From positions 53,522-117,521 of the forward strand of contig CAMPDV010001296.1 in NCBI GenBank assembly GCA_946699065.1: a DNA stretch of 64,000 nt. Reading direction: 5' to 3'. The position numbers were made by a program, and so were the translations under genes. The stretch's first letter is position 1. Every line of letters starts with the position of its first letter. This document shows positions 1-64,000 of the stretch, piece by piece. Origin of the DNA: Loxodes magnus (lineage: Eukaryota; Ciliophora; Karyorelictea; Loxodida; Loxodidae). The notes below the pieces were generated by a model that had not been told where the DNA came from, ran no database searches, and worked only from the letters and a program-made list of their open reading frames with translations.

Positions 1-3000
1 GGAAGTCATGATTATACGGTGAGAATATGGGACGTCAAGACAGGTACCTGTAAGACCATGAGTGGTCACACTAGTTATGTATGATCTGTGGCTATATCCA
101 GTGATTCAGAGTTCATCGTATCGGGAAGTAGTGATTTGACGGTGAGACTATGGGACGTCAAGACAGGTACCTGTAAGACCATGAGTGGTCACACAAATTA
201 GGTATGATCTGTGGCTATATCCAGTGATTCAGAGTTCATCGTATCGGGAAGTCATGATTATACGGTGAGAATATGGGACGTCAAGACAGGTACCTGTAAG
301 ACCATGAGTGGTCACACTAGTTAAGTATGATCTGTGGCTATATCCAGTGATTCAGAGTTCATCGTATCGGGAAGTGGAGATAATACGGTGAGACTATGGG
401 ACGTCAAGACAGGTACCTGTAAGACCATGAGTGGTCACACTAGTTATGTATGATCTGTGGCTATATCCAGTGATTCAGAGTTCATCGTATCGGGAAGTGG
501 AGATAATACGGTGAGACTATGGGACGTCAAGACAGGTACCTGTAAGACCATGAGTGGTCACACTAGTTATGTATGATCTGTGGCTATATCCAGTGATTCA
601 GAGTTCATCGTATCGGGAAGTCATGATTATACGGTGAGAATATGGGACGTCAAGACAGGTACCTGTAAGACCATGAGTGGTCACACTAGTTATGTATGAT
701 CTGTGGCTATATCCAGTGATTCAGAGTTCATCGTATCGGGAAGTAGTGATGAGACGGTGAGACTATGGGACGTCAAGACAGGTACCAGTAAGACCATGAG
801 TGGTCACACTAGTTATGTAAGATCTGTGGCTATATCCAGTGATTCAGAGTTCATCGTATCGGGAAGTGGAGATAATACGGTGAGACTATGGGACGTCAAG
901 ACAGGTACCTGTAAGACCATGAGTGGTCACACTAGTTAAGTATGATCTGTGGCTATATCCAGTGATTCAGAGTTCATCGTATCGGGAAGTGGAGATAATA
1001 CGGTGAGACTATGGGACGTCAAGACAGGTACCTGTAAGACCATGAGTGGTCACACTAGTTATGTATGATCTGTGGCTATATCCAGTGATTCAGAGTTCAT
1101 CGTATCGGGAAGTGGAGATAATACGGTGAGACTATGGGACGTCAAGACAGGTACCTGTAAGACCATGAGTGGTCACACTAGTTATGTAAGATCTGTGGCT
1201 ATATCCAGTGATTCAGAGTTCATCGTATCGGGAAGTGGAGATAATACGGTGAGACTATGGGACGTCAAGACAGGTACCTGTAAGACCATGAGTGGTCACA
1301 CTAGTTATGTATGATCTGTGGCTATATCCAGTGATTCAGAGTTCATCGTATCGGGAAGTAGTGATTTGACGGTGAGACTATGGGACGTCAAGACAGGTAC
1401 CAGTAAGACCATGAGTGGTCACACTAGTTATGTATTATCTGTGGCTATATCCAGTGATTCAGAGTTCATCGTATCGGGAAGTGATGATTTGACGGTGAGA
1501 CTATGGGACGTCAAGACAGGTACCTGTAAGACCATGAGTGGTCACACTAGTTATGTATGATCTGTGGCTATATCCAGTGATTCAGAGTTCATCGTATCGG
1601 GAAGTCATGATTATACGGTGAGAATATGGGACGTCAAGACAGGTACCTGTAAGACCATGAGTGGTCACACTAGTTAAGTATGATCTGTGGCTATATCCAG
1701 TGATTCAGAGTTCATCGTATCGCGAAGTAGTGATGAGACGGTGAGACTATGGGACGTCAAGACAGGTACCAGTAAGACCATGAGTGGTCACACTAGTTAT
1801 GTAAGATCTGTGGCTATATCCAGTGATTCAGAGTTCATCGTATCGGGAAGTAGTGATGAGACGGTGAGACTATGGGACGTCAAGACAGGTACCAGTAAGA
1901 CCATGAGTGGTCACACTAGTTATGTAAGATCTGTGGCTATATCCAGTGATTCAGAGTTCATCGTATCGGGAAGTGGAGATAATACGGTGAGACTATGGGA
2001 CGTCAAGACAGGTACCTGTAAGACCATGAGTGGTCACACTAGTTATGTATGATCTGTGGCTATATCCAGTGATTCAGAGTTCATCGTATCGGGAAGTAGT
2101 GATGAGACGGTGAGACTATGGGACGTCAAGACAGGTACCTGTAAGACCATGAGTGGTCACACTAGTTATGTATGATCTGTGGCTATATCCAGTGATTCAG
2201 AGTTCATCGTATCGGGAAGTTGTGATAATACGGTGAGACTATGGGACGTCAAGACAGGTACCTGTAAGACCATGAGTGGTCACACTAGTTATGTATGATC
2301 AGTGGCTATATCCAGTGATTCAGAGTTCATCGTATCGGGAAGTAGTGATGAGACGGTGAGACTATGGGACGTCAAGACAGGTACCAGTAAGACCATGAGT
2401 GGTCACACTAGTTATGTAAGATCTGTGGCTATATCCAGTGATTCAGAGTTCATCGTATCGGGAAGTGGAGATAATACGGTGAGACTATGGGACGTCAAGA
2501 CAGGTACCTGTAAGACCATGAGTGGTCACACTAGTTATGTAAGATCTGTGGCTATATCCAGTGATTCAGAGTTCATCGTATCGGGAAGTTGTGATGAGAC
2601 GGTGAGAATATGGGACGTCAAGACAGGTACCTGTAAGACCATGAGTGGTCACACTAGTTAAGTATGATCTGTGGCTATATCCAGTGATTCAGAGTTCATC
2701 GTATCGGGAAGTTTAGATGAGACGGTGAGAATATGGGACGTCAAGACAGGTACCTGTAAGACCATGAGTGGTCACACAAATTAGGTATGATCTGTGGCTA
2801 TATCCAGTGATTCAGAGTTCATCGTATCGGGAAGTCATGATTATACGGTGAGAATATGGGACGTCAAGACAGGTACCTGTAAGACCATGAGTGGTCACAC
2901 TAGTTATGTATGATCTGTGGCTATATCCAGTGATTCAGAGTTCATCGTATCGGGAAGTAGTGATGAGACGGTGAGACTATGGGACGTCAAGACAGGTACC

Positions 3001-6000
3001 TGTAAGACCATGAGTGGTCACACTAGTTATGTATGATCTGTGGCTATATCCAGTGATTCAGAGTTCATCGTATCGGGAAGTTTAGATGAGACGGTGAGAA
3101 TATGGGACGTCAAGACAGGTACCTGTAAGACCATGAGTGGTCACACAAATTAGGTATGATCTGTGGCTATATCCAGTGATTCAGAGTTCATCGTATCGGG
3201 AAGTCATGATTATACGGTGAGAATATGGGACGTCAAGACAGGTACCTGTAAGACCATGAGTGGTCACACTAGTTAAGTATGATCTGTGGCTATATCCAGT
3301 GATTCAGAGTTCATCGTATCGGGAAGTGGAGATAATACGGTGAGACTATGGGACGTCAAGACAGGTACCTGTAAGACCATGAGTGGTCACACTAGTTATG
3401 TATGATCTGTGGCTATATCCAGTGATTCAGAGTTCATCGTATCGGGAAGTTGTGATGAGACGGTGAGACTATGGGACGTCAAGACAGGTACCTGTAAGAC
3501 CATGAGTGGTCACACTAGTTATGTAAGATCTGTGGCTATATCCAGTGATTCAGAGTTCATCGTATCGGGAAGTAGTGATGAGACGGTGAGACTATGGGAC
3601 GTCAAGACAGGTACCTGTAAGACCATGAGTGGTCACACTAGTTATGTATGATCTGTGGCTATATCCAGTGATTCAGAGTTCATCGTATCGGGAAGTAGTG
3701 ATGAGACGGTGAGACTATGGGACGTCAAGACAGGTACCTGTAAGACCATGAGTGGTCACACTAGTTATTTATGATCTGTGGCTATATCCAGTGATTCAGA
3801 GTTCATCGTATCGGGAAGTAGTGATTTGACGGTGAGACTATGGGACGTCAAGACAGGTACCTGTAAGACCATGAGTGGTCACACTAGTTATGTATTATCT
3901 GTGGCTATATCCAGTGATTCAGAGTTCATCGTATCGGGAAGTGATGATTTGACGGTGAGACTATGGGACGTCAAGACAGGTACCTGTAAGACCATGAGTG
4001 GTCACACTAGTTATGTATGATCTGTGGCTATATCCAGTGATTCAGAGTTCATCGTATCGGGAAGTCATGATTATACGGTGAGAATATGGGACGTCAAGAC
4101 AGGTACCTGTAAGACCATGAGTGGTCACACTAGTTAAGTATGATCTGTGGCTATATCCAGTGATTCAGAGTTCATCGTATCGGGAAGTAGTGATGAGACG
4201 GTGAGACTATGGGACGTCAAGACAGGTACCAGTAAGACCATGAGTGGTCACACTAGTTATGTAAGATCTGTGGCTATATCCAGTGATTCAGAGTTCATCG
4301 TATCGGGAAGTAGTGATGAGACGGTGAGACTATGGGACGTCAAGACAGGTACCAGTAAGACCATGAGTGGTCACACTAGTTATGTAAGATCTGTGGCTAT
4401 ATCCAGTGATTCAGAGTTCATCGTATCGGGAAGTGGAGATAATACGGTGAGACTATGGGACGTCAAGACAGGTACCTGTAAGACCATGAGTGGTCACACT
4501 AGTTATGTATGATCTGTGGCTATATCCAGTGATTCAGAGTTCATCGTATCGGGAAGTGGAGATACGGTGAGACTATGGGACGTCAAGACAGGTACCAGTA
4601 AGACCATGAGTGGTCACACTAGTTATGTATGATCTGTGGCTATATCCAGTGATTCAGAGTTCATCGTATCGGGAAGTAGTGATTTGACGGTGAGACTATG
4701 GGACGTCAAGACAGGTACCTGTAAGACCATGAGTGGTCACACAAATTAGGTATGATCTGTGGCTATATCCAGTGATTCAGAGTTCATCGTATCGGGAAGT
4801 AGTGATGAGACGGTGAGACTATGGGACGTCAAGACAGGTACCTGTAAGACCATGAGTGGTCACACTAGTTAAGTATGATCTGTGGCTATATCCAGTGATT
4901 CAGAGTTCATCGTATCGGGAAGTAGTGATGAGACGGTGAGACTATGGGACGTCAAGACAGGTACCAGTAAGACCATGAGTGGTCACACTAGTTATGTAAG
5001 ATCTGTGGCTATATCCAGTGATTCAGAGTTCATCGTATCGGGAAGTTGTGATAATACGGTGAGACTATGGGACGTCAAGACAGGTACCAGTAAGACCATG
5101 AGTGGTCACACTAGTTATGTATTATCTGTGGCTATATCCAGTGATTCAGAGTTCATCGTATCGGGAAGTTGAGATAATACGGTGAGACTATGGGACGTCA
5201 AGACAGGTACCTGTAAGACCATGAGTGGTCACACTAGTTATGTATGATCTGTGGCTATATCCAGTGATTCAGAGTTCATCGTATCGGGAAGTTGTGATAA
5301 TACGGTGAGACTATGGGACGTCAAGACAGGTACCTGTAAGACCATGAGTGGTCACACTAGTTATGTATGATCAGTGGCTATATCCAGTGATTCAGAGTTC
5401 ATCGTATCGGGAAGTAGTGATGAGACGGTGAGACTATGGGACGTCAAGACAGGTACCAGTAAGACCATGAGTGGTCACACTAGTTATGTAAGATCTGTGG
5501 CTATATCCAGTGATTCAGAGTTCATCGTATCGGGAAGTAGTGATGAGACGGTGAGACTATGGGACGTCAAGACAGGTACCAGTAAGACCATGAGTGGTCA
5601 CACTAGTTATGTAAGATCTGTGGCTATATCCAGTGATTCAGAGTTCATCGTATCGGGAAGTGGAGATAATACGGTGAGACTATGGGACGTCAAGACAGGT
5701 ACCTGTAAGACCATGAGTGGTCACACTAGTTATGTATGATCTGTGGCTATATCCAGTGATTCAGAGTTCATCGTATCGGGAAGTCATGATTATACGGTGA
5801 GAATATGGGACGTCAAGACAGGTACCTGTAAGACCATGAGTGGTCACACTAGTTAAGTATGATCTGTGGCTATATCCAGTGATTCAGAGTTCATCGTATC
5901 GGGAAGTGGAGATAATACGGTGAGACTATGGGACGTCAAGACAGGTACCTGTAAGACCATGAGTGGTCACACTAGTTATGTATGATCTGTGGCTATATCC

Positions 6001-6399
6001 AGTGATTCAGAGTTCATCGTATCGGGAAGTTGTGATGAGACGGTGAGACTATGGGACGTCAAGACAGGTACCTGTAAGACCATGAGTGGTCACACTAGTT
6101 ATGTATGATCTGTGGCTATATCCAGTGATTCAGAGTTCATCGTATCGGGAAGTCATGATTATACGGTGAGACTATGGGACGTCAAGACAGGTACCAGTAA
6201 GACCATGAGTGGTCACACTAGTTATGTAAGATCTGTGGCTATATCCAGTGATTCAGAGTTCATCGTATCGGGAAGTGGAGATAATACGGTGAGACTATGG
6301 GACGTCAAGACAGGTTCCAGTAAGACCATGAGTGGTCACACTAGTTATGTATGATCTGTGGCTATATCCAGTGATTCAGAGTTCATCGTATCGGGAAGT
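1..6399 (+). CDS. WD40-repeat frame block 1 (partial, open at the 5' edge)
   Basis: About 52 WD40 units are read in one frame with codons starting at base 1. The block begins inside a unit (GSHDYTV) and has no initiation region. It is rich in in-frame stops: in the first 22 units position 41 is TGA 15 times, AGA (Arg) 6 times and TTA (Leu) once, and TAA or TAG often stands two codons earlier. Under the standard code the longest runs are about 121 codons, for example 1687-2052, 4147-4512 and 5374-5739. Under TGA=Trp and TAA/TAG=Gln the block is fully open. One codon (unit position 18) is missing at 4563/4564, and TGA stands at position 16 near 5170. The block ends at a 1-bp deletion after 6399. 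WD40 proteins are usually scaffolds; no effector domain is present, so the role is unknown. It could equally be a decayed array. Confidence 0.45.
3778..4512 (+). repeat. Segmental duplicate of 1318-2052 (20-unit offset)
   Basis: The order S-D-L, D-D-L, H-D-Y, S-D-E, S-D-E, G-D-N with matching position-41 codons and the same TGA and TAA interruptions occurs at both places, exactly 2,460 bp apart. Small differences (Ser versus Cys at 30 in the first unit; CGA for GGA at 1723 in the first copy only) show later divergence. Confidence 0.85.
4558..4566 (+). other. In-frame loss of one codon (unit position 18)
   Basis: The unit reads GGA-GAT-ACG where all comparable units have GGA-GAT-AAT-ACG. Exactly three bases are missing, so this unit is 120 bp and the WD40 frame is kept. 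It also explains why the otherwise ten-unit offset between 4147 and 5374 is 1,227 rather than 1,230 bp. It is the only in-frame indel I found. Confidence 0.9.
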
Positions 6400-6404
6400 A
6401 TGAT
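6397..6404 (+). other. 1-bp deletion (AGTCATGAT to AGTATGAT) shifting the WD40 frame
   Basis: An H-D-Y unit has lost the C of CAT at position 16. The WD40 frame moves from codons at 1 modulo 3 to 0 modulo 3. It is not in a homopolymer and I saw no second copy, so it looks like an isolated mutation. Confidence 0.92.
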
Positions 6405-9400
6405 TATACGGTGAGAATATGGGACGTCAAGACAGGTACCTGTAAGACCATGAGTGGTCACACAAGTTATGTATGATCAGTGGCTATATCCAGTGATTCA
6501 GAGTTCATCGTATCGGGAAGTAGTGATGAGACGGTGAGACTATGGGACGTCAAGACAGGTACCTGTAAGACCATGAGTGGTCACACTAGTTATGTATGAT
6601 CTGTGGCTATATCCAGTGATTCAGAGTTCATCGTATCGGGAAGTTGTGATGAGACGGTGAGACTATGGGACGTCAAGACAGGTACCAGTAAGACCATGAG
6701 TGGTCACACTAGTTATGTAAGATCTGTGGCTATATCCAGTGATTCAGAGTTCATCGTATCGGGAAGTGGAGATAATACGGTGAGACTATGGGACGTCAAG
6801 ACAGGTACCAGTAAGACCATGAGTGGTCACACTAGTTATGTATGATCTGTGGCTATATCCAGTGATTCAGAGTTCATCGTATCGGGAAGTCATGATTATA
6901 CGGTGAGAATATGGGACGTCAAGACAGGTACCTGTAAGACCATGAGTGGTCACACTAGTTATGTATTATCTGTGGCTATATCCAGTGATTCAGAGTTCAT
7001 CGTATCGGGAAGTGGAGATTAGACGGTGAGACTATGGGACGTCAAGACAGGTACCAGTAAGACCATGAGTGGTCACACTAGTTATGTATGATCTGTGGCT
7101 ATATCCAGTGATTCAGAGTTCATCGTATCGGGAAGTAGTGATTTGACGGTGAGAATATGGGACGTCAAGACAGGTACCTGTAAGACCATGAGTGGTCACA
7201 CTAGTTATGTATGATCTGTGGCTATATCCAGTGATTCAGAGTTCATTGTATCGGGAAGTAGTGATGAGACGGTGAGACTATGGGACGTCAAGACAGGTAC
7301 CTGTAAGACCATGAGTGGTCACACTAGTTAAGTATGATCTGTGGCTATATCCAGTGATTCAGAGTTCATCGTATCGGGAAGTGGAGATAATACGGTGAGA
7401 CTATGGGACGTCAAGACAGGTACCTGTAAGACCATGAGTGGTCACACTAGTTATGTATGATCTGTGGCTATATCCAGTGATTCAGAGTTCATTGTATCGG
7501 GAAGTGCAGATTAGACGGTGAGAATATGGGACGTCAAGACAGGTACCTGTAAGACCATGAGTGGTCACACTAGTTATGTATTATCTGTGGCTATATCCAG
7601 TGATTCAGAGTTCATCGTATCGGGAAGTGGAGATTAGACGGTGAGACTATGGGACGTCAAGACAGGTACCAGTAAGACCATGAGTGGTCACACTAGTTAT
7701 GTATGATCTGTGGCTATATCCAGTGATTCAGAGTTCATCGTATCGAGAAGTCATGATTATACGGTGAGAATATGGGACGTCAAGACAGGTACCTGTAAGA
7801 CCATGAGTGGTCACACTAGTTATGTATGATCTGTGGCTATATCCAGTGATTCAGAGTTCATCGTATCGGGAAGTAGTGATGAGACGGTGAGACTATGGGA
7901 CGTCAAGACAGGTACCTGTAAGACCATGAGTGGTCACACTAGTTATGTAAGATCTGTGGCTATATCCAGTGATTCAGAGTTCATCGTATCGGGAAGTGGA
8001 GATAATACGGTGAGACTATGGGACGTCAAGACAGGTACCTGTAAGACCATGAGTGGTCACACTAGTTATGTATGATCTGTGGCTATATCCAGTGATTCAG
8101 AGTTCATTGTATCGGGAAGTGCAGATTAGACGGTGAGACTATGGGACGTCAAGACAGGTACCTGTAAGACCATGAGTGGTCACACTAGTTATGTAAGATC
8201 TGTGGCTATATCCAGTGATTCAGAGTTCATCGTATCGGGAAGTAGTGATTTGACGGTGAGACTATGGGACGTCAAGACAGGTACCTGTAAGACCATGAGT
8301 GGTCACACTAGTTATGTATGATCTGTGGCTATATCCAGTGATTCAGAGTTCATTGTATCGGGAAGTGCAGATTAGACGGTGAGACTATGGGACGTCAAGA
8401 CAGGTACCAGTAAGACCATGAGTGGTCACACTAGTTATGTAAGATCTGTGGCTATATCCAGTGATTCAGAGTTCATCGTATCGGGAAGTAGTGATTTGAC
8501 GGTGAGAATATGGGACGTCAAGACAGGTACCTGTAAGACCATGAGTGGTCACACTAGTTATGTATGATCTGTGGCTATATCCAGTGATTCAGAGTTCATC
8601 GTATCGGGAAGTTGTGATAATACGGTGAGACTATGGGACGTCAAGACAGGTACCTGTAAGACCATGAGTGGTCACACAAATTAGGTATGATCTGTGGCTA
8701 TATCCAGTGATTCAGAGTTCATCGTATCGGGAAGTTGTGATAATACGGTGAGACTATGGGACGTCAAGACAGGTACCTGTAAGACCATGAGTGGTCACAC
8801 TAGTTATGTATGATCTGTGGCTATATCCAGTGATTCAGAGTTCATCGTATCGGGAAGTTGTGATAATACGGTGAGACTATGGGACGTCAAGACAGGTACC
8901 TGTAAGACCATGAGTGGTCACACTAGTTATGTAAGATCTGTGGCTATATCCAGTGATTCAGAGTTCATCGTATCGGGAAGTGATGATTTGACGGTGAGAA
9001 TATGGGACGTCAAGACAGGTACCTGTAAGACCATGAGTGGTCACACTAGTTATGTATGATCTGTGGCTATATCCAGTGATTCAGAGTTCATCGTATCGGG
9101 AAGTAGTGATGAGACGGTGAGACTATGGGACGTCAAGACAGGTACCTGTAAGACCATGAGTGGTCACACTAGTTATGTAAGATCTGTGGCTATATCCAGT
9201 GATTCAGAGTTCATCGTATCGGGAAGTAGTGATTTGACGGTGAGACTATGGGACGTCAAGACAGGTACCTGTAAGACCATGAGTGGTCACACTAGTTAAG
9301 TATGATCTGTGGCTATATCCAGTGATTCAGAGTTCATCGTATCGGGAAGTAGTGATGAGACGGTGAGACTATGGGACGTCAAGACAGGTACCTGTAAGAC

Positions 9401-12400
9401 CATGAGTGGTCACACTAGTTAAGTATGATCTGTGGCTATATCCAGTGATTCAGAGTTCATCGTATCGGGAAGTTGTGATAATACGGTGAGACTATGGGAC
9501 GTCAAGACAGGTACCTGTAAGACCATGAGTGGTCACACTAGTTATGTATGATCTGTGGCTATATCCAGTGATTCAGAGTTCATCGTATCGGGAAGTGATG
9601 ATTTGACGGTGAGAATATGGGACGTCAAGACAGGTACCTGTAAGACCATGAGTGGTCACACAAATTAGGTATTATCTGTGGCTATATCCAGTGATTCAGA
9701 GTTCATCGTATCGGGAAGTAGTGATTTGACGGTGAGACTATGGGACGTCAAGACAGGTACCTGTAAGACCATGAGTGGTCACACTAGTTATGTAAGATCT
9801 GTGGCTATATCCAGTGATTCAGAGTTCATCGTATCGGGAAGTAGTGATGAGACGGTGAGACTATGGGACGTCAAGACAGGTACCAGTAAGACCATGAGTG
9901 GTCACACTAGTTATGTATGATCTGTGGCTATATCCAGTGATTCAGAGTTCATCGTATCGGGAAGTAGTGATTTGACGGTGAGAATATGGGACGTCAAGAC
10001 AGGTACCTGTAAGACCATGAGTGGTCACACTAGTTATGTAAGATCTGTGGCTATATCCAGTGATTCAGAGTTCATCGTATCGGGAAGTGCAGATTAGACG
10101 GTGAGACTATGGGACGTCAAGACAGGTACCTGTAAGACCATGAGTGGTCACACTAGTTAAGTATGATCTGTGGCTATATCCAGTGATTCAGAGTTCATCG
10201 TATCGGGAAGTAGTGATGAGACGGTGAGACTATGGGACGTCAAGACAGGTACCAGTAAGACCATGAGTGGTCACACTAGTTGTTTATCATCTGTGGCTAT
10301 ATCCAGTGATTCAGAGTTCATCGTATCAGGAAGTTTAAATGAGACGGTGAGACTATGGGACGTCAAGACAGGTACCTGTAAGACCATGAGTGGTCACACT
10401 AGTTATGTATTATCTGTGGCTATATCCAGTGATTCAGAGTTCATCGTATCGGGAAGTTGTGATAATACGGTGAGACTATGGGACGTCAAGACAGGTACCT
10501 GTAAGACCATGAGTGGTCACACTAGTTATGTATGATCTGTGGCTATATCCAGTGATTCAGAGTTCATCGTATCGGGAAGTCATGATTATACGGTGAGACT
10601 ATGGGACGTCAAGACAGGTACCTGTAAGACCATGAGTGGTCACACTAGTTATGTATGATCTGTGGCTATATCCAGTGATTCAGAGTTCATCGTATCGGGA
10701 AGTAGTGATGAGACGGTGAGACTATGGGACGTCAAGACAGGTACCAGTAAGACCATGAGTGGTCACACTAGTTATGTAAGATCTGTGGCTATATCCAGTG
10801 ATTCAGAGTTCATCGTATCGGGAAGTGATGATTTGACGGTGAGAATATGGGACGTCAAGACAGGTACCAGTAAGACCATGAGTGGTCACACTAGTTATGT
10901 ATGATCTGTGGCTATATCCAGTGATTCAGAGTTCATTGTATCGGGAAGTTGTGATAATACGGTGAGACTATGGGACGTCAAGACAGGTACCTGTAAGACC
11001 ATGAGTGGTCACACTAGTTATGTAAGATCTGTGGCTATATCCAGTGATTCAGAGTTCATCGTATCGGGAAGTGATGATTTGACGGTGAGAATATGGGACG
11101 TCAAGACAGGTACCTGTAAGACCATGAGTGGTCACACTAGTTATGTATGATCTGTGGCTATATCCAGTGATTCAGAGTTCATCGTATCGGGAAGTAGTGA
11201 TGAGACGGTGAGAATATGGGACGTCAAGACAGGTACCTGTAAGACCATGAGTGGTCACACTAGTTATGTATGATCTGTGGCTATATCCAGTGATTCAGAG
11301 TTCATCGTATCGGGAAGTTGTGATAATACGGTGAGACTATGGGACGTCAAGACAGGTACCTGTAAGACCATGAGTGGTCACACTAGTTATGTATTATCTG
11401 TGGCTATATCCAGTGATTCAGAGTTCATCGTATCGGGAAGTTGTGATAATACGGTGAGACTATGGGACGTCAAGACAGGTACCAGTAAGACCATGAGTGG
11501 TCACACTAGTTATGTATGATCTGTGGCTATATCCAGTGATTCAGAGTTCATCGTATCGGGAAGTTGTGATAATACGGTGAGACTATGGGACGTCAAGACA
11601 GGTACCTGTAAGACCATGAGTGGTCACACTAGTTATGTAAGATCTGTGGCTATATCCAGTGATTCAGAGTTCATCGTATCGGGAAGTGATGATTTGACGG
11701 TGAGAATATGGGACGTCAAGACAGGTACCTGTAAGACCATGAGTGGTCACACTAGTTATGTATGATCTGTGGCTATATCCAGTGATTCAGAGTTCATCGT
11801 ATCGAAAAGTTGTGATAATACGGTGAGACTATGGGACGTCAAGACAGGTACCAGTAAGACCATGAGTGGTCACACAAATTAGGTATGATCTGTGGCTATA
11901 TCCAGTGATTCAGAGTTCATCGTATCGGGAAGTGATGATTAGACGGTGAGACTATGGGACGTCAAGACAGGTACCTGTAAGACCATGAGTGGTCACACTA
12001 GTTATGTATGATCTGTGGCTATATCCAGTGATTCAGAGTTCATTGTATCGGGAAGTGCAGATTAGACGGTGAGACTATGGGACGTCAAGACAGGTACCAG
12101 TAAGACCATGAGTGGTCACACAAATTAGGTATGATCTGTGGCTATATCCAGTGATTCAGAGTTCATCGTATCGGGAAGTAGTGATGAGACGGTGAGACTA
12201 TGGGACGTCAAGACAGGTACCAGTAAGACCATGAGTGGTCACACTAGTTGTTTATCATCTGTGGCTATATCCAGTGATTCAGAGTTCATCGTATCGGGAA
12301 GTGGAGATAATACGGTGAGAATATGGGACGTCAAGACAGGTACCTGTAAGACCATGAGTGGTCACACTAGTTATGTATTATCTGTGGCTATATCCAGTGA

Positions 12401-14598
12401 TTCAGAGTTCATCGTATCGGGAAGTGCAGATTAGACGGTGAGACTATGGGACGTCAAGACAGGTACCAGTAAGACCATGAGTGGTCACACTAGTTAAGTA
12501 TGATCTGTGGCTATATCCAGTGATTCAGAGTTCATCGTATCGGGAAGTTGTGATAATACGGTGAGACTATGGGACGTCAAGACAGGTACCTGTAAGACCA
12601 TGAGTGGTCACACTAGTTATGTATTATCTGTGGCTATATCCAGTGATTCAGAGTTCATCGTATCGGGAAGTTGTGATAATACGGTGAGACTATGGGACGT
12701 CAAGACAGGTACCTGTAAGACCATGAGTGGTCACACAAATTAGGTATGATCTGTGGCTATATCCAGTGATTCAGAGTTCATCGTATCGGGAAGTAGTGAT
12801 GAGACGGTGAGACTATGGGACGTCAAGACAGGTACCTGTAAGACCATGAGTGGTCACACTAGTTAAGTATGATCTGTGGCTATATCCAGTGATTCAGAGT
12901 TCATCGTATCGGGAAGTAGTGATGAGACGGTGAGACTATGGGACGTCAAGACAGGTACCAGTAAGACCATGAGTGGTCACACTAGTTATGTAAGATCTGT
13001 GGCTATATCCAGTGATTCAGAGTTCATCGTATCGGGAAGTCATGATTATACGGTGAGAATATGGGACGTCAAGACAGGTACCTGTAAGACCATGAGTGGT
13101 CACACTAGTTGTTTATCATCTGTGGCTATATCCAGTGATTCAGAGTTCATCGTATCGGGAAGTGGAGATAATACGGTGAGAATATGGGACGTCAAGACAG
13201 GTACCTGTAAGACCATGAGTGGTCACACTAGTTAAGTATGATCTGTGGCTATATCCAGTGATTCAGAGTTCATCGTATCGGGAAGTAGTGATGAGACGGT
13301 GAGACTATGGGACGTCAAGACAGGTACCAGTAAGACCATGAGTGGTCACACTAGTTGTTTATCATCTGTGGCTATATCCAGTGATTCAGAGTTCATCGTA
13401 TCAGGAAGTTTAAATGAGACGGTGAGACTATGGGACGTCAAGACAGGTACCTGTAAGACCATGAGTGGTCACACTAGTTATGTATTATCTGTGGCTATAT
13501 CCAGTGATTCAGAGTTCATCGTATCGGGAAGTTGTGATAATACGGTGAGACTATGGGACGTCAAGACAGGTACCAGTAAGACCATGAGTGGTCACACTAG
13601 TTATGTAAGATCTGTGGCTATATCCAGTGATTCAGAGTTCATCGTATCGGGAAGTTGTGATAATACGGTGAGACTATGGGACGTCAAGACAGGTACCTGT
13701 AAGACCATGAGTGGTCACACAAATTAGGTATGATCTGTGGCTATATCCAGTGATTCAGAGTTCATCGTATCGGGAAGTTGTGATGAGACGGTGAGAATAT
13801 GGGACGTCAAGACAGGTACCTGTAAGACCATGAGTGGTCACACTAGTTAAGTATGATCTGTGGCTATATCCAGTGATTCAGAGTTCATCGTATCGGGAAG
13901 TCATGATTATACGGTGAGACTATGGGACGTCAAGACAGGTACCAGTAAGACCATGAGTGGTCACACTAGTTATGTATTATCTGTGGCTATATCCAGTGAT
14001 TCAGAGTTCATCGTATCGGGAAGTTGTGATAATACGGTGAGACTATGGGACGTCAAGACAGGTACCAGTAAGACCATGAGTGGTCACACTAGTTATGTAA
14101 GATCTGTGGCTATATCCAGTGATTCAGAGTTCATCGTATCGGGAAGTAGTGATGAGACGGTGAGACTATGGGACGTCAAGACAGGTACCTGTAAGACCAT
14201 GAGTGGTCACACTAGTCAAGTATGATCTGTGGCTATATCCAGTGATTCAGAGTTCATCGTATCGGGAAGTCATGATTATACGGTGAGACTATGGGACGTC
14301 AAGACAGGTACCAGTAAGACCATGAGTGGTCACACTAGTTATGTATGATCTGTGGCTATATCCAGTGATTCAGAGTTCATCGTATCGGGAAGTAGTGATG
14401 AGACGGTGAGACTATGGGACGTCAAGACAGGTACCAGTAAGACCATGAGTGGTCACACTAGTTATGTAAGATCTGTGGCTATATCCAGTGATTCAGAGTT
14501 CATCGTATCGGGAAGTGCAGATTTGACGGTGAGACTATGGGACGTCAAGACAGGTACCTGTAAGACAATGAGTGGTCACACAAATTAGGTATGATCTG
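6400..14598 (+). CDS. WD40-repeat frame block 2
   Basis: About 66 WD40 units are read with codons starting at multiples of three (for example GAT at 6402). Several units carry TAG at position 18 (A-D-stop near 7509, 8124, 8370, 10092 and 12060; G-D-stop near 7018), alongside sense codons at that site in other units. Standard-code stretches reach 160 codons (13245-13727). Unusual alleles include L-N-E with a linked synonymous TCA (10326 and 13401), and the only in-frame CAA I found at position 39 (about 14216), where other units have TAT, TAA or TAG. Sporadic changes of Gly14 occur (AGA near 7744, AAA near 11805). The block ends in a unit that has lost one T (CTGTGGC to CTGGGC, 14597-14601). 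The coding reading depends on stop reassignment; otherwise this is a pseudogene-like array. Confidence 0.45.
13245..13610 (+). repeat. Segmental duplicate of 10170-10535 (25-unit offset)
   Basis: S-D-E with Cys-Leu-Ser at 39-41, then L-N-E with linked synonymous TCA at Ser13, then C-D-N occur in the same order 3,075 bp apart. The rare L-N-E/TCA combination (10326 and 13401) makes common descent clear. Confidence 0.87.
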
Positions 14599-14602
14599 GG
14601 CT
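14595..14602 (+). other. 1-bp deletion (TCTGTGGCT to TCTGGGCT) shifting the WD40 frame
   Basis: The T of the invariant Val2 GTG is missing in a unit that follows an aca-aat-TAG-gta-TGA junction. The frame moves from 0 to 2 modulo 3. No other copy was seen. Confidence 0.92.
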
Positions 14603-16399
14603 ATATCCAGTGATTCAGAGTTCATTGTATCGGGAAGTAGTGATGAGACGGTGAGACTATGGGACGTCAAGACAGGTACCTGTAAGACCATGAGTGGTCA
14701 CACAAATTAGGTATGATCTGTGGCTATATCCAGTGATTCAGAGTTCATTGTATCGGGAAGTAGTAATGAGACGGTGAGACTATGGGACGTCAAGACAGGT
14801 ACCTGTAAGACCATGAGTGGTCACACTAGTTAAGTATGATCTGTGGCTATATCCAGTGATTCAGAGTTCATCGTATCGGGAAGTGATGATTTGACGGTGA
14901 GAATATGGGACGTCAAGACAGGTACCAGTAAGACCATGAGTGGTCACACTAGTTATGTATGATCTGTGGCTATATCCAGTGATTCAGAGTTCATCGTATC
15001 GGGAAGTGGAGATAATACGGTGAGACTATGGGACGTCAAGACAGGTACCTGTAAGACCATGAGTGGTCACACTAGTTATGTAAGATCTGTGGCTATATCC
15101 AGTGATTCAGAGTTCATCGTATCGGGAAGTTGTGATGAGACGGTGAGAATATGGGACGTCAAGACAGGTACCTGTAAGACCATGAGTGGTCACACTAGTT
15201 AAGTATGATCTGTGGCTATATCCAGTGATTCAGAGTTCATCGTATCGGGAAGTCATGATTATACGGTGAGACTATGGGACGTCAAGACAGGTACCAGTAA
15301 GACCATGAGTGGTCACACTAGTTATGTATTATCTGTGGCTATATCCAGTGATTCAGAGTTCATCGTATCGGGAAGTTGTGATAATACGGTGAGACTATGG
15401 GACGTCAAGACAGGTACCAGTAAGACCATGAGTGGTCACACTAGTTATGTAAGATCTGTGGCTATATCCAGTGATTCAGAGTTCATCGTATCGGGAAGTG
15501 GAGATAATACGGTGAGACTATGGGACGTCAAGACAGGTACCTGTAAGACTATGAGTGGTCACACAAATTAGGTATGATCTGTGGCTATATCCAGTGATTC
15601 AGAGTTCATTGTATCGGGAAGTAGTGATGAGACGGTGAGACTATGGGACGTCAAGACAGGTACCTGTAAGACCATGAGTGGTCACACAAATTAGGTATGA
15701 TCTGTGGCTATATCCAGTGATTCAGAGTTCATTGTATCGGGAAGTAGTGATGAGACGGTGAGACTATGGGACGTCAAGACAGGTACCTGTAAGACCATGA
15801 GTGGTCACACTAGTTAAGTATGATCTGTGGCTATATCCAGTGATTCAGAGTTCATCGTATCGGGAAGTAGTGATGAGACGGTGAGACTATGGGACGTCAA
15901 GACAGGTACCTGTAAGACCATGAGTGGTCACACTAGTTATGTATGATCTGTGGCTATATCCAGTGATTCAGAGTTCATCGTATCGGGAAGTGGAGATGAG
16001 ACGGTGAGACTATGGGACGTCAAGACAGGTACCTGTAAGACCATGAGTGGTCACACTAGTTATGTATTATCTGTGGCTATATCCAGTGATTCAGAGTTCA
16101 TCGTATCGGGAAGTAGTGATAATACGGTGAGAATATGGGACGTCAAGACAGGTACCTGTAAGACCATGAGTGGTCACACTAGTTAAGTATGATCTGTGGC
16201 TATATCCAGTGATTCAGAGTTCATCGTATCGGGAAGTTGTGATAATACGGTGAGACTATGGGACGTCAAGACAGGTACCTGTAAGACCATGAGTGGTCAC
16301 ACTAGTTATGTATTATCTGTGGCTATATCCAGTGATTCAGAGTTCATCGTATCGGGAAGTTTAGATAAGACGGTGAGACTATGGGACGTCAAGACAGGT
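14599..16399 (+). CDS. WD40-repeat frame block 3
   Basis: About 14.6 WD40 units lie in the frame with codons starting at 2 modulo 3. The first units are mostly of the aca-aat-TAG-gta-TGA type, so the standard-code frame is shut until 14966. Open runs after that are 78-119 codons. Several units carry ATT instead of ATC at Ile11, a synonymous marker shared by neighbours. One unit has S-N-E at 16-18 near 14764, and one has G-D-E near 15993. The block ends on a Leu-Asp-Lys unit bearing the recurrent GGTAC-TGTAAG deletion. It is flanked by deletions on both sides, so a single continuous WD40 reading would need frame restoration at each edge. Confidence 0.42.
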
Positions 16400-16404
16400 A
16401 CTGT
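16397..16404 (+). other. Recurrent GGTACC-to-GGTAC deletion, copy 1 (Leu-Asp-Lys unit)
   Basis: One C is missing in Thr29 of an L-D-K unit. The next bases TGTAAG are normal, so the WD40 frame shifts by one. In the standard code the old frame ends a few codons later at TGA (reading T-V-R-P). This is the first of nine identical lesions. Confidence 0.93.
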
Positions 16405-18735
16405 AAGACCATGAGTGGTCACACTAGTTATGTAAGATCTGTGGCTATATCCAGTAATTCAGAGTTCATCGTATCGGGAAGTTGTGATAATACGGTGAGA
16501 CTATGGGACGTCAAGACAGGTACCTGTAAGACCATGAGTGGTCACACTAGTTGTTTATCATCTGTGGCTATATCCAGTGATTCAGAGTTCATCGTATCGG
16601 GAAGTTGTGATAATACGGTGAGACTATGGGACGTCAAGACAGGTACCTGTAAGACCATGAGTGGTCACACTAGTTATGTATTATCTGTGGCTATATCCAG
16701 TGATTCAGAGTTCATCGTATCGGGAAGTTGTGATAATACGGTGAGAATATGGGACGTCAAGACAGGTACCTGTAAGACCATGAGTGGTCACACTAGTTAA
16801 GTATGATCTGTGGCTATATCCAGTGATTCAGAGTTCATCGTATCGGGAAGTAGTGATTTGACGGTGAGACTATGGGACGTCAAGACAGGTACCTGTAAGA
16901 CCATGAGTGGTCACACAAATTAGGTATGATCTGTGGCTATATCCAGTGATTCAGAGTTCATCGTATCGGGAAGTTGTGATAATACGGTGAGAATATGGGA
17001 CGTCAAGACAGGTACCTGTAAGACTATGAGTGGTCACACTAGTTATGTATTATCTGTGGCTATATCCAGTGATTCAGAGTTCATCGTATCGGGAAGTGAT
17101 GATTTGACGGTGAGAATATGGGACGTCAAGACAGGTACCTGTAAGACCATGAGTGGTCACACTAGTTATGTATGATCTGTGGCTATATCCAGTGATTCAG
17201 AGTTCATCGTATCGGGAAGTTGTGATAATACGGTGAGACTATGGGACGTCAAGACAGGTACCAGTAAGACCATGAGTGGTCACACTAGTTATGTAAGATC
17301 TGTGGCTATATCCAGTGATTCAGAGTTCATCGTATCGGGAAGTCATGATTATACGGTGAGAATATGGGACGTCAAGACAGGTACCTGTAAGACCATGAGT
17401 GGTCACACTAGTTATGTATTATCTGTGGCTATATCCAGTGATTCAGAGTTCATCGTATCGGGAAGTTGTGATAATACGGTGAGACTATGGGACGTCAAGA
17501 CAGGTACCTGTAAGACCATGAGTGGTCACACTAGTTATGTATTATCTGTGGCTATATCCAGTGATTCAGAGTTCATCGTATCGGGAAGTTGTGATAATAC
17601 GGTGAGAATATGGGACGTCAAGACAGGTACCTGTAAGACCATGAGTGGTCACACTAGTTAAGTATGATCTGTGGCTATATCCAGTGATTCAGAGTTCATC
17701 GTATCGGGAAGTTGTGATAATACGGTGAGACTATGGGACGTCAAGACAGGTACCTGTAAGACCATGAGTGGTCACACTAGTTATGTATTATCTGTGGCTA
17801 TATCCAGTGATTCAGAGTTCATCGTATCGGGAAGTAGTGATGAGACGGTGAGACTATGGGACGTCAAGACAGGTACCTGTAAGACTATGAGTGGTCACAC
17901 TAGTTATGTATTATCTGTGGCTATATCCAGTGATTCAGAGTTCATCGTATCGGGAAGTGATGATTTGACGGTGAGAATATGGGACGTCAAGACAGGTACC
18001 TGTAAGACTATGAGTGGTCACACAAATTAGGTATGATCTGTGGCTATATCCAGTGATTCAGAGTTCATCGTATCGGGAAGTGGAGATAATACGGTGAGAC
18101 TATGGGACGTCAAGACAGGTACCAGTAAGACCATGAGTGGTCACACTAGTTATGTAAGATCTGTGGCTATATCCAGTGATTCAGAGTTCATCGTATCGGG
18201 AAGTCATGATTATACGGTGAGAATATGGGACGTCAAGACAGGTACCTGTAAGACTATGAGTGGTCACACTAGTTATGTATTATCTGTGGCTATATCCAGT
18301 GATTCAGAGTTCATCGTATCGGGAAGTTGTGATAATACGGTGAGACTATGGGACGTCAAGACAGGTACCAGTAAGACCATGAGTGGTCACACTAGTTATG
18401 TATTATCTGTGGCTATATCCAGTGATTCAGAGTTCATCGTATCGGGAAGTTGTGATAATACGGTGAGACTATGGGACGTCAAGACAGGTACCAGTAAGAC
18501 CATGAGTGGTCACACTAGTTATGTATTATCTGTGGCTATATCCAGTGATTCAGAGTTCATCGTATCGGGAAGTAGTGATGAGACGGTGAGACTATTGGAC
18601 GTCAAGACAGGTACCTGTAAGACCATGAGTGGTCACACTAGTTATGTATTATCTGTGGCTATATCCAGTAATTCAGAGTTCATCGTATCGGGAAGTTTAG
18701 ATAAGACGGTGAGACTATGGGACGTCAAGACAGGT
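16400..18735 (+). CDS. WD40-repeat frame block 4
   Basis: Nineteen WD40 units lie in frame 1 between two copies of the same GGTAC deletion. Few units carry TGA. Standard-code runs of 139-160 codons (up to 16800; 17179-17661) and one of 236 codons (18040-18750) are present. The commonest blade variant is C-D-N at 16-18, usually followed by TTA (Leu) at 41. Synonymous ACT for ACC at Thr32 becomes common here, marking a subfamily that continues through the central region. At 18595 the conserved Trp23 codon TGG is TTG (Leu), a non-canonical change for the WD dipeptide. Two units have AAT for GAT at position 7 (S-S-N-S). The block ends at the deletion at 18736-18737. Confidence 0.45.
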
Positions 18736-18740
18736 ACTGT
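18733..18740 (+). other. Recurrent GGTACC-to-GGTAC deletion, copy 2 (Leu-Asp-Lys unit)
   Basis: The same lesion on the same unit type. The next unit has AAT-TAT-GTA-TAT-GCT, also found after copy 3, and the preceding unit has S-S-N-S in both cases. Copies 2 and 3 therefore belong to one duplicated segment. Confidence 0.93.
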
Positions 18741-21700
18741 AAGACCATGAGTGGTCACACTAATTATGTATATGCTGTGGCTATATCCAGTGATTCAGAG
18801 TTCATCGTATCGGGAAGTGCAGATTAGACGGTGAGACTATGGGACGTCAAGACAGGTACCTGTAAGAATATGAGTGGTCACACAAATTAGGTATGATCTG
18901 TGGCTATATCCAGTGATTCAGAGTTCATCGTATCGGGAAGTCATGATTATACGGTGAGAATATGGGACGTCAAGACAGGTACCTGTAAGACCATGAGTGG
19001 TCACACAAATTAGGTATGATCTGTGGCTATATCCAGTGATTCAGAGTTCATTGTATCGGGAAGTAGTGATGAGACGGTGAGACTATGGGACGTCAAGACA
19101 GGTACCTGTAAGACCATGAGTGGTCACACTAGTTATGTATCATCTGTGGCTATATCCAGTGATTCAGAGTTCATCGTATCGGGAAGTGGAGATAATACGG
19201 TGAGACTATGGGACGTCAAGACAGGTACCAGTAAGACCATGAGTGGTCACACTAGTTAAGTAAGATCTGTGGCTATATCCAGTGATTCAGAGTTCATCGT
19301 ATCGGGAAGTGGAGATAATACGGTGAGACTATGGGACGTCAAGACAGGTACCAGTAAGACCATGAGTGGTCACACTAGTTATGTATGATCTGTGGCTATA
19401 TCCAGTGATTCAGAGTTCATCGTATCGGGAAGTAGTGATGAGACGGTGAGACTATGGGACGTCAAGACAGGTACCTGTAAGACCATGAGTGGTCACACTA
19501 GTTATGTATGATCTGTGGCTATATCCAGTGATTCAGAGTTCATCGTATCGGGAAGTTGTGATAATACGGTGAGACTATGGGACGTCAAGACAGGTACCAG
19601 TAAGACCATGAGTGGTCACACTAGTTATGTATTATCTGTGGCTATATCCAGTGATTCAGAGTTCATCGTATCGGGAAGTTATGATTAGACGGTGAGACTA
19701 TGGGACGTCAAGACAGGTACCTGTAAGACCATGAGTGGTCACACTAGTTATGTATGTGCTGTGGCTATATCCAGTGATTCAGAGTTCATTGTATCGGGAA
19801 GTTGTGATAATACGGTGAGACTATGGGACGTCAAGACAGGTACCAGTAAGACCATGAGTGGTCACACTAGTTATGTATGATCTGTGGCTATATCCAGTGA
19901 TTCAGAGTTCATCGTATCGGGAAGTAGTGATGAGACGGTGAGACTATGGGACGTCAAGACAGGTACCTGTAAGACCATGAGTGGTCACACTAGTTATGTA
20001 AGATCTGTGGCTATATCCAGTGATTCAGAGTTCATCGTATCGGGAAGTAGTGATTTGACGGTGAGACTATGGGACGTCAAGACAGGTACCTGTAAGACCA
20101 TGAGTGGTCACACTAGTTATGTATGATCTGTGGCTATATCCAGTGATTCAGAGTTCATCGTATCGGGAAGTTATGATAATACGGTGAGACTATGGGACGT
20201 CAAGACAGGTACCTGTAAGACCATGAGTGGTCACACTAGTTATGTATGATCTGTGGCTATATCCAGTGATTCAGAGTTCATCGTATCGGGAAGTAGTGAT
20301 GAGACGGTGAGACTATGGGACGTCAAGACAGGTACCAGTAAGACCATGAGTGGTCACACAAATTAGGTATGATCTGTGGCTATATCCAGTGATTCAGAGT
20401 TCATCGTATCGGGAAGTGGAGATAATACGGTGAGACTATGGGACGTCAAGACAGGTACCTGTAAGACCATGAGTGGTCACACTAGTTATGTATGATCTGT
20501 GGCTATATCCAGTGATTCAGAGTTCATCGTATCGGGAAGTTGTGATGAGACGGTGAGACTATTGGACGTCAAGACAGGTACCTGTAAGACCATGAGTGGT
20601 CACACTAGTTATGTAAGATCTGTGGCTATATCCAGTGATTCAGAGTTCATCGTATCGGGAAGTTGTGATAATACGGTGAGACTATTGGACGTCAAGACAG
20701 GTACCTGTAAGACTATGAGTGGTCACACAAATTAGGTATGATCTGTGGCTATATCCAGTGATTCAGAGTTCATCGTATCGGGAAGTTGTGATAATACGGT
20801 GAGACTATTGGACGTCAAGACAGGTACCTGTAAGACCATGAGTGGTCACACTAGTTATGTATTATCTGTGGCTATATCCAGTAATTCAGAGTTCATCGTA
20901 TCGGGAAGTTTAGATTATACGGTGAGACTATGGGACGTCAAGACAGGTACCAGTAAGACCATGAGTGGTCACACTAGTTATGTATGATCTGTGGCTATAT
21001 CCAGTGATTCAGAGTTCATCGTATCGGGAAGTGGAGATAATACGGTGAGACTATGGGACGTCAAGACAGGTACCAGTAAGACCATGAGTGGTCACACTAG
21101 TTATGTATGATCTGTGGCTATATCCAGTGATTCAGAGTTCATCGTATCGGGAAGTTGTGATAATACGGTGAGACTATGGGACGTCAAGACAGGTACCTGT
21201 AAGACCATGAGTGGTCACACTAGTTGTTTATCATCTGTGGCTATATCCAGTGATTCAGAGTTCATCGTATCGGGAAGTGGAGATAATACGGTGAGACTAT
21301 GGGACGTCAAGACAGGTACCAGTAAGACCATGAGTGGTCACACTAGTTATGTAAGATCTGTGGCTATATCCAGTGATTCAGAGTTCATCGTATCGGGAAG
21401 TGGAGATAATACGGTGAGACTATGGGACGTCAAGACAGGTACCTGTAAGACCATGAGTGGTCACACTAGTTATGTAAGATCTGTGGCTATATCCAGTGAT
21501 TCAGAGTTCATCGTATCGGGAAGTGGAGATAATACGGTGAGACTATGGGACGTCAAGACAGGTACCAGTAAGACCATGAGTGGTCACACTAGTTATGTAT
21601 GATCTGTGGCTATATCCAGTGATTCAGAGTTCATCGTATCGGGAAGTGGAGATAATACGGTGAGACTATGGGACGTCAAGACAGGTACCAGTAAGACCAT

Positions 21701-24700
21701 GAGTGGTCACACTAGTTATGTATGATCTGTGGCTATATCCAGTGATTCAGAGTTCATCGTATCGGGAAGTTGTGATAATACGGTGAGACTATTGGACGTC
21801 AAGACAGGTACCTGTAAGACCATGAGTGGTCACACTAGTTGTTTATCATCTGTGGCTATATCCAGTGATTCAGAGTTCATCGTATCGGGAAGTGGAGATA
21901 ATACGGTGAGACTATGGGACGTCAAGACAGGTACCAGTAAGACCATGAGTGGTCACACTAGTTATGTATGATCTGTGGCTATATCCAGTGATTCAGAGTT
22001 CATCGTATCGGGAAGTTGTGATAATACGGTGAGACTATGGGACGTCAAGACAGGTACCTGTAAGACTATGAGTGGTCACACTAGTTATGTATTATCTGTG
22101 GCTATATCCAGTGATTCAGAGTTCATCGTATCGGGAAGTTGTGATAATACGGTGAGACTATGGGACGTCAAGACAGGTACCAGTAAGACCATGAGTGGTC
22201 ACACTAGTTATGTATGATCTGTGGCTATATCCAGTGATTCAGAGTTCATCGTATCGGGAAGTTGTGATAATACGGTGAGACTATTGGACGTCAAGACAGG
22301 TACCTGTAAGACCATGAGTGGTCACACTAGTTGTTTATCATCTGTGGCTATATCCAGTGATTCAGAGTTCATCGTATCGGGAAGTAGTGATGAGACGGTG
22401 AGACTATGGGACGTCAAGACAGGTACCTGTAAGACTATGAGTGGTCACACTAGTTATGTATTATCTGTGGCTATATCCAGTGATTCAGAGTTCATCGTAT
22501 CGGGAAGTTGTGATAATACGGTGAGACTATGGGACGTCAAGACAGGTACCAGTAAGACCATGAGTGGTCACACTAGTTATGTAAGATCTGTGGCTATATC
22601 CAGTGATTCAGAGTTCATCGTATCGGGAAGTTGTGATAATACGGTGAGACTATGGGACGTCAAGACAGGTACCTGTAAGACCATGAGTGGTCACACTAGT
22701 TATGTATTATCTGTGGCTATATCCAGTGATTCAGAGTTCATCGTATCGGGAAGTTGTGATAATACGGTGAGACTATGGGACGTCAAGACAGGTACCTGTA
22801 AGACTATGAGTGGTCACACTAGTTATGTATTATCTGTGGCTATATCCAGTGATTCAGAGTTCATCGTATCGGGAAGTAGTGATGAGACGGTGAGACTATG
22901 GGACGTCAAGACAGGTACCTGTAAGACTATGAGTGGTCACACTAGTTATGTATTATCTGTGGCTATATCCAGTGATTCAGAGTTCATCGTATCGGGAAGT
23001 TGTGATAATACGGTGAGACTATGGGACGTCAAGACAGGTACCTGTAAGACCATGAGTGGTCACACTAGTTATGTATTATCTGTGGCTATATCCAGTGATT
23101 CAGAGTTCATCGTATCGGGAAGTAGTGATGAGACGGTGAGACTATGGGACGTCAAGACAGGTACCTGTAAGACTATGAGTGGTCACACTAGTTATGTATT
23201 ATCTGTGGCTATATCCAGTGATTCAGAGTTCATCGTATCGGGAAGTTTAGATAAGACGGTGAGACTATGGGACGTCAAGACAGGTACCAGTAAGACCATG
23301 AGTGGTCACACTAGTTATGTAAGATCTGTGGCTATATCCAGTGATTCAGAGTTCATCGTATCGGGAAGTTGTGATAATACGGTGAGAATATGGGACGTCA
23401 AGACAGGTACCTGTAAGACCATGAGTGGTCACACAAATTAGGTATGATCTGTGGCTATATCCAGTGATTCAGAGTTCATTGTATCGGGAAGTAGTTATGA
23501 GACGGTGAGACTATGGGACGTCAAGACAGGTACCTGTAAGACCATGAGTGGTCACACTAGTTGTTTATCATCTGTGGCTATATCCAGTGATTCAGAGTTC
23601 ATCGTATCGGGAAGTGGAGATAATACGGTGAGACTATGGGACGTCAAGACAGGTACCAGTAAGACCATGAGTGGTCACACTAGTTATGTAAGATCTGTGG
23701 CTATATCCAGTGATTCAGAGTTCATCGTATCGGGAAGTAGTGATGAGACGGTGAGAATATGGGACGTCAAGACAGGTACCTGTAAGACCATGAGTGGTCA
23801 CACTAGTTAAGTATGATCTGTGGCTATATCCAGTGATTCAGAGTTCATCGTATCGGGAAGTAGTGATGAGACGGTGAGACTATGGGACGTCAAGACAGGT
23901 ACCTGTAAGACCATGAGTGGTCACACTAGTTATGTAAGATCTGTGGCTATATCCAGTGATTCAGAGTTCATCGTATCGGGAAGTTGTGATGAGACGGTGA
24001 GACTATGGGACGTCAAGACAGGTACCTGTAAGACCATGAGTGGTCACACTAGTTATGTAAGATCTGTGGCTATATCCAGTGATTCAGAGTTCATCGTATC
24101 GGGAAGTCATGATTATACGGTGAGACTATGGGACGTCAAGACAGGTACCTGTAAGACCATGAGTGGTCACACTAGTTGTTTATCATCTGTGGCTATATCC
24201 AGTGATTCAGAGTTCATCGTATCGGGAAGTGATGATTTGACGGTGAGACTATGGGACGTCAAGACAGGTACCAGTAAGACCATGAGTGGTCACACTAGTT
24301 ATGTATGATCTGTGGCTATATCCAGTGATTCAGAGTTCATCGTATCGGGAAGTAGTGATGAGACGGTGAGACTATGGGACGTCAAGACAGGTACCTGTAA
24401 GACCATGAGTGGTCACACTAGTTATGTAAGATCTGTGGCTATATCCAGTGATTCAGAGTTCATCGTATCGGGAAGTTGTGATAATACGGTGAGACTATGG
24501 GACGTCAAGACAGGTACCAGTAAGACCATGAGTGGTCACACTAGTTATGTATTATCTGTGGCTATATCCAGTGATTCAGAGTTCATCGTATCGGGAAGTT
24601 GTGATGAGACGGTGAGACTATGGGACGTCAAGACAGGTACCTGTAAGACCATGAGTGGTCACACTAGTTGTTTATCATCTGTGGCTATATCCAGTGATTC

Positions 24701-27700
24701 AGAGTTCATCGTATCGGGAAGTGGAGATAATACGGTGAGAATATGGGACGTCAAGACAGGTACCTGTAAGACCATGAGTGGTCACACTAGTTATGTATTA
24801 TCTGTGGCTATATCCAGTGATTCAGAGTTCATCGTATCGGGAAGTGGAGATAATACGGTGAGACTATGGGACGTCAAGACAGGTACCAGTAAGACCATGA
24901 GTGGTCACACTAGTTATGTATCATCTGTGGCTATATCCAGTGATTCAGAGTTCATCGTATCGGGAAGTGGAGATAATACGGTGAGACTATGGGACGTCAA
25001 GACAGGTACCAGTAAGACCATGAGTGGTCACACTAGTTAAGTAAGATCTGTGGCTATATCCAGTGATTCAGAGTTCATCGTATCGGGAAGTGGAGATAAT
25101 ACGGTGAGACTATGGGACGTCAAGACAGGTACCAGTAAGACCATGAGTGGTCACACTAGTTATGTATGATCTGTGGCTATATCCAGTGATTCAGAGTTCA
25201 TCGTATCGGGAAGTTGTGATGAGACGGTGAGACTATGGGACGTCAAGACAGGTACCTGTAAGACCATGAGTGGTCACACTAGTTATGTATGATCTGTGGC
25301 TATATCCAGTGATTCAGAGTTCATCGTATCGGGAAGTGGAGATAATACGGTGAGACTATGGGACGTCAAGACAGGTACCAGTAAGACCATGAGTGGTCAC
25401 ACTAGTTATGTATGATCTGTGGCTATATCCAGTGATTCAGAGTTCATCGTATCGGGAAGTAGTGATGAGACGGTGAGACTATGGGACGTCAAGACAGGTA
25501 CCTGTAAGACCATGAGTGGTCACACTAGTTATGTAAGATCTGTGGCTATATCCAGTGATTCAGAGTTCATCGTATCGGGAAGTAGTGATTTGACGGTGAG
25601 ACTATGGGACGTCAAGACAGGTACCTGTAAGACCATGAGTGGTCACACTAGTTATGTATGATCTGTGGCTATATCCAGTGATTCAGAGTTCATCGTATCG
25701 GGAAGTTATGATAATACGGTGAGACTATGGGACGTCAAGACAGGTACCTGTAAGACCATGAGTGGTCACACTAGTTATGTAAGATCTGTGGCTATATCCA
25801 GTGATTCAGAGTTCATCGTATCGGGAAGTGATGATTTGACGGTGAGAATATGGGACGTCAAGACAGGTACCTGTAAGACCATGAGTGGTCACACTAGTTA
25901 TGTATGATCTGTGGCTATATCCAGTGATTCAGAGTTCATCGTATCGGGAAGTGGAGATAATACGGTGAGACTATGGGACGTCAAGACAGGTACCAGTAAG
26001 ACCATGAGTGGTCACACTAGTTATGTATGATCTGTGGCTATATCCAGTGATTCAGAGTTCATCGTATCGGGAAGTAGTGATGAGACGGTGAGACTATGGG
26101 ACGTCAAGACAGGTACCTGTAAGACCATGAGTGGTCACACTAGTTAAGTATGATCTGTGGCTATATCCAGTGATTCAGAGTTCATCGTATCGGGAAGTTG
26201 TGATAATACGGTGAGAATATGGGACGTCAAGACAGGTACCTGTAAGACCATGAGTGGTCACACAAATTAGGTATGATCTGTGGCTATATCCAGTGATTCA
26301 GAGTTCATTGTATCGGGAAGTAGTTATGAGACGGTGAGACTATGGGACGTCAAGACAGGTACCTGTAAGACCATGAGTGGTCACACTAGTTGTTTATCAT
26401 CTGTGGCTATATCCAGTGATTCAGAGTTCATCGTATCGGGAAGTGGAGATAATACGGTGAGACTATGGGACGTCAAGACAGGTACCAGTAAGACCATGAG
26501 TGGTCACACTAGTTATGTAAGATCTGTGGCTATATCCAGTGATTCAGAGTTCATCGTATCGGGAAGTTTAGATAAGACGGTGAGACTATGGGACGTCAAG
26601 ACAGGTACCTGTAAGACCATGAGTGGTCACACAAATTAGGTATGATCTGTGGCTATATCCAGTGATTCAGAGTTCATCGTATCGGGAAGTAGTGATGAGA
26701 CGGTGAGACTATGGGACGTCAAGACAGGTACCAGTAAGACCATGAGTGGTCACACTAGTTATGTATGATCTGTGGCTATATCCAGTGATTCAGAGTTCAT
26801 CGTATCGGGAAGTGCAGATAATACGGTGAGAATATGGGACGTCAAGACAGGTACCTGTAAGACTATGAGTGGTCACACTAGTTATGTATTATCTGTGGCT
26901 ATATCCAGTGATTCAGAGTTCATCGTATCGGGAAGTTGTGATAATACGGTGAGACTATGGGACGTCAAGACAGGTACCTGTAAGACCATGAGTGGTCACA
27001 CTAGTTATGTATATGCTGTGGCTATATCCAGTGATTCAGAGTTCATCGTATCGGGAAGTTATGATTAGACGGTGAGACTATGGGACGTCAAGACAGGTAC
27101 CTGTAAGACCATGAGTGGTCACACTAGTTATGTATATGCTGTGGCTATATCCAGTAATTCAGAGTTCATCGTATCGGGAAGTGCAGATTAGACGGTGAGA
27201 CTATGGGACGTCAAGACAGGTACCTGTAAGACTATGAGTGGTCACACAAATTAGGTATGATCTGTGGCTATATCCAGTGATTCAGAGTTCATCGTATCGG
27301 GAAGTTGTGATAATACGGTGAGACTATGGGACGTCAAGACAGGTACCTGTAAGAATATGAGTGGTCACACAAATTAGGTATGATCTGTGGCTATATCCAG
27401 TGATTCAGAGTTCATCGTATCGGGAAGTAGTGATGAGACGGTGAGACTATGGGACGTCAAGACAGGTACCTGTAAGACCATGAGTGGTCACACAAATTAG
27501 GTATGATCTGTGGCTATATCCAGTGATTCAGAGTTCATTGTATCGGGAAGTAGTTATGAGACGGTGAGACTATGGGACGTCAAGACAGGTACCTGTAAGA
27601 CCATGAGTGGTCACACTAGTTGTTTATCATCTGTGGCTATATCCAGTGATTCAGAGTTCATCGTATCGGGAAGTTTAGATAAGACGGTGAGACTATGGGA

Positions 27701-30700
27701 CGTCAAGACAGGTACCTGTAAGACCATGAGTGGTCACACAAATTAGGTATGATCTGTGGCTATATCCAGTGATTCAGAGTTCATCGTATCGGGAAGTAGT
27801 GATGAGACGGTGAGACTATGGGACGTCAAGACAGGTACCAGTAAGACCATGAGTGGTCACACTAGTTATGTATGATCTGTGGCTATATCCAGTGATTCAG
27901 AGTTCATCGTATCGGGAAGTGCAGATAATACGGTGAGAATATGGGACGTCAAGACAGGTACCTGTAAGACTATGAGTGGTCACACTAGTTATGTATTATC
28001 TGTGGCTATATCCAGTGATTCAGAGTTCATCGTATCGGGAAGTTGTGATAATACGGTGAGACTATGGGACGTCAAGACAGGTACCTGTAAGACCATGAGT
28101 GGTCACACTAGTTATGTATATGCTGTGGCTATATCCAGTGATTCAGAGTTCATCGTATCGGGAAGTTATGATTAGACGGTGAGACTATGGGACGTCAAGA
28201 CAGGTACCTGTAAGACCATGAGTGGTCACACTAGTTATGTATATGCTGTGGCTATATCCAGTAATTCAGAGTTCATCGTATCGGGAAGTGCAGATTAGAC
28301 GGTGAGACTATGGGACGTCAAGACAGGTACCTGTAAGACTATGAGTGGTCACACAAATTAGGTATGATCTGTGGCTATATCCAGTGATTCAGAGTTCATC
28401 GTATCGGGAAGTTGTGATAATACGGTGAGACTATGGGACGTCAAGACAGGTACCTGTAAGAATATGAGTGGTCACACAAATTAGGTATGATCTGTGGCTA
28501 TATCCAGTGATTCAGAGTTCATCGTATCGGGAAGTAGTGATGAGACGGTGAGACTATGGGACGTCAAGACAGGTACCTGTAAGACCATGAGTGGTCACAC
28601 AAATTAGGTATGATCTGTGGCTATATCCAGTGATTCAGAGTTCATTGTATCGGGAAGTAGTTATGAGACGGTGAGACTATGGGACGTCAAGACAGGTACC
28701 TGTAAGACCATGAGTGGTCACACTAGTTGTTTATCATCTGTGGCTATATCCAGTGATTCAGAGTTCATCGTATCGGGAAGTGGAGATAATACGGTGAGAC
28801 TATGGGACGTCAAGACAGGTACCTGTAAGACCATGAGTGGTCACACTAGTTATGTATTATCTGTGGCTATATCCAGTGATTCAGAGTTCATCGTATCGGG
28901 AAGTTGTGATAATACGGTGAGACTATGGGACGTCAAGACAGGTACCTGTAAGACTATGAGTGGTCACACTAGTTATGTATTATCTGTGGCTATATCCAGT
29001 GATTCAGAGTTCATCGTATCGGGAAGTGCAGATTAGACGGTGAGACTATGGGACGTCAAGACAGGTACCTGTAAGACCATGAGTGGTCACACTAGTTATG
29101 TATTATCTGTGGCTATATCCAGTGATTCAGAGTTCATCGTATCGGGAAGTAGTGATGAGACGGTGAGACTATGGGACGTCAAGACAGGTACCAGTAAGAC
29201 CATGAGTGGTCACACTAGTTATGTAAGATCTGTGGCTATATCCAGTGATTCAGAGTTCATCGTATCGGGAAGTCATGATTATACGGTGAGAATATGGGAC
29301 GTCAAGACAGGTACCTGTAAGACCATGAGTGGTCACACTAGTTATGTATTATCTGTGGCTATATCCAGTGATTCAGAGTTCATCGTATCGGGAAGTAGTG
29401 ATAATACGGTGAGAATATGGGACGTCAAGACAGGTACCTGTAAGACTATGAGTGGTCACACTAGTTATGTATTATCTGTGGCTATATCCAGTGATTCAGA
29501 GTTCATCGTATCGGGAAGTTGTGATAATACGGTGAGACTATGGGACGTCAAGACAGGTACCTGTAAGACTATGAGTGGTCACACAAATTAGGTATGATCT
29601 GTGGCTATATCCAGTGATTCAGAGTTCATCGTATCGGGAAGTAGTGATGAGACGGTGAGACTATGGGACGTCAAGACAGGTACCTGTAAGACCATGAGTG
29701 GTCACACTAGTTATGTATGATCTGTGGCTATATCCAGTGATTCAGAGTTCATCGTATCGGGAAGTAGTGATGAGACGGTGAGACTATGGGACGTCAAGAC
29801 AGGTACCAGTAAGACCATGAGTGGTCACACTAGTTATGTATGATCTGTGGCTATATCCAGTGATTCAGAGTTCATCGTATCGGGAAGTGCAGATAATACG
29901 GTGAGAATATGGGACGTCAAGACAGGTACCTGTAAGACTATGAGTGGTCACACTAGTTATGTATTATCTGTGGCTATATCCAGTGATTCAGAGTTCATCG
30001 TATCGGGAAGTTGTGATAATACGGTGAGACTATGGGACGTCAAGACAGGTACCTGTAAGACCATGAGTGGTCACACTAGTTATGTATATGCTGTGGCTAT
30101 ATCCAGTGATTCAGAGTTCATCGTATCGGGAAGTTATGATTAGACGGTGAGACTATGGGACGTCAAGACAGGTACCTGTAAGACCATGAGTGGTCACACT
30201 AGTTATGTATATGCTGTGGCTATATCCAGTAATTCAGAGTTCATCGTATCGGGAAGTGCAGATTAGACGGTGAGACTATGGGACGTCAAGACAGGTACCT
30301 GTAAGACTATGAGTGGTCACACAAATTAGGTATGATCTGTGGCTATATCCAGTGATTCAGAGTTCATCGTATCGGGAAGTTGTGATAATACGGTGAGACT
30401 ATGGGACGTCAAGACAGGTACCTGTAAGAATATGAGTGGTCACACAAATTAGGTATGATCTGTGGCTATATCCAGTGATTCAGAGTTCATCGTATCGGGA
30501 AGTAGTGATGAGACGGTGAGACTATGGGACGTCAAGACAGGTACCTGTAAGACCATGAGTGGTCACACAAATTAGGTATGATCTGTGGCTATATCCAGTG
30601 ATTCAGAGTTCATTGTATCGGGAAGTAGTTATGAGACGGTGAGACTATGGGACGTCAAGACAGGTACCTGTAAGACCATGAGTGGTCACACTAGTTGTTT

Positions 30701-33700
30701 ATCATCTGTGGCTATATCCAGTGATTCAGAGTTCATCGTATCGGGAAGTGGAGATAATACGGTGAGACTATGGGACGTCAAGACAGGTACCTGTAAGACC
30801 ATGAGTGGTCACACTAGTTATGTATTATCTGTGGCTATATCCAGTGATTCAGAGTTCATCGTATCGGGAAGTTGTGATAATACGGTGAGACTATGGGACG
30901 TCAAGACAGGTACCTGTAAGACTATGAGTGGTCACACTAGTTATGTATTATCTGTGGCTATATCCAGTGATTCAGAGTTCATCGTATCGGGAAGTGCAGA
31001 TTAGACGGTGAGACTATGGGACGTCAAGACAGGTACCTGTAAGACCATGAGTGGTCACACTAGTTATGTATTATCTGTGGCTATATCCAGTGATTCAGAG
31101 TTCATCGTATCGGGAAGTAGTGATGAGACGGTGAGACTATGGGACGTCAAGACAGGTACCAGTAAGACCATGAGTGGTCACACTAGTTATGTAAGATCTG
31201 TGGCTATATCCAGTGATTCAGAGTTCATCGTATCGGGAAGTCATGATTATACGGTGAGAATATGGGACGTCAAGACAGGTACCTGTAAGACCATGAGTGG
31301 TCACACTAGTTATGTATTATCTGTGGCTATATCCAGTGATTCAGAGTTCATCGTATCGGGAAGTAGTGATAATACGGTGAGAATATGGGACGTCAAGACA
31401 GGTACCTGTAAGACTATGAGTGGTCACACTAGTTATGTATTATCTGTGGCTATATCCAGTGATTCAGAGTTCATCGTATCGGGAAGTTGTGATAATACGG
31501 TGAGACTATGGGACGTCAAGACAGGTACCTGTAAGACTATGAGTGGTCACACAAATTAGGTATGATCTGTGGCTATATCCAGTGATTCAGAGTTCATCGT
31601 ATCGGGAAGTAGTGATGAGACGGTGAGACTATGGGACGTCAAGACAGGTACCTGTAAGACCATGAGTGGTCACACTAGTTATGTAAGATCTGTGGCTATA
31701 TCCAGTGATTCAGAGTTCATCGTATCGGGAAGTAGTGATGAGACGGTGAGACTATGGGACGTCAAGACAGGTACCTGTAAGACCATGAGTGGTCACACTA
31801 GTTAAGTATGATCTGTGGCTATATCCAGTGATTCAGAGTTCATCGTATCGGGAAGTGGAGATAATACGGTGAGACTATGGGACGTCAAGACAGGTACCAG
31901 TAAGACCATGAGTGGTCACACTAGTTATGTATTATCTGTGGCTATATCCAGTGATTCAGAGTTCATCGTATCGGGAAGTAGTGATGAGACGGTGAGACTA
32001 TGGGACGTCAAGACAGGTACCTGTAAGACCATGAGTGGTCACACTAGTTGTTTATCATCTGTGGCTATATCCAGTGATTCAGAGTTCATCGTATCGGGAA
32101 GTTGTGATTAGACGGTGAGACTATGGGACGTCAAGACAGGTACCTGTAAGACCATGAGTGGTCACACTAGTTATGTATATGCTGTGGCTATATCCAGTAA
32201 TTCAGAGTTCATCGTATCGGGAAGTGCAGATTAGACGGTGAGACTATGGGACGTCAAGACAGGTACCTGTAAGACTATGAGTGGTCACACAAATTAGGTA
32301 TGATCTGTGGCTATATCCAGTGATTCAGAGTTCATCGTATCGGGAAGTAGTGATGAGACGGTGAGACTATGGGACGTCAAGACAGGTACCTGTAAGAATA
32401 TGAGTGGTCACACAAATTAGGTATGATCTGTGGCTATATCCAGTGATTCAGAGTTCATCGTATCGGGAAGTAGTGATGAGACGGTGAGACTATGGGACGT
32501 CAAGACAGGTACCTGTAAGACCATGAGTGGTCACACAAATTAGGTATGATCTGTGGCTATATCCAGTGATTCAGAGTTCATTGTATCGGGAAGTAGTTAT
32601 GAGACGGTGAGACTATGGGACGTCAAGACAGGTACCTGTAAGACCATGAGTGGTCACACTAGTTGTTTATCATCTTTGGCTATATCCAGTGATTCAGAGT
32701 TCATCGTATCGGGAAGTGGAGATAATACGGTGAGACTATGGGACGTCAAGACAGGTACCTGTAAGACCATGAGTGGTCACACTAGTTATGTATTATCTGT
32801 GGCTATATCCAGTGATTCAGAGTTCATCGTATCGGGAAGTTGTGATAATACGGTGAGACTATGGGACGTCAAGACAGGTACCTGTAAGACTATGAGTGGT
32901 CACACTAGTTATGTATTATCTGTGGCTATATCCAGTGATTCAGAGTTCATCGTATCGGGAAGTTGTGATAATACGGTGAGACTATGGGACGTCAAGACAG
33001 GTACCTGTAAGACCATGAGTGGTCACACTAGTTATGTATTATCTGTGGCTATATCCAGTGATTCAGAGTTCATCGTATCGGGAAGTAGTGATGAGACGGT
33101 GAGACTATGGGACGTCAAGACAGGTACCAGTAAGACCATGAGTGGTCACACTAGTTATGTAAGATCTGTGGCTATATCCAGTGATTCAGAGTTCATCGTA
33201 TCGGGAAGTCATGATTATACGGTGAGAATATGGGACGTCAAGACAGGTACCTGTAAGACCATGAGTGGTCACACTAGTTATGTATTATCTGTGGCTATAT
33301 CCAGTGATTCAGAGTTCATCGTATCGGGAAGTAGTGATAATACGGTGAGAATATGGGACGTCAAGACAGGTACCTGTAAGACTATGAGTGGTCACACTAG
33401 TTATGTATTATCTGTGGCTATATCCAGTGATTCAGAGTTCATCGTATCGGGAAGTTGTGATAATACGGTGAGACTATGGGACGTCAAGACAGGTACCTGT
33501 AAGACTATGAGTGGTCACACAAATTAGGTATGATCTGTGGCTATATCCAGTGATTCAGAGTTCATCGTATCGGGAAGTAGTGATGAGACGGTGAGACTAT
33601 GGGACGTCAAGACAGGTACCTGTAAGACCATGAGTGGTCACACTAGTTATGTAAGATCTGTGGCTATATCCAGTGATTCAGAGTTCATCGTATCGGGAAG

Positions 33701-36700
33701 TAGTGATGAGACGGTGAGACTATGGGACGTCAAGACAGGTACCTGTAAGACCATGAGTGGTCACACTAGTTAAGTATGATCTGTGGCTATATCCAGTGAT
33801 TCAGAGTTCATCGTATCGGGAAGTGGAGATAATACGGTGAGACTATGGGACGTCAAGACAGGTACCAGTAAGACCATGAGTGGTCACACTAGTTATGTAT
33901 TATCTGTGGCTATATCCAGTGATTCAGAGTTCATCGTATCGGGAAGTAGTGATGAGACGGTGAGACTATGGGACGTCAAGACAGGTACCTGTAAGACCAT
34001 GAGTGGTCACACTAGTTGTTTATCATCTGTGGCTATATCCAGTGATTCAGAGTTCATCGTATCGGGAAGTTTAGATAAGACGGTGAGACTATGGGACGTC
34101 AAGACAGGTACCTGTAAGACCATGAGTGGTCACACTAGTTGTTTATCATCTGTGGCTATATCCAGTGATTCAGAGTTCATCGTATCGGGAAGTGGAGATA
34201 ATACGGTGAGACTATGGGACGTCAAGACAGGTACCTGTAAGACCATGAGTGGTCACACTAGTTATGTATTATCTGTGGCTATATCCAGTGATTCAGAGTT
34301 CATCGTATCGGGAAGTTGTGATAATACGGTGAGACTATGGGACGTCAAGACAGGTACCTGTAAGACTATGAGTGGTCACACTAGTTATGTATTATCTGTG
34401 GCTATATCCAGTGATTCAGAGTTCATCGTATCGGGAAGTTGTGATAATACGGTGAGACTATGGGACGTCAAGACAGGTACCTGTAAGACCATGAGTGGTC
34501 ACACTAGTTATGTATTATCTGTGGCTATATCCAGTGATTCAGAGTTCATCGTATCGGGAAGTAGTGATGAGACGGTGAGACTATGGGACGTCAAGACAGG
34601 TACCAGTAAGACCATGAGTGGTCACACTAGTTATGTAAGATCTGTGGCTATATCCAGTGATTCAGAGTTCATCGTATCGGGAAGTCATGATTATACGGTG
34701 AGAATATGGGACGTCAAGACAGGTACCTGTAAGACCATGAGTGGTCACACTAGTTATGTATTATCTGTGGCTATATCCAGTGATTCAGAGTTCATCGTAT
34801 CGGGAAGTAGTGATAATACGGTGAGAATATGGGACGTCAAGACAGGTACCTGTAAGACTATGAGTGGTCACACTAGTTATGTATTATCTGTGGCTATATC
34901 CAGTGATTCAGAGTTCATCGTATCGGGAAGTTGTGATAATACGGTGAGACTATGGGACGTCAAGACAGGTACCTGTAAGACTATGAGTGGTCACACAAAT
35001 TAGGTATGATCTGTGGCTATATCCAGTGATTCAGAGTTCATCGTATCGGGAAGTAGTGATGAGACGGTGAGACTATGGGACGTCAAGACAGGTACCTGTA
35101 AGACCATGAGTGGTCACACTAGTTATGTAAGATCTGTGGCTATATCCAGTGATTCAGAGTTCATCGTATCGGGAAGTAGTGATGAGACGGTGAGACTATG
35201 GGACGTCAAGACAGGTACCTGTAAGACCATGAGTGGTCACACTAGTTAAGTATGATCTGTGGCTATATCCAGTGATTCAGAGTTCATCGTATCGGGAAGT
35301 GGAGATAATACGGTGAGACTATGGGACGTCAAGACAGGTACCAGTAAGACCATGAGTGGTCACACTAGTTATGTATTATCTGTGGCTATATCCAGTGATT
35401 CAGAGTTCATCGTATCGGGAAGTAGTGATGAGACGGTGAGACTATGGGACGTCAAGACAGGTACCTGTAAGACCATGAGTGGTCACACTAGTTGTTTATC
35501 ATCTGTGGCTATATCCAGTGATTCAGAGTTCATCGTATCGGGAAGTTGTGATTAGACGGTGAGACTATGGGACGTCAAGACAGGTACCTGTAAGACCATG
35601 AGTGGTCACACTAGTTATGTATATGCTGTGGCTATATCCAGTAATTCAGAGTTCATCGTATCGGGAAGTGCAGATTAGACGGTGAGACTATGGGACGTCA
35701 AGACAGGTACCTGTAAGACTATGAGTGGTCACACAAATTATGTATTATCTGTGGCTATATCCAGTGATTCAGAGTTCATCGTATCGGGAAGTAGTGATGA
35801 GACGGTGAGACTATGGGACGTCAAGACAGGTACCTGTAAGAATATGAGTGGTCACACAAATTAGGTATGATCTGTGGCTATATCCAGTGATTCAGAGTTC
35901 ATCGTATCGGGAAGTAGTGATGAGACGGTGAGACTATGGGACGTCAAGACAGGTACCTGTAAGACCATGAGTGGTCACACAAATTAGGTATGATCTGTGG
36001 CTATATCCAGTGATTCAGAGTTCATTGTATCGGGAAGTAGTTATGAGACGGTGAGACTATGGGACGTCAAGACAGGTACCTGTAAGACCATGAGTGGTCA
36101 CACTAGTTGTTTATCATCTTTGGCTATATCCAGTGATTCAGAGTTCATCGTATCGGGAAGTGGAGATAATACGGTGAGACTATGGGACGTCAAGACAGGT
36201 ACCTGTAAGACCATGAGTGGTCACACTAGTTATGTATTATCTGTGGCTATATCCAGTGATTCAGAGTTCATCGTATCGGGAAGTTGTGATAATACGGTGA
36301 GACTATGGGACGTCAAGACAGGTACCTGTAAGACTATGAGTGGTCACACTAGTTATGTATTATCTGTGGCTATATCCAGTGATTCAGAGTTCATCGTATC
36401 GGGAAGTTGTGATAATACGGTGAGACTATGGGACGTCAAGACAGGTACCTGTAAGACCATGAGTGGTCACACTAGTTATGTATTATCTGTGGCTATATCC
36501 AGTGATTCAGAGTTCATCGTATCGGGAAGTAGTGATGAGACGGTGAGACTATGGGACGTCAAGACAGGTACCAGTAAGACCATGAGTGGTCACACTAGTT
36601 ATGTAAGATCTGTGGCTATATCCAGTGATTCAGAGTTCATCGTATCGGGAAGTCATGATTATACGGTGAGAATATGGGACGTCAAGACAGGTACCTGTAA

Positions 36701-38660
36701 GACCATGAGTGGTCACACTAGTTATGTATTATCTGTGGCTATATCCAGTGATTCAGAGTTCATCGTATCGGGAAGTAGTGATAATACGGTGAGAATATGG
36801 GACGTCAAGACAGGTACCTGTAAGACTATGAGTGGTCACACTAGTTATGTATTATCTGTGGCTATATCCAGTGATTCAGAGTTCATCGTATCGGGAAGTT
36901 GTGATAATACGGTGAGACTATGGGACGTCAAGACAGGTACCTGTAAGACTATGAGTGGTCACACAAATTAGGTATGATCTGTGGCTATATCCAGTGATTC
37001 AGAGTTCATCGTATCGGGAAGTAGTGATGAGACGGTGAGACTATGGGACGTCAAGACAGGTACCTGTAAGACCATGAGTGGTCACACTAGTTATGTAAGA
37101 TCTGTGGCTATATCCAGTGATTCAGAGTTCATCGTATCGGGAAGTAGTGATGAGACGGTGAGACTATGGGACGTCAAGACAGGTACCTGTAAGACCATGA
37201 GTGGTCACACTAGTTAAGTATGATCTGTGGCTATATCCAGTGATTCAGAGTTCATCGTATCGGGAAGTGGAGATAATACGGTGAGACTATGGGACGTCAA
37301 GACAGGTACCAGTAAGACCATGAGTGGTCACACTAGTTATGTATTATCTGTGGCTATATCCAGTGATTCAGAGTTCATCGTATCGGGAAGTAGTGATGAG
37401 ACGGTGAGACTATGGGACGTCAAGACAGGTACCTGTAAGACCATGAGTGGTCACACTAGTTGTTTATCATCTGTGGCTATATCCAGTGATTCAGAGTTCA
37501 TCGTATCGGGAAGTTTAGATAAGACGGTGAGACTATGGGACGTCAAGACAGGTACCTGTAAGACCATGAGTGGTCACACAAATTAGGTATGATCTGTGGC
37601 TATATCCAGTGATTCAGAGTTCATCGTATCGGGAAGTAGTGATGAGACGGTGAGACTATGGGACGTCAAGACAGGTACCTGTAAGACTATGAGTGGTCAC
37701 ACAAATTAGGTATGATCTGTGGCTATATCCAGTGATTCAGAGTTCATCGTATCGGGAAGTAGTGATGAGACGGTGAGACTATGGGACGTCAAGACAGGTA
37801 CCTGTAAGACCATGAGTGGTCACACTAGTTAAGTATGATCTGTGGCTATATCCAGTGATTCAGAGTTCATCGTATCGGGAAGTGGAGATAATACGGTGAG
37901 ACTATGGGACGTCAAGACAGGTACCAGTAAGACCATGAGTGGTCACACTAGTTATGTATTATCTGTGGCTATATCCAGTGATTCAGAGTTCATCGTATCG
38001 GGAAGTAGTGATGAGACGGTGAGACTATGGGACGTCAAGACAGGTACCTGTAAGACCATGAGTGGTCACACTAGTTGTTTATCATCTGTGGCTATATCCA
38101 GTGATTCAGAGTTCATCGTATCGGGAAGTAGTGATGAGACGGTGAGACTATGGGACGTCAAGACAGGTACCTGTAAGACTATGAGTGGTCACACTAGTTA
38201 TGTATTATCTGTGGCTATATCCAGTGATTCAGAGTTCATCGTATCGGGAAGTTGTGATAATACGGTGAGACTATGGGACGTCAAGACAGGTACCAGTAAG
38301 ACCATGAGTGGTCACACTAGTTATGTAAGATCTGTGGCTATATCCAGTGATTCAGAGTTCATCGTATCGGGAAGTCATGATTATACGGTGAGAATATGGG
38401 ACGTCAAGACAGGTACCTGTAAGACCATGAGTGGTCACACTAGTTATGTATTATCTGTGGCTATATCCAGTGATTCAGAGTTCATCGTATCGGGAAGTAG
38501 TGATGAGACGGTGAGACTATTGGACGTCAAGACAGGTACCTGTAAGACCATGAGTGGTCACACTAGTCATGTATTATCTGTGGCTATATCCAGTAATTCA
38601 GAGTTCATCGTATCGGGAAGTTTAGATAAGACGGTGAGACTATGGGACGTCAAGACAGGT
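18736..38660 (+). CDS. WD40-repeat frame block 5 (longest unshifted block)
   Basis: About 162 WD40 units stay in one frame (codons at multiples of three) for almost 20 kb with no indel, which is notable for supposedly decaying DNA. Stop content is uneven. 18.9-21.1 kb and 25.0-28.6 kb are dense in TGA/TAG/TAA. The stretches 22221-23441, 24312-25040, 32553-33527, 33783-35003, 35997-36971 and 37842-38675 are open in the standard code for 242-406 codons. The part from about 26.5 kb on is a higher-order repeat. Most of the Trp23-to-Leu units lie here (20562, 20685, 20808, 21792, 22284, 38520). Leu-Asp-Lys units without the deletion occur near 23251, 26569, 27676, 34071 and 37515. With TGA=Trp and TAA/TAG=Gln the whole block is a single reading frame of about 6,640 codons. 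Confidence 0.5.
22221..23441 (+). CDS. 406-codon stop-free WD40 stretch (standard code)
   Basis: One of the two longest runs without any standard stop. It spans ten units, bounded by TGA at position 41 upstream and TAG at position 39 downstream. Blade variants in order are C-D-N (with Leu for Trp23), S-D-E, C-D-N, C-D-N, C-D-N, S-D-E, C-D-N, S-D-E, L-D-K, C-D-N. Position 41 is mostly Leu with some Arg and one Cys-Leu-Ser variant at 39-41. The first codon is GTG, which aligns with the invariant Val2 of every unit, so it is unlikely to be a true start. No ribosome-binding site or promoter-like change precedes it; the upstream bases are ordinary unit sequence. Ten repeats would exceed one seven-bladed propeller. 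Confidence 0.4.
   Translation: MAISSDSEFIVSGSCDNTVRLLDVKTGTCKTMSGHTSCLSSVAISSDSEFIVSGSSDETVRLWDVKTGTCKTMSGHTSYVLSVAISSDSEFIVSGSCDNTVRLWDVKTGTSKTMSGHTSYVRSVAISSDSEFIVSGSCDNTVRLWDVKTGTCKTMSGHTSYVLSVAISSDSEFIVSGSCDNTVRLWDVKTGTCKTMSGHTSYVLSVAISSDSEFIVSGSSDETVRLWDVKTGTCKTMSGHTSYVLSVAISSDSEFIVSGSCDNTVRLWDVKTGTCKTMSGHTSYVLSVAISSDSEFIVSGSSDETVRLWDVKTGTCKTMSGHTSYVLSVAISSDSEFIVSGSLDKTVRLWDVKTGTSKTMSGHTSYVRSVAISSDSEFIVSGSCDNTVRIWDVKTGTCKTMSGHTN
24061..24550 (+). repeat. Dispersed four-unit module, copy 1 of 4
   Basis: A unit ending TGT-TTA-TCA (Cys-Leu-Ser, TGT at 24177) is followed by D-D-L with Ser30, TGA, S-D-E, AGA, C-D-N with Ser30 and TTA. The same order recurs with TGT at 45818, 50000 and 53567. 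Offsets are 176, 34 and 29 units once the seven intervening 1-bp deletions are counted. Confidence 0.82.
32553..33527 (+). CDS. 324-codon stop-free WD40 stretch, first copy
   Basis: Eight units without a standard stop, bounded by TAG/TGA pairs. They run S-Y-E, G-D-N, C-D-N, C-D-N, S-D-E, H-D-Y, S-D-N, C-D-N. The second unit has TTG for GTG at position 2 (S-L-A instead of S-V-A, near 32676). That change recurs exactly 3,444 bp later in the stretch at 35997, so the two are copies of one segment (28 units apart). The apparent start is the invariant Val2 codon of a unit, not a convincing initiator. Confidence 0.4.
   Translation: MAISSDSEFIVSGSSYETVRLWDVKTGTCKTMSGHTSCLSSLAISSDSEFIVSGSGDNTVRLWDVKTGTCKTMSGHTSYVLSVAISSDSEFIVSGSCDNTVRLWDVKTGTCKTMSGHTSYVLSVAISSDSEFIVSGSCDNTVRLWDVKTGTCKTMSGHTSYVLSVAISSDSEFIVSGSSDETVRLWDVKTGTSKTMSGHTSYVRSVAISSDSEFIVSGSHDYTVRIWDVKTGTCKTMSGHTSYVLSVAISSDSEFIVSGSSDNTVRIWDVKTGTCKTMSGHTSYVLSVAISSDSEFIVSGSCDNTVRLWDVKTGTCKTMSGHTN
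33783..35003 (+). CDS. 406-codon stop-free WD40 stretch (standard code)
   Basis: Ten units without a standard stop, in the order G-D-N, S-D-E, L-D-K, G-D-N, C-D-N, C-D-N, S-D-E, H-D-Y, S-D-N, C-D-N. The last seven match the order seen at 32676-33527 and 36120-36971, so the stretch is a recombined copy of its neighbours. Two units carry TGT-TTA-TCA (Cys-Leu-Ser) at 39-41. The Leu-Asp-Lys unit here is intact (GGTACC), unlike the deleted copies elsewhere. The first codon is an invariant Val2 GTG, so a real translation start here is doubtful. Confidence 0.4.
   Translation: MAISSDSEFIVSGSGDNTVRLWDVKTGTSKTMSGHTSYVLSVAISSDSEFIVSGSSDETVRLWDVKTGTCKTMSGHTSCLSSVAISSDSEFIVSGSLDKTVRLWDVKTGTCKTMSGHTSCLSSVAISSDSEFIVSGSGDNTVRLWDVKTGTCKTMSGHTSYVLSVAISSDSEFIVSGSCDNTVRLWDVKTGTCKTMSGHTSYVLSVAISSDSEFIVSGSCDNTVRLWDVKTGTCKTMSGHTSYVLSVAISSDSEFIVSGSSDETVRLWDVKTGTSKTMSGHTSYVRSVAISSDSEFIVSGSHDYTVRIWDVKTGTCKTMSGHTSYVLSVAISSDSEFIVSGSSDNTVRIWDVKTGTCKTMSGHTSYVLSVAISSDSEFIVSGSCDNTVRLWDVKTGTCKTMSGHTN
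35997..36971 (+). CDS. 324-codon stop-free WD40 stretch, second copy
   Basis: This repeats the stretch at 32553-33527 unit for unit, including the rare S-L-A change in its second unit (near 36120). The 28-unit spacing (3,444 bp) is exact. Shared rare changes identify it as a segmental duplicate rather than independent assembly of the same unit order. It is bounded by aca-aat-TAG-gta-TGA junctions at both ends, as in the first copy. Confidence 0.4.
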   Translation: MAISSDSEFIVSGSSYETVRLWDVKTGTCKTMSGHTSCLSSLAISSDSEFIVSGSGDNTVRLWDVKTGTCKTMSGHTSYVLSVAISSDSEFIVSGSCDNTVRLWDVKTGTCKTMSGHTSYVLSVAISSDSEFIVSGSCDNTVRLWDVKTGTCKTMSGHTSYVLSVAISSDSEFIVSGSSDETVRLWDVKTGTSKTMSGHTSYVRSVAISSDSEFIVSGSHDYTVRIWDVKTGTCKTMSGHTSYVLSVAISSDSEFIVSGSSDNTVRIWDVKTGTCKTMSGHTSYVLSVAISSDSEFIVSGSCDNTVRLWDVKTGTCKTMSGHTN

Positions 38661-38665
38661 ACTGT
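38658..38665 (+). other. Recurrent GGTACC-to-GGTAC deletion, copy 3 (Leu-Asp-Lys unit)
   Basis: Identical to copy 2 in lesion, in the AAT at position 7 and in the downstream Tyr-Ala unit. The preceding unit has the same Trp23-to-Leu change (38520, compared with 18595). This copy ends the longest frame block. Confidence 0.93.
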
Positions 38666-40504
38666 AAGACCATGAGTGGTCACACTAATTATGTATATGC
38701 TGTGGCTATATCCAGTGATTCAGAGTTCATCGTATCGGGAAGTGCAGATTTGACGGTGAGACTATGGGACGTCAAGACAGGTACCTGTAAGACTATGAGT
38801 GGTCACACAAATTAGGTATGATCTGTGGCTATATCCAGTGATTCAGAGTTCATCGTATCGGGAAGTAGTGATGAGACGGTGAGACTATGGGACGTCAAGA
38901 CAGGTACCTGTAAGACCATGAGTGGTCACACTAGTTATGTATGATCTGTGGCTATATCCAGTGATTCAGAGTTCATCGTATCGGGAAGTTGTGATAATAC
39001 GGTGAGACTATGGGACGTCAAGACAGGTACCTGTAAGACCATGAGTGGTCACACTAGTTATGTATTATCTGTGGCTATATCCAGTGATTCAGAGTTCATC
39101 GTATCGGGAAGTTGTGATAATACGGTGAGACTATGGGACGTCAAGACAGGTACCTGTAAGACTATGAGTGGTCACACTAGTTATGTATTATCTGTGGCTA
39201 TATCCAGTGATTCAGAGTTCATCGTATCGGGAAGTAGTGATGAGACGGTGAGACTATGGGACGTCAAGACAGGTACCTGTAAGACTATGAGTGGTCACAC
39301 TAGTTATGTATTATCTGTGGCTATATCCAGTGATTCAGAGTTCATCGTATCGGGAAGTTGTGATAATACGGTGAGACTATGGGACGTCAAGACAGGTACC
39401 TGTAAGACCATGAGTGGTCACACTAGTTATGTATTATCTGTGGCTATATCCAGTGATTCAGAGTTCATCGTATCGGGAAGTAGTGATGAGACGGTGAGAC
39501 TATGGGACGTCAAGACAGGTACCTGTAAGACTATGAGTGGTCACACTAGTTATGTATTATCTGTGGCTATATCCAGTGATTCAGAGTTCATCGTATCGGG
39601 AAGTTTAGATGAGACGGTGAGACTATGGGACGTCAAGACAGGTACCTGTAAGACCATGAGTGGTCACACTAGTTATGTATGATCTGTGGCTATATCCAGT
39701 GATTCAGAGTTCATCGTATCGGGAAGTTGTGATAATACGGTGAGACTATGGGACGTCAAGACAGGTACCTGTAAGACCATGAGTGGTCACACTAGTTATG
39801 TATTATCTGTGGCTATATCCAGTGATTCAGAGTTCATCGTATCGGGAAGTTGTGATAATACGGTGAGACTATGGGACGTCAAGACAGGTACCTGTAAGAC
39901 TATGAGTGGTCACACTAGTTATGTATTATCTGTGGCTATATCCAGTGATTCAGAGTTCATCGTATCGGGAAGTAGTGATGAGACGGTGAGACTATGGGAC
40001 GTCAAGACAGGTACCTGTAAGACTATGAGTGGTCACACTAGTTATGTATTATCTGTGGCTATATCCAGTGATTCAGAGTTCATCGTATCGGGAAGTTGTG
40101 ATAATACGGTGAGACTATGGGACGTCAAGACAGGTACCTGTAAGACCATGAGTGGTCACACTAGTTATGTATTATCTGTGGCTATATCCAGTGATTCAGA
40201 GTTCATCGTATCGGGAAGTTGTGATAATACGGTGAGACTATGGGACGTCAAGACAGGTACCTGTAAGACCATGAGTGGTCACACTAGTTATGTATTATCT
40301 GTGGCTATATCCAGTGATTCAGAGTTCATCGTATCGGGAAGTTTAGATGAGACGGTGAGACTATGGGACGTAAAGACAGGTACCAGTAAGACCATGAGTG
40401 GTCACACTAGTTATGTAAGATCTGTGGCTATATCCAGTGATTCAGAGTTCATCGTATCGGGAAGTTTAGATAAGACGGTGAGACTATGGGACGTCAAGAC
40501 AGGT
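38661..40504 (+). CDS. WD40-repeat frame block 6, nearly stop-free
   Basis: Fifteen WD40 units lie in the frame with codons at 2 modulo 3, between two GGTAC deletions. From 38948 to the end only one TGA (39680-39682) interrupts the standard code, giving runs of 244 and 277 codons. Units alternate C-D-N and S-D-E, with TTA (Leu) at 41. A six-unit set is duplicated in tandem. One unit has GTA for GTC at Val25 (about 40371), a synonymous change. The block begins with a unit having AAT-TAT at 38-39 and TAT-GCT at 41-1 (Tyr-Ala), a combination also seen after the deletion at 18.74 kb, so the deletion and its downstream neighbour were copied together. Confidence 0.47.
38948..40423 (+). repeat. Tandem duplication of a six-unit segment (738 bp)
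   Basis: Units starting at 38948 and 39686 run C-D-N, C-D-N, S-D-E, C-D-N, then S-D-E or C-D-N, then L-D-E, including the same ACC/ACT choices at Thr32 in the first four units. The fifth unit differs between copies. A single TGA at position 41 marks the junction. Confidence 0.85.
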
Positions 40505-40509
40505 ACTGT
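40502..40509 (+). other. Recurrent GGTACC-to-GGTAC deletion, copy 4 (Leu-Asp-Lys unit)
   Basis: Same lesion, 15 units after copy 3. The unit has the normal S-S-D-S, so it differs from copies 2 and 3 at position 7. Confidence 0.93.
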
Positions 40510-41610
40510 AAGACCATGAGTGGTCACACTAGTTATGTATGATCTGTGGCTATATCCAGTGATTCAGAGTTCATCGTATCGGGAAGTCATGATTATACGG
40601 TGAGACTATGGGACGTCAAGACAGGTACCAGTAAGACCATGAGTGGTCACACTAGTTATGTATTATCTGTGGCTATATCCAGTGATTCAGAGTTCATCGT
40701 ATCGGGAAGTGATGATTTGACGGTGAGAATATGGGACGTCAAGACAGGTACCTGTAAGACCATGAGTGGTCACACTAGTTATGTATGATCTGTGGCTATA
40801 TCCAGTGATTCAGAGTTCATCGTATCGGGAAGTTGTGATAATACGGTGAGACTATGGGACGTCAAGACAGGTACCAGTAAGACCATGAGTGGTCACACTA
40901 GTTATGTAAGATCTGTGGCTATATCCAGTGATTCAGAGTTCATCGTATCGGGAAGTCATGATTATACGGTGAGAATATGGGACGTCAAGACAGGTACCTG
41001 TAAGACCATGAGTGGTCACACTAGTTATGTATTATCTGTGGCTATATCCAGTGATTCAGAGTTCATCGTATCGGGAAGTTGTGATAATACGGTGAGACTA
41101 TGGGACGTCAAGACAGGTACCTGTAAGACCATGAGTGGTCACACTAGTTATGTATTATCTGTGGCTATATCCAGTGATTCAGAGTTCATCGTATCGGGAA
41201 GTTGTGATAATACGGTGAGACTATGGGACGTCAAGACAGGTACCTGTAAGACTATGAGTGGTCACACTAGTTATGTATTATCTGTGGCTATATCCAGTGA
41301 TTCAGAGTTCATCGTATCGGGAAGTAGTGATGAGACGGTGAGACTATGGGACGTCAAGACAGGTACCTGTAAGACTATGAGTGGTCACACTAGTTATGTA
41401 TTATCTGTGGCTATATCCAGTGATTCAGAGTTCATCGTATCGGGAAGTTTAGATAAGACGGTGAGACTATGGGACGTCAAGACAGGTACCAGTAAGACCA
41501 TGAGTGGTCACACTAGTTATGTAAGATCTGTGGCTATATCCAGTGATTCAGAGTTCATCGTATCGGGAAGTTTAGATAAGACGGTGAGACTATGGGACGT
41601 CAAGACAGGT
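40505..41610 (+). CDS. WD40-repeat frame block 7
   Basis: Nine WD40 units lie in frame 1 between identical GGTAC deletions. Two TGA codons occur near the start (before 40546 and 40792), then eight units are open in the standard code (40792-41610). Blade order is H-D-Y, D-D-L, C-D-N, H-D-Y, C-D-N, C-D-N, S-D-E, L-D-K, L-D-K. The final Leu-Asp-Lys pair, the first intact and the second deleted, recurs at the ends of the blocks closing at 42716 and 44436. This shows that the pair was amplified as a package. Confidence 0.44.
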
Positions 41611-41615
41611 ACTGT
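41608..41615 (+). other. Recurrent GGTACC-to-GGTAC deletion, copy 5 (Leu-Asp-Lys unit)
   Basis: Same lesion, nine units after copy 4 and immediately after an intact Leu-Asp-Lys unit. Confidence 0.93.
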
Positions 41616-42716
41616 AAGACCATGAGTGGTCACACTAGTTATGTAAGATCTGTGGCTATATCCAGTGATTCAGAGTTCATCGTATCGGGAAGTGGAGATA
41701 ATACGGTGAGACTATGGGACGTCAAGACAGGTACCTGTAAGACCATGAGTGGTCACACTAGTTATGTATGATCTGTGGCTATATCCAATGATTCAGAGTT
41801 CATCGTATCGGGAAGTGGAGATAATACGGTGAGACTATGGGACGTCAAGACAGGTACCTGTAAGACCATGAGTGGTCACACTAGTTATGTAAGATCTGTG
41901 GCTATATCCAGTGATTCAGAGTTCATCGTATCGGGAAGTAGTGATTTGACGGTGAGACTATGGGACGTCAAGACAGGTACCTGTAAGACCATGAGTGGTC
42001 ACACAAATTAGGTATGATCTGTGGCTATATCCAGTGATTCAGAGTTCATTGTATCGGGAAGTGGAGATAATACGGTGAGACTATGGGACGTCAAGACAGG
42101 TACCTGTAAGACCATGAGTGGTCACACTAGTTATGTATGATCTGTGGCTATATCCAATGATTCAGAGTTCATCGTATCGGGAAGTGATGATTTGACGGTG
42201 AGAATATGGGACGTCAAGACAGGTACCTGTAAGACCATGAGTGGTCACACTAGTTATGTATGATCTGTGGCTATATCCAATGATTCAGAGTTCATCGTAT
42301 CGGGAAGTAGTGATGAGACGGTGAGACTATGGGACGTCAAGACAGGTACCTGTAAGACCATGAGTGGTCACACTAGTTATGTATTATCTGTGGCTATATC
42401 CAGTGATTCAGAGTTCATCGTATCGGGAAGTAGTGATTTGACGGTGAGACTATGGGACGTCAAGACAGGTACCTGTAAGACCATGAGTGGTCACACTAGT
42501 TATGTATGATTTGTGGCTATATCCAGTGATTCAGAGTTCATCGTATCGGGAAGTTTAGATAAGACGGTGAGACTATGGGACGTCAAGACAGGTACCAGTA
42601 AGACCATGAGTGGTCACACTAGTTATGTATTATCTGTGGCTATATCCAGTGATTCAGAGTTCATCGTATCGGGAAGTTTAGATAAGACGGTGAGACTATG
42701 GGACGTCAAGACAGGT
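41611..42716 (+). CDS. WD40-repeat frame block 8
   Basis: Nine WD40 units are read with codons at multiples of three. Three of them have AAT for AGT at position 6 (I-S-N-D), near 41787, 42156 and 42279. The only other such unit I noticed is near 43876, so this is a local variant. TGA codons interrupt the standard code several times. One unit has TTT for TCT at position 1 (about 42510, Ser to Phe). The block ends with an intact Leu-Asp-Lys unit followed by a deleted one. Confidence 0.42.
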
Positions 42717-42721
42717 ACTGT
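42714..42721 (+). other. Recurrent GGTACC-to-GGTAC deletion, copy 6 (Leu-Asp-Lys unit)
   Basis: Same lesion, nine units after copy 5, again paired with an intact Leu-Asp-Lys unit just upstream. Confidence 0.93.
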
Positions 42722-43699
42722 AAGACCATGAGTGGTCACACTAGTTATGTATGATCTGTGGCTATATCCAGTGATTCAGAGTTCATCGTATCGGGAAGTG
42801 GAGATAATACGGTGAGACTATGGGACGTCAAGACAGGTACCAGTAAGACCATGAGTGGTCACACTAGTTATGTATGATCTGTGGCTATATCCAGTGATTC
42901 AGAGTTCATCGTATCGGGAAGTAGTGATGAGACGGTGAGACTATGGGACGTCAAGACAGGTACCTGTAAGACTATGAGTGGTCACACTAGTTATGTATTA
43001 TCTGTGGCTATATCCAGTGATTCAGAGTTCATCGTATCGGGAAGTTTAGATGAGACGGTGAGACTATGGGACGTCAAGACAGGTACCAGTAAGACCATGA
43101 GTGGTCACACTAGTTATGTAAGATCTGTGGCTATATCCAGTGATTCAGAGTTCATCGTATCGGGAAGTAGTGATGAGACGGTGAGACTATGGGACGTCAA
43201 GACAGGTACCTGTAAGACTATGAGTGGTCACACTAGTTATGTATGATCTGTGGCTATATCCAGTGATTCAGAGTTCATCGTATCGGGAAGTAGTGATGAG
43301 ACGGTGAGACTATGGGACGTCAAGACAGGTACCTGTAAGACTATGAGTGGTCACACTAGTTATGTATTATCTGTGGCTATATCCAGTGATTCAGAGTTCA
43401 TCGTATCGGGAAGTAGTGATGAGACGGTGAGAATATGGGACGTCAAGACAGGTACCTGTAAGACCATGAGTGGTCACACTAGTTAAGTATGATCTGTGGC
43501 TATATCCAGTGATTCAGAGTTCATCGTATCGGGAAGTAGTGATGAGACGGTGAGACTATGGGACGTCAAGACAGGTACCTGTAAGACCATGAGTGGTCAC
43601 ACTAGTTATGTAAGATCTGTGGCTATATCCAGTGATTCAGAGTTCATCGTATCGGGAAGTTTAGATAAGACGGTGAGACTATGGGACGTCAAGACAGGT
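42717..43699 (+). CDS. WD40-repeat frame block 9
   Basis: Eight WD40 units lie in the frame with codons at 2 modulo 3 between GGTAC deletions. Most are S-D-E units; one is L-D-E and the last is the deleted L-D-K. Standard-code runs are 78-121 codons, broken by TGA at position 41 and one TAA-gta-TGA junction before 43496. Thr32 is ACT in several units, linking them to the central subfamily. Confidence 0.42.
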
Positions 43700-43704
43700 A
43701 CTGT
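43697..43704 (+). other. Recurrent GGTACC-to-GGTAC deletion, copy 7 (Leu-Asp-Lys unit)
   Basis: Same lesion, eight units after copy 6. Here the upstream neighbour is an S-D-E unit and the downstream junction is AGT-TAA-GTA-TGA. Confidence 0.93.
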
Positions 43705-44436
43705 AAGACCATGAGTGGTCACACTAGTTAAGTATGATCTGTGGCTATATCCAGTGATTCAGAGTTCATTGTATCGGGAAGTGGAGATAATACGGTGAGA
43801 CTATGGGACGTCAAGACAGGTACCTGTAAGACCATGAGTGGTCACACTAGTTATGTATGATCTGTGGCTATATCCAATGATTCAGAGTTCATCGTATCGG
43901 GAAGTGGAGATAATACGGTGAGACTATGGGACGTCAAGACAGGTACCAGTAAGACCATGAGTGGTCACACTAGTTATGTAAGATCTGTGGCTATATCCAG
44001 TGATTCAGAGTTCATCGTATCGGGAAGTAGTGATTTGACGGTGAGACTATGGGACGTCAAGACAGGTACCTGTAAGACCATGAGTGGTCACACAAATTAG
44101 GTATGATCTGTGGCTATATCCAGTGATTCAGAGTTCATCGTATCGGGAAGTAGTGATGAGACGGTGAGACTATGGGACGTCAAGACAGGTACCTGTAAGA
44201 CCATGAGTGGTCACACTAGTTATGTATTATCTGTGGCTATATCCAGTGATTCAGAGTTCATCGTATCGGGAAGTTTAGATAAGACGGTGAGACTATGGGA
44301 CGTCAAGACAGGTACCAGTAAGACCATGAGTGGTCACACTAGTTATGTAAGATCTGTGGCTATATCCAGTGATTCAGAGTTCATCGTATCGGGAAGTTTA
44401 GATAAGACGGTGAGACTATGGGACGTCAAGACAGGT
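43700..44436 (+). CDS. WD40-repeat frame block 10
   Basis: Six WD40 units lie in frame 1. The order is G-D-N, G-D-N (with the I-S-N-D variant), S-D-L, S-D-E, L-D-K, L-D-K. The block ends at another GGTAC deletion. Its first three units (G-D-N, then G-D-N with I-S-N-D, then S-D-L) parallel the start of the block at 41611, which supports a copied segment. TAG and TGA interrupt the standard-code frame in three places. Confidence 0.42.
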
Positions 44437-44441
44437 ACTGT
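44434..44441 (+). other. Recurrent GGTACC-to-GGTAC deletion, copy 8 (Leu-Asp-Lys unit)
   Basis: Same lesion, six units after copy 7, again after an intact Leu-Asp-Lys unit. Confidence 0.93.
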
Positions 44442-44558
44442 AAGACCATGAGTGGTCACACTAGTTATGTATGATCTGTGGCTATATCCAGTGATTCAGA
44501 GTTCATCGTATCGGGAAGTTTAGATAAGACGGTGAGACTATGGGACGTCAAGACAGGT
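44437..44558 (+). CDS. WD40-repeat frame block 11 (single unit between two deletions)
   Basis: A single 122-bp unit of the Leu-Asp-Lys type lies between two GGTAC deletions one unit apart. It is a direct tandem copy of the deleted unit. The WD40 frame (codons at multiples of three) survives for only this unit. It contains TGA at position 41. A tandem copy of a broken unit is easier to explain by slippage or unequal crossover than by selection on its protein. Confidence 0.4.
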
Positions 44559-44563
44559 ACTGT
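44556..44563 (+). other. Recurrent GGTACC-to-GGTAC deletion, copy 9 (Leu-Asp-Lys unit)
   Basis: Same lesion one unit after copy 8; the two 122-bp units stand in direct tandem. No further copy was seen downstream of this point. Confidence 0.93.
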
Positions 44564-47500
44564 AAGACCATGAGTGGTCACACTAGTTATGTATGATCTG
44601 TGGCTATATCCAGTGATTCAGAGTTCATCGTATCGGGAAGTGGAGATAATACGGTGAGACTATGGGACGTCAAGACAGGTACCAGTAAGACCATGAGTGG
44701 TCACACTAGTTATGTATGATCTGTGGCTATATCCAGTGATTCAGAGTTCATCGTATCGGGAAGTAGTGATGAGACGGTGAGACTATGGGACGTCAAGACA
44801 GGTACCTGTAAGACTATGAGTGGTCACACTAGTTATGTATTATCTGTGGCTATATCCAGTGATTCAGAGTTCATCGTATCGGGAAGTTTAGATAAGACGG
44901 TGAGACTATGGGACGTCAAGACAGGTACCAGTAAGACCATGAGTGGTCACACTAGTTATGTAAGATCTGTGGCTATATCCAGTGATTCAGAGTTCATCGT
45001 ATCGGGAAGTAGTGATGAGACGGTGAGACTATGGGACGTCAAGACAGGTACCAGTAAGACCATGAGTGGTCACACTAGTTATGTAAGATCTGTGGCTATA
45101 TCCAGTGATTCAGAGTTCATCGTATCGGGAAGTGGAGATAAGACGGTGAGAATATGGGACGTCAAGACAGGTACCTGTAAGACCATGAGTGGTCACACTA
45201 GTTATGTATGATCTGTGGCTATATCCAGTGATTCAGAGTTCATCGTATCGGGAAGTAGTGATTTGACGGTGAGACTATGGGACGTCAAGACAGGTACCTG
45301 TAAGACCATGAGTGGTCACACAAATTAGGTATGATCTGTGGCTATATCCAGTGATTCAGAGTTCATCGTATCGGGAAGTAGTGATGAGACGGTGAGACTA
45401 TGGGACGTCAAGACAGGTACCAGTAAGACCATGAGTGGTCACACTAGTTATGTAAGATCTGTGGCTATATCCAGTGATTCAGAGTTCATCGTATCGGGAA
45501 GTGGAGATAATACGGTGAGACTATGGGACGTCAAGACAGGTAGCTGTAAGACCATGAGTGGTCACACTAGTTATGTATCATCTGTGAATATATCCAGTGA
45601 TTCAGAGTTCATCGTATCGGGAAGTGGAGATTATACGGTGAGACTATGGGACGTCAAGACAGGTACCTGTAAGACCATGAGTGGTCACACTAGTTATGTA
45701 TCATCTGTGAATATATCCAGTGATTCAGAGTTCATCGTATCGGGAAGTAATGATTATACGGTGAGACTATGGGACGTCAAGACAGGTACCTGTAAGACCA
45801 TGAGTGGTCACACTAGTTGTTTATCATCTGTGGCTATATCCAGTGATTCAGAGTTCATCGTATCGGGAAGTGATGATTTGACGGTGAGACTATGGGACGT
45901 CAAGACAGGTACCAGTAAGACCATGAGTGGTCACACTAGTTATGTATGATCTGTGGCTATATCCAGTGATTCAGAGTTCATCGTATCGGGAAGTAGTGAT
46001 GAGACGGTGAGACTATGGGACGTCAAGACAGGTACCTGTAAGACCATGAGTGGTCACACTAGTTATGTAAGATCTGTGGCTATATCCAGTGATTCAGAGT
46101 TCATCGTATCGGGAAGTTGTGATAATACGGTGAGACTATGGGACGTCAAGACAGGTACCAGTAAGACCATGAGTGGTCACACTAGTTATGTATTATCTGT
46201 GGCTATATCCAGTGATTCAGAGTTCATCGTATCGGGAAGTTGTGATGAGACGGTGAGACTATGGGACGTCAAGACAGGTACCTGTAAGACCATGAGTGGT
46301 CACACTAGTTATGTATTATCTGTGGCTATATCCAGTGATTCAGAGTTCATCGTATCGGGAAGTGGAGATAATACGGTGAGAATATGGGACGTCAAGACAG
46401 GTACCTGTAAGACCATGAGTGGTCACACTAGTTATGTATTATCTGTGGCTATATCCAGTGATTCAGAGTTCATCGTATCGGGAAGTGGAGATAATACGGT
46501 GAGACTATGGGACGTCAAGACAGGTACCAGTAAGACCATGAGTGGTCACACTAGTTATGTATGATCTGTGGCTATATCCAGTGATTCAGAGTTCATCGTA
46601 TCGGGAAGTAGTGATTTGACGGTGAGACTATGGGACGTCAAGACAGGTACCTGTAAGACCATGAGTGGTCACACAAATTAGGTATGATCTGTGGCTATAT
46701 CCAGTGATTCAGAGTTCATCGTATCGGGAAGTAGTGATGAGACGGTGAGACTATGGGACGTCAAGACAGGTACCTGTAAGACCATGAGTGGTCACACTAG
46801 TTATGTAAGATCTGTGGCTATATCCAGTGATTCAGAGTTCATCGTATCGGGAAGTGGAGATAATACGGTGAGACTATGGGACGTCAAGACAGGTACCAGT
46901 AAGACCATGAGTGGTCACACTAGTTATGTAAGATCTGTGGCTATATCCAGTGATTCAGAGTTCATCGTATCGGGAAGTGGAGATAATACGGTGAGAATAT
47001 GGGACGTCAAGACAGGTACCTGTAAGACCATGAGTGGTCACACTAGTTGTTTATCATCTGTGGCTATATCCAGTGATTCAGAGTTCATCGTATCGGGAAG
47101 TAGTGATTTGACGGTGAGACTATGGGACGTCAAGACAGGTACCTGTAAGACCATGAGTGGTCACACAAATTAGGTATGATCTGTGGCTATATCCAGTGAT
47201 TCAGAGTTCATCGTATCGGGAAGTAGTGATGAGACGGTGAGACTATGGGACGTCAAGACAGGTACCTGTAAGACCATGAGTGGTCACACTAGTTATGTAT
47301 GATCTGTGGCTATATCCAGTGATTCAGAGTTCATCGTATCGGGAAGTAGTGATTTGACGGTGAGACTATGGGACGTCAAGACAGGTACCTGTAAGACCAT
47401 GAGTGGTCACACAAATTAGGTATGATCTGTGGCTATATCCAGTGATTCAGAGTTCATCGTATCGGGAAGTGGAGATAATACGGTGAGACTATGGGACGTC

Positions 47501-50500
47501 AAGACAGGTACCAGTAAGACCATGAGTGGTCACACTAGTTATGTAAGATCTGTGGCTATATCCAGTGATTCAGAGTTCATCGTATCGGGAAGTGGAGATA
47601 ATACGGTGAGACTATGGGACGTCAAGACAGGTACCAGTAAGACCATGAGTGGTCACACTAGTTATGTATGATCTGTGGCTATATCCAGTGATTCAGAGTT
47701 CATCGTATCGGGAAGTAGTGATGAGACGGTGAGACTATGGGACGTCAAGACAGGTACCTGTAAGACCATGAGTGGTCACACTAGTTATGTATGATCTGTG
47801 GCTATATCCAGTGATTCAGAGTTCATCGTATCGGGAAGTAGTGATTTGACGGTGAGACTATGGGACGTCAAGACAGGTACCAGTAAGACCATGAGTGGTC
47901 ACACAAATTAGGTATGATCTGTGGCTATATCCAGTGATTCAGAGTTCATCGTATCGGGAAGTGGAGATAATACGGTGAGACTATGGGACGTCAAGACAGG
48001 TACCAGTAAGACCATGAGTGGTCACACTAGTTATGTATTATCTGTGGCTATATCCAGTGATTCAGAGTTCATCGTATCGGGAAGTAGTGATGAGACGGTG
48101 AGACTATGGGACGTCAAGACAGGTACCAGTAAGACCATGAGTGGTCACACTAGTTATGTAAGATCTGTGGCTATATCCAGTGATTCAGAGTTCATCGTAT
48201 CGGGAAGTAGTGATGAGACGGTGAGACTATGGGACGTCAAGACAGGTACCTGTAAGACCATGAGTGGTCACACTAGTTATGTATGATCTGTGGCTATATC
48301 CAGTGATTCAGAGTTCATCGTATCGGGAAGTAGTGATTTGACGGTGAGACTATGGGACGTCAAGACAGGTACCTGTAAGACCATGAGTGGTCACACAAAT
48401 TAGGTATGATCTGTGGCTATATCCAGTGATTCAGAGTTCATCGTATCGGGAAGTGGAGATAATACGGTGAGACTATGGGACGTCAAGACAGGTACCAGTA
48501 AGACCATGAGTGGTCACACTAGTTATGTAAGATCTGTGGCTATATCCAGTGATTCAGAGTTCATCGTATCGGGAAGTGGAGATAATACGGTGAGACTATG
48601 GGACGTCAAGACAGGTACCAGTAAGACCATGAGTGGTCACACTAGTTATGTATTATCTGTGGCTATATCCAGTGATTCAGAGTTCATCGTATCGGGAAGT
48701 AGTGATTTGACGGTGAGACTATGGGACGTCAAGACAGGTACCTGTAAGACTATGAGTGGTCACACAAATTAGGTATGATCTGTGGCTATATCCAGTGATT
48801 CAGAGTTCATCGTATCGGGAAGTAGTGATGAGACGGTGAGACTATGGGACGTCAAGACAGGTACCTGTAAGACCATGAGTGGTCACACTAGTTATGTATG
48901 ATCTGTGGCTATATCCAGTGATTCAGAGTTCATCGTATCGGGAAGTAGTGATGAGACGGTGAGACTATGGGACGTCAAGACAGGTACCTGTAAGACCATG
49001 AGTGGTCACACTAGTTATGTATGATCAGTGACTATATCCAGTGATTCAGAGTTCATCGTATCGGGAAGTAGTGATGAGACGGTGAGACTATGGGACGTCA
49101 AGACAGGTACCAGTAAGACCATGAGTGGTCACACTAGTTATGTAAGATCTGTGGCTATATCCAGTGATTCAGAGTTCATCGTATCGGGAAGTAGTGATGA
49201 GACGGTGAGACTATGGGACGTCAAGACAGGTACCTGTAAGACTATGAGTGGTCACACTAGTTATGTATTATCTGTGGCTATATCCAGTGATTCAGAGTTC
49301 ATCGTATCGGGAAGTTGTGATGAGACGGTGAGACTATGGGACGTCAAGACAGGTACCTGTAAGACCATGAGTGGTCACACTAGTTATGTATGATCTGTGG
49401 CTATATCCAGTGATTCAGAGTTCATCGTATCGGGAAGTGGAGATAATACGGTGAGAATATGGGACGTCAAGACAGGTACCTGTAAGACCATGAGTGGTCA
49501 CACTAGTTATGTATTATCTGTGGCTATATCCAGTGATTCAGAGTTCATCGTATCGGGAAGTGGAGATAATACGGTGAGACTATGGGACGTCAAGACAGGT
49601 ACCTGTAAGACCATGAGTGGTCACACTAGTTATGTATGATCTGTGGCTATATCCAGTGATTCAGAGTTCATCGTATCGGGAAGTAGTGATTTGACGGTGA
49701 GACTATGGGACGTCAAGACAGGTACCTGTAAGACCATGAGTGGTCACACAAATTAGGTATGATCTGTGGCTATATCCAGTGATTCAGAGTTCATCGTATC
49801 GGGAAGTGCAGATTTGACGGTGAGAATATGGGACGTCAAGACAGGTACCTGTAAGACCATGAGTGGTCACACTAGTTATGTAAGATCTGTGGCTATATCC
49901 AGTGATTCAGAGTTCATCGTATCGGGAAGTAGTGATGAGACGGTGAGACTATGGGACGTCAAGACAGGTACCTGTAAGACCATGAGTGGTCACACTAGTT
50001 GTTTATCATCTGTGGCTATATCCAGTGATTCAGAGTTCATCGTATCGGGAAGTGATGATTTGACGGTGAGACTATGGGACGTCAAGACAGGTACCAGTAA
50101 GACCATGAGTGGTCACACTAGTTATGTATGATCTGTGGCTATATCCAGTGATTCAGATTTCATCGTATCGGGAAGTAGTGATGAGACGGTGAGACTATGG
50201 GACGTCAAGACAGGTACCTGTAAGACCATGAGTGGTCACACTAGTTATGTAAGATCTGTGGCTATATCCAGTGATTCAGAGTTCATCGTATCGGGAAGTT
50301 GTGATAATACGGTGAGACTATGGGACGTCAAGACAGGTACCAGTAAGACCATGAGTGGTCACACTAGTTATGTATTATCTGTGGCTATATCCAGTGATTC
50401 AGAGTTCATCGTATCGGGAAGTAGTGATGAGACGGTGAGACTATGGGACGTCAAGACAGGTACCTGTAAGACTATGAGTGGTCACACTAGTTATGTATTA

Positions 50501-53500
50501 TCTGTGGCTATATCCAGTGATTCAGAGTTCATCGTATCGGGAAGTTGTGATGAGACGGTGAGACTATGGGACGTCAAGACAGGTACCTGTAAGACCATGA
50601 GTGGTCACACTAGTTATGTATGATCTGTGGCTATATCCAGTGATTCAGAGTTCATCGTATCGGGAAGTGGAGATAATACGGTGAGAATATGGGACGTCAA
50701 GACAGGTACCTGTAAGACCATGAGTGGTCACACTAGTTATGTATTATCTGTGGCTATATCCAGTGATTCAGAGTTCATCGTATCGGGAAGTGGAGATAAT
50801 ACGGTGAGACTATGGGACGTCAAGACAGGTACCTGTAAGACCATGAGTGGTCACACTAGTTATGTATGATCTGTGGCTATATCCAGTGATTCAGAGTTCA
50901 TCGTATCGGGAAGTAGTGATTTGACGGTGAGACTATGGGACGTCAAGACAGGTACCTGTAAGACCATGAGTGGTCACACAAATTAGGTATGATCTGTGGC
51001 TATATCCAGTGATTCAGAGTTCATCGTATCGGGAAGTAGTGATGAGACGGTGAGACTATGGGACGTCAAGACAGGTACCTGTAAGACCATGAGTGGTCAC
51101 ACTAGTTATGTAAGATCTGTGGCTATATCCAGTGATTCAGAGTTCATCGTATCGGGAAGTAGTGATGAGACGGTGAGACTATGGGACGTCAAGACAGGTA
51201 CCAGTAAGACCATGAGTGGTCACACTAGTTATGTAAGATCTGTGGCTATATCCAGTGATTCAGAGTTCATCGTATCGGGAAGTGGAGATAATACGGTGAG
51301 ACTATGGGACGTCAAGACAGGTACCAGTAAGACCATGAGTGGTCACACTAGTTATGTATGATCTGTGGCTATATCCAGTGATTCAGAGTTCATCGTATCG
51401 GGAAGTAGTGATTTGACGGTGAGACTATGGGACGTCAAGACAGGTACCTGTAAGACCATGAGTGGTCACACTAGTTATGTAAGATCTGTGGCTATATCCA
51501 GTGATTCAGAGTTCATCGTATCGGGAAGTGGAGATAATACGGTTAGACTATGGGACGTCAAGACAGGTACCTGTAAGACTATGAGTGGTCACACTAGTTA
51601 TGTATTATCTGTGGCTATATCCAGTGATTCAGAGTTCATCGTATCGGGAAGTAGTGATGAGACGGTGAGACTATGGGACGTCAAGACAGGTACCAGTAAG
51701 ACCATGAGTGGTCACACTAGTTATGTAAGATCTGTGGCTATATCCAGTGATTCAGAGTTCATCGTATCGGGAAGTGGAGATAATACGGTGAGAATATGGG
51801 ACGTCAAGACAGGTACCTGTAAGACCATGAGTGGTCACACTAGTTATGTATGATCTGTGGCTATATCCAGTGATTCAGAGTTCATCGTATCGGGAAGTAG
51901 TGATTTGACGGTGAGACTATGGGACGTCAAGACAGGTACCTGTAAGACCATGAGTGGTCACACAAATTAGGTATGATCTGTGGCTATATCCAGTGATTCA
52001 GAGTTCATCGTATCGGGAAGTAGTGATGAGACGGTGAGACTATGGGACGTCAAGACAGGTACCAGTAAGACCATGAGTGGTCACACTAGTTGTTTATCAT
52101 CTGTGGCTATATCCAGTGATTCAGAGTTCATCGTATCGGGAAGTAGTGATTTGACGGTGAGACTATGGGACGTCAAGACAGGTACCTGTAAGACCATGAG
52201 TGGTCACACTAGTTATGTATGATCTGTGGCTATATCCAGTGATTCAGAGTTCATCGTATCGGGAAGTAGTGATTTGACGGTGAGACTATGGGACGTCAAG
52301 ACAGGTACCTGTAAGACCATGAGTGGTCACACAAATTAGGTATGATCTGTGGCTATATCCAGTGATTCAGAGTTCATCGTATCGGGAAGTGGAGATAATA
52401 CGGTGAGACTATGGGACGTCAAGACAGGTACCAGTAAGACCATGAGTGGTCACACTAGTTATGTAAGATCTGTGGCTATATCCAGTGATTCAGAGTTCAT
52501 CGTATCGGGAAGTGGAGATAATACGGTGAGACTATGGGACGTCAAGACAGGTACCAGTAAGACCATGAGTGGTCACACTAGTTATGTATGATCTGTGGCT
52601 ATATCCAGTGATTCAGAGTTCATCGTATCGGGAAGTAGTGATTTGACGGTGAGACTATGGGACGTCAAGACAGGTACCTGTAAGACCATGAGTGGTCACA
52701 CAAATTAGGTATGATCTGTGGCTATATCCAGTGATTCAGAGTTCATCGTATCGGGAAGTAGTGATTTGACGGTGAGACTATGGGACGTCAAGACAGGTAC
52801 CTGTAAGACCATGAGTGGTCACACTAGTTATGTATGATCTGTGGCTATATCCAGTGATTCAGAGTTCATCGTATCGGGAAGTCATGATTATACGGTGAGA
52901 CTATGGGACGTCAAGACAGGTACCTGTAAGACCATGAGTGGTCACACTAGTTATGTATGATCAGTGACTATATCCAGTGATTCAGAGTTCATCGTATCGG
53001 GAAGTAGTGATGAGACGGTGAGACTATGGGACGTCAAGACAGGTACCAGTAAGACCATGAGTGGTCACACTAGTTATGTAAGATCTGTGGCTATATCCAG
53101 TGATTCAGAGTTCATCGTATCGGGAAGTTGTGATGAGACGGTGAGACTATGGGACGTCAAGACAGGTACCAGTAAGACCATGAGTGGTCACACTAGTTAT
53201 GTAAGATCTGTGGCTATATCCAGTGATTCAGAGTTCATCGTATCGTGAAGTGGAGATAATACGGTGAGACTATGGGACGTCAAGACAGGTACCAGTAAGA
53301 CCATGAGTGGTCACACTAGTTAAGTATGATCTGTGGCTATATCCAGTGATTCAGAGTTCATCGTATCGGGAAGTCATGATTATACGGTGAGACTATGGGA
53401 CGTCAAGACAGGTACCTGTAAGACCATGAGTGGTCACACTAGTTATGTATGATCTGTGGCTATATCCAGTGATTCAGAGTTCATCGTATCGGGAAGTCAT

Positions 53501-56500
53501 GATTATACGGTGAGACTATGGGACGTCAAGACAGGTACCTGTAAGACCATGAGTGGTCACACTAGTTGTTTATCATCTGTGGCTATATCCAGTGATTCAG
53601 AGTTCATCGTATCGGGAAGTGGAGATTTGACGGTGAGACTATGGGACGTCAAGACAGGTACCAGTAAGACCATGAGTGGTCACACTAGTTATGTATGATC
53701 TGTGGCTATATCCAGTGATTCAGAGTTCATCGTATCGGGAAGTAGTGATGAGACGGTGAGACTATGGGACGTCAAGACAGGTACCTGTAAGACCATGAGT
53801 GGTCACACTAGTTATGTAAGATCTGTGGCTATATCCAGTGATTCAGAGTTCATCGTATCGGGAAGTTGTGATAATACGGTGAGACTATGGGACGTCAAGA
53901 CAGGTACCAGTAAGACCATGAGTGGTCACACTAGTTATGTATTATCTGTGGCTATATCCAGTGATTCAGAGTTCATCGTATCGGGAAGTAGTGATGAGAC
54001 GGTGAGACTATGGGACGTCAAGACAGGTACCTGTAAGACTATGAGTGGTCACACTAGTTATGTATTATCTGTGGCTATATCCAGTGATTCAGAGTTCATC
54101 GTATCGGGAAGTTGTGATGAGACGGTGAGACTATGGGACGTCAAGACAGGTACCAGTAAGACCATGAGTGGTCACACTAGTTATGTATGATCTGTGGCTA
54201 TATCCAGTGATTCAGAGTTCATCGTATCGGGAAGTAGTGATGAGACGGTGAGACTATGGGACGTCAAGACAGGTACCAGTAAGACCATGAGTGGTCACAC
54301 TAGTTATGTATTATCTGTGGCTATATCCAGTGATTCAGAGTTCATCGTATCGGGAAGTGCAGATTTGACGGTGAGACTATGGGACGTCAAGACAGGTACC
54401 AGTAAGACCATGAGTGGTCACACTAGTTATGTAAGATCTGTGGCTATATCCAGTGATTCAGAGTTCATCGTATCGGGAAGTGGAGATAATACGGTGAGAC
54501 TATGGGACGTCAAGACAGGTACCAGTAAGACCATGAGTGGTCACACTAGTTATGTAAGATCTGTGGCTATATCCAGTGATTCAGAGTTCATCGTATCGGG
54601 AAGTAGTGATGAGACGGTGAGACTATGGGACGTCAAGACAGGTACCAGTAAGACCATGAGTGGTCACACTAGTTATGTAAGATCTGTGGCTATATCCAGT
54701 GATTCAGAGTTCATCGTATCGGGAAGTGGAGATAATACGGTGAGACTATGGGACGTCAAGACAGGTACCTGTAAGACCATGAGTGGTCACACTAGTTATG
54801 TATGATCTGTGGCTATATCCAGTGATTCAGAGTTCATCGTATCGGGAAGTAGTGATGAGACGGTGAGACTATGGGACGTCAAGACAGGTACCAGTAAGAC
54901 CATGAGTGGTCACACTAGTTATGTAAGATCTGTGGCTATATCCAGTGATTCAGAGTTCATCGTATCGGGAAGTAGTGATTTGACGGTGAGACTATGGGAC
55001 GTCAAGACAGGTACCTGTAAGACCATGAGTGGTCACACTAGTTATGTATGATCTGTGGCTATATCCAGTGATTCAGAGTTCATTGTATCGGGAAGTGCAG
55101 ATTAGACGGTGAGACTATGGGACGTCAAGACAGGTACCAGTAAGACCATGAGTGGTCACACTAGTTATGTATGATCTGTGGCTATATCCAGTGATTCAGA
55201 GTTCATTGTATCGGGAAGTGCAGATTTGACGGTGAGACTATGGGACGTCAAGACAGGTACCAGTAAGACCATGAGTGGTCACACTAGTTATGTATTATCT
55301 GTGGCTATATCCAGTGATTCAGAGTTCATCGTATCGGGAAGTAGTGATGAGACGGTGAGACTATGGGACGTCAAGACAGGTACCTGTAAGACCATGAGTG
55401 GTCACACAAATCCTGTAAGATCTGTGGCTATATCCAGTGATTCAGAGTTCATCGTATCGGGAAGTAGTGATGAGACGGTGAGACTATGGGACGTCAAGAC
55501 AGGTACCTGTAAGACCATGAGTGGTCACACTAGTTATGTAAGATCTGTGGCTATATCCAGTGATTCAGAGTTCATCGTATCGGGAAGTTGTGATGAGACG
55601 GTGAGACTATGGGACGTCAAGACAGGTACCTTTAAGACCATGAGTGGTCACACTAGTTGTTTATCATCTGTGGCTATATCCAGTGATTCAGAGTTCATCG
55701 TATCAGGAAGTTTAAATGAGACGGTGAGACTATGGGACGTCAAGACAGGTACCAGTAAGACCATGAGTGGTCACACTAGTTATGTATGATCTGTGGCTAT
55801 ATCCAGTGATTCAGAGTTCATCGTATCGGGAAGTGCAGATTTGACGGTGAGACTATGGGACGTCAAGACAGGTACCTGTAAGACCATGAGTGGTCACACT
55901 AATTATGTATTATCTGTGGCTATATCCAGTCTTTCAGAGTTCATCGTATCGGGAAGTAGTGATGAGACGGTGAGACTATGGGACGTCAAGACAGGTACCA
56001 GTAAGACCATGAGTGGTCACACTAGTTATGTATGATCTGTGGCTATATCCAGTGATTCAGAGTTCATCGTATCGGGAAGTGCAGATTTGACGGTGAGACT
56101 ATGGGACGTCAAGACAGGTACCTGTAAGACTATGAGTGGTCACACAAATTAGGTATGATCTGTGGCTATATCCAGTGATTCAGAGTTCATCGTATCGGGA
56201 AGTTGTGATGAGACGGTGAGACTATGGGACGTCAAGACAGGTACCTTTAAGACCATGAGTGGTCACACTAGTTGTTTATCATCTGTGGCTATATCCAGTG
56301 ATTCAGAGTTCATCGTATCAGGAAGTTTAAATGAGACGGTGAGACTATGGGACGTCAAGACAGGTACCAGTAAGACCATGAGTGGTCACACTAGTTATGT
56401 ATTATCTGTGGCTATATCCAGTGATTCAGAGTTCATCGTATCGGGAAGTAGTGATGAGACGGTGAGACTATGGGACGTCAAGACAGGTACCTGTAAGACC

Positions 56501-56977
56501 ATGAGTGGTCACACAAATCCTGTAAGATCTGTGGCTATATCCAGTGATTCAGAGTTCATCGTATCGGGAAGTAGTGATGAGACGGTGAGACTATGGGACG
56601 TCAAGACAGGTACCTGTAAGACCATGAGTGGTCACACTAGTTATGTAAGATCTGTGGCTATATCCAGTGATTCAGAGTTCATCGTATCGGGAAGTAGAGA
56701 TGAGACGGTGAGACTATGGGACGTCAAGACAGGTACCTGTAAGACCATGAGTGGTCACACTAGTTATGTATAATCTGTGGCTATATCCAGTGATTCAGAG
56801 TTCATCGTATCGGGAAGTCATGATTATACGGTAAGACTATGGAACGTCAAGACAGGTAGCTGTAAGACCATGAGTGGTCACAGACATTATGTATTATCTG
56901 CGGCTATATCCAGTGATTCAGAGTTCATCGTATCGGGAAGTTATGATTATACGGTGAGACTATGGGACGTCAAGACA
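44559..56977 (+). CDS. WD40-repeat frame block 12
   Basis: About 101 WD40 units run without an indel for 12.4 kb (codons at 2 modulo 3). Standard-code runs reach 203 codons (45338-45949, 45953-46564, 54194-54805, 55178-55789, 56162-56773). TGA at 41 and TAG at 39 separate them. Special units include two with GTG-AAT-ATA (V-N-I) near 45590 and 45713, two with GTG/GTA-ACT variants (V-T-I) near 49028 and 52964, and one with TGA in place of Gly14 (53246). Two have Pro at position 39 (N-P-V, 55412 and 56519), two have Phe at 30 (55631 and 56246), and one has TAA at position 41 (56771). Several internal duplications are listed separately. The block ends in a strongly diverged unit at a deletion near 56978. 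Confidence 0.47.
45702..46191 (+). repeat. Dispersed four-unit module, copy 2 of 4
   Basis: Same module as at 24061. Here the first unit is N-D-Y and has V-N-I in place of V-A-I. Confidence 0.8.
49274..50995 (+). repeat. Partial ten-unit (1,230 bp) duplication
   Basis: C-D-E, TGA, G-D-N (Ile22), G-D-N, TGA, S-D-L, TAG occur in the same order from about 49274 and from about 50504. The units starting at 49397 and 50627 translate identically. The intervening units differ, so this is a duplication overlaid by exchange. Confidence 0.8.
49884..50373 (+). repeat. Dispersed four-unit module, copy 3 of 4
   Basis: Same module; the first unit is S-D-E. The unit after TGA has GAT for GAG at position 9 (Glu to Asp, about 50156), which I saw nowhere else. 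Confidence 0.8.
53451..53940 (+). repeat. Dispersed four-unit module, copy 4 of 4
   Basis: Same module; the first unit is H-D-Y, as in copy 1, and the second is G-D-L instead of D-D-L. The four units that follow TGA (S-D-E, C-D-N, S-D-E, C-D-E) match copy 3, 29 units upstream. Confidence 0.8.
55178..56773 (+). repeat. Shuffled duplication with 5-unit and 9-unit offsets
   Basis: Two rare markers are each present twice but with different spacing. Phe30 (ACC-TTT-AAG) starts TTT at 55631 and 56246 (615 bp, 5 units), and the adjacent L-N-E/TCA unit follows at the same offset (55703 and 56318). Pro39 (AAT-CCT) is at 55412 and 56519 (1,107 bp, 9 units). The two sub-segments have therefore swapped order between copies. 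Confidence 0.85.
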
Positions 56978-56983
56978 GTAGCT
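56975..56983 (+). other. 1-bp deletion ACAGGTAGC to ACAGTAGC, copy 1
   Basis: One G of Gly28 is lost in a diverged unit that also has AGC at 29 and AAA at 32. The WD40 frame shifts from 2 to 1 modulo 3. This lesion differs from the GGTAC deletion and arose independently. Confidence 0.9.
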
Positions 56984-57099
56984 GTAAGAAAATGAGTGGT
57001 CACACTAGTTATGTATGATCTGTGGCTATATCCAGTGATTCAGAGTTCATCGTATCGGGAAGTTGAGATAAGACGGTGAGACTATGGGACGTCAAGACA
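56978..57099 (+). CDS. WD40-repeat frame block 13 (single diverged unit between two deletions)
   Basis: One unit lies between two identical lesions (ACAGGTAGC to ACAGTAGC) 122 bp apart. It carries AGC at 29, AAA for ACC at Thr32 (K-K-M), and TGA at position 16 (57064-57066), which would read S-W-D-K under TGA=Trp. The two lesions share the rare AGC and AAA changes, so one diverged, damaged unit was duplicated in tandem. Confidence 0.4.
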
Positions 57100-57105
57100 G
57101 TAGCT
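57097..57105 (+). other. 1-bp deletion ACAGGTAGC to ACAGTAGC, copy 2
   Basis: The same lesion with the same linked AGC and AAA changes, 122 bp downstream. It is a tandem duplicate of the preceding damaged unit and returns the WD40 frame to 0 modulo 3. Confidence 0.9.
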
Positions 57106-60100
57106 GTAAGAAAATGAGTGGTCACACTAGTTATGCATGATCTGTGGCTATATCCACTGATTCAGAGTTCATCGTATCGGGAAGTGATGATAAGACGGTA
57201 AGACTATGGAACGTCAAGACAGGTACCTGTAAGACCATGAGTGGTCACACTAGTTATGTAAGATCTGTGGCTATATCCAGTGATTCAGAGTTCATCGTAT
57301 CGGGAAGTAGTGATGAGACGGTGAGACTATGGGACGTCAAGACAGGTACCAGTAAGACCATGAGTGGTCACACTAGTTATGTATGATCAGTGGCTATATC
57401 CAGTGATTCAGAGTTCATCGTATCGGGAAGTAGTGATGAGACGGTGAGACTATGGGACGTCAAGACAGGTACCAGTAAGACCATGAGTGGTCACACTAGT
57501 TATGTATGATCAGTGGCTATATCCAGTGATTCAGAGTTCATCGTATCGGGAAGTTGTGATGAGACGGTGAGACTATGGGACGTCAAGACAGGTACCTGTA
57601 AGACCATGAGTGGTCACACTAGTTATGTAAGATCTGTGGCTATATCCAGTGATTCAGAGTTCATCGTATCGGGAAGTTGTGATGAGACGGTGAGACTATG
57701 GGACGTCAAGACAGGTACCAGTAAGACCATGAGTGGTCACACTAGTTATGTATGATCTGTGGCTATATCCAGTGATTCAGAGTTCATTGTATCGGGAAGT
57801 GCAGATGAGACGGTGAGACTATGGGACGTCAAGACAGGTACCTGTAAGACCATGAGTGGTCACACTAGTTATGTATGATCTGTGGCTATATCCAGTGATT
57901 CAGAGTTCATCGTATCGGGAAGTAGTGATTTGACGGTGAGACTATGGGACGTCAAGACAGGTACCTGTAAGACCATGAGTGGTCACACTAGTTATGTATG
58001 ATCTGTGGCTATATCCAGTGATTCAGAGTTCATCGTATCGGGAAGTAGTGATTTGACGGTGAGACTATGGGACGTCAAGACAGGTACCTGTAAGACCATG
58101 AGTGGTCACACTAGTTATGTATGATCTGTGGCTATATCCAGTGATTCAGAGTTCATCGTATCGGGAAGTAGTGATTTGACGGTGAGACTATGGGACGTCA
58201 AGACAGGTACCAGTAAGACCATGAGTGGTCACACTAGTTATGTAAGATCTGTGGCTATATCCAGTGATTCAGAGTTCATCGTATCGGGAAGTGGAGATAA
58301 TACGGTGAGAATATGGGACGTCAAGACAGGTACCTGTAAGACCATGAGTGGTCACACTAGTTATGTATGATCTGTGGCTATATCCAGTGATTCAGAGTTC
58401 ATCGTATCGGGAAGTAGTGATGAGACGGTGAGACTATGGGACGTCAAGACAGGTACCAGTAAGACCATGAGTGGTCACACTAGTTATGTAAGATCTGTGG
58501 CTATATCCAGTGATTCAGAGTTCATCGTATCGGGAAGTGGAGATAATACGGTGAGACTATGGGACGTCAAGACAGGTACCAGTAAGACCATGAGTGGTCA
58601 CACTAGTTAAGTATGATCTGTGGCTATATCCAGTGATTCAGAGTTCATCGTATCGGGAAGTGATGATTTGACGGTGAGAATATGGGACGTCAAGACAGGT
58701 ACCTGTAAGACCATGAGTGGTCACACTAGTTATGTATGATCAGTGGCTATATCCAGTGATTCAGAGTTCATCGTATCGGGAAGTAGTGATGAGACGGTGA
58801 GACTATGGGACGTCAAGACAGGTACCAGTAAGACCATGAGTGGTCACACTAGTTATGTATGATCAGTGGCTATATCCAGTGATTCAGAGTTCATCGTATC
58901 GGGAAGTTGTGATGAGACGGTGAGACTATGGGACGTCAAGACAGGTACCTGTAAGACCATGAGTGGTCACACTAGTTATGTAAGATCTGTGGCTATATCC
59001 AGTGATTCAGAGTTCATCGTATCGGGAAGTTGTGATGAGACGGTGAGACTATGGGACGTCAAGACAGGTACCAGTAAGACCATGAGTGGTCACACTAGTT
59101 ATGTAAGATCTGTGGCTATATCCAGTGATTCAGAGTTCATCGTATCGTGAAGTGGAGATAATACGGTGAGACTATGGGACGTCAAGACAGGTACCAGTAA
59201 GACCATGAGTGGTCACACTAGTTAAGTATGATCTGTGGCTATATCCAGTGATTCAGAGTTCATCGTATCGGGAAGTGGAGATAATACGGTGAGACTATGG
59301 GACGTCAAGACAGGTACCAGTAAGACCATGAGTGGTCACACTAGTTATGTATGATCTGTGGCTATATCCAGTGATTCAGAGTTCATCGTATCGGGAAGTT
59401 GTGATGAGACGGTGAGACTATGGGACGTCAAGACAGGTACCTGTAAGACCATGAGTGGTCACACTAGTTATGTATTATCTGTGGCTATATCCAGTGATTC
59501 AGAGTTCATCGTATCGGGAAGTTGTGATGAGACGGTGAGACTATGGGACGTCAAGACAGGTACCAGTAAGACCATGAGTGGTCACACTAGTTATGTATGA
59601 TCAGTGGCTATATCCAGTGATTCAGAGTTCATCGTATCGGGAAGTTGTGATGAGACGGTGAGACTATGGGACGTCAAGACAGGTACCTGTAAGACCATGA
59701 GTGGTCACACTAGTTATGTATTATCTGTGGCTATATCCAGTGATTCAGAGTTCATCGTATCGGGAAGTGGAGATAATACGGTGAGACTATGGGACGTCAA
59801 GACAGGTACCAGTAAGACCATGAGTGGTCACACTAGTTATGTATGATCAGTGGCTATATCCAGTGATTCAGAGTTCATCGTATCGGGAAGTGGAGATAAT
59901 ACGGTGAGACTATGGGACGTCAAGACAGGTACCTGTAAGACCATGAGTGGTCACACTAGTTATGTAAGATCTGTGGCTATATCCAGTGATTCAGAGTTCA
60001 TCGTATCGGGAAGTTGTGATGAGACGGTGAGACTATGGGACGTCAAGACAGGTACCTGTAAGACCATGAGTGTCCACACTAGTTGTGTATGATCTGTGAA

Positions 60101-63100
60101 TATATCCAGTGATTCAGAGTTCATCGTATCGGGAAGTGCAGATTAGACGGTGAGAATATGGGACGTCAAGACAGGTACCTGTAAGACCATGAGTGGTCAC
60201 ACTAGTTATGTATTATCTGTGGCTATATCCAGTGATTCAGAGTTCATCGTATCGGGAAGTGGAGATAATACGGTGAGACTATGGGACGTCAAGACAGGTA
60301 CCTGTAAGACCATGAGTGGTCACACAAATTAGGTATGATCTGTGGCTATATCCAGTGATTCAGAGTTCATCGTATCGGGAAGTAGTGATGAGACGGTGAG
60401 AATATGGGACGTCAAGACAGGTACCTGTAAGACCATGAGTGGTCACACAAATTAGGTATGATCTGTGGCTATATCCAGTGATTCAGAGTTCATCGTATCG
60501 GGAAGTAGTGATGAGACGGTGAGACTATGGGACGTCAAGACAGGTACCAGTAAGACCATGAGTGGTCACACTAGTTATGTATATGCTGTGGCTATATCCA
60601 GTGATTCAGAGTTCATCGTATCGGGAAGTTGTGATAATACGGTGAGACTATGGGACGTCAAGACAGGTACCAGTAAGACCATGAGTGGTCACACTAGTTA
60701 TGTATGATCTGTGGCTATATCCAGTGATTCAGAGTTCATCGTATCGGGAAGTAGTGATTTGACGGTGAGAATATGGGACGTCAAGACAGGTACCTGTAAG
60801 ACCATGAGTGGTCACACAAATTAGGTATGATCTGTGGCTATATCCAGTGATTCAGAGTTCATCGTATCGGGAAGTGGAGATAATACGGTGAGACTATGGG
60901 ACGTCAAGACAGGTACCAGTAAGACCATGAGTGGTCACACTAGTTAAGTATGATCTGTGGCTATATCCAGTGATTCAGAGTTCATCGTATCGGGAAGTGA
61001 TGATTTGACGGTGAGAATATGGGACGTCAAGACAGGTACCTGTAAGACCATGAGTGGTCACACTAGTTATGTATGATCAGTGGCTATATCCAGTGATTCA
61101 GAGTTCATCGTATCGGGAAGTAGTGATGAGACGGTGAGACTATGGGACGTCAAGACAGGTACCTGTAAGACCATGAGTGGTCACACAAATTAGGTATGAT
61201 CTGTGGCTATATCCAGTGATTCAGAGTTCATCGTATCGGGAAGTAGTGATGAGACGGTGAGACTATGGGACGTCAAGACAGGTACCAGTAAGACCATGAG
61301 TGGTCACACTAGTTATGTATGATCAGTGGCTATATCCAGTGATTCAGAGTTCATCGTATCGGGAAGTAGTGATGAGACGGTGAGACTATGGGACGTCAAG
61401 ACAGGTACCTGTAAGACCATGAGTGGTCACACAAATTAGGTATGATCTGTGGCTATATCCAGTGATTCAGAGTTCATTGTATCGGGAAGTAGTGATGAGA
61501 CGGTGAGACTATGGGACGTCAAGACAGGTACCAGTAAGACCATGAGTGGTCACACTAGTTATGTATGATCTGTGGCTATATCCAGTGATTCAGAGTTCAT
61601 TGTATCGGGAAGTGCAGATTTGACGGTGAGACTATGGGACGTCAAGACAGGTACCTGTAAGACCATGAGTGGTCACACTAGTTATGTAAGATCTGTGGCT
61701 ATATCCAGTGATTCAGAGTTCATCGTATCGGGAAGTAGTGATGAGACGGTGAGACTATGGGACGTCAAGACAGGTACCAGTAAGACCATGAGTGGTCACA
61801 CTAGTTATGTATGATCAGTGGCTATATCCAGTGATTCAGAGTTCATCGTATCGGGAAGTAGTGATGAGACGGTGAGACTATGGGACGTCAAGACAGGTAC
61901 CTGTAAGACTATGAGTGGTCACACTAGTTATGTATTATCTGTGGCTATATCCAGTGATTCAGAGTTCATCGTATCGGGAAGTAGTGATGAGACGGTGAGA
62001 CTATGGGACGTCAAGACAGGTACCAGTAAGACCATGAGTGGTCACACTAGTTATGTATGATCTGTGGCTATATCCAGTGATTCAGAGTTCATCGTATCGG
62101 GAAGTGGAGATAATACGGTGAGACTATGGGACGTCAAGACAGGTACCAGTAAGACCATGAGTGGTCACACTAGTTATGTATGATCAGTGACTATATCCAG
62201 TGATTCAGAGTTCATCGTATCGGCAAGTCATGATTATACGGTGAGAATATGGGACGTCAAGACAGGTACCTGTAAGACCATGAGTGGTCACACTAGTTAT
62301 GTAAGATCTGTGGCTATATCCAGTGATTCAGAGTTCATCGTATCGGGAAGTAGTGATGAGACGGTGAGACTATGGGACGTCAAGACAGGTACCAGTAAGA
62401 CCATGAGTGGTCACACTAGTTATGTATGATCAGTGGCTATATCCAGTGATTCAGAGTTCATCGTATCGGGAAGTAGTGATGAGACGGTGAGACTATGGGA
62501 CGTCAAGACAGGTACCAGTAAGACCATGAGTGGTCACACTAGTTATGTATGATCTGTGGCTATATCCAGTGATTCAGAGTTCATCGTATCGGGAAGTGGA
62601 GATAATACGGTGAGACTATGGGACGTCAAGACAGGTACCAGTAAGACCATGAGTGGTCACACTAGTTATGTATGATCTGTGGCTATATCCAGTGATTCAG
62701 AGTTCATCGTATCGGGAAGTCATGATTATACGGTGAGAATATGGGACGTCAAGACAGGTACCTGTAAGACCATGAGTGGTCACACTAGTTAAGTATGATC
62801 TGTGGCTATATCCAGTGATTCAGAGTTCATCGTATCGGGAAGTGGAGATAATACGGTGAGACTATGGGACGTCAAGACAGGTACCTGTAAGACCATGAGT
62901 GGTCACACAAATTAGGTATGATCTGTGGCTATATCCAGTGATTCAGAGTTCATCGTATCGGGAAGTAGTGATGAGACGGTGAGACTATGGGACGTCAAGA
63001 CAGGTACCTGTAAGACCATGAGTGGTCACACTAGTTATGTATGATCTGTGGCTATATCCAGTGATTCAGAGTTCATCGTATCGGGAAGTAGTGATTTGAC

Positions 63101-64000
63101 GGTGAGACTATGGGACGTCAAGACAGGTACCTGTAAGACCATGAGTGGTCACACTAGTTATGTAAGATCTGTGGCTATATCCAGTGATTCAGAGTTCATC
63201 GTATCGGGAAGTAGTGATTTGACGGTGAGACTATGGGACGTCAAGACAGGTACCAGTAAGACCATGAGTGGTCACACTAGTTATGTATTATCTGTGGCTA
63301 TATCCAGTGATTCAGAGTTCATCGTATCGGGAAGTGGAGATAATACGGTGAGAATATGGGACGTCAAGACAGGTACCTGTAAGACTATGAGTGGTCACAC
63401 TAGTTATGTATTATCTGTGGCTATATCCAGTGATTCAGAGTTCATCGTATCGGGAAGTGATGATTTGACGGTGAGAATATGGGACGTCAAGACAGGTACC
63501 TGTAAGACCATGAGTGGTCACACTAGTTATGTATGATCTGTGGCTATATCCAGTGATTCAGAGTTCATCGTATCGGGAAGTAGTGATGAGACGGTGAGAC
63601 TATGGGACGTCAAGACAGGTACCAGTAAGACCATGAGTGGTCACACTAGTTATGTAAGATCTGTGGCTATATCCAGTGATTCAGAGTTCATCGTATCGGG
63701 AAGTGGAGATAATACGGTGAGACTATGGGACGTCAAGACAGGTACCAGTAAGACCATGAGTGGTCACACTAGTTAAGTATGATCTGTGGCTATATCCAGT
63801 GATTCAGAGTTCATCGTATCGGGAAGTAGTGATTTGACGGTGAGACTATGGGACGTCAAGACAGGTACCTGTAAGACCATGAGTGGTCACACTAGTTATG
63901 TATGATCTGTGGCTATATCCAGTGATTCAGAGTTCATCGTATCGGGAAGTAGTGATGAGACGGTGAGAATATGGGACGTCAAGACAGGTACCTGTAAGAC
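57100..64000 (+). CDS. WD40-repeat frame block 14 (open at the 3' edge)
   Basis: About 56 WD40 units run in one frame (codons at multiples of three) to the window edge, with no terminal domain or stop context. Stop density is high again and standard-code runs are mostly 80 codons, the longest 162 (63048-63536). TCA rather than TCT at Ser1 after TGA is common here, a synonymous marker of this end. Odd units include TGA for Gly14 (59148), one unit with GTC for the Gly of GH plus Cys39 and V-N-I (60069-60115), and GCA for Gly14 near 62223. The array continues past 64000. Confidence 0.45.
58866..59223 (+). repeat. Segmental relative of 52964-53321 carrying TGA at Gly14 (48-unit offset)
   Basis: The rare TCG-TGA-AGT change (TGA at 53246 and 59148), followed by G-D-N with Ser30 and AGT-TAA-GTA-TGA, occurs twice 5,902 bp apart. 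That is 48 units minus the two 1-bp deletions near 57 kb. The preceding C-D-E units also match. Confidence 0.85.
60066..60116 (+). other. Aberrant unit junction lacking the GH glycine
   Basis: AGT-GTC-CAC replaces AGT-GGT-CAC, so Gly35 of the GH pair becomes Val. The same junction has TGT (Cys) at 39, TGA at 41 and GTG-AAT-ATA (V-N-I) in the next unit. The GH pair is otherwise nearly invariant in the window. Confidence 0.85.

Follow-up and report, generated by a model that had tools for sequence, protein, structure and literature searches.

TGA, TAA and TAG as sense codons in a tandem WD40 array of Loxodes magnus, a probable satellite related to ordinary-sized WD40 genes

The 64,000 nucleotides of Loxodes magnus DNA analysed here (the window) are probably satellite DNA of a karyorelict macronuclear genome, descended from a WD40 repeat unit that codes for protein and related to WD40 genes of ordinary size, a reading to which we give a probability of about 0.78. 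The unit carries TGA, TAA and TAG within its frame, codons that stand mostly for Trp (TGA) and Gln (TAA, TAG) in conserved genes of this assembly. An abundant WD40-derived satellite is the most likely nature of the array, more so than one giant gene, with satellite-like units found inside two genes of normal size.

A tandem array of WD40 units

The window (G000:C1296:53522-117521, forward strand) is a single unbroken tandem array from 1 to 64000, with a period of 123 b (41 codons), 520.5 copies and 95% matches, read on the forward strand and cut off on either side by the limits of the window. The contig from which it comes (117,521 b in total) is array throughout, both extremities included, thus neither end of the array is visible. 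Cutting the window at GGTCACA gave 518 intervals. The full 123 b is found in 503 of them, 13 have 122 b, and the other two measure 120 b and 246 b. The whole contig gave 953 intervals, with 938 at 123 b, the same 13 at 122 b, and again single ones of 120 b and 246 b. When translated with NCBI table 27, the 984 codons of window positions 1-2952 match the Pfam WD40 family (PF00400) at 815.2 bits, against a cut-off of 27. In an example unit at 64..186 (+) slots 0-1 are GGT CAC (Gly-His), slot 4 is the place of TAT, TAA or TAG, slot 6 that of TGA, AGA or TTA, slots 22 and 24 are variable and slot 29 holds the Trp of the WD motif. The G+C of the array is 0.44, with that of coding sequence in L. magnus reported to be lower at 33.5% (PMC11441545), a difference that counts against the origin preferred here. 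No tRNA was found in the 64,000-b window, and 6 kb of it searched in plasmids and phages gave no match.

The unit is not confined to this contig. Within the assembly (705,730,643 b in 7,843 contigs) a 36-b core of the unit is matched exactly 155,746 times in forward and 197,919 times in reverse orientation, 353,665 altogether, with none for the reversed control. Counting one core per unit of 123 b this is 43.5 Mb, or 6.2% of the assembly. The macronuclear assembly is described as 706 Mbp including 231 Mbp of tandem repeat, its authors suspect misassembly of repeats and a k-mer estimate puts the genome size at 261 Mbp (PMC11441545); the figure of 43.5 Mb is therefore valid for the assembly only, and the amount of array may be overstated by misassembly. 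If the core does stand for the unit and the assembly is right, about 6% of it is one protein-coding repeat unit turned satellite. Like satellite DNA, the units run head to tail at high copy number and are spread over many contigs, and variation is near neutral in the single array tested. Unlike usual satellite DNA, they have as monomer an intact protein repeat, the frame of which can be read under the code of the host. A literature search for Loxodes and WD40 together had no match, a WD40 satellite in a ciliate was not named among the matches listed, and WD40 is absent from the main text of the L. magnus paper (PMC11441545).

The genetic code of the host

The nuclear code of karyorelicts is NCBI table 27 (Seah et al. 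2022, as cited in PMC11441545), and in L. magnus UGA is given as the sole stop, one that can be read as Trp as well when it lies at a sufficient distance ahead of the poly-A tail (PMC11441545). A preliminary description of the window, made from its letters alone, had proposed that the host may read TAA and TAG as Gln and TGA as Trp, to be checked in conserved genes, and had named Condylostoma-type and karyorelict ciliates and Amoebophrya/Hematodinium-type dinoflagellates as groups with such codes. Tubulins of the same assembly bear out the code. Among 34 loci there were 26 different proteins, and the 20 of these with at least 40% identity to a tubulin of solved structure, alpha or beta, were kept. 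In this set of domains TAA stands opposite Gln 83 times in 109, TAG 11 times in 17, and TGA is opposite Trp in 10 of 12 cases, the rest being Arg and Asn. As controls, TGG is opposite Trp in 16 of 16 cases and CAA is opposite Gln 55 times and opposite other residues at least 7 times. The six excluded loci are more divergent and agree more poorly. Individual genes show the same pattern, with TAA/TAG opposite Gln in 3 of 3 places in an alpha-tubulin (L019), and TGA opposite Trp twice and Arg once in a beta-tubulin (L042).

HSP70 matches that are near end-to-end have 19 to 41 in-frame stop codons apiece, so tubulin and HSP70 genes alike carry these codons in frame and their use solely as terminators in housekeeping genes was not found. 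The code reading is correct for this host, with TAA and TAG mostly Gln and TGA mostly Trp as in table 27. It is already in print and is not new. As to the host, the karyorelict option holds and that of a dinoflagellate falls away.

The usual eRF1 motif is TASNIKS. In two eRF1-like genes (L062 and L063) R-A-Q-NIKS is seen, the Q of which is a reassigned stop codon.

Stop codons as alleles of the repeat unit

Stop codons were counted in the 503 full-length (123-b) units of the window, with the other 15 intervals left out. The WD40 frame contains 375 TGA, TAA and TAG codons in these units, compared to 1,198 and 2,384 in the remaining two forward frames. Slot 6 has 242 TGA, slot 4 has 66 TAG and 39 TAA, slot 24 has 24 TAG and only 4 are elsewhere. 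Adding 35 (mod 41) converts slots 6, 4 and 24 to positions 41, 39 and 18, the very positions to which the preliminary description had assigned nearly all TGA, TAA/TAG and TAG codons respectively, and 371 of the 375 do lie there. Its remark that the same positions have several sense alleles was also accurate, as slot 6 has TTA, AGA, TCA and TAT, slot 4 has TAT and TGT, and slot 24 has GAG, AAT, TTG, TAT and AAG. Slot 22 is equal in variability to the stop-bearing slots, yet has a single TGA. In the 938 units of the contig no stop occurs at slots 14, 15, 19, 27, 32, 36 and 37, where a single base change would turn the consensus codon into a stop.

Across the same 938 units, slot 6 has TGA 467, AGA 217 and TTA 191 times, and the WD-motif Trp at slot 29 is written TGG 923 and TGA 5 times, with Leu (TTG) in 8 units and Lys (AAG) in 2. 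TGA makes up 1.2% of array codons, about ten times the 0.120% reported for Parduczia (Swart et al. 2016, PMC4967479). The set of alleles is not the same in all arrays, as one on contig C29 (L064) has TAG at slot 24 in 22 of 31 units and TAT or TTA, with no TGA, at slot 6.

A further view of what these slots encode is given by bacterial WD40 relatives, which use the standard code. Nine loci were obtained with a profile made from array units in which the three stops were set to X, giving 108 aligned domains, of which the 98 with at least 30 residues were counted. At slot 6 Trp is first (28 of 98) and Arg second (22 of 98), which matches the array, where TGA outnumbers AGA. At slot 24 Gln is found in 15 of 98, tied for first with His (15 of 98), and slot 29 is Trp in 96 of 98. 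At slot 4 Gln is third (9 of 94), behind Trp (26) and Arg (21), thus the Gln reading there depends on the genome-wide code. The most mixed bacterial columns include slots 3, 4, 6, 22 and 24, all variable in the array, although the bacterial domains show almost as much variety at slots 15, 16 and 32, which are almost or fully fixed in the array.

Reading frame and selection along the array

Since table 27 has no absolute stop, openness is trivial in every frame and an open frame is no proof of a gene; by the same token frame loss leaves no stop-codon trace. The idea in the preliminary description that the array is an open giant gene was therefore considered from changes in unit length, from the variants that have accumulated and from the Trp of the WD motif, and all three count against it, with limited power.

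The sole change in the length of a single unit that is a multiple of three is the in-frame 3-b deletion of a 120-b unit at 4492..4611 (+). Against this one in-frame deletion the contig has 13 units that are one base short, in four distinct alleles, one of which is found in nine units. All are on the forward strand: allele 1 is at 6334..6455, where the WD40 frame shifts, and allele 2 at 14574..14695, both in units of 122 b. Allele 3, the common deletion, is carried by nine 122-b units within 16295..44575, starting at 16295, 18631, 38556, 40400, 41506, 42612, 43595, 44332 and 44454, and allele 4 is common to an adjacent pair of 122-b units at 56876..57119. The frame is thus not preserved along the array (13 of 953 intervals are of 122 b), though the left 59,854 b of the contig, some 486 units or ~19,950 codons, has no frame break. 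Other in-frame runs are of 8,240, 1,721, 2,336 and 19,925 b, one of 12,422 b, one of 7,003 b and shorter ones.

Frame breaks are found in two of three other array stretches, L064 having two intervals of 121 b together with intervals of 245 and 737 b, and L031 two of 125 b, with no out-of-step interval in L028. An exact 29-b word with allele 3, the commonest deletion allele of the contig, has 125 copies genome-wide, a rarity that might reflect selection, in most arrays, against units with a broken frame.

Rare variants were taken as those present in at most 10 copies, with eight variable slots (2, 3, 4, 6, 22, 24, 28 and 36) set aside, and comprise 29 nonsynonymous and 7 synonymous changes. The nonsynonymous share is 0.81 (95% interval 0.64-0.92, n=36), compared to a neutral expectation of 0.74-0.78, so that purifying selection on an array protein was not detected, at the limited power of such numbers. 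The ratios in the two parts of the contig are similar, at 18:5 and 21:5. At the Trp of the WD motif two matched mutations, each G to A, differ in outcome: a change of TGG to TGA leaves Trp in place, and one to TAG replaces it by Gln. Genome-wide, exact 30-b words at this codon number 1,416 with TGA and 1,145 with TAG, counts that are of copies rather than independent events and that cluster on contigs C29, C21 and C74 among the 100 places listed for each. The frame, the variant ratio and the WD Trp all point to arrays that have been freed from protein constraint, whereas the uninterrupted left part of the contig and the rarity of allele 3 genome-wide speak the other way.

Genes that carry the same unit

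Four places on large contigs were read, L028, L029, L030 and L031. Two are family genes, L029 at 1362-3596 on the plus strand and L030 at 2053-4497 on the minus strand, each with a RING-like Cys motif, then pentapeptide repeats and lastly seven WD40 stretches. In Pfam the RING is below the cut-off and the pentapeptide family (PF00805) above it in both. Both genes contain three exact satellite cores, 123 b apart, lying between diverged blades. L028 and L031 are array starts, the former adjoining another tandem repeat by eye. Upstream of the L031 array with its 125-b units there is a kinase-like sequence, broken in frame by eye, followed by WD40-like remnants.

The 182-codon linker of L030 was used in frame to search for further members, and 150 matches were scored out of 2,143 first-look candidates. 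All 150 have no in-frame TGA and nine or more TAA/TAG each. With an out-of-frame linker query, the match set of which is overlapping but not identical, each of 150 matches has 1-11 TGA. Set against table 27, the TGA-free linkers fit a codon that is kept scarce in genes.

By hand count 68 of the 150 start within 30 kb of a contig start. The minus strand has 58 of these and the plus strand 10, so that linker matches near contig starts mostly face outward. In six contigs (L065-L070) such a linker lies no more than 4.2 kb from the start, and the outermost 250 b of each is free of WD40 units; on these six ends a pentapeptide-headed giant gene that runs into the arrays was set aside. All six starts are AT-rich, repeats can be seen by eye in four, and they are possibly subtelomeric or assembly breaks.

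Likeness to fungal HNWD receptors

The HNWD genes of Podospora anserina (het-d, het-e and het-r) have highly identical WD40 repeats that undergo concerted evolution (PMC1805685, PMC12222747), and what these sources describe allows a comparison. The unit is of 41 residues here and 42 in HNWD. With an offset of +8 from array slot to HNWD position, fitted in this analysis, HNWD positions 11, 12, 14, 30 and 32 are the variable slots 3, 4, 6, 22 and 24 (PMC12222747). Five of the seven variable HNWD positions reported are thus clearly variable in protein in the array and two are not; position 10 is slot 2, where variation in the array is synonymous only, and position 39 is almost invariant. Conversely slots 28 and 36 vary in the array but are absent from the list of HNWD positions given there.

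In both the array host and Podospora units are common to several loci. The numbers differ, with ~70 units recorded in Podospora against the 353,665 core matches here, and long arrays outside the family genes are a feature of this host, unlike HNWD as those papers present it. L029 and L030 also have RING-like and pentapeptide parts, unlike the NACHT architecture ascribed to HNWD; no NACHT was among the hits at E<=1 to the N-terminal parts of the two genes. The WD40 gene family is best seen as evolving in the manner described for the fungal HNWD receptors (PMC1805685), a comparison by analogy.

Origin of the array

We infer that satellite arose from genes rather than genes from satellite. The ancestral unit would have been an exchangeable blade in a large family of WD40 genes of normal size, in which units are kept alike by concerted evolution whilst slots 3, 4, 6, 22 and 24, the codons predicted to face the binding surface of the propeller, vary. 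TGA, TAA and TAG may then have arisen and spread at the variable slots as normal sense alleles, given that in this host TAA/TAG stand for Gln and TGA for Trp. Expansion by unequal exchange would have given arrays, one of them >100 kb, that are probably untranslated and that retain the coding frame as a legacy, no longer being constrained to keep it.

A very different proposal is that there are one or several real giant genes, in which TGA, TAA and TAG are translated as Trp and Gln to give hundreds to thousands of WD40 repeats. The uninterrupted left part of the contig, the very strong WD40 match and the fact that the variable codons are those where WD40 receptors vary would all suit such genes, but the one-base alleles in the right part of the contig, one of them in nine units, would not, nor would a variant ratio that is near neutral in both parts or a WD Trp that is found as a Gln codon almost as frequently as TGA. 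The two family genes have seven WD40 stretches each rather than hundreds, and the outermost 250 b of six linker-bearing contigs are without a WD40 unit. We regard giant genes as very unlikely. A pseudogene array under the standard code, in which the three codons are nonsense mutations in dead repeats, would fit the apparent neutrality of the array, yet is barely credible when 371 of 375 stops are at three slots and none is at the seven others where a single change would make one. This pseudogene reading, as well as that of a contaminant with the standard code, was rejected because all three codons are sense codons in conserved genes of the assembly.

Variant surface antigens are diversified from silent gene copies, and by analogy the arrays might be a silent archive, with units copied into the blades of expressed RING-like/pentapeptide/WD40 genes to diversify a recognition surface. 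In its favour are the three exact cores between diverged blades in L029 and L030, the family with 150 scored matches from 2,143 candidates, and the concentration of variation at the slots of the binding surface. Exchange between active and inactive WD40 loci has been argued for in Podospora (PMC1805685). This role is nevertheless doubtful, as exchange may run from genes to arrays only, neutral decay in the arrays would make many units bad donors and the support comes from a single genome. That tens of Mb of WD40-unit arrays serve as silent donors, refreshing the blades of the gene family by gene conversion, is put forward as a tentative and unlikely suggestion. If true, a single cell would hold a recombining library of recognition-surface variants, with Trp alleles written as TGA and Gln alleles as TAA or TAG. 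The arrays offer a test case for whether silent copies feed a recognition gene family, and an extreme one both for concerted evolution between genes and satellites and for gene prediction with ambiguous codes.

Other tandem series in the assembly

Regular tandem series are also formed by tubulin and HSP70 genes, or pieces of them, at G000:C441:147748-175110, at C854:136105-162095 and on contigs C45 and C86. The spacing is ~3,342 b on C441 and ~2,119 b on C854.
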